From positions 1-64,000 of the forward strand of contig NZ_RQZG01000014.1 in assembly GCF_003859805.1 (NCBI RefSeq): 64,000 bases of DNA. The letters are read 5' to 3'. The position numbers and the translations under genes were made by a program. The notes beneath the pieces are model-generated. The model was not told the origin of the DNA and ran no database searches. It worked only from the letters and a program-made list of their open reading frames with translations. Below, in pieces: positions 1 to 64,000 of this stretch. This stretch comes from Arachnia propionica (GTDB taxonomy: Bacteria > Actinomycetota > Actinomycetes > Propionibacteriales > Propionibacteriaceae). Position 1 is the first letter of the stretch; each line of letters begins with the position of its first letter.

Positions 1-137
1 ATCATCACTTTGCTTGCCGCCCCCAATCCCACCAGCCCAACGTCCCCGGAGCCGTCAAGTTGGACCTCGTATCCCCACGGATGATAGGCGATCACGGTCC
101 CCCGCTCGCCCTCAAGAGCTTCGTCATCAAATTTCAT
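1..137 (-). CDS. Partial small protein, candidate immunity protein to the adjacent RHS toxin
   Basis: A reading frame starts with ATG at 137 and runs open off the left edge (45 codons seen), beginning MKFDDEALEGERGTVIAYHP. A clear GGAGG lies 6-7 nt before the start. It begins 50 nt after the stop of the RHS toxin gene on the same strand, which is the usual place for the cognate immunity gene of a polymorphic toxin. Its base composition is low in GC like the toxin tail and unlike the rest of the window, so tail and partner probably moved together. I recognise no family in the visible part. The immunity role is inferred only from position. Confidence 0.5.
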   Translation of the reverse strand, partial: MKFDDEALEGERGTVIAYHPWGYEVQLDGSGDVGLVGLGAASKVM

Positions 138-187
138 TGCTCAACCTCCACTATATTCCCTTCCTGCAGGCTCGCAAGAACTCCCTA

Positions 188-3100
188 TCAGTAGTCCCAG
201 ATCCATTCTCGAGACTGAGTCATCTCATTGAATTGCGGGATCTTGTCGGCCGGCACAGCCCACTCCCTTCCCAAGTCCCCGCCCTGGTAAGGGTGACCTT
301 TACCGAAAGCTTCCTCGAATTCGCTGCGCGGAACCTCGAAGCGGGTATAGCCGTTCTCATGGGTTCCAACGTCGTAGTTGGAGTATTCCTGGGCGACCCG
401 TTCATCTCCAACATAAGCAGACCTGTCACCCGACTGGAAGTTGGCTGGGTCAAGACCATGCTCTGCCTCTGCTTGTCCTCTTCCGTTTGGCGGCGTCCGG
501 TACACCGACATCATATCGTCGCCACAGCCGTCGTTGTTGTGGACCAGGACCCACGTCCCAGCTTCGGTGGCCACGTGGTAGTTGTGCAGGCCTTCGACCT
601 CGATGTTGTACACCGTTTGACGGCGGCCCGTGGACTGGATGCTCAGCACCTCGACGGTGTCGCCGTCGGGGGTGCGGAGCTGATCGCCCTCGTGGAGTTC
701 CCCTGCCGGGGTGTAGCCGCGGCCCTCCACGTAGAACGGGTGCGTCGCGGTGGTGGTGACCTCACCCTGCTCGGTGCGCACCACCAGGGTTTCGACGTCC
801 TCGTGGACGAAGGTGCGTGCCACGCTGGCCGCCTCGTTCATCCCGGTCTCGGCGTTGAAGGCCATCACCTCGTCGCCTGCCACCACGTCCTGGATCGGCT
901 TGGCGGAGCCGTCGGCCATCAGCACGTCGGTGTCCTCAGCGAAACAGCCGTAACGGGACACGTCGCTGAGCTTCGCCAGTGCGCCACCGGCACCACCGGT
1001 CACGGATCCTTCGAGCGCGCCCTGACCGGTCGCCGACACGAAGCCCTCCACCGTGAGCGGCTGGCCGCTGGTCAGGTACTGGAAGCCGCCGGAGACCCCG
1101 CCGTCAATACCGCCCTCGATCGCTCCCGCGAGGACGTTGCGGCCCAAGCAGGAGGTGACCCCGGAGGTCATCCTCGCGGCTGCGGCCGCGGCGCCACCAC
1201 CGGCCAGGCCGGTGACCGCACCAACCGCCCCGTCGATGGCGACCTTGCCCCAGTCGACGCTGCCGTTGCTGGACTTCTGCGACCAGATCGACGACCCGGC
1301 CCCCATCGCAGCACCGGCGATCATCGCCGCACCGATCGGACCACCGATACCGGTGCACATCACCGCGACACCGCCGACGATCAGGGCACCCGCTGCGATG
1401 TACTCCCAGTTGTTCGACACCCAGTCGCTGGCCGCGGCCGCCGCGTTGCCCAGGGTCCCGTTGTTGGAGTCCCGGTAGGCCTGCAGCTCGTCCTCGGTGA
1501 TGGGCCTCAGGCCCTGTGGATCGGACTGGTTGACCGGGTCATTGCCCGCGAACGAGTACGGGTTGCCCGCCCACCCGGTGCCTGCCACTGGAGGCCACGG
1601 ATCCGTGGAGAGGAAACCGTGCGTGGTCGGGTCGTAGGTGCGGGCCTGCATCCACTCCAGGCCACCGATGTTCACCCCGCCCATCGAGGTGACCGACGTG
1701 CCCTGCGGCAGCCCGGCCTCGTGAAGGCCCTGGACCAGCCCCCACGGCGATCCTGCCCCGGTGTCACGGCCGTGGGAATCAGGCATCACCCACGCCGCAT
1801 CCCCGCCGCCGGCAGCGGTCAGGGCCGTGGCCGCGAGCGCGTTGACCACCACCGTCGCCCCGATCTGCGCGATCGATGCGGCCGCCGACGCAGAATCCCA
1901 GTACACCGGGGTGTCATCGATGCGTTCCAGCTCACCCAGCGCATCAACGCGCAGCCGCTGGGTGGCCGTGACCATCCGGTCACCATCTGGGCGTACCGCC
2001 GTGATGCGGGCCAGGAAACCCTGCGGGTCCCAGGCGAAGTGCCGCTCGGCGGATGGTCCACGCTCACGCACCCGACGCCCCGAACCGTCGTAGGCGTACT
2101 CGGTGCGCGACCCGTCCGGGGCCGTCGCGGTCAGCAGCTGGCCCCCGGCGTCGTAGCTGTACCGGGTGGTCCGGCCGTCAGCGGTCTCGGCCACCAGACG
2201 ACCATTCGCATCCCACTCGTAGCAGAACTCGGACCCCTCCGACGTGCGACCACCGGTCAGCTGGCCCGCCTCGTCGTAGCTGTACTCGGTGCGCAAGCCG
2301 TCGCGCACCTGGGCCAGCACCCGGCCGTCGGTGTCGCGTTCGATGCGCGTCACCTGCAGGAAACCCCGACGGTTCACCCGGTGCTCGACCACCAGCCCGT
2401 CGGCATAGGTCCACGTGGCGTGCAGCCCGTCCGCCGCGAGGGAGACCACACGCCCCAGGGCGTCACGTTCCAGCACCGCACGTCCCACCCCGGGATGTTC
2501 CAGGGCAGCGACCCGCCCGTTGCCGTCGTACTCGTAACGCGTCACCGACCCGTCGGGGCGCTCCAAGGTGGTGCGACGACCGTTCGCGTCGTAGCCGTAG
2601 CGCACGCCCACGCCGTTGCGCAGCCGCGACAGCAGCTGGCCGGTGGTGTTCCACGCCAACTCGTGCACCGTCTCGCCCTCGACGACCCGCATCGTCCGGG
2701 CCGCTGGATCACGCTCGACCGAGCTCAGCACCTTGCCGTCGGCCAGCGTCATCGACCTGCGACCACGCTCGTAGCGCCACTCCAGGGCGTGACCGTCCGC
2801 ATCGAGGCGACGCACCGGCCGCCCGGTGGCGTCGTAGCTGTACCGGGTCACCCGTCCCAGCGGGTCGGTGACACTCAGCACCCGGCCGAGCTGATCGAAG
2901 GTGCGCTCCGTCCGCCCACCCAGCGGGTCGATCACCGCGACCTGCTGGCCGAGCTCGTTGTACTCGAACCGGGTCACCCCACCCAGCGCATTCGTGGCGG
3001 CGACCAGCTGCCCCGCCTCGTCGTAGGCGAAGGAACGTTTCCCGTTCCACGGGTCACGGATACCGACGATGCGCCCCGCCTTGTCATAGCGGAACCGGAT

Positions 3101-6064
3101 CCGACCCCGGCCCGGCTCGACCCGCTCGACGATACGACCGCACACGTCGAAGGTGGTCATCACCTGGTCGCCGTTCGGCCACAGCTCCTGGGCGATCCGG
3201 CCGTCGGCATCCCGGGTCACCTCGTAGCGCTGCCCACCGGTGCTGATCGTGGCAGCCCAGCGTCCCGCGGCGTCGTACTCGTAGTGGAAGGTCCGCCCCA
3301 TCGGCTGGGTCACCGCCACCACGCGTCCCGCGGCATCGCGTGCGATGCGGGTCACCCCACCCTCGGGGTCCACCGACTCGACCACCCGACCGCACGCGTC
3401 GAAACGACGGGTCGTGGCCTCACCGTCGGCCCCGGCGTCCGAGACGATGCGGCCCAACTGGTCGCGCACCACGTCGACCCGGTTGTCACCGTCGATGAAC
3501 GACAGCGGCAACCCGGTGGGGTCGGTGACCACCTCACGGCGGACCCCGGTGGCATCCGTCGCGCTGGTCATGTACCCCGTCGGGCCGAACTCCATCCGCC
3601 AGGTGGCGCCGGTGGCGTCCGTGCTCTCCACCAGCCGGGACAGCAGGTCGTAGCCGAACGACCAGGTGGAACCATCGGGCAGCTCGACGGCGGTCAGCCG
3701 CCCCAGGTCGTCATGGCTGGAGGTCATGGTCCGCCCCAGCGCATCCGTCGTGGCATGGCGCTCACCGTCGTCGCCGTAGGCCATCACGGTGCGTGCCCCG
3801 GTGGGATCGATCACCGCGGTCATCCGGCCCGCCGCCGAGTGCTCGAACCGCGTCGTGGCCCCGGAGGGATCGCTCCGGGAGACCAGCACCCCGGTGGTCT
3901 CGTCGTAGCGGTAGGTGGTGCGATGCCCGAGCGGGGTGATCGCCGCGACCACACGACCAGCGGCGTCCCGCTCCAGACGCGCGGTGTTGCCCAGCGCATC
4001 GGTGGTGGCGATCAGGTCACCGTGCTCGTCGTGGGTGAAGGCAACCCTCACCCCGGTCGGGTCGACCACCTCCGTCAGCAGACCACGCTGCCACGTGAAG
4101 CGGGTCTCGCCACCACTCGGGTCGACGGCGAGCGACGGGTTGCGGTCCTCGCCGTCATAGCCGTACCGGGTGACCGCGCGCTCACCGTCGGCCTCGACGC
4201 TGACCTCTGTGACCCGGTCCCGGTCGTCGAAGACCCAGTCCTGACGTGCCCCGCTCGGACCCTGCTGCGTGACGCAGCGACCACGCTCGTCGAACACCCG
4301 CACCGTGGTCGAACCGTCACGCTCCGTGACGATCGCCGGGTTGCCGTGACGGTCGTAGCCCGTCGACTGCCGGTTGCCATCGGCGTCGACCACACCGACC
4401 AGCCGACCCCTGGCATCGTGCAGCCACGTGTTGGCCCGGGACCCGTCGGCATCGGCGACCACCGTCACCTGGTTGGTGACATAGGTGAAATGAGTGGTAC
4501 GACCGTGCTGCGAGACCTGGGTCGTCACCCGCCCCCGGTCGTCATAGGTGTTGGCCGCCTCGACGACCCCGTCGGCGTCGGTGACGGTCGCGATCAGGCC
4601 CTCGTCGTTCCATCCGTACGAGCGTCGCCCACCCGGCCCGGATGCGGCGAGCAGCCGTCCGGCCTCGTCGTAGGAGTAGTCGACCCGACGCCCGTCTGAG
4701 GCCTGCACCGCGGCGATGCGCTCGCCCTCCCAGAGCACCGTGAGCCAGCGACCGAACTCATGGCTCAGGCGGGCCAGGCGGCCCTCATCGCGCTCAAAGG
4801 ACACACGGGTTCCGGGGCCGCCGTCGACGGCCAGCAGGACCCCGGTGCTGCTCAACTCGAAGGCCAGGCCGGTGTTGGTGGAGATCCGCAACCCGTACGG
4901 GGCGCTCTCCAGCCACAGGTTCTCACCGACGGCGCGTCCCCAGCCCGCTCCCTCGCGGGGGAAGACCACGACGCGGCCGTCCGGCAGCCGGAACCGGGCC
5001 ACGTCGTCGCTGATCGTCAGCCCACACTCGACCCAGGACGACCAACCGGGCCCGAAGGCACCGGAGGTGGGATCCATCGAGTTGTAGAGGCGCGACCACA
5101 CCAAGGAGGCCGCCGGTCCGGAGAAGCCCAGGTCGGTCTCGTTCTCCAGGAAGTTGCCCGTCGCGGTGTTCACGGGGTCATTCGAGTACCCCGTCGTGGG
5201 CGGGGAACCGTACGCGGTCGGCGGATCGACCTCGATGTCGGTGCGGTTCTCCGCGATCCCCGCAGCCTGGAGTGCGGCGCTGATCGCCGCGTCCGGCAGG
5301 GTGATGACCCCCTCACCTCCCGCGCTCTCGAAGGCCTGGGCCACCACATCCGCCCACTGGGCGTCGAGCTCGTTGGCCTCGAGCCATGCCGTGAAGGCGC
5401 TGATGACACCGGAGGCGTCCAGGGTCGCCCATGAGCACGAGGTGGTGAACGAGGTGCAGTGGTTGGTCAGGGTGGTCGGGTACGAGGTGAGTTCCTGGTC
5501 CGCGGTACGTGTCGACGAGGCGAAGGTCCTGAGGTTCGACGGGCGGGCCGACGACGATCCTCCCGTGTTGGACCCGCCCGAGCCGGGCTGCGGGGTCTCA
5601 GGATTCTTCGGGGCCGGTGAGGTCACCGTCTGGCTCGGACCGGTGTCGGGCAGGTCCGTGACCGGCGGGTCCTCCTCGCCGAACAGGGAGTCCCAGAACT
5701 TGTCCCACCCGTTGCGGTTCGCCAGCCGTTCCGCCCAGGCCCTGGCCTGGGCGCGACGCCCGTTCTCCTCCCGGGCCGCAGTCTCCAGCTCCAACACCTT
5801 GGTGGAGACCAACTTCAAATTGGTGACGATCTCGTCCAGGTCGGTCAACTGCTGGGTGCCGTTGTCCTTGAACACCCGTGAGAAATGCCCCGCGAAGTCG
5901 GTCAGCCCATCGGTCCGGTATGTCGAACGCGAACTGCGTTGTCCCTCCAGCGCGCTGGCGGCGTTGTTGAATGCGGTTCGCAATGACGACGACACCTCGA
6001 AGTCGTACTCGACATCGGGCATCCCGGCTATCTGACCCAAGGATGAAGTGTTGACCGAAACCAT
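188..6064 (-). CDS. RHS/YD-repeat polymorphic toxin with Hint domain and variable C-terminal toxin
   Basis: This 1958-residue protein has the layout of a secreted contact toxin. Residues 1-130 are helical and polar, resembling WXG/LXG-type export regions, followed by a Pro/Gly/Ser linker. A DUF6531-like entry sits near residue 293 (DPVNTATGNF), then dozens of YD repeats (GRxxxxxYDxxG) form the RHS shell. The shell ends near residue 1510 with YSFAGNDPVNQSDPQGL. A hydrophobic Gly/Ala stretch (about 1540-1650) precedes a Hint (intein-like) domain at about 1706-1843, which begins GCFAEDTDVL and ends VLVHN and would cut off the last 115 residues. That tail (YRTP..., RSAYVGDERVAQEYS, REWAVPADKIP) loosely recalls ADP-ribosyltransferase toxins, but this is a weak inference. 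The ATG is preceded by GAGGGG. No secretion genes are in the window. Confidence 0.9.
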   Translation of the reverse strand: MVSVNTSSLGQIAGMPDVEYDFEVSSSLRTAFNNAASALEGQRSSRSTYRTDGLTDFAGHFSRVFKDNGTQQLTDLDEIVTNLKLVSTKVLELETAAREENGRRAQARAWAERLANRNGWDKFWDSLFGEEDPPVTDLPDTGPSQTVTSPAPKNPETPQPGSGGSNTGGSSSARPSNLRTFASSTRTADQELTSYPTTLTNHCTSFTTSCSWATLDASGVISAFTAWLEANELDAQWADVVAQAFESAGGEGVITLPDAAISAALQAAGIAENRTDIEVDPPTAYGSPPTTGYSNDPVNTATGNFLENETDLGFSGPAASLVWSRLYNSMDPTSGAFGPGWSSWVECGLTISDDVARFRLPDGRVVVFPREGAGWGRAVGENLWLESAPYGLRISTNTGLAFELSSTGVLLAVDGGPGTRVSFERDEGRLARLSHEFGRWLTVLWEGERIAAVQASDGRRVDYSYDEAGRLLAASGPGGRRSYGWNDEGLIATVTDADGVVEAANTYDDRGRVTTQVSQHGRTTHFTYVTNQVTVVADADGSRANTWLHDARGRLVGVVDADGNRQSTGYDRHGNPAIVTERDGSTTVRVFDERGRCVTQQGPSGARQDWVFDDRDRVTEVSVEADGERAVTRYGYDGEDRNPSLAVDPSGGETRFTWQRGLLTEVVDPTGVRVAFTHDEHGDLIATTDALGNTARLERDAAGRVVAAITPLGHRTTYRYDETTGVLVSRSDPSGATTRFEHSAAGRMTAVIDPTGARTVMAYGDDGERHATTDALGRTMTSSHDDLGRLTAVELPDGSTWSFGYDLLSRLVESTDATGATWRMEFGPTGYMTSATDATGVRREVVTDPTGLPLSFIDGDNRVDVVRDQLGRIVSDAGADGEATTRRFDACGRVVESVDPEGGVTRIARDAAGRVVAVTQPMGRTFHYEYDAAGRWAATISTGGQRYEVTRDADGRIAQELWPNGDQVMTTFDVCGRIVERVEPGRGRIRFRYDKAGRIVGIRDPWNGKRSFAYDEAGQLVAATNALGGVTRFEYNELGQQVAVIDPLGGRTERTFDQLGRVLSVTDPLGRVTRYSYDATGRPVRRLDADGHALEWRYERGRRSMTLADGKVLSSVERDPAARTMRVVEGETVHELAWNTTGQLLSRLRNGVGVRYGYDANGRRTTLERPDGSVTRYEYDGNGRVAALEHPGVGRAVLERDALGRVVSLAADGLHATWTYADGLVVEHRVNRRGFLQVTRIERDTDGRVLAQVRDGLRTEYSYDEAGQLTGGRTSEGSEFCYEWDANGRLVAETADGRTTRYSYDAGGQLLTATAPDGSRTEYAYDGSGRRVRERGPSAERHFAWDPQGFLARITAVRPDGDRMVTATQRLRVDALGELERIDDTPVYWDSASAAASIAQIGATVVVNALAATALTAAGGGDAAWVMPDSHGRDTGAGSPWGLVQGLHEAGLPQGTSVTSMGGVNIGGLEWMQARTYDPTTHGFLSTDPWPPVAGTGWAGNPYSFAGNDPVNQSDPQGLRPITEDELQAYRDSNNGTLGNAAAAASDWVSNNWEYIAAGALIVGGVAVMCTGIGGPIGAAMIAGAAMGAGSSIWSQKSSNGSVDWGKVAIDGAVGAVTGLAGGGAAAAAARMTSGVTSCLGRNVLAGAIEGGIDGGVSGGFQYLTSGQPLTVEGFVSATGQGALEGSVTGGAGGALAKLSDVSRYGCFAEDTDVLMADGSAKPIQDVVAGDEVMAFNAETGMNEAASVARTFVHEDVETLVVRTEQGEVTTTATHPFYVEGRGYTPAGELHEGDQLRTPDGDTVEVLSIQSTGRRQTVYNIEVEGLHNYHVATEAGTWVLVHNNDGCGDDMMSVYRTPPNGRGQAEAEHGLDPANFQSGDRSAYVGDERVAQEYSNYDVGTHENGYTRFEVPRSEFEEAFGKGHPYQGGDLGREWAVPADKIPQFNEMTQSREWIWDY

Positions 6065-6213
6065 CGTGTCCCCTCAGTGAAGTGTGTGTCTCTCCCAGGA
6101 GGCGTACCGTCACAGGAGTCTACGTGAGGTGAGGGTCAGCCCCGGGGCACTGGTTCCTGCGAGGTGCTCTCCGGCCTTGTCATGCACGACCGGCGGAGAC
6201 GACGGGATCGCTC

Positions 6214-6233
6214 CTCGGACACGACGTGCCGAG
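6214..6233 (-). terminator. Weak hairpin downstream of tenA
   Basis: CTCGG-a-CAC pairs with GTG-CCGAG around a GAC loop, leaving one bulged base. It lies about 40 nt beyond the tenA stop on the minus strand, between the thiamine operon and the RHS gene. There is no T tract, so it may only weakly end or trim the thiamine transcript. I see no other structure in the 207-nt gap 6065-6271. Confidence 0.3.
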
Positions 6234-6271
6234 CAGGACCACCAGGGTGTGGTGCAACTCGCGGGCCGGGA

Positions 6272-6952
6272 TCACAGGGTCCAGGCCTCCAGGTGGTGGC
6301 TGCGCTCCCAGAACAGTTCCTCGTAGCGGGTGGCATCGGCGAAGACACTGAGCATCTGGGTGCGCGTCGCCTCGTCGGCGGACTCGGCCGCCTCGTCGAG
6401 CAGGTCGATGGCGGTCGCCGTGGCCTGCTGGAAGGCCGGGTCGGCGTAGGCCGCCACCCAGGTGCCGTACGGATGCTCCTGCACCGTCGCTGCACGCTCT
6501 GCCAGGTCCAGTCCCACCTGGGCGTAGACCCAGTAGCAGGGCAGCACCGCCGCGACCCCGACGGGGTAGGGTTCGTAGGCGACGGCGGTCTGGATGAAGT
6601 TCACGTACCCGCGGGTCGTCGGTGAGGGGGTGCTCGCGTGGGGGACGTCCTTCAGCAGCGGATCGTTCAGCAGCGCGTCGTGCATCAGGACCTCCGCCTC
6701 GACGGCCTCGCCGGCGCTCCTGGCCCAGAACGCCCGGGCCCGGGCCTGCGGGGCACGGGCCGCGAGTTGGGCCAGGGCCCGGGAGTAGCCGCGCAGGTAG
6801 AAGTCGTCCTGCACGATGTACTCGACGAACCGCCTGGCCTCCAGGGTGCCGTCGGCCAGCTCCACCAGCAGCGGCAACCGGTCGATGCGTTGCCTGATCG
6901 GGGCGATGTGTTGCCAGCAGGCGGCGGAGAAATCGCGGGTGGGCCAGGTCAT
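6272..6952 (-). CDS. tenA: TenA family thiaminase II / aminopyrimidine aminohydrolase
   Basis: TenA hydrolyses the amino group of base-degraded aminopyrimidines to give HMP, so damaged thiamine can be salvaged. The 226-residue product is all-helical with family motifs: FVEYIVQDDFYLRGYSRAL, an internal cysteine in AVLPCYWVYAQVG that fits the nucleophile, and the late ATRYEELFWERS segment. The start MTWPTRDF at 6952 overlaps the thiD stop by 4 nt (ATGA), so translation is probably coupled. An in-frame extension upstream of 6952 lies inside thiD and has no family similarity. It is the last gene of thiM-thiE-thiD-tenA and so comes under the TPP riboswitch. The protein is probably cytosolic. Confidence 0.93.
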   Translation of the reverse strand: MTWPTRDFSAACWQHIAPIRQRIDRLPLLVELADGTLEARRFVEYIVQDDFYLRGYSRALAQLAARAPQARARAFWARSAGEAVEAEVLMHDALLNDPLLKDVPHASTPSPTTRGYVNFIQTAVAYEPYPVGVAAVLPCYWVYAQVGLDLAERAATVQEHPYGTWVAAYADPAFQQATATAIDLLDEAAESADEATRTQMLSVFADATRYEELFWERSHHLEAWTL

Positions 6953-7773
6953 GACGCTCCTTCGACGAGGTGGTTGACCGGTCCGTGACCGGCCTCGGGG
7001 GTGCGGGAGAGCCGCCACGCCGCACCGGCGGCGATGGCCCGGTGCAGGTAGTCACGTGCCATGGTCACCGCATCGACGGTGAAGCCGCCGGTCAGGGCGG
7101 AGGCGGCCGCGACGGCGGAGCTGAGCGTGCATCCCGTGCCGTGGGTGTTGCGGGTGACGATGCGGGCACTGGTGAGGTGCGTCACACCCTCGGCGGTGAC
7201 GAGGACATCGGTCACCTCGTCCCCGTCCAGGTGTCCACCCTTGGCCAGCACCGCCCGGGCCCCGGCCGCCACGAGCTCCCGCGCCTGGGCCTCGAGCTCG
7301 GCGACGGAGCCGGCCGGTGCCCTCCCCAGCAGCACGGCGGCCTCCGGGACGTTCGGGGTGATGACATCGGCCAGGGGGACCAGCCGACTGCGCACCACCT
7401 CGACGGCGTCATCGCTGAGGAGTGCGTCCCCGGAGGTCGCGACCATCACGGGATCGAGCACGATGGTCCCGAACTCCGCCCTGCGTGCGGCCAACAGGTC
7501 GGCCACCGCCGTCGCGATCCCGGAGTTCGTCAGCATCCCCAGCTTGGTGGCGGCCACCGGGAAGTCGTCGATCACCGCCGTCACCTGGTCGGTGACGAAG
7601 GTCGGGTCCACGGCCAGTGCGGCCCGGACCCCGACGGTGTTCTGGACGGTCAGCCCGGCGATGGCGGCACAGCCGTGGACCCCGAAGGCCGAGAAGGTCT
7701 TCAGGTCCGCCTGGATGCCGGCCCCACCGCTGGGGTCCGATCCTGCGATGGACAGGGCCACCTCGGGTGTCAT
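6949..7773 (-). CDS. thiD: Hydroxymethylpyrimidine/phosphomethylpyrimidine kinase
   Basis: ThiD phosphorylates HMP to HMP-P and then HMP-PP, the pyrimidine half of thiamine phosphate. The 274-residue product starts MTPEVALSIAGSDPSGGAGI, the family's substrate-binding start, and carries VLDPVMVATSGDALL and the late anion-hole motif NTHGTGCTLSSAVAA typical of ribokinase-like PfkB/ThiD enzymes. The start at 7773 overlaps the thiE stop by 4 nt (ATGA), and its own stop overlaps the tenA start. It supplies HMP-PP to ThiE, encoded just upstream, and TenA downstream supplies HMP to it. Confidence 0.96.
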   Translation of the reverse strand: MTPEVALSIAGSDPSGGAGIQADLKTFSAFGVHGCAAIAGLTVQNTVGVRAALAVDPTFVTDQVTAVIDDFPVAATKLGMLTNSGIATAVADLLAARRAEFGTIVLDPVMVATSGDALLSDDAVEVVRSRLVPLADVITPNVPEAAVLLGRAPAGSVAELEAQARELVAAGARAVLAKGGHLDGDEVTDVLVTAEGVTHLTSARIVTRNTHGTGCTLSSAVAAASALTGGFTVDAVTMARDYLHRAIAAGAAWRLSRTPEAGHGPVNHLVEGAS

Positions 7774-8420
7774 GCTCTCCTCCACATGCCGATGAGTTCT
7801 TCGGCGGCGCCCCTGGGATCCGGGGCCGCCGCGATGGCCGAGACGACACAGATGCCATCCACCCCGGTCGCGATGACCTCGGCGGCATTCGTGGCGTTGA
7901 TGCCACCGATGGCCACGGCCCGCAGGTGCTCGGGGCGGTGTGCCAGCAGGGCCCGCACCCCGTCGACGCCGAGGGCCGGTGCGGTGTCGGTCTTGGTGGT
8001 GGTCTCCCACACGGGCCCCAGCCCCACCACGTCTGCCAGTCCCTCGGCCACCACCACGGCCAGCTCCTCCGGTGAGTTGACCGAGACGCCGAGCAGTCGA
8101 TCCGCTCCGATGGTGGCCCGGGCCGCCGCGACCTCGCCGTCGTCCTGCCCGATGTGCAGGTGGGTGCCGAACTCCGCCGCGATGTCGACGCGGTCGTTGA
8201 CCACCAGTTCGGCCCCGACGGCCCCGGCGGTGACGGCGGCCGCGATGGCGCGCTGGCAGGCCCGCACCCCGTCGCGGAACTGCTCGTCGGTGGCGGTCTT
8301 GTCACGGAACTGCACCACCGTGGCCCCACCCAGGACGGCCTGCTCGACCGTGCGTGCGACGTGTTCGCGCCCACCGGCGAGGACCGGGTCGGTGACGTAG
8401 TACAGCCGCCAGTCCACCAT
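7770..8420 (-). CDS. thiE: Thiamine-phosphate synthase
   Basis: ThiE joins HMP-PP to thiazole phosphate to make thiamine monophosphate. The 216-residue TIM barrel starts MVDWRLYYVTDPVLAGGRE and shows the expected motifs: VVQFRDKTA (pyrophosphate-binding region), LVVNDRVDIA, GTHLHIGQDD, LLGVSVNSPEE, DVVGLGPVWETTTK and AVAIGGINATNAAEV. The ATG at 8420 shares one base with the thiM stop (TGATG). Together with ThiM and ThiD it forms a complete salvage route from HMP and thiazole alcohol to thiamine phosphate; thiL and the de novo genes thiC and thiG are not in the window. Confidence 0.96.
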   Translation of the reverse strand: MVDWRLYYVTDPVLAGGREHVARTVEQAVLGGATVVQFRDKTATDEQFRDGVRACQRAIAAAVTAGAVGAELVVNDRVDIAAEFGTHLHIGQDDGEVAAARATIGADRLLGVSVNSPEELAVVVAEGLADVVGLGPVWETTTKTDTAPALGVDGVRALLAHRPEHLRAVAIGGINATNAAEVIATGVDGICVVSAIAAAPDPRGAAEELIGMWRRA

Positions 8421-9208
8421 CACGCCTCCTCGATCCGGGCCAGTTCCGTCACCTCGTCGGGGGTCAGGGTGTACAGGGCGTCCCGCCACGCCACCTCGAA
8501 GCTGGCCGGTGCCGAGGAGACATCCCCGGCGACGATCCCGGCGGCGGCGAACAGGGCGTGGGCCGCGACGACGGCGTCGTGCCGGCGGGAACGTGCGGCC
8601 CCGAGCGCAGCGGCAACCGTGGCGCCCAACGAACACCCGGTGCCGATCACCAGGGGCATCAGGGCGTGGCCGCCGTGGATCCGGGTGACCCGGCCCGGGG
8701 AGACCACGAGGTCGGTCTCGCCGGAGATCGCCACCACGCAGTCCTGCTGCTCGGCCAGCTCCTCGGCGGCCTCGAGTGCGGCCTCCACCGGGTCCGTGGC
8801 ATCCACGCCCCGTCCACCGGTGCTGTGTCCCGTCAGCCCCAGGATCTCCGAGGCGTTGCCGCGCACACAGGTCGGGGAGTGCCCCAGCAGGTCGCGGGCC
8901 AGCCCGGTGCGCACCGGCAACGCCCCGACGGCGACGGGGTCGAGCACCCACGGCACCCCGGCCGCCTGAGCGGCGGCGGAGGCGCGTCGCTGGGCCTCGT
9001 GCTGCGCGGCGGACCCGTTGCCCACGTTGATGAGCACCGCCTGGGCGATCCCGGCGAAGATCTCCGCCTCCTCGGGCAGGTCCACCATGGCCGGTGCGGC
9101 GCCGATGGCCAGCAACACGTTGGCGGTGATCTGGGGGACGACGGTGTTGGTGAGACAGTGCACCAGCGGCGTGGTGGTGCGGAGCTCGGTCAGGATCGAT
9201 GCGGTCAT
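8420..9208 (-). CDS. thiM: Hydroxyethylthiazole kinase
   Basis: ThiM phosphorylates 4-methyl-5-hydroxyethylthiazole for thiamine salvage. The 262-residue product has the family start TTPLVHCLTNTVVPQITANV, the motif VGALPVRTGLARDLL, GNASEILGL, and the glycine-rich anion hole VIGTGCSLGATVAA. The start at 9208 follows an AGGGAG Shine-Dalgarno that sits in the last strand of the TPP riboswitch, so ribosome access should fall when TPP binds. It is the first gene of the four-gene operon thiM-thiE-thiD-tenA. Confidence 0.96.
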   Translation of the reverse strand: MTASILTELRTTTPLVHCLTNTVVPQITANVLLAIGAAPAMVDLPEEAEIFAGIAQAVLINVGNGSAAQHEAQRRASAAAQAAGVPWVLDPVAVGALPVRTGLARDLLGHSPTCVRGNASEILGLTGHSTGGRGVDATDPVEAALEAAEELAEQQDCVVAISGETDLVVSPGRVTRIHGGHALMPLVIGTGCSLGATVAAALGAARSRRHDAVVAAHALFAAAGIVAGDVSSAPASFEVAWRDALYTLTPDEVTELARIEEA

Positions 9209-9210
9209 GG

Positions 9211-9300
9211 CGCTCCCTTCGTCAGCATTACCTGCATCAGGTTCAACGGGTGTGTTCTCAGCTCCTGGACCCGGAGCACCCCGGCTGGGTGCAGCGTATC
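9211..9300 (-). promoter_or_regulatory. TPP riboswitch (THI box) controlling thiMED-tenA
   Basis: Read on the minus strand, the leader contains the conserved TPP aptamer blocks in order: GGGGTGC, GCTGAGA, ACCCGTTGAACCTGA and GGTAATGCTGACGAAGGGA. The final GAAGGGAG is also the Shine-Dalgarno of thiM, whose start codon is only a few bases on. This arrangement suggests that TPP binding hides the ribosome site directly, rather than using a separate terminator; no T-rich terminator is visible. The 5' edge is approximate. Confidence 0.93.
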
Positions 9301-9372
9301 AGGCAGGAAGACGTCAAGGTCGGCCACTCGGACATCGGGGGTCTGCCCCTTCGGTCACCCCGAGGTGGTTTC

Positions 9373-9391
9373 TCAGGTTAGGGAAACCTAA
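9373..9391. promoter_or_regulatory. DtxR/IdeR-type iron box overlapping a -10 element
   Basis: The 19-mer matches the consensus of the actinobacterial iron repressor (TTAGGTTAGSCTAACCTAA) at 16 positions by my count, with AGGTT and AACCT as inverted halves. Its right end overlaps TAAGAT (9389-9394), a good -10 hexamer for the plus-strand subtilase gene 60 nt away. It could equally act on the minus-strand thiamine operon, whose riboswitch begins about 75 nt away. The site is clear in sequence; which gene it controls is inferred. Confidence 0.6.
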
Positions 9392-9451
9392 GATGCTGAT
9401 CGGGACGCGGCTCCCGTCGTGTCCCGGATCAGTCCAGGAAAGGTGAACTGA

Positions 9452-12400
9452 GTGCGAAGAAGAATCAGAGTTGTGGCCGGCCTGTCTGCCGCGGCGATGC
9501 TCCTCGTGGGCCCACTGGCCCACGCGGAAGAGCCCGACCCGACGTCGATCCAGGACCTCGTGGCGCCGGGCAGCAAGGAACCCCTGCCAGCCGATGCCGC
9601 CGACCTGCTCCTCGGGGAAGAGGGCAGGATCAGCGTCATCGTCGAGTTGCAGGCCGCTCCCGTCGCCATGGAGGCCGCCCAGGCCGGAGGGGAACTCCCC
9701 GAGTCACGTGAGAACCAGATCAGGGCCGGGATCGAGGCCACCCAGAAGGAGGTCGAGGAACGCATCACCGCCCTCGGCGGAGAGGTCGAGACCCGGATGC
9801 AGTCCGCCTACAACGGCATGCGGGTCACCATCGACCGGGCGCAGCTGGCGCAGGTGCAGGAACTGAGTGAGGTCAAGGAGGTCCACGCCGTCCCGGTGCG
9901 CGAGCGCGCCAACCACGTCGCCGTTCCCGCGACGGGAGTGCCTGCCGTGTGGCAGGGCGGCGCTGCCGGTGGATTCACCGGCAAGGGCGTCAAGGTGGCC
10001 GTCGTGGACTCCGGGGTCGACTACACCCACGCCACCTTCGGTGGTGAGGGCACCCCGGAGGCCTACGAGGCCGCCGCGGCCTCCTCGGTCCCGGCCTTCA
10101 ACGCCCGGGTCAAGGGCGGGTACGACTTCGCGGGCGACGGCTACGACGGACGCAACACCCCGCAGCCCGATGACAACCCGCTCGACTGCGAGCGGACAGG
10201 CCACGGCACCCATGTGGCCGGCACCCTGGGTGGCTCGGGTGTCCTCGACGACGGGACCACCTATGCCGGTCCCTACGATGAGAACACCCACGCCAACAGC
10301 TTTCGGGTCGGCCCGGGGGTCGCGCCCGAGGCGGATCTGTACGCCGTGCGCATCTTCGGCTGCGCCGGAGGCACCGGGCTGGTGACCGAGGCCATCGACT
10401 GGGCCGTCGCCCATCACATGGACGTGGTCAACCTCTCGCTCGGTTCCAGCTTCGGGCGCGCCACGGATCCTGACGCCGTCGCTGCCTCCAACGCGGCCGC
10501 AGCGGGTCTGGTCGTGGTCGCCGCGGCCGGGAACTCCGGACCTGCTGCGTACCTGAGCAGTTCCCCTGCCGTCGGGACCGGGGTGCTCAGCGTGGCGGCC
10601 AACGACCCGATGAAGCTCTTCCCAGCCGCTGAGGTCACCGTCGAGGGAAGGGCGATGACCGCGATCAACGCCAACGGGTACCGGCTCATCAGGTCGGGTC
10701 CCATCCACGTGATGCGGAAGGACGACGGCACCGTCGCGGACGGCTGTGACCGTGACGAATGGACGAAGGTACCGCACAGCCGGGTCGTGGTCGTGACCCG
10801 AGGCAACTGCGCCCGTGTGTTGAAGGCCATCAACGGTCAGCGTTTCGGTGCACTCGCGGTGGTCATGGTCAACGACTCCGACGCGCTTCCGCCCTACGAG
10901 GGGCTCATCACGCGCAACCCGGAGAGTGGGGAGGCCTGGCGGGTCCGCATCCCGTTCCTCGGGGTCACCCAGGCCGACGGGGCCGCCCTGATCGCGGCTG
11001 ACGGCAAGGACGCGACCTTCACCGAGACCACCGTCGAGAACCCGGGCCACGGGAAGTTCGGCGACTTCAGCTCGTCGGGTCCGCGTTCAGGGGACTCCGC
11101 ACTGGGGGCCAGCGTCACCGCTCCCGGTGTGAACATCCAGTCGGCCCTGGTCGGCTCCGGCACCCGCGGGGAGGTCAAGTCCGGCACCTCCATGGCCACC
11201 CCCTACGCCAGTGGCGTCGCGGCCCTCGCGGTCCAGGCCCATCCGGGCTGGAGCAGCCAGGAGATCATCTCCGCACTCGTCACCACCTCCGACGCGGCCC
11301 GCGTCCCCGATCACAGGTACAGCCGTGGTGGCGGCATGATCGACCCGGTGGACGTGGTCCACACCGAGCTCTACGCCTACGGGGACAGCCGTGAGGTGGG
11401 CGGGACCCGGATCCAGGAGTCCGTGCTCGCCTACGGTTTCGCGGAGTTCACGGGAACCCACGAGGAGTCCCGCACCGTGACCCTGGTCAACAAGGGCGCC
11501 ACACCGAGAACCTTCAAGGTCGATGTCGCCAGGAGCAAGGTGTCGTTGCCGGCCGAGATCGTCCTGGGGCAGAGCGAGGTCACTGTTCCTGCGCAGGGCA
11601 AGGTCGAGGTGCCCGTGACCATCAAGGTCGACGCCAAGGACGTCCCGAGCAGCCTCGCCCGGTTCAACGACCTCAACTTCCGGGAGGTCTCCGGAACCAT
11701 CCACTTCGAGGATGCCGACGGGCAGGGTCTCGATGTGGCCTACCTGCTCGTGCCGCGCTCCCTGTCCACGGTGAAGGCCGAGGCCACCGCCGTCGACGAG
11801 GACACCACCGATCTGACGTTCACCAACGAGGCGGGCAGCAACGCCTTCACGGCTCTCTACACCTGGGGCCTGCAGGATCCCGACGACATCGCTGATGCCG
11901 ACGACGTGGGCCAGGACATCGCGTCGGTGGGGGTGAGTGCCGCGGGCGACGCCGCGCTGCTGAACCTGAGCTTCGCCGTCAACTCCAGCTCCCGTTGGTC
12001 GAACCCGGCCAACATCGTGCACGTCATCACCATCGACAACGACAACGACGGCAAGGACGACTTCCAGGTCATGAGCATGGACTCCGGGTTGGTTCGAGAG
12101 CGGGAGATCAACGGCCGTCCTGAGGTGTTCGTCGTGGACCTGGCGACCCGTCAGGTGTACGCCGCCGACACCGAAGCCCTGGCCCCGACGGACTCCAGCA
12201 CCATGGTGATGCAGGTGGCAGCCAAGCAGGTGGGGGTCACCGGCAAGTTCACCTACAAGGCGTCCGCCAGGAACCTGCTCGACCCGAGTGGGGTGGACGT
12301 GGTCGACGGTGCGGCCGTCTACGACCCGCTGGCGAAGCCGTTCGAGGACGGCAGGTTCTTCTCGTCCAAGGTCGGTGAACCCCGATCCTTCCAGCTGGAC

Positions 12401-12694
12401 CGGGGCGCGGCCTGGGCGGATCAGAAGCCGCTCGGCTACATGGCGATCGTCTTCGACAACGCCAGTGGCCGCACCGAGGCCCTGACCGGGACGCTCGAGG
12501 TGACCGCGACGCCACCGGCTCCCACCCCGACGCCGACGGCGGCTCCCACGTCCTCCCCGACGGCGGCTCCGACAGCGCAGCCGACGACCGGACCGACGGT
12601 GCAACCGACCGCGGCTCCGACGGTTCGGCCGACGGGCAGGCCGACGACGCCAAGTCCACGTCCAGGACTGCCGAAGACCGGTAGCCAGGGCTGA
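9452..12694 (+). CDS. Secreted S8 (subtilisin-like) serine protease with PT-rich tail and incomplete LPKTG
   Basis: This 1080-residue protein starts with a signal peptide (MRRRIRVVAGL... ending AHA-EE), then an I9-type propeptide (about 50-145). The S8 domain has its triad: D186 in VAVVDSGVDY, H251 in GHGTHVAG, and S580 in SGTSMATPYASG. A PA-like insertion lies between His and Ser. C-terminal beta-rich domains (about 640-1020) lead to a Pro/Thr-rich wall-spanning stalk that ends LPKTGSQG and then stops. A sorting signal should continue with a hydrophobic segment and positive tail, and these are absent, so the protein is probably released or held in another way. The GTG start has AGGAAAGG ahead of it. 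An iron-box-like site overlaps the likely promoter. The substrate is unknown. Confidence 0.93.
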   Translation: MRRRIRVVAGLSAAAMLLVGPLAHAEEPDPTSIQDLVAPGSKEPLPADAADLLLGEEGRISVIVELQAAPVAMEAAQAGGELPESRENQIRAGIEATQKEVEERITALGGEVETRMQSAYNGMRVTIDRAQLAQVQELSEVKEVHAVPVRERANHVAVPATGVPAVWQGGAAGGFTGKGVKVAVVDSGVDYTHATFGGEGTPEAYEAAAASSVPAFNARVKGGYDFAGDGYDGRNTPQPDDNPLDCERTGHGTHVAGTLGGSGVLDDGTTYAGPYDENTHANSFRVGPGVAPEADLYAVRIFGCAGGTGLVTEAIDWAVAHHMDVVNLSLGSSFGRATDPDAVAASNAAAAGLVVVAAAGNSGPAAYLSSSPAVGTGVLSVAANDPMKLFPAAEVTVEGRAMTAINANGYRLIRSGPIHVMRKDDGTVADGCDRDEWTKVPHSRVVVVTRGNCARVLKAINGQRFGALAVVMVNDSDALPPYEGLITRNPESGEAWRVRIPFLGVTQADGAALIAADGKDATFTETTVENPGHGKFGDFSSSGPRSGDSALGASVTAPGVNIQSALVGSGTRGEVKSGTSMATPYASGVAALAVQAHPGWSSQEIISALVTTSDAARVPDHRYSRGGGMIDPVDVVHTELYAYGDSREVGGTRIQESVLAYGFAEFTGTHEESRTVTLVNKGATPRTFKVDVARSKVSLPAEIVLGQSEVTVPAQGKVEVPVTIKVDAKDVPSSLARFNDLNFREVSGTIHFEDADGQGLDVAYLLVPRSLSTVKAEATAVDEDTTDLTFTNEAGSNAFTALYTWGLQDPDDIADADDVGQDIASVGVSAAGDAALLNLSFAVNSSSRWSNPANIVHVITIDNDNDGKDDFQVMSMDSGLVREREINGRPEVFVVDLATRQVYAADTEALAPTDSSTMVMQVAAKQVGVTGKFTYKASARNLLDPSGVDVVDGAAVYDPLAKPFEDGRFFSSKVGEPRSFQLDRGAAWADQKPLGYMAIVFDNASGRTEALTGTLEVTATPPAPTPTPTAAPTSSPTAAPTAQPTTGPTVQPTAAPTVRPTGRPTTPSPRPGLPKTGSQG
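12514..12662 (+). repeat. Pro/Thr-rich coding repeat in the subtilase tail
   Basis: Short degenerate CCGACGGCGGCTCCGACG-like units encode a run of PT-containing tri- and tetrapeptides (APT, QPT, GPT, RPT). Such stalks usually cross the cell wall. The repeat ends directly before the LPKTG motif. Confidence 0.8.
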
Positions 12695-12718
12695 GGCGGC
12701 TCGGCCGAGGAACGACGG

Positions 12719-12746
12719 GGAGGGTCCGGTGCACACCGGGCCCTCC
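12719..12746. terminator. Bidirectional terminator between subtilase and pckG
   Basis: GGAGGG-t-CCGGT pairs with ACCGG-g-CCCTCC around a GCAC loop (a t-g wobble fills the middle). It lies 24 nt after the subtilase stop and 9 nt after the pckG stop on the other strand, so it can end both converging transcripts. Confidence 0.8.
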
Positions 12747-12755
12747 CTCTCCGGC

Positions 12756-14627
12756 TCACCGCGGGTCGATGACCTTCATCGCGATGTGCCACAGCTCGTC
12801 GTGGATCTCCTGGGGCACCTTCAGCCCCAGTGAACGCAGCCAGCGGCGCATCCGGGGCAGCTCGTCGGCCCACTCCTGCGGCACGTAGCGCACCACCTGC
12901 TCCAGGTGGTCATCGCTGATGTCCAGGCCCTCGACGTCGATGTCCTCCTTGCGGGGCAGCAGGCCGGCCGGGGTCTCCACCGCGTCGACCCGGCCCTCGA
13001 GGCGTTCGACGATCCACTTCAGCACCCGTGAGTTCTCACCGAACCCGGGCCACAGGAAGTTGCCCTCGGCATCCCTGCGGAACCAGTTGACGTAGAAGAT
13101 CTTCGGCAGTTTTCCGGGCTCGGTCCGCTCACCCATGGTGATCCAGTGCTGCAGGTAGTCACCCACGTGGTAGCCAATGAACGGCAGCATCGCCATCGGG
13201 TCGCGCCGCAGGACACCGACGGCCCCGGCCGCGGCGGCCGTCGTCTCCGAGGAGCAGGTCGCCCCCATGAACACACCGTGCAGCCAGTTGCGGGCCTGTG
13301 AGACCAGCGGGATCGTGTTCTCGCGTCGGCCGCCGAAGATGATGGCGTCCACCGGCACCCCCTGCGGCAGGTCGTACTCGTCGGAGAGGATCGGGCACTG
13401 GGTGATGGGGGTGCAGAACCGGGAGTTCGGGTGTGCGGCCTTCTCCCCGGGACGCCCCCCGACCGGTCCCTTGTCCGGGCTCCAGGAGCGGCCCTTCCAG
13501 TCGGTCAGGTGCTCCGGCGGCTCCTTGGTCATGCCCTCCCACCAGATGTCGCCGTCATCGGTGAGGCCCACGTTGGTGAAGATGCTGTGTCCCAGCCTGA
13601 TCGCCGCCATGGCGTTCGGGTTCGTGTCGTCCCCGGTGCCGGGGGCGACGCCGAACAGCCCGGCCTCGGGGTTGACCGCGTACAGCCTGCCGTCCTGGCC
13701 GAACCGCATCCAGGCGATGTCGTCGCCCAGGGTCTCGACGCTCCAGCCGGGAATCGTCGGTTGCATCATCGCCAGGTTGGTCTTGCCGCAGGCCGAGGGG
13801 AAGGCCGCGCAGATGTGGTACGACCTGCCCTCCGGTGAGGTGAGTTTCAGGATCAGCATGTGTTCGGCCAGCCAGCCCTCCTCCCGTCCCATGACGGAGG
13901 CGATGCGCAGCGCGTAGCACTTCTTGCCGAGCAGTGAGTTGCCGCCGTAGCCGGAGCCGTAGCTCCAGATGGTGCGCTCCTCCGGGAAGTGGACGATGTA
14001 CTTGATGTCGTTGCAGGGCCAGGGCACGTCCTCGGTGCCCTCCGGCAGGGGCATCCCCACCGAGTGCAGGGCCGGGACGAAGTCCGCCCCGGTCTCCTCC
14101 ATGGCCTCCATCACCCGGGTGCCCATCCGGGTCATGATCCGCATCGACAGCACCACGTAGGCGGAGTCGGTGATCTCGATGCCGAACTTCGGGTCCTCGG
14201 CCTCCAGGTGCCCCATGCAGAACGGGATCACGTACATGGTGCGTCCCACCATGCAGCCGTTGTAGAGCCGTCGCATGATCGCCTTCATCTGGCGTGGGTC
14301 CATCCAGTTGTTGGTGGGGCCGGCGTCGTTCTCGTCGACGGAGCAGATGAAGGTGGAGTCCTCGACCCGGGCGACGTCGTCGGGATCGGTCCGGGCGTGG
14401 ACGGAGCCGGGCTGGTGCTGCTCGTCCAGTCGGACGACGGTGCCGGAGGCGACCAGTTCGTCGACGAGACGCTCGTACTCCTCATCCGTGCCGTCACAGA
14501 AGTGGATGGCCTGGGGATTGGTCAGTTCGGCGACCTCCTCGACCCAGGCCACGACCCTCGGGTGTGTCGGGATTCGGCCGGTGACGGGAATGGTGGTGGT
14601 CAGACCGTTGGCGGTCAGGGCGGACAT
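12756..14627 (-). CDS. pckG: Phosphoenolpyruvate carboxykinase (GTP)
   Basis: This enzyme interconverts oxaloacetate + GTP and PEP + CO2 + GDP, linking the TCA/methylmalonyl branch to glycolysis and gluconeogenesis. The 623-residue length is usual for the GTP-type family. Clear motifs are [19 protein letters not shown], the kinase-1 P-loop [13 protein letters not shown] containing the active-site Cys, [10 protein letters not shown], and [12 protein letters not shown]. The start [14 protein letters not shown] at 14627 has AAGGAGA 8 nt ahead; a longer in-frame extension is only antisense to clpB. The gene stands alone, with a terminator after it. Confidence 0.97.
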
Positions 14628-14786
14628 GGAACGGGTCTCCTTCGGTCGGCACGTCGGTGGGCTGCCGTCACCTGGCCAGGGAGCCTGATCGCCCCGTGGA
14701 CAGGCATGTTCCGAGGGTATCGCCCTGAGGCCGGGATCCGGGGTCGGTTCGGGGGAAAGTCGGGGATTTCTGGCCATCCGGCCAGA

Positions 14787-14807
14787 GTTGAGCGTGATAG
14801 ACTCAAC
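14787..14807 (+). promoter_or_regulatory. HAIR element (HspR operator) upstream of clpB
   Basis: GTTGAG and CTCAAC lie as inverted halves with TTGAG-N9-CTCAA spacing, the same as the HAIR consensus CTTGAGT-N7-ACTCAAG. It ends 28 nt before the clpB start, over the likely promoter. HspR binding here would repress clpB except under heat or protein stress. No hspR gene is in the window. Confidence 0.8.
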
Positions 14808-14835
14808 TTCAAGAATCGCACTCTGGAGGACCATC

Positions 14836-17412
14836 GTGAACACTGAGAAGCTCACCGCCAAGAGCCGCGACGCCGTGACCGCCGCCGTCCGGCTGGCTCT
14901 GACCGCGGGAAACCCCAATGCCGAGCCCGTGCACCTGCTGCACGGCCTGATGCTCACCCCCGACAACACCGTCGGTGCCCTGCTCGCCGCGGTCGGCGCC
15001 GACCCGGAGCGGGTCGATGACGAGGCCGAGGCCGCCATCGCCAAACTCCCCTCATCGACCGGCAGCTCGGTCACCCAGCCCTCGCTCTCCGGGGCACTGG
15101 CCCGGGTCCTGGCGACGGCCGAGACCCTCGCGGCTGAGCTGGGCGACCAGTTCGTCGCCACCGAGCACCTGCTCATCGGGCTCGCCGGGGTGCCCTCCGA
15201 GGCGCAGACCATCCTGAAGCGGGTGGGAGCCTCCCCGGAACGGCTCACCCAGGCCTTCCAGGACTCCCGTGGTGCCAAGCGGGTCACCTCCGCCGAGTCG
15301 GAGGGCGGCGAGTCCGCGCTGGAGAAGTACTCCATCGACCTCACCGAGCGGGCCCGTGCCGGAGAGATCGATCCCGTCATCGGCCGCGACTCCGAGATCC
15401 GGCGCATCGTGCAGGTGCTGGCGCGCCGCACCAAGAACAACCCGGTGCTGATCGGTGAGCCCGGTGTGGGCAAGACTGCCGTCGTCGAGGGGCTGGCGCT
15501 CAGGCTGGTCGAGGGCGACGTCCCGGACTCCCTCAAGGGTCGCCGCCTGGTCTCGCTGGACCTGACCTCCATGGTGGCCGGGGCCAAGTACCGCGGCGAC
15601 TTCGAGGAGCGCCTCAAGGCCGTGCTGAACGAGATCAAGGAGTCCGACGGGCAGATCATCACCTTCATCGACGAGCTGCACACCGTCGTCGGCGCCGGGG
15701 CCAGTGGGGACGGCAGCATGGATGCCGGCAACATGCTCAAGCCCATGCTGGCGCGCGGGGAGCTGCGGATGATCGGGGCCACCACGCTGGATGAGTACCG
15801 CGAGCACATCGAGAAGGACCCGGCGCTGGAGCGGCGCTTCCAGCAGGTCTACGTCGGGGAGCCGAGCGTGGAGGACGCCATCGCCATCCTGCGGGGACTC
15901 CGGGAGCGCTACGAGGCCCACCACAAGGTACGGATCACCGATTCCGCACTCGTGGCGGCAGCTGCGCTCTCCGATCGCTACATCACCAGCCGACAGCTGC
16001 CGGACAAGGCCATCGACCTCGTCGACGAGGCGGCGTCGCGGCTTCGCATGGAGATCGACTCCTCGCCGGAGGAGATCGACATGCTGCGTCGTGACGTGGA
16101 CCGGATGCTCATGCAGGAACTCCACCTGAAGAAGGAGGACGACCCCGCGTCCCGGGAGCGGCTCGCCGCACTGCAGCAGGAACTGGCCGATGCCCAGGAG
16201 CAGTTGCGCGCCCTGGAGGCCCGCTGGGCGGAGGAGAAGTCCGGGCTGAACGCCGTCGGTGACCTCAAGGAACAGATCGACGCCCTGCGCGTCGAGGCCG
16301 ACAAGGCGCAGCGGGCCGGGGACCTCGGTCGGGCCTCGCAGCTGCTCTACGGGGAGATCCCTGCCATCGAGCAGCAGCTCGCCGAGGCGGAGCAGAACGA
16401 GGAGAGGGCGGAGAAGATGGTCTCCGACGAGGTCTCGGACACCGACATCGCCGAGGTGGTGGGTGCCTGGACCGGGATCCCGGTGGGACGGCTGCTGCAG
16501 GGCGAGTCCGAGAAGCTGCTGGAGATGGAGGCCCGGCTGGGGGCCCGACTCATCGGGCAGGTGGAGGCGGTGCGCGCCGTCTCGGATGCCGTGAGGCGTT
16601 CCCGGGCGGGTATCTCCGACCCCAACCGGCCGTCGGGTTCCTTCCTGTTCCTCGGGCCGACCGGTGTCGGCAAGACCGAGCTGGCGAAGTCCCTGGCGGA
16701 CTTCCTCTTCGACGACGAGTCGGCGATGGTCCGCATCGACATGAGCGAGTACTCGGAGAAGCACGCCGTCGCCCGTCTCGTCGGCGCGCCCCCCGGCTAC
16801 GTCGGCTACGAGGAGGGTGGTCAGCTCACCGAGGCCGTGAGGCGCCGCCCCTACTCGGTGGTGCTGCTGGATGAGGTGGAGAAGGCCCACCCGGACCTGT
16901 TCAACATCCTGCTGCAGGTCCTCGACGACGGTCGACTGACCGACGGTCAGGGCCGCACCGTGGACTTCCGCAACACCATCCTCATCCTCACCTCCAACCT
17001 CGGCTCGCAGTACCTGGCCGATGCCACCCTGTCCCCGGAGGAGAAGCGGGAGCAGGTCATGGCGGTGGTGCGTTCGGCCTTCCGGCCGGAGTTCCTCAAC
17101 CGGCTCGACGAGATCGTCATGTTCGAGCCGTTGACCCGTGAGGACCTGAGGCGGATCGTCGACATCCAGCTGGGCAGGCTGAACGCCCGGCTCGCGTCGC
17201 GCCGCATCGTGGTGGAGCTGAGCGATGCCGCCCGCGACTGGCTCGGCGACGTCGGCTTCGACCCGATCTACGGGGCCAGGCCGCTGCGTCGCCTCATCCA
17301 GTCCACGCTGGAGGACCAGCTGGCCAAGGGGTTGCTGGCGGGCCGGATCCACGACGGCCAGACGGTCCGTTTCGACCGCGACGGCGACGGCGACGGCGTG
17401 GCCATCGTCTGA
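14836..17412 (+). CDS. clpB: ATP-dependent chaperone ClpB
   Basis: ClpB is a hexameric AAA+ disaggregase that works with DnaK to rescue aggregated protein. The 858-residue product has an N domain with paired repeats (1-150), AAA1 with Walker [14 protein letters not shown] and Walker [16 protein letters not shown], a coiled-coil M domain (about 395-525) that marks ClpB rather than ClpC or ClpA, and AAA2 with [12 protein letters not shown] and [13 protein letters not shown]. No IGF/IGL ClpP-docking loop is evident. The GTG start ([14 protein letters not shown]) has GGAGGA 5 nt ahead. A HAIR site lies directly upstream. Confidence 0.96.
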
Positions 17413-17418
17413 GATCGG

Positions 17419-17424
17419 TAGGGT
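17419..17424 (+). promoter_or_regulatory. -10 element TAGGGT, leaderless start at 17432
   Basis: TAGGGT lies 7 nt before the GTG of the next gene, with no usable Shine-Dalgarno, so transcription probably starts at or beside the start codon. It sits just 7 nt after the clpB stop codon, so the downstream gene may have its own promoter. Confidence 0.5.
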
Positions 17425-17431
17425 GTGGGGT

Positions 17432-18256
17432 GTGACTGACACGTCCCACACCCTCGAAGCCGAAGAGTCGAAGCCCCGTTTCTGGTGCGACAAGCCACTG
17501 AGTGTTTCCCGCGTCCACTGGGCGCTCGAGGTGGGGCTGAACGTGGCCACTGCGGCGTTGTGCCTGGTGGAGCAGCGTCGTCTCAGCCGGTCCCAGCGTG
17601 GCTGGTACCGGGCGGCACTGGCCACCACCACGGCAGGTCTGGCCGCCCTCGGGGTGGCGAGGGACCGCGGCTGGTGGGAGAGCGGGGATGCCGGGTGGTT
17701 CAGTGGGACCCTGGCCACCGTCCTCGCCGTCGCCGGGCCCCTGGAGCGCCTCGATGCCCGCATCGCCGGAGCTCTCGAGGCCCGAGGCGTGAAGCATCTT
17801 CGGCGCTGGCAGGCCGGGGCCACCCTTGCCGAGGCAGTGGTCTCCGGCATCCGCAGCTTCCCGAGGCGTCGAGTTCCGGAGCAGGCCGCCGAGGCCACTG
17901 AGCCCCGACCGCTCAGCCCCGAGGTGAGGGCGCTGGTGGAACGCATCCTCGGTGCCATCGACGACCACGGGGCCAAGGAACTCCGGGCCCAGCTGGACGG
18001 CGCCCAGGAGGTGCGCTGCGAGCACGGCTGCAGCACCGATTTCGTGGTCGCCCCTGATGCGCCACGGGCCAAGGTCTCGAACTACGACTTCCCCGTCGCG
18101 CTCCTCGGTGACGACGAGGGCGCCCCGGTGTTGGCCGTGCTGCGGGTGACGAAGGGGTGCCTGGGGGAGCTGGAAGTGCTGCGTGAGGGACTGGCCTGGG
18201 AGGAGGGACTGGAGCGCATCCAGGCCCTGGAGCTGGAGCCGACGGACTGGTTCTGA
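17432..18256 (+). CDS. Unknown membrane protein downstream of clpB
   Basis: I do not recognise this 274-residue protein. After a polar start (VTDTSHTLEAEESKPRF) come about three hydrophobic segments between residues 30 and 110 (VGLNVATAALCLV, AALATTTAGLAALGV, TLATVLAVAGPL), then a soluble C-terminal half rich in acidic residues. That half has the pair of cysteines in RCEHGCSTDFVV and ends LELEPTDWF. GTG at 17432 was chosen because TAGGGT lies 7 nt upstream; an alternative in-frame GTG is at 17423. It follows clpB closely in the same direction but likely has its own leaderless promoter. A stress link is only suggested by position. Confidence 0.75.
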   Translation: MTDTSHTLEAEESKPRFWCDKPLSVSRVHWALEVGLNVATAALCLVEQRRLSRSQRGWYRAALATTTAGLAALGVARDRGWWESGDAGWFSGTLATVLAVAGPLERLDARIAGALEARGVKHLRRWQAGATLAEAVVSGIRSFPRRRVPEQAAEATEPRPLSPEVRALVERILGAIDDHGAKELRAQLDGAQEVRCEHGCSTDFVVAPDAPRAKVSNYDFPVALLGDDEGAPVLAVLRVTKGCLGELEVLREGLAWEEGLERIQALELEPTDWF

Positions 18257-18260
18257 CTGG

Positions 18261-18405
18261 GAGGATGCGCGGATAGGCGTATCTACTGCGGTCATCCCGG
18301 TGACCCCCGGCAGCGTTGTCCTCCTCGAACGCACGCTCCAGTGCGCTCATCGTCGTCCGCCTTGCCAAGTGATCACCGTGACGATCCCCCTACCCGCGCA
18401 TCCTC
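18261..18405. repeat. 145-bp element bounded by 17-bp near-perfect inverted repeats
   Basis: GAGGATGCGCGGATAGG at 18261-18277 recurs in inverted form at 18389-18405 with one mismatch. The right arm touches the MATE stop codon and the left arm begins 5 nt after the stop of the preceding gene. The 111 bp between contain a smaller inverted pair (GGTCA/TGACC). It fills nearly the whole gap between two convergent genes. It may be a MITE-like element or a long hairpin; I see no target-site duplication. Confidence 0.6.
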
Positions 18406-19719
18406 TCACCCGCTCCGCAGCCAGGCGTCGGATCGTTCCCGCCACCACAGCGTGAGTGCCCGGACCCCCATGAATCCGACGGTGAAGCTCGCCCACAGCC
18501 AGGCCAGACCCGCGACCCCCGTCGGGGCGAGCCGGTCCACCACGAGGACCAGGGGAGCGTAGACGACGAGGGTGAGGGTCATCGCGCGGGCCAGGTAGGG
18601 GCCGTCCCCGGCGCCGATGAGCACCCCGTCGAAGAGGGTCACCCAGGAGGAGATCACCAGGGCCGCCCCCATCACCACCAGCACCACCGCGACGGCGTGA
18701 CGCACCTCGACCTCCGGGGTGAACAGGGCGGCGAACGGGTGCCGCACCACCACGACGACGCCCCCGAGCAGCGCCCCGAAGGCCAGGGACCACGCGACCA
18801 TCCGGCGCGAGATGGCCCGTGCCTCCTCCGGGCGGCCAGCCCCCAGGGCCTGCCCGATGAGGGTCTGACCGGCGATCGCCAGGGCATCCAACACGTTCTG
18901 CAGGAAACCCCAGACGGTGAAGCCCACCTGGTGCGCCGCGAGCGCCACCGCACCCTGACGGGCCGCCGCCCAGGTGGTGAGCAGCAGCGCCAACCGCAAC
19001 GCCACGGTCCGCACCAGCAGTGGGACGCCCACCCGCAGGCTGCGACGCATCCCCGTGGGGTCCGGACGACGCCTGGCCCCCAACCGCCTCGAGCCGCGCA
19101 GCACCAGCCACGCCGCCACCGCTCCGAGTGCGGTCTCGGCCAGTGCCGTCGCGGCCCCGGACCCGGCGATGCCGAGTCCCAGACCGAACACCAGGACCAC
19201 GTCACCGGCCAGGTTGAGGGCCGCGGCCGACAGCGACAGCAGCATCGGGGTGCGTCCATCGGCCAGGCCACGCAGTGCCCCCGTCGCCGCCAGCATCACC
19301 AGCATTCCCGGGGTCCCGGGCAGCGCCCACCGCAGGTAGACCACCGCCTGGGTGTGCACCCCACCCTCGGCCCCGAGCCATCCCGCCAGCTGCGGGGCCA
19401 GCCCCCAGCCGAGTGCCCCCACCGCGATCCCCAGGACCAGCGCCAGCCACAGCGCCTGCGCCCCTGCCTCCGCCGCCTCCCTGGACCGACCGGCTCCGGC
19501 CAGCCGCGCCACCGTCGAGGTCGACGCGTAGGCGAGGAAGATGAACAGGCCGGTCATCGTCCCCAGCACGGCCGCCCCGACCCCGAGCCCGGCCAGTGGT
19601 TCGGTGCCCAGTCGGCCGACGATCGCGGTGTCGGCCATGAGGAACAGGGGTTGTGCGACGAGTGCAGCGAACGCGGGCACCGCCAGGCGCATGATGCGAC
19701 GATCGAGGGAACCGGCCAC
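18406..19719 (-). CDS. MATE family efflux transporter (DinF-like)
   Basis: This 437-residue integral membrane protein has about 12 hydrophobic segments in two similar halves, as in MATE cation- or proton-coupled exporters. Family features include MRLAVPAFAALVAQPLFLM, ADTAIVGRLGTEPLAGLG at the first helices, and ALAAHQVGFTVWGFLQN in the second half, which is close to the DinF branch. I chose GTG at 19719 (VAGSLDRRIMRLAVPA) because TATGAT lies 6 nt upstream and there is no Shine-Dalgarno; ATG at 19692 would lose the residues before helix 1. The substrate cannot be told from sequence. The gene stands alone, convergent with its left neighbour and divergent from the large operon at its right. Confidence 0.92.
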   Translation of the reverse strand: MAGSLDRRIMRLAVPAFAALVAQPLFLMADTAIVGRLGTEPLAGLGVGAAVLGTMTGLFIFLAYASTSTVARLAGAGRSREAAEAGAQALWLALVLGIAVGALGWGLAPQLAGWLGAEGGVHTQAVVYLRWALPGTPGMLVMLAATGALRGLADGRTPMLLSLSAAALNLAGDVVLVFGLGLGIAGSGAATALAETALGAVAAWLVLRGSRRLGARRRPDPTGMRRSLRVGVPLLVRTVALRLALLLTTWAAARQGAVALAAHQVGFTVWGFLQNVLDALAIAGQTLIGQALGAGRPEEARAISRRMVAWSLAFGALLGGVVVVVRHPFAALFTPEVEVRHAVAVVLVVMGAALVISSWVTLFDGVLIGAGDGPYLARAMTLTLVVYAPLVLVVDRLAPTGVAGLAWLWASFTVGFMGVRALTLWWRERSDAWLRSG

Positions 19720-20052
19720 AGCCGGATCATAAACCGCTCGCCCTGTCCCGCTGTCTCCGCTGGTCAGGTTGAGGGTCGTCCGCGACCTGAATGTCCAGAC
19801 CCCTGGCGCACGGTGCCGGAACTCGGGCTCAGCGGGGGCGAGTCCCTGCGCATGGTCGCGGGGTCCCAGTGGGGTGTCCTGCGGACAAACCGTCCAGCCG
19901 ACTTGCCTCGAACCCGCGACGTGCTTGACTGTCAGGTGGAAACAGGGGGTCTTTCTTGGCAGGATGCTCCCAAGGTTAATTGAAGTCTGGCCGAAAGCCG
20001 GACAGTGGCAAGGTGTACGGGAACTGAGAGCGGAAGAGACGAGGCCTCGAAC
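19720..20052. other. 333-nt divergent intergenic region
   Basis: This region separates the MATE gene from the large surface/kinase operon. It holds the MATE -10 near its left edge. On the plus strand there is TTGACT at 19925-19930 and TTGGCA at 19956-19961, followed by TTAATT-like sequence at 19976-19981, but spacing is poor and I cannot fix the operon promoter. No RNA gene, repeat or small gene is evident. Confidence 0.6.
19726..19731 (-). promoter_or_regulatory. -10 element TATGAT for the MATE gene
   Basis: TATGAT, one base from the TATAAT consensus, lies 6 nt before the GTG of the MATE gene, which places the transcript start at the start codon. No Shine-Dalgarno is present. The -35 region is weak. 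Confidence 0.55.
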
Positions 20053-23000
20053 ATGGCAGTGCTGACCCGTGGGCGGATCGAGACCGCCGCCGTCGCCGTC
20101 CTCACGACGGCTCTCGGAGTGCTGGCCTTCGCCCACCCCGGTCTGCCGGCCTCCGAGGTGGAGCTCAACGACGGTGGCATCTGGGTCACCAACCAGAACC
20201 TGCTCATGGTGGGGCATCTCAACTACGAGGCGCAGACCCTGGACGGCGGGTTCCAGTCCACCAAGGACAACTTCGACGTCTCCCAGGCGGCCAGCAACGT
20301 GCTGGTGACCAGTTCCGACAAGATCCAACCCGTCGACGTGGCGTCGGTGTCGATCCGCAGCGAGGCAGACACCAGCGGTCTCCAGGTCTCCCACAACGGT
20401 GATCTCGTGCTGTTCGCCGATCCCGGGGTCGGTCGCGTCTGGGCCACCGACAGCGGCGGGGCCGGGACCTTCTCGACCACCGCGCTGCCACTGCTCAAGG
20501 ACCTCAGCAGCCCCCGCGTGGTCGTCGGTGTGGACGGGGTCGGCCATGTCATCACCAAGGAGGGGGCGCACTACGCGATCACCCCCGGTGAGGAGGATCC
20601 GCAGGTCTCCGACCTCGGGGTGGCCTTCCCCGGGGGGATCAGCGATGACGCACAACTCAGCGTCATCGGCGACGTCCCGGTGGTCCTGGACCAGGGAGAG
20701 CTGCGTCACCGGGGCCGGACCATACGCAACGACGACTTCACCGACGCCGTGCTCCAGCAGCCCGGACCGGACACCGGTCGGATCGCGCTGTCCAGCCCCA
20801 CCGCCATGCTCCAGGTGGACACCGGCAACGGGCGGGTCACCATGGTCGAGGTGCCGAGCGGCGAACCGGCCGCTCCGGTGCAGCTGGAGGGCTGTGTCCA
20901 CGCCCTGTGGGCACGGACCGGTTACTACCTGCGCGACTGTGAGGGGGCGGACTTCGTCAAGTCCCAGTACGACGAGATCGAGAACGCCACCGATCCGGTG
21001 TTCCGGACCAACCGGAAGGTCGTCGTCATCAACGACACCGCCACCGGGGTGGTGCTGCTGCCGATGAAGGACATGGCCCGGGTCGACAACTGGGAACTCA
21101 TCAAGAACCAGCTTCAGGAGGAGAAGCAGGTCAAGGAGGAGGACGTCGTCGACGGGCGTGTCACCATCCGGGAGTTCACCAACGAGCAGAACCCACCGGA
21201 GGCCGTCGATGACCAGCTGGGGGCCCGCCCCGGCACCTCAACCACCCTCCCGGTGCTCCTCAACGACACCGACATCGACGGGGACGTGCTGACCGCCGTC
21301 ATCGAGACCCAGCCCGAGGGGGTGCAGCTCGCGCTGGCCGACGAGGGACGTCAGATCCGGGCGCAGGTCCCCTCCGACATGACGGGGGAGTTCACCTTCA
21401 CCTACCGGGCCTCCGACGGGAACAGCGTCTCCAACCCGGCCACGGTGACCGTGAAGATCCGGGCACCCGGAGAGAACTCGGCCCCTGAACGGGTCCGCAA
21501 CGCCCAGTTGACGGTCGCCGAACGTGCCTCCCTCGAGTACTCGGCACTGGGGGACTGGGTGGATCCCGACGGTGATCCGATCTTCCTCGCCAGCGCCGCG
21601 TCGGAGCAGGCCCTGGAGGTGTCGTGGCGTCCTGACGGGTACGTCGCTGTCAAGGACCTCGGGACCGGGGGTCCGGGCAAACGCGCGGTGAACCTGACGG
21701 TCAGCGACGGCACCGAGTCGGCCTCCAGCGTGCTCGACGTCTACGTGGTCCCCGGCGCCAGCAACTCCCCGCCGATCGCCAACAGTGACCACTTCGTGGC
21801 GACGGTGGGGGAGGCCGTCACCCTCGAGCCGCTCCTCAACGACACCGATGCCGATGCGGACAAGCTGTCGGTCGTCGAGGTGGAGCCCGCCCCGGCCGGC
21901 ACGGAGATCAAGACCGACTACCAGTCGGGACAGATCCGTTTCACCGCGTCCCAGGCCGGGTCCTACCTGTTCGTCTACGGCATCAGCGACGGGGGCAACA
22001 GTGCCAAGGGACGCATCCGGGTGGATGTGATCGACCCGGCGACCGACGACAAGATGCCACTGGCGGAGAACGACCTGGCGCTGCTGCCCGCAGGCGGCTC
22101 CGTGGTGCTGGACGCGCTCGCCAACGATCGTGACCCCACCGGTGGGGTGCTGGTGATCCAAGGGGTCTCGCTGGGTTCGTCGAAGGAACTCAACGTGGAG
22201 ATGATCGCCCACGCCCGGATGAGGATCAGCGCCCCCGCCGGTCTGCAGGAGGCCAAGACCTTCCAGTACACGATCAGCAACGGTCATGGCTCGGCCACCG
22301 CGAAGGTGCTCGTGGTGCCGCGGGAGAGCCAGGCCGAGTCCCAACCCCCCGTCGCCAAACCCGACCAGGCGGTGGTGCGGGCCCAGGACATCGTCACCGT
22401 GTCCGTGCTGGGCAACGACTACTCGCCCTCGGACCTCGACGTCAAGCTCCAGCCGGAGCTCGACGTGCGCTCCGACGCGGAACTCGGTGAGTTCTTCGTC
22501 TCGGACCAGCAGGTGAGGTTCCGCTCCACGGGCAAGGCCGGCACGGCCGAGGCCCTGTACACGATCCGGGACTCCGAGAACCGCATCGCCACGAGCAGCA
22601 TCACGATCACCATCAACGACTACGACGAGGCGAACCAGCAACCCGTTCCGGGTCCGGTGGTGGCCAGGACCTTCACCGGGAAGAGCATCCGGGTCCCGAT
22701 CCCGTTGGAGGGGGTCGATCCCGACGGGGACTTCGTCCAGCTGGTGGGGCTCGGACAACGTCCACCGCAGTTCGGTTCCGTCACGGTCAACGGGAACTCC
22801 CTGATCTACTCCGCCTCGTCGACGGTGGCGGGTACCGATACCTTCACCTACCGGGTCGCCGACCAGTTCGGGGCCGAGGGGGAGGGCACCATCCGCATCG
22901 GGGTGGCGCCTGCCCCCACCACGAACCAGGCCCCGGTGACGGTTCCCGACACCGTGTTCGCCCGCCCCGCCAGCGCGCTGGAGATCCCGGCCCTGGCCAA

Positions 23001-26000
23001 CGACCTCGACCCGGACGGTGACCAGGTCAAGCTGGTCAACGGCTCGGTCCGGGCCGCTGACGAGACCTGGGACCCGCAGGCGGAGGTCATCGGGCAGAAG
23101 ATCCGCATCACCACGCCCGAGGAGGCCGGACAGTACCGGCTGCTCTATGGCATCCAGGACGGTGGGGGCATCCAGGTCGAGGGTCTCGTCACCGTCAACG
23201 TGGATCCCAACGTGCCACCCGTCCCACCGGTGGCGCGCGACGACTTCGTCCCCGAGGCGGGGATCAACGACAAGGACAGCGTCGAGATCGAGGTGTTGAA
23301 CAACGACTCCGATCCCGACGGAGCGGTGTCCGACCTCAAGGTCTCGGTCGAGGAACCGGCGAGTGTCAGGGGCGGGGTGGTCCGGGTCCCGGTCACCGAT
23401 GAACGCCAGGTGCTGCTCTACACGGTCACCGACAAGGACGGGTTGACCGCGAAGGCCGCGGTGGTGGTCCCGGGCCGCCAGAAGGTGAGGCCGCAGATCA
23501 ACCAGGAGGTCGTGCCCGCCCGGGTCAAGGGTGGTGAACAGTTGGTGATCAACCTCGACGAGTACGTGGTCACCCGACCGGGGAACAGGGCGAGGCTCAC
23601 CCGGGCCGAATCCGTGACCGCGGGCCCCGGGGGGAACACCGAGCTTCCCAACGGCGGGCTCGAGGTGGTGGACGAGGACACCATCCGCTTCACCCCGGCC
23701 ACCACCTTCAGCGGCCCCACCTCGGTGTCCTTCGAGGTCACCGACGGGGAGACCCTGGAGGATCCCCGCGCGCTCAGGGCCACGTTGAGCGTGCCCGTGC
23801 TGGTGCTCTCCTCCGGACTGACGCCGCCGTCGTTGCGGCCGAGCGAGGTCACCGTCGCGCCCGGTGAGGGCCCGGTGTCGGCCAGCCTCGCGGCGATGGT
23901 CGATGATCCGGACCCGGGGGACAACGAGCGGATGAGCTTCAAGGTGCTCTCCGCCAGTGAGGGAATCTCGGCCAGCACCAGCGGCAAGGAGATCCAGGTC
24001 ACCGCCGATGCCACCCTCGCGGTCGGTGCGGAGGCGACGGTGCAGGTGGAGGTGCACGACGGCTCCACCGATCCACTCACCATGACGGTCCCGGTGCGGG
24101 TGCTGAAGACCACCCGGCCCCTGATGCAGGTCGCCGACATCGAGGAGCGCAACGCCCGTCTGGACCAGACCTATGCCTTCGACCTGAAGAACTACGTCAC
24201 CAACCCCTTCGCCGATGTCGGCGGGGAGATCAGCATCGTCGGGGTGGCGACGCTCCGACAGGGTTCGGCGAACGTGTCCCAGAACGGCACCGTCATCGAG
24301 GTGACCCCGACCGATCCGGGGACGGGCACCGAGGGGGTGGGGGACGTGGTGGTCTCCTACCGGGTGGCCGATGCCACCAAGGAGGCCTCCCGGGAGCGCA
24401 ACGGCACCATCACGTTGAGCGTCAAGGGCAAACCACGGCCACCCACCAATGTCACGGCGGAGGTGCTCAGGTCGAAGACGGCCCGGGTGACCTGGACCCA
24501 TGCCGGATGGCGTGGTGGGACCCCGCGTGGCTTCACGGTCATCTGGGACGACGGGGAGAAGTTCTGCGGGCTCCAGACCACCTGTGACATCGACACCCTG
24601 CGCAACGGCAAGGCCTACACCTTCACCGTGGTGGCGGAGGTCACGGAGCCGGACATCGACCGCAGTGCCCCGTCCTCACCCAGCAACCAGATCTGGGTGG
24701 ACGGCCTGCCCAACCGGCCGGGACGCCCGAGTGCCACCTTCGGGGACCGCTCGATCTCACTGGCCTGGGACCCGGTGGGCACGGCTGACGGCGGCTCCCC
24801 GGTCAACCGGTACACGATCTCGATCCAGCCGGCCGACGCCCTGGGACGGACCCGGATCGACACCACCGGCACCAGCCATGTGTGGGACAACCTCAACAAC
24901 GGCACCGCCTACACCTTCACGGTGACCGCGCACAACAGGCTGACCGACGAGGACCCGCGGGTGAACCCTCCCACCGGGGACGCCTCCGCCCCACAGATCC
25001 CGGCGGGGGCACCGAGCGGTCAGGGGCCGCCGACGGTGTCGCTCAACAGGCCGGTGACAGGGGTCACCCCGAGCGCGACGCTGACCTGGGGCCCACCCGC
25101 GAACCCCAACGGGGATGCGGACTTCCGCTACGAGGTCCGGGCCACCGGGGGTGACCTGGTGTGCAGCAACGTCTCGTCGAACCAGTGCACCATCAGCATG
25201 GACGTCAGCACCTCGGACCGGACCTTCGAGATGCGCGTGACCAACAAGTCGAGACTGTGGTCACCCTGGTCGTCGATCTCCAACAAGGTCAGGCCGCACC
25301 AGCCGCCGGGGCAGCCCGGAGGGTTCAGCCTCACCCCCACCCACAAGGGACGGGAGGCGACCTTCAACTTCTCCCCGGCCTCCCCGAACGGGGCCCGTGA
25401 CGACGAGATCTCCTACGAGTGGAACGTCGGTGACACCTGGGGGCGGGTCTCCCCGGGCGAGACCGTGACCAGCGACGCCTTCGTCTACGGGCGTTCGGTC
25501 ACCGTGAACCTCCGTGCCGTCGCCACGGTCAACGGGCAGCGGGTGGCGGGGGAGACCGTCAGCGCCACGGTCGCGGTCTCCGGACCGCCGGCGGTCCCGG
25601 TGGTCAGCGCCACCCAGCTCTCCGGGAACGAACCGAAGGTCCGGCTGGGCTGGGAGATGCCCGGCTCCAGCAACGGGGCCTCGGTCACCGCGATCGGCCT
25701 GGAGATCACCACCGGTGGTGCCAAGGAGAGCAACGAGGTCTCGGACCTGACCGACAGCACCGACAAGGGCACCGCCCACGACCAGCGGGTGTGCATCAGG
25801 GCCCGGGCCAAGAACGAGCACGGCGAGTGGAGCGACTGGTCGGGTGAGCAGTGCGCCGACACCATCCCGGAGCCCAGACCCGCCCCGACGGCCTCGATGA
25901 GGTCAGGGCCGAAGGTGCAGTGTCCGGATGACGACGATGACGACTGCCACCAGGCGGCTGTGGAGTTGCGCAACTGGAACCCGGACACGAGTGTGTCCTG

Positions 26001-26154
26001 TCAGCTCAACAACGTCGCGGGCATCACCAGTGAGGCCCGGATCGGGGTGGACGGTTCCGGGAACCGTGACCTGGTCATCAAGGAATGGGTGTTCCCCGAG
26101 GACCGCGAGCCGAAGAATCCCGTGGACATCACCGCCAGCTGCCGCCAGGCCTGA
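20053..26154 (+). CDS. Giant surface protein with tandem Ig/cadherin-like and fibronectin type III domains
   Basis: This 2033-residue protein starts with one hydrophobic segment (ETAAVAVLTTALGVLAFA) that is a signal peptide or anchor. Residues about 40-380 form a beta-rich, perhaps propeller-like region. From about 380 to 1440 there are roughly a dozen Ig/cadherin-like repeats with recurring NDTDxDGD or DPDGD calcium-type turns and FTYRxxDG motifs. From about 1450 onward there are Fn3 domains (RPPTNVTAEV, GRPSATFGDRSISLAWD, GQPGGFSLTP). The end is Cys-rich with an unusual Asp run (CPDDDDDDC). No LPXTG or C-terminal membrane helix is seen. ATG at 20053 is preferred; a GTG 48 nt upstream has a poorer site. 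It heads the operon and is probably the structure the downstream proteins build or sense. Confidence 0.88.
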   Translation: MAVLTRGRIETAAVAVLTTALGVLAFAHPGLPASEVELNDGGIWVTNQNLLMVGHLNYEAQTLDGGFQSTKDNFDVSQAASNVLVTSSDKIQPVDVASVSIRSEADTSGLQVSHNGDLVLFADPGVGRVWATDSGGAGTFSTTALPLLKDLSSPRVVVGVDGVGHVITKEGAHYAITPGEEDPQVSDLGVAFPGGISDDAQLSVIGDVPVVLDQGELRHRGRTIRNDDFTDAVLQQPGPDTGRIALSSPTAMLQVDTGNGRVTMVEVPSGEPAAPVQLEGCVHALWARTGYYLRDCEGADFVKSQYDEIENATDPVFRTNRKVVVINDTATGVVLLPMKDMARVDNWELIKNQLQEEKQVKEEDVVDGRVTIREFTNEQNPPEAVDDQLGARPGTSTTLPVLLNDTDIDGDVLTAVIETQPEGVQLALADEGRQIRAQVPSDMTGEFTFTYRASDGNSVSNPATVTVKIRAPGENSAPERVRNAQLTVAERASLEYSALGDWVDPDGDPIFLASAASEQALEVSWRPDGYVAVKDLGTGGPGKRAVNLTVSDGTESASSVLDVYVVPGASNSPPIANSDHFVATVGEAVTLEPLLNDTDADADKLSVVEVEPAPAGTEIKTDYQSGQIRFTASQAGSYLFVYGISDGGNSAKGRIRVDVIDPATDDKMPLAENDLALLPAGGSVVLDALANDRDPTGGVLVIQGVSLGSSKELNVEMIAHARMRISAPAGLQEAKTFQYTISNGHGSATAKVLVVPRESQAESQPPVAKPDQAVVRAQDIVTVSVLGNDYSPSDLDVKLQPELDVRSDAELGEFFVSDQQVRFRSTGKAGTAEALYTIRDSENRIATSSITITINDYDEANQQPVPGPVVARTFTGKSIRVPIPLEGVDPDGDFVQLVGLGQRPPQFGSVTVNGNSLIYSASSTVAGTDTFTYRVADQFGAEGEGTIRIGVAPAPTTNQAPVTVPDTVFARPASALEIPALANDLDPDGDQVKLVNGSVRAADETWDPQAEVIGQKIRITTPEEAGQYRLLYGIQDGGGIQVEGLVTVNVDPNVPPVPPVARDDFVPEAGINDKDSVEIEVLNNDSDPDGAVSDLKVSVEEPASVRGGVVRVPVTDERQVLLYTVTDKDGLTAKAAVVVPGRQKVRPQINQEVVPARVKGGEQLVINLDEYVVTRPGNRARLTRAESVTAGPGGNTELPNGGLEVVDEDTIRFTPATTFSGPTSVSFEVTDGETLEDPRALRATLSVPVLVLSSGLTPPSLRPSEVTVAPGEGPVSASLAAMVDDPDPGDNERMSFKVLSASEGISASTSGKEIQVTADATLAVGAEATVQVEVHDGSTDPLTMTVPVRVLKTTRPLMQVADIEERNARLDQTYAFDLKNYVTNPFADVGGEISIVGVATLRQGSANVSQNGTVIEVTPTDPGTGTEGVGDVVVSYRVADATKEASRERNGTITLSVKGKPRPPTNVTAEVLRSKTARVTWTHAGWRGGTPRGFTVIWDDGEKFCGLQTTCDIDTLRNGKAYTFTVVAEVTEPDIDRSAPSSPSNQIWVDGLPNRPGRPSATFGDRSISLAWDPVGTADGGSPVNRYTISIQPADALGRTRIDTTGTSHVWDNLNNGTAYTFTVTAHNRLTDEDPRVNPPTGDASAPQIPAGAPSGQGPPTVSLNRPVTGVTPSATLTWGPPANPNGDADFRYEVRATGGDLVCSNVSSNQCTISMDVSTSDRTFEMRVTNKSRLWSPWSSISNKVRPHQPPGQPGGFSLTPTHKGREATFNFSPASPNGARDDEISYEWNVGDTWGRVSPGETVTSDAFVYGRSVTVNLRAVATVNGQRVAGETVSATVAVSGPPAVPVVSATQLSGNEPKVRLGWEMPGSSNGASVTAIGLEITTGGAKESNEVSDLTDSTDKGTAHDQRVCIRARAKNEHGEWSDWSGEQCADTIPEPRPAPTASMRSGPKVQCPDDDDDDCHQAAVELRNWNPDTSVSCQLNNVAGITSEARIGVDGSGNRDLVIKEWVFPEDREPKNPVDITASCRQA

Positions 26155-26176
26155 CCCCGACAAGGAACCCACCACA

Positions 26177-27154
26177 ATGAATGCTGTACTCACCCCGGAG
26201 CAGGCGGCCTTCTTCGCCGACACCTTCGCCCGGCTGACCGACAACATCGGGCAGGCCCTGCTGGGCAAGGCTCCCGTCGTGAGGCTGGCGCTGACCTGCA
26301 TGCTCTCCGAGGGGCATCTGTTGCTGGAGGACGCACCCGGGACGGGCAAGACCGCTTTGGCCAGGGCCATCGCGGCCTCGGTCCACGGCAGCCACAACCG
26401 GATCCAGTTCACCCCGGACCTGCTGCCCTCCGACATCACGGGGGTCACGATGTACGACCAGGCGACGGGACGCTGGAACTTCCACCACGGCCCGATCTTC
26501 TCCTCCATCGTGCTGGCCGACGAGATCAACCGGGCCTCACCCAAGACGCAGTCCGCGCTGCTCGAGGTGATGGAGGAGTCGCAGGTCACCGTCGACGGGC
26601 AGCGCTATCCCACCGAGCGACCGTTCATGGTGATCGCCACCCAGAACCCGGTGGAGCAGGCCGGCACCTACCGGCTCCCGGAGGCCCAGCTCGACCGCTT
26701 CCTCATGAAGACCTCGGTGGGCTACCCGGACACCGAGGACTCGGTGGCGGTGCTGGCCGGTTCGGCCCGTCCCGACCGTTCGAAGCTGTTGAAGGCGGTC
26801 GTGGCACAGCAGGCCATCGCGGAGATGATCGACTCGGTGCGGGACAACTACGTCAACCCGTCGGTGCTCTACTACATCCAGCGGCTGGTGGAGAGCACCC
26901 GCGACGACGCCGACACCGCGATGGGGGTCTCCACCCGTGGGGCCATCGGCATGGTGCGGGCCGCCCGGGTGTGGGCGGCCGCCCATGGCCGCAACTACGT
27001 CATCCCCGATGACGTGAAGGAACTGGCCACCCCGGTGTGGACGCACCGTATCATCATGTCCCCGGAGGCCGAGTTCGCCGGGGTCACCGCGGAGGACGTG
27101 GTGGCCCGGGCCCTGAGCAGGGTCGAGGCCCCGACGAACCGGACGGTTTCCTGA
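26177..27154 (+). CDS. MoxR family AAA+ ATPase
   Basis: MoxR ATPases are hexameric chaperones, usually paired with a DUF58 or VWA protein, that mature or insert target complexes. The 325-residue product shows Walker A EDAPGTGKTALARAIA (about residue 52), Walker B and sensor motifs VLADEINRASPKTQSALLEVMEE and ATQNPVEQAGTY, and a lid domain at the C-terminus. It starts 22 nt after the giant surface protein, with AAGGAA ahead of ATG, and 3 nt before a DUF58 gene. The MoxR-DUF58-TgpA order is common in bacteria; its target here is presumably an envelope assembly. Confidence 0.95.
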   Translation: MNAVLTPEQAAFFADTFARLTDNIGQALLGKAPVVRLALTCMLSEGHLLLEDAPGTGKTALARAIAASVHGSHNRIQFTPDLLPSDITGVTMYDQATGRWNFHHGPIFSSIVLADEINRASPKTQSALLEVMEESQVTVDGQRYPTERPFMVIATQNPVEQAGTYRLPEAQLDRFLMKTSVGYPDTEDSVAVLAGSARPDRSKLLKAVVAQQAIAEMIDSVRDNYVNPSVLYYIQRLVESTRDDADTAMGVSTRGAIGMVRAARVWAAAHGRNYVIPDDVKELATPVWTHRIIMSPEAEFAGVTAEDVVARALSRVEAPTNRTVS

Positions 27155-27157
27155 CAC

Positions 27158-28375
27158 GTGGCACGCCGAATCCGTGACGACTCCGCTCCGCCCATCCCGG
27201 GGCGGGGCCTGTGGGCACGTCTGGTGCGAAACCCGGTGACGGAGCCCATCACCCCGCTCGGCTGGTTCCTGCTGGGACTGGTCACCGTCGGGGCGATCCC
27301 TGCCTGGAGTCTCGGCTGGCTGGAGTTCCGAGCCCTGTGGGTCATCGCGGCGGTGGTGCTGATCCTCGCCGTGCTGAGCGTCATGGGGCGTTCCCAGCAC
27401 CTGGTCATCTTCGAGCTGGACCGTCCCCGGGTCCAGGCGGGGGAGACCGTGGGCGGGCGTGTGGTGGTGACCGCGGCGGGTGGACGTCGCTCCGTGCCCT
27501 CCACCCTGGAGTTCTCCGTCGACGACGACACCGCGTCCTTCCGGGTCCCGGAGCTGGCGGGCGGTACCCGTCACGAGGAACGGTTCAGCATCCCCACCAC
27601 CACGCGAGGGGTGGTGCGGCTGGGGCCGGTCCGCTCCGTCCAGGCCGATCCCCTGCTGACCCTCAGCCGCATCAAGATGCTCTCGGGAACCCAGGACCTG
27701 TTCGTCCATCCACGGATCATCGCGGCGGGGTCGGGGGCCATCGGCTTCCTGAGGGACGTCGAAGGGATCACCACCTCGAACCTGTCCTCGTCCGACGTCT
27801 CCTTCCACGCCCTGCGGGAGTACGTCCCCGGAGATGACCGTCGCTCCGTCCACTGGCGCACGACGGCCCGGGTCGGCAAGCTCATGGTCCGCCAGTTCGA
27901 GGAGACCCTCCGGGCGCACCTGCTCATCCTGCTGTCCACCCGCACCGCTGACTACACCGACCCGGACGACTTCGAGCTGGCGGTCTCCGTGGCCGGTTCG
28001 CTGGGCGCCTCGGCGCTGCAGGAGGAACGTCAGGTGACCTTCGTCACCTCCACCGAGGAGGTCCGTTTCCCCGGGGCCATCGGGTTGTTGGACCGACTCT
28101 CCGGGGTGGCCTGCCAGGAGGAGGCCCCGACGATGCGGCAGGTGGCCGCGCGTCACGCCAACGCACCCGGGCTGTCGGTGGTGGCCCTGGTCACCGGGAA
28201 TGCCGCCCGTGCCGAACTGCGTGGTGTGCAGCGGGTGATCCCGCCGGGGGTGTTCTCGTTCGCCCTGCGCTGCTCCGGGGAGAGTCGGCTGTCCCGCAGC
28301 CGGGTCGGACCGATGAGCGTGATCGATCTCGCGGAGCTGGAGCAACTCCGCCCCGCCCTGCGGAGTCTCCGGTGA
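27158..28375 (+). CDS. DUF58 domain membrane protein, MoxR partner
   Basis: The 405-residue protein has two transmembrane helices near its N-terminus (GWFLLGLVTVGAIPAW and LWVIAAVVLILAVLSVM), then a beta-rich part and the DUF58 signature ALREYVPGDDRRSVHWRTTAR at about residues 225-245. The part after it resembles a VWA-like fold (LLILLSTRTADYTDPDDFELA). DUF58 proteins act with MoxR ATPases encoded beside them. GTG start 3 nt after moxR; its stop overlaps the next start by 4 nt (GTGA). Role inferred from family and context. Confidence 0.93.
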   Translation: MARRIRDDSAPPIPGRGLWARLVRNPVTEPITPLGWFLLGLVTVGAIPAWSLGWLEFRALWVIAAVVLILAVLSVMGRSQHLVIFELDRPRVQAGETVGGRVVVTAAGGRRSVPSTLEFSVDDDTASFRVPELAGGTRHEERFSIPTTTRGVVRLGPVRSVQADPLLTLSRIKMLSGTQDLFVHPRIIAAGSGAIGFLRDVEGITTSNLSSSDVSFHALREYVPGDDRRSVHWRTTARVGKLMVRQFEETLRAHLLILLSTRTADYTDPDDFELAVSVAGSLGASALQEERQVTFVTSTEEVRFPGAIGLLDRLSGVACQEEAPTMRQVAARHANAPGLSVVALVTGNAARAELRGVQRVIPPGVFSFALRCSGESRLSRSRVGPMSVIDLAELEQLRPALRSLR

Positions 28376-30705
28376 AGGCGCGGACGTGGTGGCCCCGTGT
28401 GCTCGGGGCGTGGCTCCTGATGGTCCCCGGGGTGCTGGCCTTCCAGCCGATCTTCGGGGGGTGGGCCGGTCATGTCCCGGCCCTGGTCGGGGTGACCACG
28501 GGAACCCTGCTGGCAGTGGTCGCGGTGGCCCTGCACTTCGGTCCTGCCCTGTGGGTGGGGGCCATCCTGCTGTGCTACCTGCTGCTGGGCGGGCCGATCG
28601 CGGCTCCCGAGACGGTGAGCGCGGGTTTCCTGCCCACGGTGGCCACGGTGCGACGACTGGTCGTCCTGATCTGGGAGAGCTGGTCGGAGATCCTCACCGT
28701 CGCCGTCCCCGCCGTGGACATCCCAGGGCCAGCGGCAGCTCCGCTGCTGCTCGGCATGGTCGCGGCGACGGCCTTCGTCGGGGTGGTGCTGCGGACCCGC
28801 TCGGTGGTCGCACCCCTGTTGATCCCGGTCAGCTGGCTGGGTGCGGGGATCGCCCTCGGCATCCACCACGTCCCGGATGCGTGGTGGCTCGGGATCGTCA
28901 CGGGGGCCGGGATGCTGGTGTGGACCACGGTCCACCGGCTGCAGCGACGGCGCGACGTCAACGCCCGCTTCCTGGTCCGTCGTGCCCGCGGGTTCTCCAG
29001 CACCGCCTGGAAGGCCTTCACCGCCGGCACGGTCATCGCCCTGGCCTGTGGGACGGCGCTCGGGGTCAACCTCGTCTCCGGGGCGCCGGGGCGACAGGTG
29101 CTGCGGGACCACGTGACGCCTCCCCTCAACCTGAGTGACTACCCCAGCCCGCTGACCAAGTTCCGCTTCTACGAGGTCAATCTCGAGGACGAGGTGTTGT
29201 TCACCGTGGATGCCCTGCCGCCCGGTGGTCGGCTGCGGCTGGCCGTGATGGACCACTGGGACGGCGTGGTGTTCAACGTCTCCCAGGACAGCAGACGCTA
29301 CCTCCGGGTCGGTCGTGAGATGCCGTGGCAGCCGGAGGGGGAGCTGGTGCAGGCGACGATCACCGCCGAGGGGTACTCCGATGTCTGGGTGCCGAGTTTC
29401 GGGGAGCCCTCCCGGGTGGAGTTCAGCGGTCCGCGCAGCCAGGCGGTGGCACGTTCGCTGCACCTGAACCAGGACACCGGGCAGCTGCTGACCAGCACCG
29501 GGATCGCCCCCGGCAACAGCATCCAGGTGGCCTCCACGAACCAGGCGCCGCTCAGCGCAGAGGCCCGGGGTGAACTCGCCGGGCGTGGGATCGGACCGGT
29601 GCCCCCGGGACGGTTCCCGCTCATCCCCGAGGTCCTCAGTGAGACCGGTCGGTCCTGGGCGGAATCGGGGAGGACCCCCTACGAGCAGCTGAGCCTGATC
29701 GAGGAGAAGCTGCGCACCGAGGGACGATTCTCCGACGGGAGGAACAACGACTCCCGTGCGGGTCACACCGCGGAGCGACTCGCCTTCATGTTCAACTCGG
29801 ACCAGTACGTCGGCGACGACGAGCAGTACGCCGTCGCGATGGCCCTGATGGCCTCCCAGCTCGGTATCCCGGTGCGGGTGGTGCTCGGCTTCTACCCGGA
29901 GCAGGCCCCGGCCCCGGGCCAGCCCTGGCAGGTGCTCGGGGCGCATGCCCACGTCTGGGTGGAGGCGAACATCGAGGGTGCGGGCTGGGTCAGCTTCGAC
30001 CCGACGCCACCTCGCGACCAGCTGCCGAACCCGGACAACACGGTGCCCAAGCCCCAGCCGAAACCGCGTGTCGAGTCCCCGCCCCTGCCTCCTGAGCGGT
30101 ACGAGGACGAGCAGGTCCAAACGGAGGAGGAGAACGTCGACCTCAAGGAACCCGAGGAGGAGCCCGGGGACCTCAGGCCGCTGCTCATCGCCATCGGGAT
30201 CGGGCTCGGCAGCGTCCTGCTGCTGTTGTCCCCCCTGCTGCTCGTCGCGGCGTGGAAGCTGCGACGGCGCCGACACCGGAGGAACCGGGGAACCACGGCC
30301 GACCAGATCGCCGGGGCTTGGGGGGAGGTCGTCGACCGTGCCCGCGACCTGGGCTTCACCACTCTGGTCGGCAGCACCCGTAGGGAGACGGCCGAGGAGT
30401 TGCAGCAGACCTATCCCGAGCTGGGGATCGAACCACTCGCCACCCGGATCGACTCCCAGGTCTTCGGCGCCGACGAGCCCTCCCGCAAGGCCCGTGACGA
30501 GTCATGGCAGGAGTCGGATCTGCTGCGCCGCTCGCTCTTGATGACCCGCCCTTGGTACGCTCGTGCAGTTGCACTCTTCTCCGTGAGGTCGCTGCGCCGA
30601 GGCAGGTCTGAGGCCGCCGAGGTTTCCTCCACACCGAAACGGGACCCGAGGGCACGCAGGGCCGAGGAGCAACCGGAGGCATCACGAGGAGCGAGGAGGA
30701 ACTGA
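28372..30705 (+). CDS. TgpA-like membrane protein with transglutaminase fold lacking the catalytic Cys
   Basis: The 777-residue protein follows the TgpA plan: about six N-terminal membrane helices (1-250), an outer region with a transglutaminase-like domain (about 430-550), another helix (LLIAIGIGLGSVLLLLSPLLL, about 600-625) and a cytosolic C-terminal tail. In active members the nucleophile lies in G-x-C-E-H/Q-F/Y-A; here the motif reads GDDEQYA, so Asp483 replaces Cys. The His (H527 in HAHVWVEA) and Asp (D543 in SFDPTP) remain. It is therefore probably an inactive enzyme reused for binding. GTG start overlaps the DUF58 stop. Confidence 0.88.
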   Translation: MKARTWWPRVLGAWLLMVPGVLAFQPIFGGWAGHVPALVGVTTGTLLAVVAVALHFGPALWVGAILLCYLLLGGPIAAPETVSAGFLPTVATVRRLVVLIWESWSEILTVAVPAVDIPGPAAAPLLLGMVAATAFVGVVLRTRSVVAPLLIPVSWLGAGIALGIHHVPDAWWLGIVTGAGMLVWTTVHRLQRRRDVNARFLVRRARGFSSTAWKAFTAGTVIALACGTALGVNLVSGAPGRQVLRDHVTPPLNLSDYPSPLTKFRFYEVNLEDEVLFTVDALPPGGRLRLAVMDHWDGVVFNVSQDSRRYLRVGREMPWQPEGELVQATITAEGYSDVWVPSFGEPSRVEFSGPRSQAVARSLHLNQDTGQLLTSTGIAPGNSIQVASTNQAPLSAEARGELAGRGIGPVPPGRFPLIPEVLSETGRSWAESGRTPYEQLSLIEEKLRTEGRFSDGRNNDSRAGHTAERLAFMFNSDQYVGDDEQYAVAMALMASQLGIPVRVVLGFYPEQAPAPGQPWQVLGAHAHVWVEANIEGAGWVSFDPTPPRDQLPNPDNTVPKPQPKPRVESPPLPPERYEDEQVQTEEENVDLKEPEEEPGDLRPLLIAIGIGLGSVLLLLSPLLLVAAWKLRRRRHRRNRGTTADQIAGAWGEVVDRARDLGFTTLVGSTRRETAEELQQTYPELGIEPLATRIDSQVFGADEPSRKARDESWQESDLLRRSLLMTRPWYARAVALFSVRSLRRGRSEAAEVSSTPKRDPRARRAEEQPEASRGARRN

Positions 30706-30708
30706 GCA

Positions 30709-31899
30709 GTGCCGACGCGGCGACAACTGGGTGATCGTGTGGTGATGATCCTCGACGGCCAACGTCGAGCCATCGCCCATGTGATCCAGTGGGCGCCGGC
30801 AGTACTGCTCATCGTCGCCGGGCTGGGCTTCAGCCTGCTCTCCGAAGGGGTCTTCGGCATCGTCGTCTCGGCCATCCTCGGCATGCTGGGGGTCGGCGGC
30901 CTGGTCTGGAGTGCTTGGTTGATGGTCACCCGGTCCGAGACCCTCGGCGCATCGACCCAGCGGTTCAACTACGTGCGGGAGAGCGACGCGGCACCGGCCG
31001 GTGCAGGACTGCTCGGCAAGATGGCGGTGGAGGGGGCACTGGAGGTGGCCACCTGTGGTCTGGCGGCGATCTCCTTCCTGGCGACGTATCGGGACGGGCA
31101 GCACTGGCTCGACCGGGTCTTCCACATCGTCGCCGTGCACCGGGAGGTGCTGCCGAGCGTCGCCACGGCGCCCGGCGTCCCCCAGGCCACACCTGGATCG
31201 GTGACCCCTCGGGCCAGGTGGAACCCGCCCCCGCCACCCGGCAGCCCGACATCGGGTGCCCAGCCCTTCCCGCCGTGTCCGCGTTCCGGTGTCCCGGCCG
31301 CGCAGCCTCCCAGTGCAGCGGTGCAGCAGGGCCCCCAGACCGAGGCCGTCTCGCAGAGCACCCCGGTGCGTCCCTTCGGTCAGGCGGCGTCGGCCCGGGG
31401 GGCGAACCCCTGGGCCGCCTCTCCCTCGGCCCCGGTGTTCCCGCCCCTCGGCTTCGCCTCCAGCCCGGCACCTGAACCGGAGGACGACCAGGCCCAGCAG
31501 GAGACCGTCATCATCCCCGGTGCCCGCCCGCACATGGAGGCGACGGTGATCGACACCAACCCGATGGTGCCGCGTCCCGACCCGGTGCTCGTGCTGGATG
31601 ACGGGCAACGCATCACGGTGGACGGGCCGCTGGTGCTGGGCCGCAACCCCGTCGCCCCACCCGCCCACACGGGTGCGCGACCCGTCAAGCTGATCGATGC
31701 GACGATGCGACTGTCCAAGACCCATCTGGTGGTGCTGGCCGGGCTCGACGGGGTGAGGGTGATCGACATCGGCGCCACGAACGGGGTGTTCTTGGAGAGC
31801 GACGGGGAACGCAGCCGTCTCGTCGTGCGTGAGCCGCACCGGCTCCTCCCGAATCAGCTCATCCACTTCGGGGGCCGGACCTTGAGGTTGGTCCAGTGA
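30709..31899 (+). CDS. RDD-like membrane protein with C-terminal FHA domain
   Basis: The 396-residue protein starts with a membrane domain (about 1-145) holding hydrophobic helices (AVLLIVAGLGFSLL, FGIVVSAILGMLGVGGLVW) that resembles RDD proteins, including GQHWLDRVF. A long Pro/Ala/Gln-rich linker (about 150-270) leads to an FHA domain (about 290-396) with the phosphothreonine-binding residues LGRNP, SKTH and IGATNGVF. FHA domains bind pThr peptides made by kinases such as the one encoded 1.7 kb downstream. GTG start with GGAGGA 8 nt ahead, 3 nt after the previous gene. The linker contains threonines that could be phosphorylated. Confidence 0.88.
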   Translation: MPTRRQLGDRVVMILDGQRRAIAHVIQWAPAVLLIVAGLGFSLLSEGVFGIVVSAILGMLGVGGLVWSAWLMVTRSETLGASTQRFNYVRESDAAPAGAGLLGKMAVEGALEVATCGLAAISFLATYRDGQHWLDRVFHIVAVHREVLPSVATAPGVPQATPGSVTPRARWNPPPPPGSPTSGAQPFPPCPRSGVPAAQPPSAAVQQGPQTEAVSQSTPVRPFGQAASARGANPWAASPSAPVFPPLGFASSPAPEPEDDQAQQETVIIPGARPHMEATVIDTNPMVPRPDPVLVLDDGQRITVDGPLVLGRNPVAPPAHTGARPVKLIDATMRLSKTHLVVLAGLDGVRVIDIGATNGVFLESDGERSRLVVREPHRLLPNQLIHFGGRTLRLVQ

Positions 31900-32672
31900 G
31901 GGCCCCCAGCATGGTCGTGCGCTGTGCCGCTGCCACCCACCAGGGTCTCGTCCGCTCCGTCAACGAGGACTCCTGGCTGACCCTGCCTCCGATCTTCCTC
32001 GTCGCGGACGGCATGGGAGGCCACGAGGCGGGGGAGTTGGCCTCGAGGAGCGTGGTCGACGTGTTCCGGGAGCTCGCCACCCACGAGTGGGTGGGCAGTG
32101 ACGACCTGATCACGACGATCAACCATGCGGCCGCCGAGGTCTCGCAGCTTCGATCCCACGGTCGGGCACCGGGATCGACGGTCAGCGGGGTGGCCCTGTC
32201 CAGACAGGGTGGGCAACCCTGTTGGCTGGTGTTCAACATCGGCGACTCCCGTACCCATCTGCTGCGTGACGGCGTGTTCACACAGGTCAGTGTCGACCAC
32301 TCCGCGGCGGCACAGTTCGTCGATGCGCCACGCAACATCATCACGCGGGCGCTGGGAGCCGGCATCGAACACCCCGAGGCCGACCAGTGGTTGATCCCGG
32401 CGCTGCCCGGGGACCTCATCGTGATCTGCTCGGACGGGCTGTCCAACGAGCTCAGCCCACAGGTGATCGCAGCCACCGCCGACCACACGGATGACCTCCA
32501 GGAAGCGGCGAATCGGCTGGTACAGTTCGCGCTCGACGCCGGTGGGCGGGACAATGTCACCGTGGTTCTTGTGCGTTGCGAGTTCACCGAGGCGGTCGAG
32601 GGTGTCACGATGGACGAGGACACCCTGCCGCCGCAGCTGGGCGACACCATCGAGGACTGGGAGGAACGATGA
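31896..32672 (+). CDS. PP2C family serine/threonine phosphatase
   Basis: This 258-residue cytosolic phosphatase has all metal-binding motifs of bacterial PP2C: VRSVNEDSW, LVADGMGGHEAGE, NIGDSRTHLLRDG, CSDGLSNEL and GGRDNVTVVLV. It should remove phosphate from the products of the adjacent kinase. No membrane helix is seen. GTG start overlaps the preceding stop by 4 nt (GTGA). The set PP2C, two FHA proteins and a kinase forms a complete write-read-erase module within the operon. Confidence 0.95.
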   Translation: MRAPSMVVRCAAATHQGLVRSVNEDSWLTLPPIFLVADGMGGHEAGELASRSVVDVFRELATHEWVGSDDLITTINHAAAEVSQLRSHGRAPGSTVSGVALSRQGGQPCWLVFNIGDSRTHLLRDGVFTQVSVDHSAAAQFVDAPRNIITRALGAGIEHPEADQWLIPALPGDLIVICSDGLSNELSPQVIAATADHTDDLQEAANRLVQFALDAGGRDNVTVVLVRCEFTEAVEGVTMDEDTLPPQLGDTIEDWEER

Positions 32673-33571
32673 TCTCGAGTCATGGCACACCCACCTGGTC
32701 GCCCGGTGCCCACATGGGGATCGTGTGGCCCCACGGGCTGGCCCTCGTGCTGAACGGTCTCACCCCGGAGGGCGCCGGTGAACTGTGGCACCGGGTCCAC
32801 GCCAGCGCGAAGCTGAGCGATTTCGTGCGCTCCCTGGCCGAGGTGGTCGGTACAGGCGTGCTCGAGCTGCCTGAATTCGCCGTGGCGATCAGCGAGGGGG
32901 ACAACTGGCATCTCGCGATCAGGGGACAGGTGCCGCTGGAGGCCCAGTTCGGCAGCACCTCGGAGGCGATGCAGTGCCACACGATCACCACCTGGACCGA
33001 GCGGACCGTGCTCTCCCCCAGCGCTCTCAGGATCGGTGAACCAGGAGGACCGATGGTGCCCGTGAGCGACGGCGTGGTGCTCGCAGGGTGTCTCGAGCTG
33101 GGCGCCTTCAAACCGTCGAGCACGGTGCTGGTCGAGGAGACCGGTGGCATCCCCCACGTGCCGGAGGACGAGCGCAGTGACGTGGACGTCGTCGTCTCCC
33201 CGCCCGCGACGGCTCCGACCCACGCCGAGGAACGCGCCCCCATCGGATGTCTCCGGATGCCCGGCGGCGAGCTGATCCCGCTGGGTGGTCCCGTCGTCAT
33301 CGGACGCCATCCCGGGGCGGGTGGTCTCAACCTCAGTGAACCGGCCAGGCTGGTCACCATCGGGGAGCCCCACATCTCGGCCAACCACCTGGCGTTGTTC
33401 GTCGAGGAGGGGCAGGCCTACGCCCGCGACCTCGGCAGCCGCAACGGCAGTGCACTTCGTCGTCGTGGTGGGGATCCGCTCCGGCTCCCGGAGCGTTCCA
33501 TCCCGCTGGAGGCCGGGGACGTGCTGGACCTGGGGCAGGGTGTGCTGATCCACTGCGACGGGTTGCCGTGA
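32669..33571 (+). CDS. FHA domain protein with unknown N-terminal domain
   Basis: The 300-residue protein has a C-terminal FHA domain (about 200-300) with VVIGRHPG, EPHISANHLALF and ARDLGSRNGSAL, which carry the conserved Arg, Ser-Asn-His and Asn-Gly of pThr recognition. The first 185 residues (ISSHGTPTWSPGAHMGIVWP...) form a domain I do not recognise, with no membrane helix, so unlike the other FHA protein it should be soluble. ATG overlaps the PP2C stop (ATGA), and its stop overlaps the kinase start. It probably reads a phosphorylated partner of the kinase. Confidence 0.9.
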   Translation: MISSHGTPTWSPGAHMGIVWPHGLALVLNGLTPEGAGELWHRVHASAKLSDFVRSLAEVVGTGVLELPEFAVAISEGDNWHLAIRGQVPLEAQFGSTSEAMQCHTITTWTERTVLSPSALRIGEPGGPMVPVSDGVVLAGCLELGAFKPSSTVLVEETGGIPHVPEDERSDVDVVVSPPATAPTHAEERAPIGCLRMPGGELIPLGGPVVIGRHPGAGGLNLSEPARLVTIGEPHISANHLALFVEEGQAYARDLGSRNGSALRRRGGDPLRLPERSIPLEAGDVLDLGQGVLIHCDGLP

Positions 33572-35133
33572 TGGGGCAGCGCACGCAACCCCCGGAGCTG
33601 CCGGGCTTCACCTACATCGGATGGATCGGTGGCGGTGGTTTCGCCGATGTCTTCCGGTACCGGGACTCGTTGGGCCGTGGTGTGGCGGTGAAGGTGCTTC
33701 ACCAGACGGTGGACGAGACGGCCTTCAACGCGTTCGCGGCCGAGGCCGTCCTCATGGCCCGGCTGTCGGGGCACCCCAACATCGTGACCATCCATTCCTC
33801 GGGGCTGTCCCCGGACGGTCGGCCCTTCCTCGTGATGGAGGAGTGCTCCTCCACGCACCTGGGGGCCAGGATCTCCAACCGGGTGCTGCCCCCCACCCAG
33901 GCGATCGAGTTCACGATCCAGCTGGCCGGTGCCGTCGAGACCGCCCATCTGCAGGGCATCCTCCACCGCGACATCAAACCCGCCAACATCCTGTTCACGG
34001 GGTTCCAGCGTCCGGCACTGACTGACTTCGGGATCTCGGCCTCACAGGACCAGCGGGCGCTGGCCAACGCCCTGAGCCCGTTGTGGGCCCCGATCGAGCA
34101 ACACCCGAACGCCGGGATGGAGCCCGGGCCGTGGAGCGACGTGTTCTCGCTGGCCGCCACCACCTGGGCGATGCTGGTGGGACGCAGTCCTCTGGCGGTG
34201 CCCGGGGCGGACAACAGCACCGCTGCGCTGAGGGAACGGGCCCGGAACTTTCACGCCCCGCGCACCGGCCGCAGCGATGTCCCCCAGACCCTGGAGAACG
34301 TGTTGGCAACGGCGATGGCGGGCAACCCGGCGCGCCGCTACTCCAGCGCGCAGGAGTTCGCGCGGGCCCTGCAGAGCGTCCAGACCCGGCACGGGCTGCC
34401 GATGACCCCGTTCGACGTCCTCGCCGAGTCGTTGGAGCAGGAGCCGCGACGACTGGATCAGGGCTTCGACCCGTCGTGGCCGAATGCGGACTCCAGCCAG
34501 ATGCTCACGGGGGGCTACACCTCCGGTCTGTCCTCCTATACCGGCGGCTACCTGTCCTACCAGGATCCCGCCAGCCTCGTCGACGACCCGACCCCGCCCT
34601 CGGTCTCGACCGGTGCCCCGGAGGCGGGCGTGCTCCTGCGCGGCTCGGGGTTCGCCGAGGCCGGGCCACGTGACGTCGGTACCCTGCCGGTGCCGGAACC
34701 CCAGCCGAGTCCACCGCCTGCCCCGGATCCTGATGCCAAGCGCGGCAAACGCACCCTGTTGATGGTGCTGGGAACACTGTTGCTGGTGGTCGGGGTGAGT
34801 GTCGGGGTGCTGTTCGCCAACGGCACCTTCGGTGGTGGGGCCACCCAGGTGCTGCCGACGGGGGAGGCCTCGCGGGTGCCCGGGGTGATCGACGTGGACT
34901 GGGCTGTCACGGGTGAGCAGGTGAAGTTCACCTGGACGAACCCGGACCCGCAGTCCGAGGACGTGTTCCTCGTCGAGATCATCGGTGCCCCTGCCAACGA
35001 GAACCGGGTCCGGGTCAGCAAGCCCGAGGTGATCGTGCCGGTCCAGGACGGTGAGACCTGCATCGACATCACCCTCAGGCGGCGAGCCCAGGGGCAGGTC
35101 TCGGATCCCGTGCGTGCCTGCGCCAAGAACTGA
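33568..35133 (+). CDS. Membrane Ser/Thr protein kinase with Fn3-like outer domain
   Basis: The 521-residue product has an N-terminal Hanks-type kinase: Gly loop GWIGGGGFADVF, VAVKVLH, HRDIKPANIL (D135) and TDFGISA. The activation segment is short and ends SPLWAPIEQ where PknB-type kinases have an SPEQ. A Pro-rich region (about 300-390) precedes one membrane helix (LLMVLGTLLLVVGVSVGVLF, about 394-415). The last 100 residues outside the cell look Fn3-like (VDWAVTGEQVKFTWTNPDP), not PASTA. Start is GTG 33568 overlapping the FHA stop, or ATG 33571. The outer domain might sense the operon's giant Fn3 protein. Confidence 0.93.
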   Translation: MMGQRTQPPELPGFTYIGWIGGGGFADVFRYRDSLGRGVAVKVLHQTVDETAFNAFAAEAVLMARLSGHPNIVTIHSSGLSPDGRPFLVMEECSSTHLGARISNRVLPPTQAIEFTIQLAGAVETAHLQGILHRDIKPANILFTGFQRPALTDFGISASQDQRALANALSPLWAPIEQHPNAGMEPGPWSDVFSLAATTWAMLVGRSPLAVPGADNSTAALRERARNFHAPRTGRSDVPQTLENVLATAMAGNPARRYSSAQEFARALQSVQTRHGLPMTPFDVLAESLEQEPRRLDQGFDPSWPNADSSQMLTGGYTSGLSSYTGGYLSYQDPASLVDDPTPPSVSTGAPEAGVLLRGSGFAEAGPRDVGTLPVPEPQPSPPPAPDPDAKRGKRTLLMVLGTLLLVVGVSVGVLFANGTFGGGATQVLPTGEASRVPGVIDVDWAVTGEQVKFTWTNPDPQSEDVFLVEIIGAPANENRVRVSKPEVIVPVQDGETCIDITLRRRAQGQVSDPVRACAKN

Positions 35134-35140
35134 ACCACCG

Positions 35141-35950
35141 ATGTCCCTGGTACCCGACCCGCAGCACCCGGGGGCCTTCCGTGTCCTGTTCGGGCAGGCC
35201 TCGCAGTCATGGGTGGACCCGAGCCGCCCCGACCTGCTGCTGTTCGAGTACGTCAACCACATCGCCCTGCTCTTCGAGCACGGACTGGCCGACACCGATC
35301 CGGGGACCCGACTCAGGGTCGTCCACGTCGGGGGAGCGGGGATGAGCATCCCCCGGTGGGTTGCGTGGCGACGCCCGGGGACGGCCCAGATCGTGTGCGA
35401 GCCGGATGCCGACCTCACCGCGGAGGTCCGTCGGAAGCTCCCGTTGCCGCCGCGCAGCGGGATCAAGGTGCGCGACCAGGACGGGCGCAGTGCGACCGTC
35501 CTGATGCCTGCGGACTACGCCGACCTGGTCGTGGTGGACGCGTTCGCCGGGGACCGGGTCCCGGGGGAACTGGTGAGCACGGGTTTCCTCGATGAGCTGG
35601 TGCGGATCGGGCGTGGTCGCAGGATGGTGGTGTTCAACGTCACGGATCTGTCTCCCTTCACCTGGACCAGACGTGTGGTTGCGGGCATGGTGGGGCGGTG
35701 GCGGCACCTGCTCGTCGGGGCCGAGCCCGCGGTGCTCAAGGGGCGAAGGTTCGGGAATCTGCTGCTGGCGGCGAGCGCGCACCGGCTGGACCTGGCCGCT
35801 CTGGTCCGAGACACCCGGAAGCAGCCCTGTCCCTACCGGTGGTTGACGGATCGGGAACTGGCCGGCTGGGTGGGTGGGGCGGTGCCGTTCACCGACGAGG
35901 ACACCGCCGACTCGCCGCCGCCCTCGGGCAGCAAACTGTGGTTCGCATGA
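35141..35950 (+). CDS. Spermidine-synthase-like (Rossmann methyltransferase fold) protein
   Basis: The 269-residue protein matches the fold of spermidine synthases and related SAM-type enzymes: LRVVHVGGAGMSIPRW (nucleotide loop), QIVCEPDADL (acidic end of beta2), DYADLVVVDAFAGDRVPGEL and the long segment MVVFNVTDLSP. The catalytic Asp-Asp pattern of true polyamine synthases is not clear, and no N-terminal substrate domain of full length is present, so the reaction is unknown. ATG at 35141 is 7 nt after the kinase stop. Similar short proteins occur widely in actinobacteria. It may modify an operon product. Confidence 0.78.
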   Translation: MSLVPDPQHPGAFRVLFGQASQSWVDPSRPDLLLFEYVNHIALLFEHGLADTDPGTRLRVVHVGGAGMSIPRWVAWRRPGTAQIVCEPDADLTAEVRRKLPLPPRSGIKVRDQDGRSATVLMPADYADLVVVDAFAGDRVPGELVSTGFLDELVRIGRGRRMVVFNVTDLSPFTWTRRVVAGMVGRWRHLLVGAEPAVLKGRRFGNLLLAASAHRLDLAALVRDTRKQPCPYRWLTDRELAGWVGGAVPFTDEDTADSPPPSGSKLWFA

Positions 35951-36594
35951 TGGGAGAATTGGCAGCTGTGACCAGACGATCGCGTTTCCCCGTCACCCTC
36001 GTGGTGGGTGTCCTGCTCCTGGCCGCGGTGCTGGCCGGGGGCGGGGTCGTGGCCTGGCAGGTCTGGGGAACGGCCGCTCTGGGGAGGGAGCACGCCGCCC
36101 GGGAGGTCGCGGCGTTGCGGGAGCGCTGGGCGGCAGGGCAGACGGTTCCGGTGCAGGGTGAGGCCGCGTGGATCATGCGCATCCCGGCGCTGGAGGACCG
36201 GGTGGAGTGGCCCGTCCGGGCCGGGGTGGCCGATGAGCAGCTGACCGATGGGCTCGGCTGGTATCCCGGGAGCGCCAGACCGGGGGAGATCGGCAATTTC
36301 GCCGTCGCAGGGCGCTGGCTGACCTCGGGGGAGCCGCTGCGGGGATGGTTCGAGCTCCCGCCGGGAACCACGGTCCAGGTGGAGACCGCCACCGAGATCG
36401 TCACCTACGAGCTGATCTCGGCCCCCGGCGGTCTGACCGTGGGTCGTGATGAGCAGTGGGTGCTGGACCCGGTGCCCGGACGCGACGAGGTGCCGTCCCA
36501 GGCCCTGCTGACGGTGACCACGCATGAGGATCTCCTCCCCGGCCCCGATGTCTCGGTGGCCTTCGGGAGGCTCACTGACAAGGAGCTGAAATGA
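35947..36594 (+). CDS. Sortase-like membrane protein lacking catalytic His, Cys and Arg
   Basis: The 215-residue protein has one N-terminal membrane anchor (FPVTLVVGVLLLAAVLAGGGVV) and a class E/D-like sortase fold: WIMRIPALEDRVEWPV, GLGWYPGSARPGEIGNFAVAG, and ALLTVTTHEDL. In active sortases the last two motifs read AGHR and TLTTC; here they read AGRW (R123 for His) and TVTTH (H193 for Cys), and the later Arg is not evident. It is therefore probably not a transpeptidase. ATG at 35947 overlaps the preceding stop (ATGA); GTG at 35968 is an alternative. It may bind the giant surface protein as a scaffold. Confidence 0.82.
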   Translation: MMGELAAVTRRSRFPVTLVVGVLLLAAVLAGGGVVAWQVWGTAALGREHAAREVAALRERWAAGQTVPVQGEAAWIMRIPALEDRVEWPVRAGVADEQLTDGLGWYPGSARPGEIGNFAVAGRWLTSGEPLRGWFELPPGTTVQVETATEIVTYELISAPGGLTVGRDEQWVLDPVPGRDEVPSQALLTVTTHEDLLPGPDVSVAFGRLTDKELK

Positions 36595-37130
36595 ATGATC
36601 GGCAGAGTCTCGTCCAGGCCGTGAAGGACCTGGCGGTGGTGCGTGGGCGTGTGACGCTCGCCTCCGGCAAGGAGGCCGACCACTACGTCGACATGCGGCG
36701 GGTGACCCTCGACGGGGCGGCGGCGCCGGTGCTGGGTCGGGTCATGAACGAGCTGGTCGCGGACCTCGACTTCGACGCCGTGGGTGGCCTGACCCTGGGG
36801 GCGGACCCGGTGGCGACCGCGATGCTCCACGCCCGGGCCGCGGCTGGAGGTCGGCTCGATGCGTTCGTGGTGCGCAAAGAGTCCAAGGCCCATGGGATGC
36901 AGCGGCTGATCGAAGGCACCGAGGTCGCCGGTCGCCGGGTGCTGGTGGTGGAGGACACCTCCACCACCGGTGGTTCCGCCCTGACCGCCGTCCGCGCGGT
37001 GCAGGAGGCAGGAGCTGAGGTCGTCGCCGTCGCGGTGGTGGTCGATCGTGCGACGGGGGCTGCCGAGAAGGTGGCGGAGGCCGGCCTGGAGTACCGGTAC
37101 GCCCTCGGCCTGGCCGATCTCGGCCTGTGA
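36591..37130 (+). CDS. pyrE: Orotate phosphoribosyltransferase
   Basis: PyrE converts orotate and PRPP to OMP in pyrimidine synthesis. The 179-residue product has the family start LVQAVKDLAVVRGRVTLASG, the loop FVVRKESKAHGMQRLIEG and the PRPP-binding motif RVLVVEDTSTTGGSAL. ATG overlaps the sortase-like stop by 4 nt, and its stop overlaps the next start, so a nucleotide gene is tightly locked into the tail of the surface operon. No other pyr genes are in the window. Confidence 0.93.
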   Translation: MNDRQSLVQAVKDLAVVRGRVTLASGKEADHYVDMRRVTLDGAAAPVLGRVMNELVADLDFDAVGGLTLGADPVATAMLHARAAAGGRLDAFVVRKESKAHGMQRLIEGTEVAGRRVLVVEDTSTTGGSALTAVRAVQEAGAEVVAVAVVVDRATGAAEKVAEAGLEYRYALGLADLGL

Positions 37131-37756
37131 CCGAGGACCCGACCGCGCCGGTCGTCGGGGTCGGCCCGCACCCGGAACCCTGGCCGGGTGACCCCCGTCT
37201 CGATCCGGAGCTGCTGGCACACGGGGATCGCCGCAATGTCATCGACCGCTACCGCTACTGGCGGCTCGAGGCGATCGTGGCGGACCTGGACCGGTCCCGG
37301 TCCGGGCTGCACGTGGCGATCCAGAACTGGGAGCACGACTTCAACATCGGCTCGATCGTGCGCACCGCCAACGCCTTCAACGTCGGTGGCGTCCACATCG
37401 TGGGGAGGCGACGGTGGAACCGTCGCGGGGCGATGGTCACCGACCGGTACCTCCACGTCCACCACCATGCCGACGAGCAGGGACTGAAGGCCTGGCTGGA
37501 GGAGCGGGGCATCGCCCTGGTGGGGGTGGACAACCTGCCGGGGTCGGTTCCGTTGGAGACCGCACGGTTGCCCGGGCACTGCTGTCTGGTGTTCGGTTCG
37601 GAGGGGCCCGGTCTGACCGAGGAGATGGTGGCGAACTGCAGCACGCTGGTGGCCATCACCCAGCGCGGCTCGACCCGTTCCCTCAACGCGGGCGCGGCCG
37701 CTGCCATCGCGATGTACCACTGGAGCCTGCAGCACCCTCTACCATTCGTGTCATGA
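37127..37756 (+). CDS. SpoU/TrmH family RNA 2'-O-methyltransferase
   Basis: The 209-residue SPOUT enzyme has the three knot motifs: IQNWEHDFNIGSIVRTANAF, CLVFGSEGPGLTEEM and ITQRGSTRSLNAGAAAAIA. It transfers methyl from SAM to a ribose 2'-OH in rRNA or tRNA; the target cannot be told. A short N-terminal part (HGDRRNVIDRYRYWRLEA) precedes the knot. GTG start overlaps the pyrE stop (GTGA). TACCAT inside its last codons may serve as promoter for the next gene. Confidence 0.92.
   Translation: MTEDPTAPVVGVGPHPEPWPGDPRLDPELLAHGDRRNVIDRYRYWRLEAIVADLDRSRSGLHVAIQNWEHDFNIGSIVRTANAFNVGGVHIVGRRRWNRRGAMVTDRYLHVHHHADEQGLKAWLEERGIALVGVDNLPGSVPLETARLPGHCCLVFGSEGPGLTEEMVANCSTLVAITQRGSTRSLNAGAAAAIAMYHWSLQHPLPFVS
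37740..37745 (+). promoter_or_regulatory. -10 element TACCAT within the SpoU gene end
   Basis: TACCAT lies 7 nt before the ATG of the small membrane protein, the same spacing as other apparent leaderless starts in this window. It would give that gene expression independent of the operon. Confidence 0.4.
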
Positions 37757-38286
37757 GCCCCGAGCGATTCGCCGTCGAACTGACCCCCTTGCCCACCGCG
37801 AGTCGGGTGGCGCAGCAACGGGGACGGTTGCGCTACCAGATCATCATCGCCGTGGTGTCGGCGGTGGTGCTGCTGGTGCTGTGGTGGGTGGTCAGGCCGG
37901 AACCCTGGCTGCTGTCCGGGGCGGCGCTGCTGTGGGGACTGAGCACGGCCTTCTGGATCGGGCTCAGCATGTTCTGGCTGAAGCAGGCGAAACGGGATCT
38001 CGCCTCGATCGGTCAGGGGGTGGCGCTCTACATCGACTCGGAGGGGCTGGAGTTCGTGCAGCCCGTCAGCGCCAAGGCCTCCTGGGCGGAGATCTCGGCA
38101 CTCAAGGTCAGCGGTAGCGGGTTCGGATCGGGGCCGAAGCTCGTGATGGAGGTGGCCGGAGGTCCTGTGGCCTCGGTGCCGATCAGCTTCCTCGACGCGA
38201 TGCCGGCGGCCATCGACTCGGCCGTGGGTGCCCGTTCCCTGGGCAGGGTGCGGCTGGACGTCTCCGACATGGACAAGATGTTCTAG
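37753..38286 (+). CDS. Small membrane protein of unknown function
   Basis: The 177-residue protein has two membrane helices (IIIAVVSAVVLLVLWWVV and LLSGAALLWGLSTAFWIGLSMFWL, residues 29-78), then a cytosolic beta-rich domain (VALYIDSEGLEFVQPVSAKASWAEISALKV...) that resembles PH-like or YcxB/DUF304-type folds. It starts with ATG overlapping the SpoU stop (ATGA) and closes the operon; the next gene, fba, lies 87 nt on with its own promoter and Shine-Dalgarno. No function can be assigned. Confidence 0.75.
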   Translation: MSPERFAVELTPLPTASRVAQQRGRLRYQIIIAVVSAVVLLVLWWVVRPEPWLLSGAALLWGLSTAFWIGLSMFWLKQAKRDLASIGQGVALYIDSEGLEFVQPVSAKASWAEISALKVSGSGFGSGPKLVMEVAGGPVASVPISFLDAMPAAIDSAVGARSLGRVRLDVSDMDKMF

Positions 38287-38329
38287 TTGTTCCTGAAACC
38301 CCGGTGGACGTGCTCACCGTGCAGGGCGC

Positions 38330-38335
38330 TAGGCT
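38330..38335 (+). promoter_or_regulatory. Possible -10 element TAGGCT for fba
   Basis: TAGGCT lies 38 nt before the fba start, leaving a short leader with the AAGGGG Shine-Dalgarno. The -35 region (TGGACG, 19 nt spacer) is weak. Confidence 0.4.
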
Positions 38336-38373
38336 GAACCCTGTAACGCACGCCTGACACGAAAAGGGGCACC

Positions 38374-39393
<1,020 letters not shown>

Positions 39394-39414
39394 GCCGTCC
39401 CATCGGTCAGTCGA

Positions 39415-39449
39415 GGGCCGGGACCCGTCGGTGTGACGGGTCCCGGCCC
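39415..39449 (+). terminator. Strong terminator after fba
   Basis: A perfect 15-bp stem (GGGCCGGGACCCGTC with its complement) closes a GGTGT loop 22 nt after the fba stop, followed by TTCGTGT. Confidence 0.9.
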
Positions 39450-39502
39450 TTCGTGTGCCCGCGTGCAGTCCCGGTGCGCGGAGAGGGAGCTCGCATACGG
39501 CT

Positions 39503-39532
39503 TTGACAAGGCGTTCTGCCATTCGGTGATAA
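39503..39532 (+). promoter_or_regulatory. Fucose operon promoter candidate
   Basis: A perfect TTGACA (39503-39508) is followed 18 nt later by TGATAA (39527-39532). The resulting transcript would have a leader of about 110 nt. The -10 overlaps a LacI-type operator and a second operator lies downstream. Confidence 0.5.
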
Positions 39533-39540
39533 CGCTTTCG
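39527..39540 (+). promoter_or_regulatory. LacI/cre-like operator 1
   Basis: TGATAACGCTTTCG fits the cre-like pattern TGWNANCGNTNWCA at all fixed positions except the last. It has the central CG typical of LacI-family sites and overlaps the -10 element, so a bound repressor would block the promoter. Confidence 0.45.
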
Positions 39541-39565
39541 TAACGTCCTTGACGAGTCCGGGGGG

Positions 39566-39589
39566 AGTGATGTTAGCGTTAGCATCACT
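39566..39589 (+). promoter_or_regulatory. LacI-type operator 2
   Basis: An inverted repeat with halves AGTGATG and CATCACT surrounds a TAGCGTTA-like core centred on CG; 10 of 12 base pairs match. It is 44 bp centre to centre from operator 1, about four helical turns, and lies between promoter and first gene. The likely ligand protein is the LacI-family regulator at the distal end of this operon. Confidence 0.6.
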
Positions 39590-39649
39590 CAAGGGAGGAC
39601 GAGCGCCAAGGTCGTCGGAACCTGAGGGAAGAGACACGAAGGAGTGCAC

Positions 39650-41167
39650 GTGGCGAAGTTGCTTGAGCTGAGGAACATCAGCAAGACCTTCCCTGGTGTC
39701 AAGGCGTTGCAGGGCGTCGACCTCGACCTGAACGCCGGTGAGGTGCTCGGCCTGTGCGGTGAGAACGGGGCCGGCAAGTCGACGCTGATGAAGATCCTCA
39801 CCGGGATCTACACCGCCGACCCGGGCGGGGAGATCTGGATCGAGGGAGAACCGGTGCAGGTGAACGGCGTCAACCACGCGCGTGAACTGGGCCTGTCCAT
39901 CATCCACCAGGAACTCAACATGGTCCCCGACCTCACGGTGGCCCAGAACCTCTACATCGGTCGCCCGGGATCCCACCGGGCGGGCTGGATCGACGACGCC
40001 AAGCTCAACCGCCAGGCGGCGGAGCTGTTCGAGAGCCTCGGCATGACCATCGACCCCAGGGCCCGCATCGGTGACCTGTCGGTGGCGCGGCAGCAGATGG
40101 TCGAGATCGCCCGCGCCCTGTCCTACAACTCGCGCGTGCTGGTCATGGACGAGCCGACCGCGGCCCTCACCGTCGCCGAGACCGAGGCGCTCTACGGGAT
40201 GATCCGCGACTTCATCTCCCCGAGCACCGGACTCATCTACATCTCGCACCGGATGCCGGAGATCGAGGAGATCACCGACCGGGTCTCGGTGCTGCGCGAC
40301 GGCCAGTACATCGGTACCGTCACCACGAAGGACGTCGAGATGCGTGAGGTGATCTCGATGATGGTGGGCCGCGAGGTCTCCGCCGAGGCCAGGCCGCGCA
40401 ACACCCCGATCAGCGACGACGTGGTGCTCAAGGTGGAGAACCTCAGCACGAAGAAGCTGCTGCGTGACATCAACTTCGAGGTCCGCAAGGGAGAGATCCT
40501 GGGATTCGCCGGACTCATGGGGGCCGGACGCACCGAGGTGGCGCGTTGCGTGTTCGGGGCGGACCCGCGCAGCAGCGGCACCATCACCATCAACGGTGCA
40601 CAGGTGCCCGTCCGCAACGCCGCCGACGCGGTCAGGGCCGGCATCGGCTACCTGTCCGAGGACCGCAAGCAGTTCGGCCTGCTGCTGGAGCAGGACATCA
40701 AGCAGAACGCCGTGATGGCCGCGATGAAGGACTTCAACATCGGTGGTTTCATCCTCGACGGCAAGATCCGTACCGTCGGTGAGGAGTACAGCAGGAAGCT
40801 CCGGGTCAAGACCCCCTCGGTCAACCAGCTGCTCGGCAAGCTCTCGGGCGGCAACCAGCAGAAGGTCGTCATCGCGAAGTGGCTGATCCGCAACTGCGAG
40901 GTCCTCATCTTCGACGAACCGACCCGCGGCATCGACGTCGGGGCCAAGGAGGAGATCTACGAGTTGCTGGAACAGCTGTGCGCCCAGGGCAAGGCGATCC
41001 TCATGATCTCCTCCGAACTGCCCGAGGTGCTCCGCATGAGCCACCGCATCGCCGTCATGGCCCACGGCCACATCACCGGAATCCTCGACAACGAGGACGC
41101 CACCCAGGAGAACATCATGGAACTTGCCACGCTCGGCAAGGCGCAACTGAACGGAGAAGCCGCGTGA
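39650..41167 (+). CDS. Sugar ABC transporter ATP-binding protein (RbsA/XylG type)
   Basis: This 505-residue protein has two ABC domains in tandem, as in importers of monosaccharides. Domain 1 has GENGAGKST (about residue 38) and LVMDEPTAAL; domain 2 has the altered Walker A GLMGAGRTEVAR and the signature LSGGNQQKVVIAKW with LIFDEPTRGID. The GTG at 39650 was chosen because GAAGGAG lies 5 nt ahead; an upstream GTG at 39644 overlaps that site. It is the first gene of the fucose operon and powers the permease and binding protein that follow. The substrate, L-fucose, is inferred from the operon. Confidence 0.93.
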   Translation: MAKLLELRNISKTFPGVKALQGVDLDLNAGEVLGLCGENGAGKSTLMKILTGIYTADPGGEIWIEGEPVQVNGVNHARELGLSIIHQELNMVPDLTVAQNLYIGRPGSHRAGWIDDAKLNRQAAELFESLGMTIDPRARIGDLSVARQQMVEIARALSYNSRVLVMDEPTAALTVAETEALYGMIRDFISPSTGLIYISHRMPEIEEITDRVSVLRDGQYIGTVTTKDVEMREVISMMVGREVSAEARPRNTPISDDVVLKVENLSTKKLLRDINFEVRKGEILGFAGLMGAGRTEVARCVFGADPRSSGTITINGAQVPVRNAADAVRAGIGYLSEDRKQFGLLLEQDIKQNAVMAAMKDFNIGGFILDGKIRTVGEEYSRKLRVKTPSVNQLLGKLSGGNQQKVVIAKWLIRNCEVLIFDEPTRGIDVGAKEEIYELLEQLCAQGKAILMISSELPEVLRMSHRIAVMAHGHITGILDNEDATQENIMELATLGKAQLNGEAA

Positions 41168-42159
41168 GCACCACGACCGTGCCCGAGAACAGCCGCACCA
41201 CATCATCCATCCTCAAGTCGTCGATGCAGCAACTGTTCGTCTTCGGCTCGCTGATCGTGATCTACCTGATCTTCGTGTTCGCGGCGCCGGGATTCAGCAA
41301 CCCGGCAGTGCTGTCCGACATCCTGCTCCGCTCGGCCGCCATCGGCATCATGGCCCTCGGCGCCACCTTCGTCATCGCCACCGGTGGCATCGATCTGTCA
41401 GTGGGGACGGGGATGGCGCTGGCCGGTGTGATGACGGCCTTCTTCCTGGGCGGCAACTTCCTCAACCTGCCGCTGGCGGTCGGGCTGGTCCTCGCCATCC
41501 TGTTCGGTGGCCTCGTCGGAGCGGTCAACGGATTCAACATCTCCGTGCTGGGGCTGCCCCCGTTCATCGCCACCCTCGGCATGATGATGGTCGCCAAGGG
41601 CCTGGCCCTGGTGATCTCCAACGCCAACCCGATGCCGATCGAGAACCCGGACTTCAAGCTCTTCGGCAGCCAGGAGTTCATCCCGGGAATCCCCAACGCC
41701 GCCATCCTCTTCGTGATCCTGACCGTGATCGCCTCGGTCCTGCTGAACAAGACCCTGCTCGGACGCTACGCCCTGGCCATCGGCTCCAACGAGGAGGCCA
41801 CCCGGCTGTCCGGGGTGAACGTGAAGTTCTGGAAGACGATGGTCTACGTCACGGCCGGGGTGTTCATGGCGATCGGCGCCATCGTCTTCAACGCCCGCAC
41901 CGCCGTGGTCCAGCCGAGTGAGGGCCTGGGCTACGAACTCGACGTCATCGCCGCAGTCGTGATCGGTGGCACCTCGCTGGCAGGTGGACGCGCGAACATC
42001 ATCGGGACCTTCGTCGGTGCGGTGCTCATGAAGACTCTCCTCACCGGCCTGCAGATGATGCAGGTCAACCAGTTCTGGCAGTACGTGGTGATCGGCGTCA
42101 TCGTCCTGGCCGCGGTCTTCGCCGACAACGTCCGACGAGCACGCGCATCCGCCGTGTGA
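41164..42159 (+). CDS. Sugar ABC transporter permease (RbsC type)
   Basis: The 331-residue integral membrane protein has 8-10 hydrophobic helices and the branched permease motifs GATFVIATGGIDLSVG, NGFNISVLGLPPFIATLG, AIGSNEEATRLSGVNV and AAVVIGGTSLAGGRANI; the last two form the cytosolic coupling region. GTG overlaps the ATPase stop by 4 nt (GTGA), so the two are made together. It likely forms a homodimer channel for the sugar bound by the following lipoprotein. Confidence 0.93.
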   Translation: MSTTTVPENSRTTSSILKSSMQQLFVFGSLIVIYLIFVFAAPGFSNPAVLSDILLRSAAIGIMALGATFVIATGGIDLSVGTGMALAGVMTAFFLGGNFLNLPLAVGLVLAILFGGLVGAVNGFNISVLGLPPFIATLGMMMVAKGLALVISNANPMPIENPDFKLFGSQEFIPGIPNAAILFVILTVIASVLLNKTLLGRYALAIGSNEEATRLSGVNVKFWKTMVYVTAGVFMAIGAIVFNARTAVVQPSEGLGYELDVIAAVVIGGTSLAGGRANIIGTFVGAVLMKTLLTGLQMMQVNQFWQYVVIGVIVLAAVFADNVRRARASAV

Positions 42160-42216
42160 CCAATCCCGAACCTCCTCCCACACGAATGAACCCGGGCAGT
42201 GAAAGCCCACCCTCAT

Positions 42217-42232
42217 GAGGACCACGGTCCTC
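42217..42232 (+). other. Small hairpin before the binding-protein gene
   Basis: GAGGACC and GGTCCTC form a tight hairpin 18 nt before the ATG of the substrate-binding lipoprotein. A stem here might protect the transcript and help raise expression of the binding protein over the permease, as is often seen in ABC operons. Significance is uncertain. Confidence 0.35.
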
Positions 42233-42250
42233 GACCTGAAAGGAAGAACC

Positions 42251-43291
42251 ATGCGACTCAACTCGAAGTGGCTGGCCGTTCCCGCGCTGCTGGCTCTCGG
42301 TCTCAGCGCCTGTTCCACCTCGGCTGCGCCCGGCACCGCCAACAGCAGCTCCTCCGGTGGCGAGTCCTCGACGGCGTCCCAGACGGTGAGCTGTGACATC
42401 CCGTCGGATGTCACCAAGGGTGATGGCAGCAAGACCGTCTACCTGGTCTCGAAGGGGTTCCAGCACCGCTTCTGGCAGGCCGTGAAGGAAGGTGCCGACG
42501 CGGCCGGCAAGGATCTCGGCTACAAGGTCGAGTTCGTCGGTCCCCCGAGCGAGCAGGACGTCTCGATCCAGATCGACCAGCTCGAGACCGCCTTCAAGAC
42601 CAATCCGGCAGCCATCGGTTTCGCCGCCCTCGACACCAAGGCCGCCGCCGACACCCTGAAGAAGATCTCGGATGCCAAGATCCCGCTGATCGCCTTCGAC
42701 TCCGGGGTGGACTCCGATGACCCGCTGACCACGGTCTCCACCGACAACAAGGCTGCTGCCGCCGAGGCCGCCAAGCACATGGTCGAACTCACCGGTGGCA
42801 AGGGCACCGTCGGGCTGGTCTGCCATGACCTCACCTCCGCCACGGGCAAGCAGCGCTGCGAGGGCTTCCAGGAGTACATCAAGAGCAATGCCCCCGAGAT
42901 CAAGCTGCTCGAGCCGCTGACCGCGGGCAAGGTCGAGGAGGCCACGGGAGCAGCCAAGTCGATGATCCAGTCCAACGCTGACCTCGTCGGCATCTACGGC
43001 ACCAACGAGGCTGCGGCCACCGGTGCCGTCCAGGCCGCGAACGAGGTCAACAAGGAGGGATTGCAGGTGGTCGGCTTCGACTCCGGCAAGATCCAGATCC
43101 AGTCGATCAAGGAGGGCAAGCAGGCCGGTGCCGTCACCCAGTCGCCGGTCAAGATGGGATGTGAGACCGTGGTGGCGGCCGTGAAGGCCATCAACGGTGA
43201 CTCGCTGCCGAAGACCATCGACTCCGGTTTCGCCTGGTACGACAAGACCAACATCGATGCCGAGGACATCAAGCCGAACCTCTACGAGTGA
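42251..43291 (+). CDS. Sugar-binding lipoprotein of ABC transporter
   Basis: The 346-residue protein has a lipoprotein signal (MRLNSKWLAVPALLALGLSAC, Cys at about 21), a Ser/Gly-rich linker and a Periplasmic-binding type 4 (RbsB-like) domain: TVYLVSKGFQHRFWQAVKEGA, IGFAALDTKAA, IPLIAFDSGVDSDDP, GIYGTNEAAATGAVQAA and LQVVGFDSGK. It captures the sugar outside the membrane. ATG at 42251 has AGGAAG ahead; the in-frame ATG at 42215 has no site and would bury the signal peptide. A strong terminator follows. Confidence 0.94.
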   Translation: MRLNSKWLAVPALLALGLSACSTSAAPGTANSSSSGGESSTASQTVSCDIPSDVTKGDGSKTVYLVSKGFQHRFWQAVKEGADAAGKDLGYKVEFVGPPSEQDVSIQIDQLETAFKTNPAAIGFAALDTKAAADTLKKISDAKIPLIAFDSGVDSDDPLTTVSTDNKAAAAEAAKHMVELTGGKGTVGLVCHDLTSATGKQRCEGFQEYIKSNAPEIKLLEPLTAGKVEEATGAAKSMIQSNADLVGIYGTNEAAATGAVQAANEVNKEGLQVVGFDSGKIQIQSIKEGKQAGAVTQSPVKMGCETVVAAVKAINGDSLPKTIDSGFAWYDKTNIDAEDIKPNLYE

Positions 43292-43299
43292 CACCTGTT

Positions 43300-43331
43300 C
43301 CCCGTCGGGCAGGCCGTCCTGCCCGACGGGG
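43300..43331 (+). terminator. Strong hairpin between the binding protein and fucI
   Basis: A perfect 14-bp stem (CCCCGTCGGGCAGG and complement) closes a CCGT loop 9 nt after the binding-protein stop, followed by TTCT. It should end or reduce transcription, so fucI may be read at a lower level or from its own promoter in the following 80 nt, where I see no clear one. Confidence 0.85.
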
Positions 43332-43412
43332 TTCTCCCATGACCGGTTCCCGCGCATCGGTGAGTGAAGGAACCAGCAGCGGTCAAGCCACAACGAAGCA
43401 AGAGAGAACAAC

Positions 43413-45176
43413 ATGACGAATCATCCGAAGATCGGTATCCGCCCCATCATTGACGGCCGCCGTCGCGGCGTCCGGGAGTCCCTCGAGGACCAGACCATGA
43501 ACATGGCCAAGCGGGTCGCGGCCCTCTACGAGGCCGAACTGCGTCACCCCGACGGCAGCCCCGTGCAGTGTGTCATCGCCGACACCACCATCGGCGGCGT
43601 CGCCGAGGCCCAGGCCACCGCGGTGAAGTTCAAGCGCGAGAACGTCGGGCTCACCCTGTCGGTGACGCCGTGCTGGGCCTACGGCACCGAGACCATCGAC
43701 ATGGATCGCACCATGCCGCACGCGATCTGGGGCTTCAACGGGTCCGAGCGTCCCGGCGCGGTCTACCTGGCGGCGGCACTCGCCGGGCACACCCAGCTCG
43801 GCATCCCGGCCTTCGGCATCTATGGCGAGCACGTCCAGGACGCCGACGACGAGACGATCCCCGACGAGGTGCGGCAGCGGCTGCTGGACTACGCCGTCTG
43901 CGGTCTGGCCGTGGCGCAGATGAAGGGCACCTCCTACCTGTCCATGGGTGCGGTGTCGATGGGCATCGCGGGCTCCGTCGTCAAGGACGAGTTCTGGAGC
44001 AAGTACCTCGGGATGCGCAACGAGTACGTCGACATGAGCGAGTTCGCGCGGCGCGTCAACGAGGAGATCTACGACGTCGAGGAGTACGAGCGGGCCTACG
44101 CCTGGGTGAGGGAGAACTTCACCCCCGGCAAGGACTACAACCCGCCGGAGAACCAGAAGCCGGAGCTGCACGACGACTGGTGGAGCTACTCGGTGAAGAT
44201 GACGCTGATCGCCCGTGACCTGATGGTCGGCAACCCGCGGCTGGCCGAGAAGGGCTGGGGCGAGGAGGCACTCGGACGTGGTGCCCTGGCCGCCGGTTTC
44301 CAGGGGCAGCGGCAGTGGACCGACGGTTTCCCCAACGGTGACCTCATGGAGACCATCCTCAACACCACCTTCGACTGGGACGGCACCCGCACCCCCTACA
44401 TCCTCGCCACCGAGAACGATGCGCTCAACGGGGCGTCGATGCTGTTCAACCACCTGCTGACCAACACCGCCCAGCTGTTCAGCGACGTGCGCACCTACTG
44501 GTCTCCCGAGGCCGTGGAACGGGTCACCGGTCACAGGCTCGAGGGGCGCGCCTCCGGCGGCATCATCGACCTGCGGAACTCCGGACCGACCACCCTCGAC
44601 GGCTCCTTCGCCGCCACCCGTGACGGCGAACACGTGATCAAGCCGTGGTGGGAGGTCACCGAGGAGGACCAGAAGGCGATGCTGGAGGCCTCGACCTTCG
44701 CCCCCGCCATCTACGAGTACTTCCCGGGTGGTGGCATCTCCACGCACTTCCGCTCCGCCGGTGAGGTGCCGGTGACGATGTGCCGGATCAACTGGGTCGA
44801 CGGCCTGGGCCCGGTGCTGCAGATCGCCGAGGGCTGGACGGTCGAGCTGCCCGACGAGGCGGCCACCATCATCGAGGACCGCACCAATGCCACCTGGCCG
44901 ACCACCTGGTTCGTCCCGAACCTGACCGGGGAGGGTGCCTTCACCAGCGTCTACGACGTGATGAACGCCTGGGGGGCCAACCACGGTGCCATCTCCTACG
45001 GTCACATCGGTGCCCGCCTGATCACCCTGGCCTCGATGCTGCGCATCCCGGTCAACATGCACAACGTGCCCGCCGAGCAGATCTTCCGTCCGAAGAACTG
45101 GCTCAGCTTCGGCACCGCCGACCTGGAGGGGGCCGACTACCGGGCCTGCGCCCAGTTCGGCCCGCTCTACGCCTGA
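43413..45176 (+). CDS. fucI: L-fucose isomerase
   Basis: FucI converts L-fucose to L-fuculose with Mn2+. The 587-residue length is close to that of known enzymes (about 590). Recognisable parts are [21 protein letters not shown] at the start, [45 protein letters not shown], and the metal-binding region [20 protein letters not shown] (about residue 333). D-arabinose is a common second substrate of the family. ATG at 43413 has AAGAGAGAA ahead. It sits between the importer and the kinase. Confidence 0.96.
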
Positions 45177-45185
45177 GCACGAGGA

Positions 45186-45216
45186 GTGGGGGAGACGACG
45201 GGGTCGTCTCCCCCAC
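45186..45216 (+). terminator. Hairpin between fucI and the kinase gene
   Basis: A perfect 13-bp stem (GTGGGGGAGACGA and complement) closes a CGGGG loop 9 nt after the fucI stop. There is no T tract. It may act as a partial terminator or a stability element inside the operon. Confidence 0.65.
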
Positions 45217-45289
45217 ATCCTGACCCCGCCGCGCGAACCGGGCCGTGACCGGGCAGGATGGGGTCAAGACCCAAGAACAGGAGGATGAA

Positions 45290-46687
45290 GTGCCAGCCAC
45301 CGCCCTTGCCGTCGACCTGGGGTCCTCCTCGGGGCGCATCATCGCAGGTGTCCTCGAGGACGGCCGGGTCACCGAGACCGAGGTCCACCGGTTCCCACAC
45401 ACCGCCACGAAGGAGGCGGGGTACCTGTGCTGGGACCTCGTCGCCATGTGGAGTGAGGTGGTTCGTGGGTTGCAGCTCGCCATCGAGCGGTTCCCCGACG
45501 CCACCACCGTCAGCGTCGACACCTGGGGGGTGGACTGGGTGCCGCTCGATGCCGACGGCAACCCCCTCACCCCGGCCCGTTGCTATCGTGACGAACGCAC
45601 CGGCCGAACCCTCGAGGCCTATCGTGAGCGGCTTCCCGAGTCCCGGCAGTGGGAGCTCACGGGCATCGCCCCGGCCACCATCAACAGCTCCAACCAGCTC
45701 TTCGCCTTCCTCACCGAGGAGGCCCACGTCGCGGCCGAGACCGACCAGATCCTCTTCCTGCCAGACTGGTTCACCTACATGCTGACCGGGGTGCGCGGCT
45801 GGTCCCGATCCATCGCATCCACCTCGGGACTGTGTGCACCGGGCGCGCAGGCATGGTCCGAGGAGGTCTTCGAGGCCCTCGGGATCCCGCGTTCCTGGGT
45901 CGGGGAGCTGACCCACGAGTGCAGCGTCGTCGGTCCCTGCAGCGTCGACGGACTGGAGCAGCTCACCGTCGTCCGGGCCGGGGCCCACGACTCCGCCTGT
46001 GCGGTGGCCGCGTTGCAGCGTGACGACGCCCCGACCTGCTTCCTGTCCGCCGGGTCCTGGTCGGTGCTCGGGGTGCTGCGTGACGAACCCCTCATGGGCG
46101 ACGACGCGCGTGCGCTCGGGCTGACCAACGAGGCCAGGGCCGAGGGCGGGGTCAGGCCGCTGTTCAACATCACCGGGCTGTGGATCCTCCAGGAGTGTCA
46201 GCGGGACTGGCAGGACAAGGGGCTGGAGAGCGACATCGTCGCCCTGCTCGAGGAGGCGGCCGCGGCCGCCTCCCTGGGGGTGACGATCGACCCCGACGAC
46301 CCACAGTACGCGCACCCCGGATCGATGGTGGAGCGGGTCACGGCCGCCCTCGAGGAGGCCGGGGCGCCGGTCGGGATCAGCCAGGGGCAGCTCGTGCGTG
46401 CCCTCTGCGAGTCGTTCGCAGAGCGTTACGCCCGCGCCGTCCACGACCTCTCGGCCCTGACCGGGGAACCCCTGACCAGGCTGAACCTGGTGGGTGGTGG
46501 CTCCCGCAACACCTTGCTGTGCGACCTCACCGCCACGGCGCTCGGGGTGCCCGTGCTGGCCGGCCCGGCCGAGGCCTCCACACTCGGCTCCCTTCTCGTG
46601 CAGTTCGAGGTCAGTGGTGCCCTGCAACCCGAACAACGCAACGAGGTGATCGCCGCCACGGCCATGACCCGGACGCACCAGCCATGA
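45290..46687 (+). CDS. FGGY carbohydrate kinase (rhamnulokinase/L-fuculokinase type)
   Basis: The 465-residue kinase should phosphorylate L-fuculose to L-fuculose 1-phosphate, judged by its place next to fucI. FGGY motifs are TALAVDLGSSSGRIIAG (phosphate-binding start), VSVDTWGVDWVPLD, INSSNQLFAFL, LPDWFTYMLTG, AGAHDSACAVAAL, and LNLVGGGSRNTLLCDLTA. Sequence style is closer to rhamnulokinases than to E. coli FucK, which is common in actinobacteria. GTG at 45290 has AGGAGG 5 nt ahead. Its stop overlaps the regulator start. Confidence 0.92.
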   Translation: MPATALAVDLGSSSGRIIAGVLEDGRVTETEVHRFPHTATKEAGYLCWDLVAMWSEVVRGLQLAIERFPDATTVSVDTWGVDWVPLDADGNPLTPARCYRDERTGRTLEAYRERLPESRQWELTGIAPATINSSNQLFAFLTEEAHVAAETDQILFLPDWFTYMLTGVRGWSRSIASTSGLCAPGAQAWSEEVFEALGIPRSWVGELTHECSVVGPCSVDGLEQLTVVRAGAHDSACAVAALQRDDAPTCFLSAGSWSVLGVLRDEPLMGDDARALGLTNEARAEGGVRPLFNITGLWILQECQRDWQDKGLESDIVALLEEAAAAASLGVTIDPDDPQYAHPGSMVERVTAALEEAGAPVGISQGQLVRALCESFAERYARAVHDLSALTGEPLTRLNLVGGGSRNTLLCDLTATALGVPVLAGPAEASTLGSLLVQFEVSGALQPEQRNEVIAATAMTRTHQP

Positions 46688-47676
46688 TGGCCGGGGGGAG
46701 CAGACGCGCCAGTCTCGCCGATGTCGCGAGGCTGGCGGGGGTTTCCAGCCAGACCGTCTCCCGCGTGGTGCGCGGCGCCGCCGTCGTCGCCCCGGAGACC
46801 CGGGAGCGGGTGCAGCAGGCGGTGGAGGAGCTCGGCTACCGTCCCAACCTGGCCGCACGATCCCTGTCCAACCGGAGGACCGGGGTCATCCACATCATCA
46901 ACGCCACCCCACTGTTCGGTGGCCATGCGCGCACCTTCCTGTCAGTGGTCCAGGAGCTCGGGTCGAGGGGCTACCAGACCTCGGTCTCGGCGGTCCCGGA
47001 TCAGCAGAACCCCGCCTTCGACGAGCTGGTGCCCCTGGGGGTGGACGGGGTCGTCGTGCTCGGCGGGCACGCGGATTCGGCCGATCTCGTCTCGGTGCTC
47101 CACGACAGGGTGCCCGCGGTCTTCGTCGGGCAACGTCACGGCCTGCCCGACGACGTCGCCTCAGTCGCCATCGACCAGGGTCTGGGAGCACGGCTTGCCA
47201 CCGAGCACCTGCTCAGCATCGGCAGGCGACGGCTGCTGCACCTGTGCGGCCCATCCGACTGGCTCGACGCCCACGAGCGCCGTGACGGTTTCCTGGCCTC
47301 CTGCGAGGCGGCCGGGGTCACCCCGCGGAAGGTCTCCGGAAGGTCCTGGTCGGCGGGTGACGGCCACGTGGCGGCGCAGGAGTTCCCGGACGACATCGAC
47401 GGGGTCTTCGCCAGCAACGACCACCTGGCCCTCGGCGCGATGCGATGGCTGGCCGAGCACGGCCGGGAGATCCCCGGGGATGTCGCGGTGGTCGGTTTCG
47501 ACGACGCCGAGGGCTCGGCGAACTTCCTGCCACCACTGACCACCCTGCGTCAACCCCACCACGAGGTCGGGGTGTGTGCCGTCGCCCACCTGGCGGCGCT
47601 CATCGACGACCGGCCGGCGGAACACACCCTGCTGAGCCCCGAACTCATCATCCGGCAATCGACGAAAGGTTCCTGA
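46684..47676 (+). CDS. LacI family transcriptional regulator of the fucose operon
   Basis: The 330-residue protein has the N-terminal helix-turn-helix SLADVARLAGVSSQTVSRVV and hinge LGYRPNLAARSL, then a periplasmic-binding-like effector domain (GVIHIINATPLFGGHA, VDGVVVLGG, GVFASNDHLALGAMRWL, VAVVGFDDAEGS). It probably binds the two CG-centred operators before the ABC genes and is released by L-fucose or a breakdown product. ATG at 46684 overlaps the kinase stop (ATGA); the next codon, ATG at 46687, is also possible. Auto-regulation follows from being in the operon. Confidence 0.92.
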   Translation: MMAGGSRRASLADVARLAGVSSQTVSRVVRGAAVVAPETRERVQQAVEELGYRPNLAARSLSNRRTGVIHIINATPLFGGHARTFLSVVQELGSRGYQTSVSAVPDQQNPAFDELVPLGVDGVVVLGGHADSADLVSVLHDRVPAVFVGQRHGLPDDVASVAIDQGLGARLATEHLLSIGRRRLLHLCGPSDWLDAHERRDGFLASCEAAGVTPRKVSGRSWSAGDGHVAAQEFPDDIDGVFASNDHLALGAMRWLAEHGREIPGDVAVVGFDDAEGSANFLPPLTTLRQPHHEVGVCAVAHLAALIDDRPAEHTLLSPELIIRQSTKGS

Positions 47677-47677
47677 C

Positions 47678-48121
47678 ATGCTCAACGGTCCCCTCATCCA
47701 TCCTGACCTGTTGGCCGCCCTCGGACGCAGCGGTCACAGTGGGAAGATCCTCATCACCGACGGCAACTACCCGGCGGCGAGTGGGGCCCCGGCCAGTGCG
47801 GAGCGGATCCATCTCAACCTCGCCCCGGGGCTGCTGGACGTCTCCCAGATCCTCGACGTGCTCAAGCAGGCCGTGCCCATCGAACGGGCCGGACTGATGG
47901 TGCCCGCCGCCGATGCGGTCGGCATCGAACGTCCCGATTCGATCCCCGCCCACGACGAGTACCGGAAGGCCCTGCCCGGGGTGACCTTCGACGAGATCCC
48001 GCGCTGGGACTTCTACGAGGCCGCGAAGGCCGAGGACGTCACCGTCGTCATCATCTCCGCCGATCAGCGGCTCTACGCCAACCTGCTGCTCACCATCGGG
48101 GTCCGCACCGCCGACGAGTGA
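47678..48121 (+). CDS. fucU: RbsD/FucU family L-fucose mutarotase
   Basis: FucU interconverts alpha and beta anomers of L-fucose, feeding the form used by the isomerase. The 147-residue product shows LAALGRSGHSGKILITDGNYP with the family's catalytic His, and the end motif VVIISADQRLYANLLLTIGV. It starts 1 nt after the regulator stop. A hairpin follows, closing the operon. FucU rather than RbsD is chosen because of the neighbours. Confidence 0.93.
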   Translation: MLNGPLIHPDLLAALGRSGHSGKILITDGNYPAASGAPASAERIHLNLAPGLLDVSQILDVLKQAVPIERAGLMVPAADAVGIERPDSIPAHDEYRKALPGVTFDEIPRWDFYEAAKAEDVTVVIISADQRLYANLLLTIGVRTADE

Positions 48122-48128
48122 GTCCTCC

Positions 48129-48161
48129 CCGCCGCCGGGCGCGACACGTCCCGGGCGGCGG
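48129..48161 (+). terminator. Terminator-like hairpin after fucU
   Basis: CCGCCGCCGGG pairs with CCCGGGCGGCGG with one bulged G, around a 10-nt loop, 7 nt after the fucU stop. It is very stable but lacks a T tract. Confidence 0.6.
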
Positions 48162-48231
48162 GCGGAAATCCCCCCGTTCGGCCTCGTCCTGCCCCATACT
48201 CGAGGGACGAGTCTTCAGTGGGGGAGGAATC

Positions 48232-48663
48232 ATGGTGCTGCGGGGGATGGGTCGAGTGATGTCTGGAGCGGCCATCGTCGTGTCCGGGGTGCTGATGGTG
48301 GGGTGTGCCCCGCACGAGCAGTCCGCGGAGCAGGCCCCGGCACCGGCCGCGGCCAGTCGGCACGACGCCGGGCCACGCATCCCGGAGGGGTACCAGAGCG
48401 ATGACTGCCCGCTGCCGGCCGGGGAACTCGTCTCGGCCATCGGGAGCCAGGACACCTACACCCTGACCTACACCGTGGAGGACGCCTCGGCCTTCGACAC
48501 CCTGCTGGCCGAGTACGACGCGCTCGGCTACGAACAGGTCGGCGCCGGGGAACCGGAGATGTTCAAGTCCGCGACGCTCACCAGGGACCGTTGGCAGGTC
48601 GATCTCGCCTACCCCGAGGTGGCGGGGTTCACGTTGATCGTCACGGCGAGGCTCACCTCCTGA
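48232..48663 (+). CDS. Small putative lipoprotein
   Basis: The 143-residue protein begins with a hydrophobic segment ending in a lipobox (GAAIVVSGVLMVGC, Cys at about 25), then an Ala/Gln-rich linker and a small domain with a single later Cys (GYQSDDCPLPAG) and an aromatic-rich centre (DTYTLTYTVEDASAF, LAEYDALGYEQVG). The latter resembles domains of secreted actinobacterial proteins that lack known function. ATG at 48232 has GGGGAGG ahead. It lies alone between the fucose operon and cysE. The lipoprotein at 51948 has a similar size and a related-looking EYDALGYE/LPAAGYE pattern. Confidence 0.75.
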   Translation: MVLRGMGRVMSGAAIVVSGVLMVGCAPHEQSAEQAPAPAAASRHDAGPRIPEGYQSDDCPLPAGELVSAIGSQDTYTLTYTVEDASAFDTLLAEYDALGYEQVGAGEPEMFKSATLTRDRWQVDLAYPEVAGFTLIVTARLTS

Positions 48664-48736
48664 ACCGGGACGGGAATGATCGGCCCGGTCCGGGAGTTGT
48701 ACCAGTGACGTCGACGCTCCACTGTGAGGAGGGCCC

Positions 48737-49543
48737 ATGGACCCGGAACGCATCGTTGCCGACCACCTGATCTGGGACACGATCCGCGATGAGTGCAGCC
48801 GAGCCGCGGCCAGTGAGCCCCTGCTGGCCGGTTTCCTGTCCCACGTGGTGCTGAGCCAGCCCGATCTCGAGACCGCCCTCGCCTACATCCTGGCCGCGAA
48901 GCTGGACAACGCGACCCTGCCTGCCCTGAGCCTGCGCGACATCATCCTCGGGGTGCTGCAGGAGGAGGAGGGCATCCAACGCGCCATCCGGGCCGACCTG
49001 CAGGCCGTCGTGACCCGTGATCCCGCGACCCCCGGCTATGCCAACCCGCTGCTCTACTTCAAGGGTTTCCACTCCATCCAGGCCTATCGGGTGGCCCATT
49101 CGTACTGGATGCGGGAGCGTCGGGCCCTGGCGTTGTACCTGCAGTCCCGGATCTCCGAGGTCTTCGCCGTCGACATCCATCCGGCGGCACGCATCGGCAA
49201 GGGCATCATGTTCGACCATGCGACGAGTGTGGTCATCGGTGAGACCGCCGTGGTGGAGGACGACTTCTCGATGCTCCACGAGGTGACCCTCGGTGGCTCC
49301 GGCAAGGAGGGGGGAGACCGCCACCCGAAGATCGGGCGTGGCGTGATGATCGGGGCGGGGGCCAAGGTGCTCGGCAACATCACCGTCGGCCAGGGGGCCA
49401 AGATCGGGGCCGGATCGGTGGTGCTGAAGGATGTGCCCCCGCACACGACGGTGGCAGGGGTACCCGCGAAGGTGGTCTCCGTGCCCAGCGCGGCCCTGCC
49501 CGCCCTCGACATGGACCAGTGCCTCGGGGTGAGCCCGGCATGA
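48737..49543 (+). CDS. cysE: Serine O-acetyltransferase
   Basis: CysE transfers acetyl from acetyl-CoA to serine, the first step of cysteine synthesis. The 268-residue product matches the long enterobacterial-type form: an N-terminal helical domain (IWDTIRDECSRAAASEPLLAG), then a left-handed beta helix of hexapeptide repeats (VDIHPAARIGKGIMFDH, VVIGETAVVEDDFSMLHEVTLGG, IGRGVMIGAGAKVLGNITVG). The active-site His pair (MFDHATS and MLHEVTLGG) is present. ATG has GAGGAGGG ahead. The usual partner cysK is not next to it. Confidence 0.95.
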   Translation: MDPERIVADHLIWDTIRDECSRAAASEPLLAGFLSHVVLSQPDLETALAYILAAKLDNATLPALSLRDIILGVLQEEEGIQRAIRADLQAVVTRDPATPGYANPLLYFKGFHSIQAYRVAHSYWMRERRALALYLQSRISEVFAVDIHPAARIGKGIMFDHATSVVIGETAVVEDDFSMLHEVTLGGSGKEGGDRHPKIGRGVMIGAGAKVLGNITVGQGAKIGAGSVVLKDVPPHTTVAGVPAKVVSVPSAALPALDMDQCLGVSPA

Positions 49544-49605
49544 GCAGCCACGTCGTGGGCCCGGGGATCGGTGACCTCCTGCGACGGCGGGGCAGACCGG
49601 TGTGA

Positions 49606-51375
49606 TCACTCGGGATCGACGATCTGGCAGAGCACGTCCCCGGCGCTGACACTCTGGCCGACGGCCATCGCGAGCTCCGTGACCTGCCCCGGACGATGCG
49701 CCGTCAGGGGCTGCTCCATCTTCATGGCCTCGATGACGGCCACGACCTGACCCTCCTCCACGACCTCGCCCTCAGTGACCGAGACCTTGACCACGGTGCC
49801 CTGCATCGGGGAGGGCAGTGCGTTGCCGCTGGGGGCCAGCACCTTCGCACCACCGCGGTCCCGTTTCGTGGGGCGTCTCGGGGACCGGGCGGAACCGCTG
49901 CCACGGGTGGCGAAACCGCCGGGTAGCTTCACCTCCATGCGGCGGCCGTTGACCTCCACGGTGATGACCTCGGGCTCCCCGAGGTCATCGGGCTCGCCCA
50001 GCATCCCGGTGTAGGGCTGGATCCCGCCGGAGAACTCCGTCTCGATCCAGCGGGTGTGGACCCGGAAGTCTCCGTCGACGGCGACGAAGGCCGGGTCCTG
50101 CAGCACCGCCTCATGGAAGGGCACCACCGTCGGCATCCCCTCCACCACCAGTTCGTTCAGGGCCCGTCGGGCACGGGAGAGGGCCTCAGGGCGATCAGCC
50201 CCGGTGACGATGACCTTCGCCACCAGGGAGTCGAAGGCACCGGGAACGGTCATCCCGGCGTGGTAACCCTCGTCGACACGTACCCCCGGTCCGGTCGGGG
50301 CGTGCCATTTCACCAGGGTCCCCGGGGCGGGCATGAACCCTCGTCCCGCGTCCTCGGCATTGATGCGGAACTCGATGGAGTGTCCCCGAACCGGTGGATC
50401 GTCGTAGCCGAGGGGCTCACCGGCGGCGATGCGGAACATCTCCTTGACCAGGTCCAGGCCGGTCACCTCCTCTGAGACGGGGTGCTCGACCTGCAGGCGG
50501 GTGTTGACCTCGAGGAAGGAGATGGTGCCGTCGCGCCCGACCAGGAACTCGCAGGTACCGGCCCCGACGTAGCCGGCCTCTTTCAGGATGTCCTTGGAGG
50601 AGCGGTACAGCAGGTCCTGCTGTTCAGCGGTGAGGAACGGTGCCGGTGCCTCCTCCACCAGCTTCTGGTGACGACGCTGCAGCGAGCAGTCCCGGGTGGA
50701 GACCACCACCACGTTGCCGTGGGAGTCCGCGAGGCACTGGGTCTCCACGTGCCGGGGCGCGTCGAGGTAGCGCTCGACGAAGCACTCGCCCCGTCCGAAG
50801 GCGGTGACCGCCTCCCTCGTCGCCGAGTCGAAGAGTTCCGGGATCTCCGCCAGGGTGCGCGCCACCTTCAGCCCGCGGCCACCACCCCCGAAAGCCGCCT
50901 TGATGGCCACGGGGAGCCCGTGCTGCTCGGCGAAGGCGACCACCTCGTCGGCATCGACGACCGGATCCGCGGTGCCGGGAACCTGTGGGGCACCCACCCG
51001 TTGCGCCAGGTGACGGGCCCTGACCTTGTCCCCGAGCTTCTCGATCGCCTCGGGTGGTGGGCCGATCCAGGTCAGTCCCGCATCGATGACGGCGCGTGCG
51101 AACTCCGCGTTCTCAGCCAGGAAACCGTAACCGGGGTGGACCGCATCCGCGCCGGAGCGCTGCGCGACGGTGAGCAACTTGTCGACATGGAGATAGGTGT
51201 TGGCCGGGGTGGCACCATCCAGGGCGAATGCCTCGTCGGCGAGCCTCACGAACAGGGACCCCGCATCCGAGTCGGCGTACACCGCGACGGAGGCGATTCC
51301 TGAGTCTTTCGCGGCACGGATCACCCGAACGGCGATCTCGCCTCGATTCGCGATCAGGACTTTCGAGATGGCCAC
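49606..51375 (-). CDS. Acyl-CoA carboxylase alpha subunit (biotin carboxylase + biotin carrier)
   Basis: This 589-residue subunit carboxylates its own biotin with ATP and bicarbonate and feeds acetyl-CoA or propionyl-CoA carboxylation. It starts [20 protein letters not shown], has the ATP-grasp motif [37 protein letters not shown], and ends with a biotinyl domain ([11 protein letters not shown]). GTG at 51375 has GGAAAGG 9 nt ahead and is preferred; the in-frame ATG at 51384 lies right against that site. The carboxyltransferase and epsilon subunits lie 3 kb away on the same strand and birA is beyond them. Whether the complex serves acetyl-, propionyl- or both cannot be told. Confidence 0.94.
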
Positions 51376-51447
51376 GATGCACATCCTTTCCAGAGGTTTC
51401 ACCTGCTCGGCAGTGTAGTGCGAAGCCCGGCCGCTTCGGGAGAACCG

Positions 51448-51453
51448 TAGAGT
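51448..51453 (+). promoter_or_regulatory. -10 element TAGAGT for the Nudix gene
   Basis: TAGAGT lies 6 nt before the ATG at 51460 and no Shine-Dalgarno precedes that start, which fits a leaderless transcript. Confidence 0.5.
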
Positions 51454-51459
51454 TGGGAC

Positions 51460-51951
51460 ATGGCAACACCAGGGTTCATCACGGAGTTGAGACGTCACAT
51501 CGGACATGCTCCGCTGTGGTTGATGGGGGCCAACGCACTGGTCCTGCGTGATGGCGGGACCGGACCGGAGGTGCTGCTGTTCCGGCGCAGTGACAACGGG
51601 GACTGGGCCGGGATCGCGGGCATCGTGGAGCCGGGGGAGCATCCCGCCACCACCGTGGTGCGGGAGGCGATGGAGGAGGGCTGCGTCGAGATCGAGGTCG
51701 AACGACTGCTGTGGGTGGTCGTCATGGATGAGATCACCTACGTCAACGGGGACCGCTGCCAGTTCCTCGACCACGGCTTCCGGGCCCGACTCGTCGGTGG
51801 GGAACCCGGCATCGGTGATGGTGAGGCGTGCGACTGGGGATGGTTCCCGGTCGACCGGTTGCCCGAACCTCGGCAGGAGCGCCTGGACGCACTGGTGCGG
51901 ATCTGCCTGGCCGACCCTGCGGAGGTCGTGACTGATCTGGAGGGCTGGTGA
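51460..51951 (+). CDS. Nudix hydrolase
   Basis: The 163-residue enzyme carries a full Nudix box, [20 protein letters not shown] followed by GC, with the REuxEE metal-binding core. Family members hydrolyse nucleoside diphosphates linked to other groups; the substrate is unknown. The start ([21 protein letters not shown]) and the later aromatic segment [21 protein letters not shown] are typical of actinobacterial Nudix proteins. It is probably leaderless. Its stop overlaps the following lipoprotein start (GTGA). Confidence 0.92.
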
Positions 51952-52376
51952 GAGGCCCACTCGTCACGTCACTCCTGGCCGGGGGACTGAGCGTGGCGCT
52001 GCTGGCCGGATGTTCAGCGGCGCCCGGGCCCATCGAGGTGTCCGTCAGTCCGTCCGCCACGGCGGTGCCGTCCCGGCCGAGCGGTGGGATCCCGCTCGCG
52101 GAACTCGGGTTCCGCAACGGCCCGGACGACCTCTGGCTGCCGGAACAGGTGCTCGTCGTCGAGCAGGTGGACATGGCGAACAACGTCACCCTCGTGATGG
52201 CCAAGCCGTCCGGTGAGGAACTCACCCACTGGTTGCGGGAACACCTGCCCGCCGCGGGCTACGAGATCACCGCCGACGGTGCGGGCTCCCTGCTGTTCCA
52301 CAGGGAGCCCTGGCAGGGGGCGTTCACCGTGACCGGGGAGTACAGCGCCCTCAGCCTGCGCACCGACCGGGAGTAG
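51948..52376 (+). CDS. Small putative lipoprotein, coupled to the Nudix gene
   Basis: The 142-residue protein has a lipoprotein signal ([22 protein letters not shown], Cys at about 22) followed by a Ser/Pro linker and a small domain ([21 protein letters not shown]) that I do not recognise. GTG overlaps the Nudix stop by 4 nt. Its stop is 3 nt from that of the convergent DivIVA-like gene, with no terminator between. The pattern of residues resembles the lipoprotein at 48232. Confidence 0.78.
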
Positions 52377-52379
52377 CGG

Positions 52380-53387
52380 TCACTGGGCGGAGGAGGGGGA
52401 ACCCACCTCGCCCGGGAGCACGGCAGCCGCCTCCAGCTGCGCCGCGACGGCCGGTGCCCCCATGCTGAGGGAGCTCTCCCCGAGGGTGGCCAGCATCGTG
52501 CGGACGTTGGCGAGCTGCTCGGTGATGGAGTCGCGACGGGCGGCCAGCGCGGCCAGTTCGCGTTCGGACTCCCGCTTGACCCGTTCGGCCGAGGCACGTG
52601 CGCTCTCCAGCATGGAACGGGACTCCTGGGTGGCGCGTTCCTGCATGGCCGAGGCATCGGTGCGGGCCTGGGTCATGATCCGCTCCGCCTCGTTCTGGGC
52701 CTCCGTCACCTTGCTGCTGGCCAGGCTCAGGGCGCGCTCGTGGGTGGCCATCTGGGAGGCGAACTCCTCGGCGGCGCGGTCCCGACGCTCCGCCAGCGAG
52801 GCCTCGAACTCGGCCGCGGCGGCACCGGCGGCGGCACGCTGCTTCTCGAACAGTGCCTCTGCCTCCTGGCGCCGGGCCGACGACTCGCGTTCAGCCGCGT
52901 CGAGCAGCTCCTCGGCGTCGGACTTGGCCTGCAGCAGGACCCGGGCGGCGTCGGCATCGGCCTTGGAGCGGGTCTCGTAGGCGTACGAGTCCGCCGAGTT
53001 GCGGGAGTGCTCGACCTCCTCCTCCACCTGGGCCTGCATGGCCTCGGCGTCCTGCTTGGCCCGGTCGAGGATGTCGTCGGCCTCGGTCTGCGCAAGGTTG
53101 AGGATCTTCCCGATCCGCTCACCGAGGGCGGAGAAGTCGGTGGTCCGGGCCGCAGCCTGTGCCTGGGCGTTGGTGGCCTGGTCCTCCAGGTCGGAGATCT
53201 TCTCCTTGAGCGAGGCCACCTCCTGCTGGGCGGCCTCGAGGGCCTGGTTCAGGTCGTTGATCTCCACGGTCTGCGTGGCTGCTTCCTGAATGGCGGCGGC
53301 ATGGCTCTGGCGCATACGACGAAGCACGGAATCCACTTGGGCTGGATCGTAACCGCGTCGCACCATCGCGAAGGTCTCGTCGGTCAT
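52380..53387 (-). CDS. DivIVA-like coiled-coil protein
   Basis: The 335-residue protein starts with the DivIVA membrane-curvature motif (FAMVRRGYDPAQVDSVLRRM), followed by nearly continuous coiled coil (residues about 30-310) rich in Ala, Glu, Gln and Arg, and a short tail. Such proteins mark the cell poles or septum and recruit wall-synthesis or chromosome proteins. It is longer and more Ala-rich than Wag31, so it may be a paralogue. ATG has AGGAGA ahead. It stands alone on its strand, with about 200 nt upstream that hold no other feature I can see. Confidence 0.88.
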   Translation of the reverse strand: MTDETFAMVRRGYDPAQVDSVLRRMRQSHAAAIQEAATQTVEINDLNQALEAAQQEVASLKEKISDLEDQATNAQAQAAARTTDFSALGERIGKILNLAQTEADDILDRAKQDAEAMQAQVEEEVEHSRNSADSYAYETRSKADADAARVLLQAKSDAEELLDAAERESSARRQEAEALFEKQRAAAGAAAAEFEASLAERRDRAAEEFASQMATHERALSLASSKVTEAQNEAERIMTQARTDASAMQERATQESRSMLESARASAERVKRESERELAALAARRDSITEQLANVRTMLATLGESSLSMGAPAVAAQLEAAAVLPGEVGSPSSAQ

Positions 53388-53590
53388 CGGGGTCTCCTGG
53401 TTCTTGTGTCACGGGAAGGGGGGCCGTTCAGTGCCGATTCGGCGTACTGCCACAAGGCCTAAAGTTAGCACTCCCCACCCGGCGGGATCGACCCCCCTCG
53501 GTGGAAGAAGGCCTGCCCGGCTGTCACGTCGAGCAACACGGGTGACCATGTCGTGCTCCCGGGCACGGCAGGACAGGAGGTGCTGGCCGA

Positions 53591-54244
53591 TCAGCCAGGC
53601 ATCGATGGTTTGTGGGAGCCGCGGTCGGACGTGCCGAGGCCGGAGGGGTGGTGCCGCCACAGCGTCGGCCACTGCACGCCCAGATCCAGCAGGATCTGCC
53701 GCAGCAGGGGCAGGGACAGTCCCACCACGTTGTGCGGGTCACCGTCGATCCCGGTGATGAAGGCCCCACCCAGACCGTCGATGGTGAAGGCGCCGGCGAC
53801 GTTCTCGGGCTCGCCCGAGGCCGCGTAGGCCAGCACCTCGTCCTCGGTGAGGTCGGCGAACCGCACCACGGTGCTGGCGGCACGCAGGGCCCGCTGTTCC
53901 CAACCGTCGCGTCGCACCAGCACGAAGTGCCCGGTGTGGAGCACCCCCTGTCTGCCGGACATGCGTCGCCAGAGCTCGGCGGCGACCTCGGGGGAGCGGG
54001 GTTTCCCCCGGGCCCGGCCGTCGAACTCCAGCACCGAGTCACAGGCGACGATGACGGCGTCATCGGTGACCCGCGCCGCCACCGATTCCCCCTTGGCACG
54101 TGCCAAGGTCTGGACCAGGTCCAGCGGTCGGGACTCGGTGACGGTCGACTCGTCGAAGTCGCTGGCCATGACCTCGGGATCGAGACCGGCGCGGCGCAGC
54201 AGCTCCAGCCTCGAGGGTGACTTGGATGCGAGGATGAGTCTCAT
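53591..54244 (-). CDS. maf: Maf family nucleoside triphosphate pyrophosphatase
   Basis: Maf enzymes hydrolyse modified or excess NTPs such as dTTP, UTP or m5UTP to monophosphates. The 217-residue product starts [20 protein letters not shown] and has the motifs SDFDEST, VACDSVLEFDGRARGKP, and IDGLGGAFITGIDGDPHNVVGLSL. The start at 54244 shares one base with the accE stop (TGATG), so it is the last gene of accD-accE-maf. The C-terminal tail after residue 200 (SDRGSHKPSMPG) is extra. Confidence 0.92.
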   Translation of the reverse strand: MRLILASKSPSRLELLRRAGLDPEVMASDFDESTVTESRPLDLVQTLARAKGESVAARVTDDAVIVACDSVLEFDGRARGKPRSPEVAAELWRRMSGRQGVLHTGHFVLVRRDGWEQRALRAASTVVRFADLTEDEVLAYAASGEPENVAGAFTIDGLGGAFITGIDGDPHNVVGLSLPLLRQILLDLGVQWPTLWRHHPSGLGTSDRGSHKPSMPG

Positions 54245-54474
54245 CAGAATCGGATGAAGGTGCGCCACGCGTCACGGCCATTGACCAGGGGCGTGCGCAC
54301 CGTGCGGTAGTAGGACTTCCAGCCTCCCGCCAGCGGACGGTCGGCTGCTGGTTTCAGGGTGTCAGGGGTCAGGGCGGCACTGAGCACGGCGACGAGCGCG
54401 GCGAGCTCCTCGTCGGTGGCGCCACCCGAGACCGTGAACAGGGGCTGTTCCACCACCCCCTCGACGCCGCTCAC
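54244..54474 (-). CDS. accE: Acyl-CoA carboxylase epsilon subunit
   Basis: This 76-residue protein matches the small AccE/PccE subunits that actinobacteria use to join alpha and beta subunits: a short start ([20 protein letters not shown]), the helix [15 protein letters not shown], and the end segment WRTFIRF after a conserved [11 protein letters not shown] region. GTG at 54474 overlaps the beta-subunit stop (GTGA). Its presence supports a propionyl- or long-chain-type complex rather than a plain acetyl-CoA carboxylase. Confidence 0.88.
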
Positions 54475-56045
54475 AGCGGGATGTTCCCGTGCTTCTTGGG
54501 TGGCAGCTGCTCACGTTTCGAACGCAGCAACCGCAGCACCCGGATGATCTGGGACCTGGTCTCGTGCGGATAGATCACCTGGTCGATGTAGCCGCGCTCC
54601 GCCGCCACGTACGGGTTGGCCAGTTCGTCGTCGTACTCGGTGATCAGCTGCTGACGCAGCGCCTCCGGGTCCTCGGCGTCCTGGAGGGTCCTGCGGTGGA
54701 GGATGTTCACCGCGCCCTGCGCCCCCATCACGGCGATCTGCGCCGTCGGCCAGGCGAAGTTCACATCCGCCCCGAGATGCTTCGAGCCCATCACCACGTA
54801 GGCCCCGCCGTACGCCTTGCGGGTGATGACGGTGATCAGTGGCACCGTGGCCTCGGCGTAGGCGTAGATCAGTTTCGCCCCACGGCGGATGATGCCCTGA
54901 TGCTCCTGGCCCACCCCGGGCAGGAAGCCCGGGACATCCACGAAGGTCAGCACCGGGATGTTGAAGGCGTCGCAGGTGCGCACGAAACGCGCTGCCTTCT
55001 CCGAGGCGTCGATGTCCAGGCATCCCGCGAAATTCGTGGGCTGGTTCGCCACGATGCCGATGGGTCGGCCCTCGATGCGTCCGAAACCCGTGATGACGTT
55101 CGCGGCGAACAGCTGCATCACCTCGAGGAACTCCTCGTCGTCGAGGACGTTGTGGATGATCTGACGCATGTCGTAGGGCTGGTTCGCGGAATCGGGGATC
55201 AGGTGGTCGAGCTCGCGGTCGTGGTCCGTGATCGTCAGGTCCACCTCCGCGTCGTCGTAGACCGGGGGATCCTCCAGGTTGTTCTGGGGCAGGTAGCTGA
55301 TGAGGTCACGAACGTACTCGAGGGCATCGGTCTCGTCGGCGGCCAGGTAGTGGGAGTTGCCGGACCGGCTGGAATGGGTGCGCCCACCCCCCAGCTCCTC
55401 CATGGAGACGTCCTCACCGGTCACCGTCCTGATCACCTCCGGACCGGTGATGAACATCTGCGAGGTCTGGTCCACCATCACCACGAAGTCGGTCAGGGCG
55501 GGGGAGTAGACGTGGCCACCCGCAGCAGCTCCCATGATGAGGGAGATCTGCGGGATCACGCCGGAGGCCCGGGTGTTGCGGCGGAAGATCTCACCGTAGA
55601 GGGCCAGCGAGACCACCCCTTCCTGGATCCGGGCCCCACCGCCCTCGTTGATCCCGATGAGCGGGCAGCCGGTCTTCAACGCGAAGTCGATGATCTTCAC
55701 GATCTTCTCGCCGTAGACCTCACCCAGGGCACCGCCGAAGACCGTCACGTCCTGGGAGAAGACGCACACGGGACGACCGTGGATGGCTCCGGTGCCCGTG
55801 ACGACGCCGTCACCGTAGGGGCGGCGGGCGTCCATGCCGAAGCTGGTCGAACGATGGCGGGCGAACTCGTCGAGCTCGGCGAAACTCCCTTCGTCGAGCA
55901 GGGCCAGCACCCGTTCACGGGCAGTCATCTTGCCCTTGGCGTGCTGCTTCTCGACCGCGGCCGTGGACCCGGCGTGGATCGCCTCGTTGATACGACGCCC
56001 CAGGTCGGCCACCTTGCCGGCGGTGGTGTGGATGTCGATCTCCAT
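54471..56045 (-). CDS. Acyl-CoA (propionyl-CoA) carboxylase beta subunit
   Basis: The 524-residue carboxyltransferase moves CO2 from biotin to acetyl- or propionyl-CoA. It has two crotonase-like halves: [52 protein letters not shown] and [17 protein letters not shown] in the first; [37 protein letters not shown] and [18 protein letters not shown] in the second. The latter oxyanion-hole residues fit propionyl-CoA carboxylases (PccB/AccD5). ATG at 56045 ([10 protein letters not shown]) follows TAGGGT by 7 nt and appears leaderless. It heads accD-accE-maf and is divergent from birA. Confidence 0.95.
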
Positions 56046-56052
56046 ACCGGGC

Positions 56053-56058
56053 ACCCTA
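56053..56058 (-). promoter_or_regulatory. -10 element TAGGGT for accD
   Basis: Read on the minus strand, TAGGGT lies 7 nt before the ATG at 56045 with no proper Shine-Dalgarno. It lies only about 45 nt from the divergent birA promoter. Confidence 0.5.
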
Positions 56059-56101
56059 CCCGGCAACCTGCCCCGAGACAGCGGTTTCCGTCTCGAAGCC
56101 C

Positions 56102-56107
56102 TATCGT
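56102..56107 (+). promoter_or_regulatory. -10 element TATCGT for birA
   Basis: TATCGT lies 6 nt before the ATG at 56114 and no Shine-Dalgarno is present, which fits a leaderless start. The 68-nt gap to accD must carry both divergent promoters, so a regulator bound there could control both. Confidence 0.5.
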
Positions 56108-56113
56108 GTGCCC

Positions 56114-56884
56114 ATGACGATGAGCCTGTGGCGGGAGATCACGTGGGTGGAGAGCACCGGCTCCACCAATGCCGACCTGGTGTCCCGGGCGCGAGCCGGG
56201 GCGACGGAGGGCACGGTACTGGTCGCGTCGGAGCAGACCGCAGGGCGCGGCCGACTGGACCGGACCTGGACCAGTCCTGCCGGGGCCTGTGTGGCGATGT
56301 CGATGCTGCTGGTACCCGGACAACCCTTCGACCGGTGGGGGTGGCTGTCCCTGCTGGCCGGGATGGCGGTGCGGGGGGCGTTGGAGAAGATCGCGCCCGA
56401 GCCCGGTCGGGTGCAGCTGAAGTGGCCCAACGACGTCCTCATCGACGGCCGCAAGGTGTGTGGCATCCTCAGCGAACGGGTCGAGCATCCCGACGGGGCG
56501 CGTGCGGTCGTCGGGCTGGGGGTCAACATCACGATGACCGAGGCGGAGCTGCCCATCCCCACCGCGACCTCCCTCAGGGTCGCAGGTTTCCCCGAGGACC
56601 GCGACCAGCTGGTGGCCGAGATCCTGGCCCAGTTCGAGACCTGCTACCGCCGTTGGCAGGAGACCGGTGACGTGCGCTCGGAGTACCGAGAGCTGTGCAG
56701 CAGCATCGGGGCCGAGCTTCGGATCGTGGTCGAGCGCGAACAGGGTGTCACGGGCGTCGGGTACGACATCGACCGGTACGGCAGGATCGTCGTCCGCACG
56801 GATCAGGGCCTTCGGACCTTCGCGGTGGGGGATGTCATCCACGCCCGTCTCGAGGAACCCGGCCTCCGAGAACCGAGAGCATGA
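56114..56884 (+). CDS. birA: Biotin--[acetyl-CoA-carboxylase] ligase
   Basis: BirA activates biotin with ATP and attaches it to the biotin carrier, here the alpha subunit at 49606-51375. The 256-residue product has [36 protein letters not shown] (biotinyl-adenylate loop), [17 protein letters not shown] and the C-terminal domain with [11 protein letters not shown]. There is no DNA-binding N-terminal domain, so it is a ligase only and not a repressor. ATG at 56114 is chosen over GTG at 56108 because of the -10 spacing. Confidence 0.95.
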
Positions 56885-56897
56885 CAGACTGGTGGGC

Positions 56898-57392
56898 ATG
56901 GCGTTGAAGCAAGACCTCCTGGCCCGTGACGAACAAGTCGTCCTCCACCTTCGTACCCACATGAAGGCGATGTTCTGGCCGCTCATGGCACTCTTCGCGA
57001 CGGCGGCCGTGTTCGGTGTCCTGCTGGCCTGGCTTCCCACGGACTGGCGGCCGTGGAGCATCTACGCCCTGATCGCCCTGGTGCTGGTGGTGGTCATCGC
57101 GCTCACGGTCATCCCGTTCCTCAGGTGGCGGACCTCCACCTACACCGTCACCAACCGTCGGATCATCACCCGGAAGGGAATCCTCAACAAGACGGGACAC
57201 GATCTGCCACTGCGCAGCATCAACAACGTCACCTACGAGCGTTCCGTCACCGACCGGATGCTGGGCTGCGGCACCCTTGTCCTGGAGACCGCCGCGGACG
57301 AACCCCTCGAACTGCCCGATGTGCCCGGCGTGGAACGGGTCAACACGATCATCGCCGATCTGCTCTTCGACGGGGTCCCTGACCAGGAGTAG
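56898..57392 (+). CDS. PH domain (DUF304-type) membrane protein
   Basis: The 164-residue protein has two membrane helices (MFWPLMALFATAAVFGVLLAW and YALIALVLVVVIALTVIPFL), then a bacterial PH-like domain (TYTVTNRRIITRKGILNKTG, LPLRSINNVTYERSVTDRML, GTLVLETAADEP) typical of the YdbS/bPH_2 family. Function is unknown. ATG lies 13 nt after the birA stop and the stop is 22 nt before purK. The order PH-domain gene then purK-purE is seen in several actinobacteria. Confidence 0.9.
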   Translation: MALKQDLLARDEQVVLHLRTHMKAMFWPLMALFATAAVFGVLLAWLPTDWRPWSIYALIALVLVVVIALTVIPFLRWRTSTYTVTNRRIITRKGILNKTGHDLPLRSINNVTYERSVTDRMLGCGTLVLETAADEPLELPDVPGVERVNTIIADLLFDGVPDQE

Positions 57393-57401
57393 GCACGATA
57401 G

Positions 57402-57407
57402 TAGGAT
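57402..57407 (+). promoter_or_regulatory. -10 element TAGGAT for purK
   Basis: TAGGAT lies 7 nt before the GTG of purK, without a Shine-Dalgarno, which fits a leaderless transcript starting after the PH-domain gene. Confidence 0.5.
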
Positions 57408-57414
57408 CCACCCC

Positions 57415-58572
57415 GTGGATCGTCGTTACCGGGTCGGCATCATCGGGGGTGGCCAGCTGGCCCGCATGATGCAGCAGGCTGCCATCGCGCTGGGCATCGA
57501 GGTACGTCTGCTGGCCGAGGCGTCGGATGCCTCCGCGGCCCAGGTGATCCCCCTCACGACGGTGGGCGACCATGACGACGAGGAGACACTTGCCGCCTTC
57601 GCCGGTGACTGCGATGTCATCACCTTCGACCACGAGCACGTCCCCACCGCACTGCTGCGGAGGCTTGGTGACGAGGTGGCGGTCAGGCCCGGCCCTCACG
57701 CCCTGCAGTTCGCCCAGGACAAGGCCCTGATGCGGCAACGGCTGTCCGGGATGGGGGTGCCCTGCCCCAGGTTCGCGATCTGCCGCGACGAGGAGCAGCT
57801 GCTGGCCTTCGGCCGGGAGGAGGGCTGGCCGATCATCGCGAAGACCTCCCGTGGTGGCTACGACGGCAAGGGGGTGTGGCGGCTCGATGCTCCCGACGAG
57901 GCTGCCGAACCGTTCCGGGGCAAGCCGGAGGTCTCTGCGGGGGAGGAGGTGGTGATCGTCGCGGAGGAGTTCATCGACTTCGAGCGGGAGCTGTCCGTCG
58001 TCGTCGCCCGCTCCCCGCGTCAGGCCGTGGTCTACCCGGTCTCCGAGACCGTGCAGCGAGACGGCGTCTGCGTGGAGACGATCACCCCGGCACCGGGACT
58101 TCCCGATGGGAAGGCCGCGGAACTCCAGGAACTGGGGCTCAGGATCGCGGGGGAGCTGGACGTCGTCGGGGTGCTCGCCGTGGAGTTGATGGCCGCCCGT
58201 GACGGACGGGTGGTGGTCAACGAGTTGGCGATGCGGCCCCACAACACCGGGCACTGGAGCATCGACGGGGCACGCACCAGTCAGTTCGAGAACCACCTCC
58301 GGGCGGTGCTGGACCTGCCGCTCGGCAGCCCTGCCATGACCTGCGACGTCGCGGTGATGGCCAATGTGCTGGGTGGTGCCGAGACCGACCTCACCGGGGC
58401 ACTGCAGCACGTCCACGCCCGCGACCCCGAGGTCGCGGTGCAGCTGTACGGCAAGCAGGTTCGCCCGGGCCGCAAGGTGGGACACGTCACCGCCTGTGAC
58501 TCGGACCGGGACCGGGCACTCGCCCGCGCCCGTCATGCCGCCCGATACCTGATGGGAGACCCCGATGCCTGA
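57415..58572 (+). CDS. purK: 5-(Carboxyamino)imidazole ribonucleotide synthase
   Basis: PurK carboxylates AIR with ATP and bicarbonate in purine synthesis. The 385-residue ATP-grasp enzyme has [24 protein letters not shown], the ATP site [29 protein letters not shown] and the end motif [20 protein letters not shown] at 57415 gives [10 protein letters not shown]. Its end overlaps the purE start by 8 nt, so the two enzymes, which act in sequence, are translated together. Confidence 0.96.
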
Positions 58573-59053
58573 TGTCGCCATCCTCATGGGATCCGACTCC
58601 GACTGGCCGACGATGCGCGCGGCTGCGGAGGCCCTCGACGAGTTCGAGGTGGGTCACCACGCCGATGTCGTCAGTGCCCACCGGATGCCGGAGGAGATGG
58701 TGGCCTTCGGTCGCGGTGCCCACGAGCAGGGTTTCAAGGTGATCATCGCCGGGGCCGGGGGAGCCGCCCATCTGCCCGGGATGCTCGCTGCCCTGACCCC
58801 GCTCCCGGTGATCGGGGTTCCCGTGCCGTTGAAACATCTCGACGGCATGGACTCGTTGCTGTCGATCGTGCAGATGCCGTCGGGTGTCCCGGTGGCCACC
58901 GTCGCGGTGGGCAATGCCCGCAACGCCGGGCTGCTGGCGGTGCGGATGCTGGCCGCAACCGACCCGGTGCTCCTAGAACGCATGGTGCAGTTCCAGGCCG
59001 GGCTCCGGGACGCAGCGAAGGCGAAGGGTGCCGTGGTCAGGCAGCGCAGCTGA
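58565..59053 (+). CDS. purE: N5-carboxyaminoimidazole ribonucleotide mutase
   Basis: PurE moves the carboxyl group from N5 to C4 of the imidazole, completing the PurK step. The 162-residue product has the class I motifs [60 protein letters not shown] (substrate loop), and [18 protein letters not shown] at 58565 overlaps purK by 8 nt. A strong terminator follows. Confidence 0.97.
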
Positions 59054-59070
59054 GATCACCCCGGAGACGA

Positions 59071-59105
59071 CGATGGGCCCCGACCAGGTTGGTCGGGGCC
59101 CATCG
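59071..59105. terminator. Bidirectional terminator between purE and the DUF3352 gene
   Basis: A perfect 15-bp stem (CGATGGGCCCCGACC and complement) closes an AGGTT loop. It lies 18 nt after the purE stop and 8 nt after the stop of the convergent gene on the minus strand, so it can serve both. Confidence 0.88.
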
Positions 59106-59112
59106 TCCGGGG

Positions 59113-60690
59113 TCACTTGAAGGAGACCCGCAGGGTGACGGAACCGTAGTGCTCATCGAGCATTTTGACCGTCATGCCCACTCCGTCGAACTTCCTGAGT
59201 GCTTCGACGTCAGAGCCTGAGCCGAGGTTCGGGAGGGAGGAGACGATGCTGCCGATGTTGACGAAGATGATCGCGTTGGCCTTGTCGGCATCCTTGACGA
59301 CCTTCTTGTAGGTCGCGTCGTCAGCGAGTCTGGTCTTCGGCTTGGCCAGGTCCTCGGGTGAGCCGTTCCACGTGGTGAAGACCTTGTCCCCCTCGGTGTG
59401 GTGCTTCAACCCCTCGGGCAGCTGTCGACCGATCCGCTCGAGCACGGACTGGTGGCCGGAGGGATCGTTGGTCTTGACCGCGAGGCCGACGGTGGGGGTG
59501 GCACCCCGGCCCCCGCTGAGCGCCGCCACGGTGCTCTGCGGCACGTAGAGGCCGAACTGCTGCCCGACCAGGGCCTTCAGATCCTCCTTGGAGGAGATGC
59601 CGATGCTCTGCAGGTCCGACGAGGAGAGGCCCTGCTGTTCCAGCTGTTCCCAGGCCTGGTCGATGGAGGCGTCATTCGTGCTGCTTCCGACGGCGGCGAT
59701 GGTGTCGCCCGGCAGGTTGCCCACCAGCTCGGAGGCGGATTCGAGGTTGTTCTCGATCTTCTGCTCCTGCCAGGCGATGCCCTCGAGCACGACGGTGCTG
59801 TCCTCGATGCGCAGGCCGAAGGCGACGCGCCCCTCCAGCACGGCACCCGGCGTCGCGAGGGTGCTGTTGTTGGTCAGCTCAGCCAACTGCTGCAGGCCCT
59901 TGCCCTCGCCCCAGACGGTGGCGAGGAGGCCGCCCGGAAGCTTGGCCATGTCGGCCTTGAAACCCTCGTTGTTGGCCAGTGGGGCCTTCTTCACCGCGTC
60001 GGCATCGGGCAGGGAGCGGTCCGTGACCAGCAGCTGGTCGTCAACCGTCCGGTACTCACCACTGGCCTGCCCGTCCTTGAGGAGGTGCTTCTTGGCGAAC
60101 TCCTCGGCCTTGGCCGCGTCCTTCTGCTGGAAGGCGACCAGAACCGTCGGTTCGCGCTCCTCGGAGGCGTAGGCGGCGAAGGTGATGGAGTCACCCAGCC
60201 ACGGCTCGACATCGCTCCAGGAGATGTCGTCGTTGTCCTTGAACGCGAACTCGACCAGGGCCTTCTTGTAGTTGCCCTCGGTGATGTCCAGGCCGTCGGT
60301 GAACTCCGGGAACTTCTCGACGAGGTCCTTGACGGCGAGCTGGTCGGGTGCCGCGGGGTTCAGGTCGATGCTGGCCACGATCAACGGGTTGTCCGGCAGC
60401 ACGTTGGCGGCCGCGATGGTGGCAGGCTTCTTCAGCAGCATGACGGCTGCGAAGGCGGCACCGGCGATCACGGCCAGGGCGACGACGGCTGCGACGATGA
60501 TCTTGGCCCTGGACTTCTTCTGCGGTGCCGTGGCGACCGGTCCCTGGGGGCCGTACCCGGGCTGACCCTGCCACTGGGGCTGACCCTGCCACTGGGGCTG
60601 GCCGGGCCCCTGAGGCGGAGGTCCCTGCCACTGGGGCTGGCCGGGACCCTGCTGGTACTGGGGGCCGGGCGGATTGACGGGGTGGTTCAT
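59113..60690 (-). CDS. DUF3352 domain membrane-anchored protein
   Basis: The 525-residue protein has a Pro/Gln/Gly/Trp repeat at the N-terminus (residues 10-50, units like GQPQWQG), one membrane helix (IIVAAVVALAVIAGAAFAAVMLL), and a large outer DUF3352 domain with recurring halves (PDNPLIVASIDLNP, GDSITFAAYA, VLVAFQQKDAAKAEEF, NAIIFVNIGSIVSSL). Its function is not known. The cytosolic repeat is typical of actinobacterial envelope proteins. ATG has CGGAGG ahead. It lies upstream of nothing on its own strand except the terminator at its end. Confidence 0.88.
   Translation of the reverse strand: MNHPVNPPGPQYQQGPGQPQWQGPPPQGPGQPQWQGQPQWQGQPGYGPQGPVATAPQKKSRAKIIVAAVVALAVIAGAAFAAVMLLKKPATIAAANVLPDNPLIVASIDLNPAAPDQLAVKDLVEKFPEFTDGLDITEGNYKKALVEFAFKDNDDISWSDVEPWLGDSITFAAYASEEREPTVLVAFQQKDAAKAEEFAKKHLLKDGQASGEYRTVDDQLLVTDRSLPDADAVKKAPLANNEGFKADMAKLPGGLLATVWGEGKGLQQLAELTNNSTLATPGAVLEGRVAFGLRIEDSTVVLEGIAWQEQKIENNLESASELVGNLPGDTIAAVGSSTNDASIDQAWEQLEQQGLSSSDLQSIGISSKEDLKALVGQQFGLYVPQSTVAALSGGRGATPTVGLAVKTNDPSGHQSVLERIGRQLPEGLKHHTEGDKVFTTWNGSPEDLAKPKTRLADDATYKKVVKDADKANAIIFVNIGSIVSSLPNLGSGSDVEALRKFDGVGMTVKMLDEHYGSVTLRVSFK
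60547..60660 (-). repeat. Short tandem coding repeat in the DUF3352 gene
   Basis: Several near-identical units around CCACTGGGGCTG (plus strand) encode QPQWQG-type repeats in the cytosolic N-terminus. Their number could change by slippage, altering repeat length without a frameshift because the units are multiples of three bases. Confidence 0.7.
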
Positions 60691-60776
60691 CTTGACCTCC
60701 GGTGTGGGGACAACGTTCCCTCGAGTCTATCGAAGCCCGGGATCACCTTGTCATGGGCATCCGGTCGGACGAGGGG

Positions 60777-62006
60777 CTACTTCGCGTACTTCGCCAACGG
60801 GGTGGAGTCGCCCTTGATGACGGCGGAGAAGACCTCCTGGCTGGCCTCCTTGTCCCACAGCATCACGCTCTGTCCGTCGCGGCGGGCGTTGGCGTCGGCG
60901 ACGGGGACGCTGAGGGACAGACCGGCCCCGCTGGCCGCCGACAGGAACACCCGGGCCCCACCGAGGGTCTCACCCGGGCCGGTGTCCTTGCCCCGACCCA
61001 GGGTGTGGCCGGCAGCCATGTTGAGGTTCCAGTAGGTCACCGGGTTCAGCACCGAGAACGGGTGGAGAGCCTTCTTCGCGACCTTGCCGATCACCTCGCG
61101 CTGGCGCGCCATGCGACCGAGGTCCCCGGTCGGGTCGGCCTTGCGCATCCGCACGTAGCCGAGCGCGGTCTTGCCGTCGAGCGTCTGGCACCCGGCCGGG
61201 AGGTCCAGGTGGGAGTCCTCGTCCTGGATGGGCTCCTCAGGGCACACCTCGATACCGCCGACGGCGTCGACGGCCTCCACCACACCGAGGAACCCGATCT
61301 CCAGGTAGCCGTCGATGCGGATGCCGGTGTTCTGCTCGATGGTCTGGACGAGCAACGGCGCCCCGCCCCAGGCGAATGCGGCGTTGAGTTTCGCCTCACC
61401 CTTGCCGGGCACCTTCACCCACGAGTCGCGGGGCAGGGAGATCATGGCGGGCTCACCCTTCTCGGGCAGGTGCAGCAGGATCATCGTGTCGGTGCGACGT
61501 CCCTCGGTGTCCCCGGTGCCCAGTTCGCCGCGCTGCTCGTCGGTGAGTTCGTCCCGGCCGTCGGAGCCCACCAGCAGCACGGTGGTGCCCGGTTGCTCGG
61601 CGGGGCGGTCCCCGGTCGGGGTGGCATCCACCTGGGACACCGAGGTCCACGCGTAGATGGGGACCGCGACCAGGTAGAGCAGCCAGGCCAGCACCAGGGC
61701 GCCGACGATCCGCCGCAACGGCCGCCTGGGGCGACGGCGCGTCGAGCGGGGTGGGGGCGGTGCGGCCGGTGGTCCGGGGCGGTACGGGGGGTGCGTGGGC
61801 GGTGGGGGTGGGGTCGGGCCCGGCTGATGGTACGACGGCTGGGCCTGTGGTGGTGGCGGGGTCGGATACCCTCCCCGGTCAACGCGGTACTGGTTGTCAG
61901 CAGCCAGTCCGGCGACCTCCTCGGGGCGCTGGATGCGGGTGGGCTGGGGATCGGGTTCCCGTCGGTACAGCCAATCCAGGTCTGCGTTTCGTCTGTCCTC
62001 AGCCAT
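60777..62006 (-). CDS. LytR-CpsA-Psr (LCP) family wall-polymer ligase
   Basis: LCP proteins move glycopolymers from lipid carriers to peptidoglycan or, in mycolate-free actinobacteria, to teichoic-acid-like sites. The 409-residue product has a cytosolic start rich in Pro (PTPPPPQAQPSYHQPGP), one membrane helix (IVGALVLAWLLYLVAVPIYAW), and the LCP domain with TTVLLVGSDGRDELT, RTDTMILLHLP, MISLPRDSWVKVPG, KLNAAFAWGG, and GYVRMRKADPTGDLGRM that carry the conserved Asp and Arg residues. ATG at 62006 lies 7 nt after TACGCT. A glycosyltransferase is divergent from it. Confidence 0.93.
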   Translation of the reverse strand: MAEDRRNADLDWLYRREPDPQPTRIQRPEEVAGLAADNQYRVDRGGYPTPPPPQAQPSYHQPGPTPPPPPTHPPYRPGPPAAPPPPRSTRRRPRRPLRRIVGALVLAWLLYLVAVPIYAWTSVSQVDATPTGDRPAEQPGTTVLLVGSDGRDELTDEQRGELGTGDTEGRRTDTMILLHLPEKGEPAMISLPRDSWVKVPGKGEAKLNAAFAWGGAPLLVQTIEQNTGIRIDGYLEIGFLGVVEAVDAVGGIEVCPEEPIQDEDSHLDLPAGCQTLDGKTALGYVRMRKADPTGDLGRMARQREVIGKVAKKALHPFSVLNPVTYWNLNMAAGHTLGRGKDTGPGETLGGARVFLSAASGAGLSLSVPVADANARRDGQSVMLWDKEASQEVFSAVIKGDSTPLAKYAK

Positions 62007-62013
62007 GCCTGCC

Positions 62014-62019
62014 AGCGTA
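62014..62019 (-). promoter_or_regulatory. -10 element TACGCT for the LCP gene
   Basis: On the minus strand TACGCT lies 7 nt before the ATG at 62006. There is only a weak purine stretch and no good Shine-Dalgarno. The whole gap to the divergent gene is 49 nt. Confidence 0.45.
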
Positions 62020-62043
62020 CCCGCACCGGTGATCCGCGCCATG

Positions 62044-62049
62044 TAAGTT
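62044..62049 (+). promoter_or_regulatory. -10 element TAAGTT for the glycosyltransferase gene
   Basis: TAAGTT lies 6 nt before the GTG at 62056 with no Shine-Dalgarno, which fits a leaderless start. Its -35 would overlap the promoter of the divergent LCP gene. Confidence 0.45.
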
Positions 62050-62055
62050 GGCCGT

Positions 62056-63066
62056 GTGAACCCGCATCCCCCAGTCAGCGTCATCATGCCGGTCCGCAAC
62101 GAGGAACGGCACCTGGCCTCAGCCGTCGCCGAGGTGCTCGCCCAGGAGTACCCGGGCCAGCTGGAGGTGGTGCTGGCGGTGGGTCCGTCGACGGACCGCA
62201 CCCGGGGGATCGCCGAGGAGCTGGCCGCAGGGGACGCGCGGATCACGGTGGTGGCGAACCCGACGGGATTCACCCCGGCCGGACTGAACGTGGCGCTGCG
62301 GGCGGCCCGGCACGACATCATCGTGCGGGTCGACGGGCACGCCGAGCTGAGCGACGGCTACATCACCACCGCCGTGCGGCTGTTGCGGGAGACCGGGGCC
62401 GCCAATGTCGGCGGTCGGATGGAGGCACACGGCCGGACCCCGTTCGAGCAGGCCGTCGCCGCGGCCTACAACTCACCGCTCGGACTCGGTGGCGGGGGTT
62501 TCCACCTGGCCGAGACCCCGGCCGGTCCTGCCGAGACGGTCTTCCTCGGGGTGTTCCGGCGTGAAGCCCTGGAACAGGTGGGGGGGTTCGACGAGGCCCT
62601 GCACCGGGCGCAGGACTGGGAGCTCAACCACCGACTGCGCACGGCCGGACTGCTGGTGTACTACTCGCCCGAGCTCCGGGTGGTCTACCGCCCCCGTTCC
62701 GGTCTGCGGGCACTGGCGACCCAGTTCTTCCGCACCGGGCAGTGGCGGCGTGAGGTGATCCGACGTCACCCGGAGACCGCCTCCGTGCGCTACCTGGCCC
62801 CGCCGGTCGTGGCGGCCAGCTCACTGCTCGGACTCGTCTCAGGAACCCTCGGCATCCTGCTGCGGGCCCCGTTGCTCATCACCGGACTGATCGCTCCCGG
62901 CGCCTACCTGGCCTTCCTCGGCTACGCGACGACCACGATGCCGACCGTCAGCCGGGCGGCGCGACTCCGGCTGCCGGTGGTGCTGGCGACGATGCACTTC
63001 GCCTGGGGGCTCGGGTTCCTGCGTGGCCTCAGGGGAGGTGCAGCAGCTCCCCGCGTTCCTGGCTGA
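62056..63066 (+). CDS. Family 2 glycosyltransferase
   Basis: The 336-residue GT-A enzyme begins PPVSVIMPVRNEERHLASAV, has VRVDGHAELSDGYI (DxD-like metal site), the acceptor-loop motifs FLGVFRREALEQVGGFDEAL and AQDWELNHRLRTAG (ED-like base), and two to three membrane helices at its C-terminus. It likely adds sugars to a wall or exopolysaccharide precursor, which fits the divergent LCP ligase. Its 3' end overlaps the convergent TIGR03089 gene by 38 bp. Confidence 0.92.
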   Translation: MNPHPPVSVIMPVRNEERHLASAVAEVLAQEYPGQLEVVLAVGPSTDRTRGIAEELAAGDARITVVANPTGFTPAGLNVALRAARHDIIVRVDGHAELSDGYITTAVRLLRETGAANVGGRMEAHGRTPFEQAVAAAYNSPLGLGGGGFHLAETPAGPAETVFLGVFRREALEQVGGFDEALHRAQDWELNHRLRTAGLLVYYSPELRVVYRPRSGLRALATQFFRTGQWRREVIRRHPETASVRYLAPPVVAASSLLGLVSGTLGILLRAPLLITGLIAPGAYLAFLGYATTTMPTVSRAARLRLPVVLATMHFAWGLGFLRGLRGGAAAPRVPG

Positions 63067-63703
63067 GGATCCGTTCCAGGGTGCTGCCGTCACCACCGGT
63101 GACGGAGACGGTTGTGCCGCCGCCGAGCACCGGGGCGACCAGTAGCTGGGAGATCCCGGCCCAGTCGCCGGGCGGCTGGTGGGCGACCCCCGCCGTGGTG
63201 CGGGCCGCCGTCGCCGCGATCTGCCCGTGGTCGAGGGTGGCCGCAGGTGTCGCCCAGGCCGGGCTGGTGAGGCCGACGGGCTCGGCCAGGTGGAGATCTG
63301 GTTGGGCCAGCACCTCGGCGAAGTCGGTGGTGTCCTCGGGAGGCTCGGCCACGGGAAGGTTGAGTGGGTGCATGGAGCAGATGATGGCGCCCGGGGTGGG
63401 GGGTCGCGAACCCGCCGCCATGACGGTGGGCACCCCGCGATCGGCCGTCACGACGGCGGCACGCTGCCAGATCGCCGCAACCCACACCCACGTCGCCCAG
63501 TGACCCGGGTGGGTGGTGATGAGGTCCAGCTGCACGTCGTCGCCTTCTCCGACACCCAGGTCGTCGAGGAGGTTCGCGGTCTTGTCCACCCAGTTGCGGA
63601 ACGTGACGGCGGAGAGTTCGATGCGGGTCCCCGCGTCCTCGTCGTAGTGGACGAACAGGGGGTGTGCGGCGGGAAGCCAGCTGAGTGCGTCGGAAAACAG
63701 CAT
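63029..63703 (-). CDS. TIGR03089 family protein (partial AMP-binding-like)
   Basis: The 224-residue protein matches the TIGR03089 group, found in actinobacteria and related to the N-terminal part of AMP-forming acyl/aryl-CoA ligases: PLFVHYDEDAGTRIELSAVTF, NWVDKTANLLDDLGVGEGD, and WATWVWVAAIWQRAAVV. It has no recognisable A8/A10 lysine region, so it is not a full ligase. Function is unknown. ATG at 63703 lies 6 nt after TAAGCT. Its last 38 bp overlap the glycosyltransferase on the other strand. Confidence 0.85.
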   Translation of the reverse strand: MLFSDALSWLPAAHPLFVHYDEDAGTRIELSAVTFRNWVDKTANLLDDLGVGEGDDVQLDLITTHPGHWATWVWVAAIWQRAAVVTADRGVPTVMAAGSRPPTPGAIICSMHPLNLPVAEPPEDTTDFAEVLAQPDLHLAEPVGLTSPAWATPAATLDHGQIAATAARTTAGVAHQPPGDWAGISQLLVAPVLGGGTTVSVTGGDGSTLERILSQERGELLHLP

Positions 63704-63709
63704 TCCCCG

Positions 63710-63715
63710 AGCTTA
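63710..63715 (-). promoter_or_regulatory. -10 element TAAGCT for the TIGR03089 gene
   Basis: On the minus strand TAAGCT lies 6 nt before the ATG at 63703 with no Shine-Dalgarno, another apparent leaderless start. Confidence 0.45.
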
Positions 63716-63830
63716 AATGGTTCGGTTCTTGTGAGGGATTCGTTGGGCAACTTCGTGGAATCGTTCCACGTCTGCTCATCCGGTCCCGCTGGTAGAGTTC
63801 CGGTAGGAGCGACGAGGCTGTGAGGTGAAC

Positions 63831-64000
63831 ATGAGCACGAGCCGGGAGGGAGACGCCCAGATCGAGTGGCTACGCAACCGAGCTGTCCAAGTGTTGGGGC
63901 GGATGGATGAGTATCGGGAAGTCCTGCGTCTGGTCGAGGCCGGGTTGGGTGATGAGGAGATCATGGCCCAGACCGGGGTGGAGCATCGTGATGTGTTGTC
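63831..64000 (+). CDS. Partial gene of unknown function
   Basis: The reading frame begins ATG at 63831 with GAGGTGA 2-8 nt ahead and runs open to the window end (56 codons). The visible sequence (MSTSREGDAQIEWLRNRAVQ..., LVEAGLGDEEIMAQTGVE) is helical and the latter stretch looks like a helix-turn-helix, so a small regulator is possible, but I do not recognise the family. TAGAGT at 63793-63798 could be its -10. Confidence 0.6.
   Translation, partial: MSTSREGDAQIEWLRNRAVQVLGRMDEYREVLRLVEAGLGDEEIMAQTGVEHRDVL

Follow-up and report, generated by a model that had tools for sequence, protein, structure and literature searches.

A PFNA-type gene module with a giant Fn3 rod, a cysteine-less TgpA-like protein and a membrane kinase in Arachnia propionica

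The closest described relative of the locus considered here is the PFNA operon of Bifidobacterium, with the gene order pkb2-fn3-aaa-atp-duf58-tgm-prpC-hyp-fha (PMC8430577, available text). As far as the available text of the two reports goes, this operon was published as unique to bifidobacteria (PMC8430577; PMC10688814). In B. longum GT15 all eight PFNA genes were found to be transcribed together, and phosphorylation of the MoxR protein by Pkb2 was shown in B. longum; a first substrate link, from kinase to MoxR, is thus already in print (PMC8430577, available text). The FN3 protein of B. longum has 1,994 amino acids, with Fn3 at residues 1494-1671 (PMC10688814, available text). The operon is under study as a bifidobacterial cytokine receptor and as a drug lead.

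The window analyzed here is a 64,000-nt stretch of Arachnia propionica DNA (contig NZ_RQZG01000014.1, positions 1 to 64,000). On its forward strand, at 20053-38286, lie thirteen genes that with computed gene starts are joined by 4-nt overlaps or gaps of at most 22 nt, confirming the tight same-strand run described in an earlier note on this DNA; their domain calls were checked by Pfam/NCBIfam. The fn3 rod gene (20053-26154, 2033 aa) is followed after 22 nt by moxR (26177-27154, AAA_3/MoxR match), after a further 3 nt by duf58 (27158-28375), which encodes a vWA-like DUF58 membrane protein, and, through a 4-nt overlap, by a tgpA-like gene (28372-30705) for a polytopic protein with a Cys-less transglutaminase-like domain. 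A 3-nt gap leads to the gene for an RDD-FHA membrane protein (30709-31899), from which 4-nt overlaps run through the protein phosphatase gene pp2c (31896-32672, PP2C match) and fha (32669-33571, FHA match) to a membrane Ser/Thr kinase gene (33568-35133, Pkinase match). Seven nucleotides beyond it stand a spermidine-synthase-like gene (35141-35950, MFS_SpdSyn at 2e-12), a degenerate, class-E-like sortase gene (35947-36594), pyrE (36591-37130, PyrE match), spoU for a SpoU-type methyltransferase (37127-37756, SpoU match), and a membrane protein gene (37753-38286), linked to one another by 4-nt overlaps.

These thirteen genes are two joined neighbourhoods, the module of genes 1-8 and a pyrE/spoU/fba block of genes 9-13, to which the spermidine-synthase-like and sortase-like genes belong. 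The single 13-gene system proposed in the earlier note is rejected: genes 9-13 are an independently conserved block that usually stands apart from genes 1-8, adjoining the module in 2 of 63 loci (at least 9 kb being present on each side of DUF58) and lying about 122 kb from it in a same-genus genome. The conserved pyrE-spoU-membrane protein block runs on to fba at 38374, and genes 9-13 would be an unrelated housekeeping neighbourhood that became attached in this lineage.

Genes 1-8, by contrast with that block, are on sequence comparison a conserved PFNA-type module, homologous to the Bifidobacterium operon. Both have a rod of about 2,000 aa with a transmembrane (TM) segment and Fn3 domains, MoxR, DUF58, TgpA-like, PP2C and FHA proteins, and a TM kinase, and the five PFNA core genes (kinase, fn3, MoxR, DUF58 and tgm) lie here within one same-strand eight-gene run. 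The PFNA operon puts the kinase gene, pkb2, first; because it is here the last of the eight, the locus is filed as a PFNA variant rather than PFNA proper. It differs further in the RDD-FHA gene between tgpA and pp2c, in being joined to the pyrE block, and in its host, which is not a bifidobacterium. The statement that no described system has this content does not hold, since eight components are homologous to those given for the PFNA operon (PMC8430577, available text). The module, judging from its homologues, is not restricted to bifidobacteria and is widespread in soil and other actinobacteria. Rod-domain matches include, among the matches listed, 20 genomes of one family that we take to be Bifidobacteriaceae from a 16S probe (matching in 12 of the 20 and in 0 of 4 others). 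The homologous set stands in PFNA order in five of six loci from the genomes so assigned, and the kinase ectodomain described below is found there at E about 1e-26 in L116-118, L120 and L121, with none in L119.

Genes 1-8 recur in relatives in the same order, so their linkage exceeds chance. Among 63 loci, all picked by DUF58 (17 of 80 named loci with less than 9 kb beside DUF58 were dropped), tgpA was found in 63, the kinase in 62, fn3 and moxR in 61 each, fha in 59 and pp2c in 58; the Fn3 protein, MoxR-DUF58-TgpA and kinase/PP2C/FHA are in this respect one conserved unit, as had been suggested. Control loci had a kinase in 0 of 20 cases. Regular separation of the fn3 and kinase genes, named in the earlier note as evidence against coupling, was looked for in 40 loci that were selected through the rod, for the most part with one locus per genus. 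Of these, 35 have the kinase, or 38 after three loci were extended. In nine Propionibacteriaceae loci (L156-L164), however, the set fn3-moxR-duf58-tgpA-tmFHA has no kinase next to it, and the idea of a kinase in every cluster is rejected by them. In our reading of the 40 loci, the kinase gene precedes fn3 in 22, follows it in 15 and is on the opposite strand in one. Other variants are two Sinomonas loci with the kinase and MoxR set and no fn3, Arthrobacter loci L018 and L045 without moxR, pp2c and both FHA genes, and L021 without kinase, pp2c and fha. A complete set is found, for instance, at the locus of the soil strain Paenarthrobacter aurescens TC1 (L042).

The rod consists of an N-terminal TM anchor, an N-terminal domain of about 335 residues, an Ig/cadherin-like stalk, Fn3 domains and a variable tip, with Big_9 matched in 11 stretches and fn3 in 3 (Pfam/NCBIfam). 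Its length is near-constant at about 2,040 residues among rods of at least 1,700 aa (1,900 aa in named loci). For the N-terminal domain of the window protein (residues 41-375, 20173-21177) there was no Pfam match, nor was any PDB sequence matched below E 0.6. Weak NHL matches in 3 of 30 relatives and a weak internal repeat, offset by about 43 residues (27% probability), make it a possible beta-propeller. The fifth Fn3 domain, Fn3-5, covers about residues 1840-1945 (25570-25887) in our own segmentation. In tandem rod copies the tip, taken as everything after the last Fn3-5 model match and thus including further domains in some rods, is less alike than the stalk in 11 of 11 pairs, which were picked by eye from the rod match lists and are not every tandem copy there; the antisense ORFs in L194, apparently a twelfth pair, were not included. 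Five tandem rods in one array stand beside one kinase and one MoxR-DUF58-TgpA set. A proposal that the tips are SH3-like was not supported, with one match at E 0.19.

MoxR retains intact Walker A and B motifs: all 130 sequences compared (ORFs longer than 280 aa) have GTGKT and, in the second motif, DE. The DUF58 protein matches Pfam DUF58 at 1.2e-11, does not retain the DxSxS metal site, and gave no propeller match at E up to 1. The three-gene order and conserved MoxR motifs are those of the canonical MoxR-DUF58-TgpA triads of the MoxR Proper subfamily; in contrast to these, the TgpA-like protein here is Cys-less. It matches TgpA_N and Transglut_core above cut-off, with D483 (codon at 29818-29820) at the position of the catalytic Cys, which is missing in 129 of 129 sequences (ORFs longer than 500 aa, and at least 100 bits in named loci); the pairing of catalytic residues was confirmed against Pseudomonas aeruginosa TgpA (6g49). 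The same genome has a Cys-bearing TgpA paralogue in a canonical triad elsewhere (L199). We infer that the transglutaminase-like domain of the module protein, having no nucleophile, is a non-catalytic pseudoenzyme; with the Cys missing, the role of maturase suggested by the earlier note is not supported.

The kinase has intact active-site motifs (counted in ORFs longer than 350 aa), as the PP2C has intact metal-site motifs. The RDD part of gene 5 had no Pfam match in the window protein; four of five relatives had one, in one case below cut-off. The best NCBIfam relative of the kinase domain is NF033483, of the PASTA-type PknB/Stk1 kinases (154 bits, below the cut-off of 450); unlike these, the kinase here has an ectodomain of one Fn3-like domain (34858-35130), with no PASTA match at E up to 0.001. 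Profile comparison by hhalign aligned this ectodomain with rod Fn3-5 at 93.2% (E 2.8e-7), against at most 16.2% for rod Fn3 1-4 and at most 0.9% for three Ig domains. It thus appears to be Fn3-like and matches specifically the tip-proximal fifth Fn3 domain as its relative in the rod. The ectodomain sits at the C-terminal end of the kinase in 33 of 35 loci. One match was found in the whole of genome G000, and among 40 family genomes searched it was present in 2 of the 20 without a detected rod. The window ectodomain had no Pfam match; Pfam fn3 matches 6 of 39 members of the ectodomain family weakly (best 1.3e-3), and PDB Fn3 chains are also matched weakly. Same-locus pairs of ectodomain and Fn3-5 were not significantly more alike than shuffled pairs (p 0.07). 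The genome itself has 7 kinase matches in 3.4 Mb.

A phospho-controlled surface assembly is a reasonable reading of these data. With about even confidence, we propose a rod in the envelope whose tips can be exchanged, with MoxR, DUF58 and a pseudo-TgpA to handle it and a kinase/PP2C/FHA loop to govern it. MoxR, the membrane-bound DUF58 protein and the non-catalytic TgpA-like protein would act as a chaperone station for assembling the rod, extruding it or locking it into the envelope. The stalk would set the reach and the C-terminal tip make the variable contact. The kinase ectodomain may sense the rod itself, free or unassembled, or a ligand or partner bound by Fn3-5, and the kinase would then adjust MoxR and the FHA proteins by phosphorylation, to be reversed by PP2C. 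A bolder and unlikely version is an organelle for contact sensing that is widespread in actinobacteria. Its rods, nearly fixed in length and with exchangeable tips, would be loaded by a machine of MoxR, DUF58 and pseudo-transglutaminase. The kinase reading them would have, as its ectodomain, a membrane-proximal relative of the Fn3 domain next to the rod tip, and the cell would in this way compare the contacts made by its rods with what arrives at its membrane, for self, kin or surface recognition; bifidobacterial cytokine binding would be a late use.

It has been reported that a fragment of B. longum FN3 binds TNF-alpha (PMC8430577 and PMC10688814, available text), and the window rod carries two WSxWS motifs, as would suit the host-immune sensor published for bifidobacteria, whose rod binds cytokines by WSxWS-type motifs in Fn3 domains and whose kinase reads host signals. 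This we consider improbable: WSxWS was found in 16 of 127 rods, the rod N-terminal domain is present in 195 of the 327 genomes of a single actinobacterial order, and module-bearing records (Arthrobacter sp. Soil763, Nocardioides sp. Root190, Arthrobacter sp. Leaf69 and A. cryoconiti) point, by record names alone, to soil, root, leaf and ice. On the best reading, sensing host cytokines is not what the module arose for, although the rod could still have been put to cytokine binding later. Equally improbable is that two unrelated sets merely share an operon. That is true of genes 9-13, and kinase-less and rod-less clusters exist, but for genes 1-8 the linkage outlasts reordering in 38 of the 40 loci, and rod Fn3-5 has a relative in the kinase ectodomain.

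The constant stalk and changed tip of tandem copies, together with the 22 clusters into which tips fall by blastp, might instead suggest a contact-dependent toxin-like system in which exchangeable C-terminal tips are delivered by the rods. However, the spaces between tandem rod ORFs (10 of 11 pairs at 22-250 nt, the pair in G680 at 1,036 nt, the five-gene array at 40-87 nt) mostly leave no room for each tip to be followed by an immunity gene, the eight tips scanned had no Pfam family at or above cut-off, and the rod anchor is N-terminal, so we regard delivery as very unlikely. An active TgpA-like protein that matures the rod by cross-linking or proteolysis, as the above-cut-off domain matches and the PFNA papers' description of a transglutaminase, presumably a cysteine protease (PMC8430577, available text), would have it, is highly doubtful: besides the absence of Cys from all 129 sequences, His is kept in 88 of them, Asp in 82 and both in 68. 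Just as doubtful is a cytosolic conflict system of the MoxR-vWA ternary kind, in which kinases and FHA domains occur (PMC7159879, available text). MoxR and a vWA-type partner are common to both, and the window MoxR scores above cut-off with PF20030 (bpMoxR; 41.8 versus 27 bits), but the propeller there is fused to the vWA protein (PMC7159879, available text), whereas the possible propeller here is unfused and follows the TM segment of a separate rod that is predicted to be extracytoplasmic.

What is new here, and computational, is the Cys-less "transglutaminase", the Fn3-5-like kinase ectodomain and the tandem rods with differing tips. If the module is an old and general envelope system of actinobacteria, host immunity would not be its basic job, the PFNA "transglutaminase" would be a pseudoenzyme, and the kinase would read something shared with the rod.

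Consensus scans of the gene run carry little weight: no promoter-like site was found, and two terminator-like sites, one inside duf58 (28238-28251, forward strand), compare with 4.7 expected in shuffles. When 15000-40000 was searched for an RNA element upstream of fn3, Rfam gave no match at E up to 0.1. The sortase-like protein of the pyrE block keeps that name from the earlier note by a Pfam Sortase match of 43 bits (with NCBIfam class E it scores 112 bits, the cut-off being 160), but its catalytic His and Cys are missing, the window reading AGRW and TTHED. Both residues of class E sortases are retained in 11 of 20 family relatives of this gene.

The gene content and coordinates of the run in the earlier note were confirmed: 13 genes lie on the + strand at 20053-38286, with a largest gap of 22 nt and several 4-nt overlaps, and fba follows just after, starting at 38374. 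Among named relatives, the closest one found was Arachnia propionica OH2822 (locus L004), with 97% identity in MoxR and 74% in DUF58. A short inverted repeat without an Rfam match (19985-20003) sits immediately upstream of gene 1, which encodes the 2033-residue Fn3 protein, here called the rod.

The run was proposed to form one system, but only genes 1-8 are conserved as a unit. One scan with DUF58 as query gave 80 named loci, of which the 63 with at least 9 kb on each side of DUF58 were used for counts. On the same strand, the tgpA-like gene was present in 63, the kinase in 62, fn3 and moxR in 61 each, FHA and RDD-FHA in 59 each and pp2c in 58; the spermidine-synthase-like, sortase-like and pyrE genes of the second part joined them in only two (L004 and L005), both among the closest relatives. 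The sortase-like gene was found in 47 of 57 genomes of the family (Propionibacteriaceae); 20 of these loci were taken, and 18 of them also contained pyrE, spoU or fba. Given this rare co-occurrence, the presence of the sortase-like/pyrE block in genomes where no rod was detected (G018, G022, G026, G033), and the roughly 122 kb between rod and sortase-like gene in the same-genus genome G036, we assign genes 9-13 to a separate housekeeping block, which is joined to the rod module in the lineage of the window. In the window and in L004, the class-E-sortase-like gene beside pyrE (35947-36594) no longer encodes the catalytic His and Cys. Across 20 family loci (L096-L115) both residues are kept in 11 and the others are without one or both, which suggests repeated decay.

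Genes 1-8 have a known relative, although the earlier note knew of no described system: they are homologous to the PFNA operon of Bifidobacterium, whose order is given as pkb2-fn3-aaa-atp-duf58-tgm-prpC-hyp-fha (PMC8430577; also PMC6803598, PMC10688814, PMC12607495). In B. longum GT15, this operon is described as co-transcribed and its MoxR protein as phosphorylated by Pkb2 (PMC8430577). While pkb2 stands first in the printed fixed order, the kinase comes last in the window; since that order is not kept, we file genes 1-8 as a variant, a PFNA-type module in kinase-last form, rather than as PFNA proper. The mycobacterial moxR operon has also been likened to PFNA (PMC12067865). Literature searches for the gene set led to these papers and one related article, and no paper combining PFNA, operon and Arthrobacter was found; the literature searched did not extend to subscription journals and so leaves aside the original 2018 description.

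Two papers present the PFNA cluster or its FN3 protein as exclusive to bifidobacteria (PMC8430577, PMC10688814). The PFNA-type module also occurs in other actinobacteria. With a limit of E 1e-20, the rod N-terminal domain profile (A2) matched 25 of 246 class genomes; with a limit of 1e-5, it matched 195 of 327 genomes in one order, spread over 56 of its 102 genera. These counts may be lower bounds because only a few best candidates were scored per genome, and matches close to threshold may be false. Within the family, a second alignment including one Ig domain (A1) matched 30 of 57 genomes (E up to 0.001), and by our count 28 of these matches had E values under 1e-30. Genome family f50 we take to be Bifidobacteriaceae from a genus 16S probe, which matched 12 of 20 f50 genomes, 0 of 4 others and none of 394 genomes sampled from the class, a sample listing no f50 genome; the 20 were picked from A2 matches and so give no rate of rod-less f50 genomes. 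The order kin-fn3-moxR-duf58-tgpA-pp2c, which is that of PFNA, was read in five of six f50 loci (L116-118, L120, L121).

The kinase is part of the rod module. Among 40 rod-picked loci, mostly one per genus and taken at 20 kb each, a kinase lay within 20 kb in 35 and was reached on extension in three more (L186-L188), while two rods stood alone (L126, L142). In 20 control loci around the pyrE block, all from one family, there was none, and the genome of the window has seven kinase matches in its 3.4 Mb. Read by eye, 22 of the 38 kinases lie upstream of fn3, 15 lie downstream and one is encoded on the other strand; the linkage thus survives reordering. Counting against it is a kinase-less variant in nine Propionibacteriaceae loci (L156-L164), seven of which have an FHA gene upstream of the rod; extension of eight recovered a kinase in only two, some 18-20 kb away (L181, L183). 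In two Sinomonas loci (L027, L029) the kinase and MoxR set are present and other open frames occupy the expected place of the rod. Two Arthrobacter loci (L018, L045) have short fn3-duf58-tgpA-kinase clusters that lack moxR, and a full cluster (L081) is present elsewhere in the MAG containing L018.

MoxR, the kinase and PP2C have their characteristic motifs intact or nearly so. In MoxR the Walker A GTGKT and the DE of the second motif are invariant (130/130), as are the HRD and DFG aspartates of the kinase (110/110); metal-site residues of PP2C are nearly so (n=93), and DUF58 has a strongly conserved core but does not keep a DxSxS metal site. In all 129 sequences examined, the transglutaminase-like domain of the TgpA-like protein lacks a Cys at the catalytic position and close to it, the position being D in 97, E in 14, S in 9, A in 4, G in 3, H in 1 and a gap in 1; His is retained in 88, Asp in 82 and both in 68. 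D483 of the window protein aligns with the catalytic Cys of P. aeruginosa TgpA (6g49), and the six f50 loci have Ser, Thr or Ala, and Tyr at the three catalytic places. The genome of the window carries a canonical MoxR-DUF58-TgpA triad (L199; contig C68, about 96.8-101.4 kb) whose TgpA paralogue keeps Cys and His and could serve as a control for the Cys-less protein.

The part of the kinase following its TM segment has one common pattern in 66 sequences (the window and 65 loci), with an invariant Trp, Asp and two Cys in the 39-row alignment A4. In profile-profile comparison this ectodomain matched the fifth, tip-proximal Fn3 segment of the rod (Fn3-5, by our segmentation) at 93.2% (E 2.8e-7, 79 columns), against 2.2-16.2% for segments 1-4, 0.3-0.9% for three Ig domains and 0.2% for the tip, the part after the last Fn3-5 match; rod Fn3 segments compared with each other, as positive control, gave 96.7-99.3%. 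Searching single rods agreed (best 3.9e-6, residues 1840-1923 of the L030 rod). Further hits in this direction, though weak, came from Pfam fn3 (6 of 39 ectodomains, best 1.3e-3) and from Fn3-containing PDB chains (best 0.0079, for the interleukin-13 receptor). Within-locus co-variation of ectodomain and Fn3-5 was not significant (p 0.07). The ectodomain ends the kinase in 33 of 35 loci from the 40-locus set, L141 being cut by the region end and L119 being without it, and the kinases of the five ordered f50 loci match its profile at about 1e-26. Forty family genomes were searched for it, 20 with a rod and 20 in which none was detected; it occurred in 12 of the former and 2 of the latter, and the eight rod genomes without it all belong to the nine that have the kinase-less variant.

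A simple hydropathy scan finds one hydrophobic segment in the rod (about residues 9-27) and no second one; an N-terminal domain, Ig/cadherin-like repeats, Fn3 domains and the tip follow. For the N-terminal domain, the window protein gives no Pfam match, and the PDB yields nothing below E 0.6. Rod length is nearly constant (n=127, counting rods of at least 1,700 aa, or 1,900 aa for named loci; median 2,041, 5-95% range 1,962-2,152), although the N-terminal part of most named rods is only about 30% identical to that of the window. Against the window, 65 full-length orthologues have a median identity of 29% over the N-terminal domain; the two stalk halves reach 38% and 34%, Fn3-5 22% and the tip 19%. 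Eleven tandem pairs, each from a different genome and picked by eye, were compared over six regions; the last region, Fn3-5 plus tip, is the least alike (21-51%), against 55-94% in stalk half A. One contig (G032:C35; L165-L167) has five tandem rod genes of 2,056-2,161 aa with differing ends and gaps of 40-87 nt. Four of them share 56-93% identity along the stalk and 31-45% at their ends, the fifth being more distant throughout; read on the - strand, a single pp2c-fha-kinase set precedes the array and a single moxR-duf58-tgpA set follows it. Tips fall into 22 blastp clusters, the two largest with 44 and 41 proteins. This pattern fits a constant rod with exchangeable binding ends, and the module might provide ATP-driven rod handling with feedback from the sensor kinase. 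No description of the wide distribution, the Cys-less TgpA-like protein, the ectodomain/Fn3-5 kinship or the tip exchange was found in the literature searched, subscription papers aside. At L119 (11313-17876, - strand; f50 genome G571), rod and MoxR are fused in a single 2,187-aa open frame, an odd arrangement for two proteins expected on opposite sides of the membrane.
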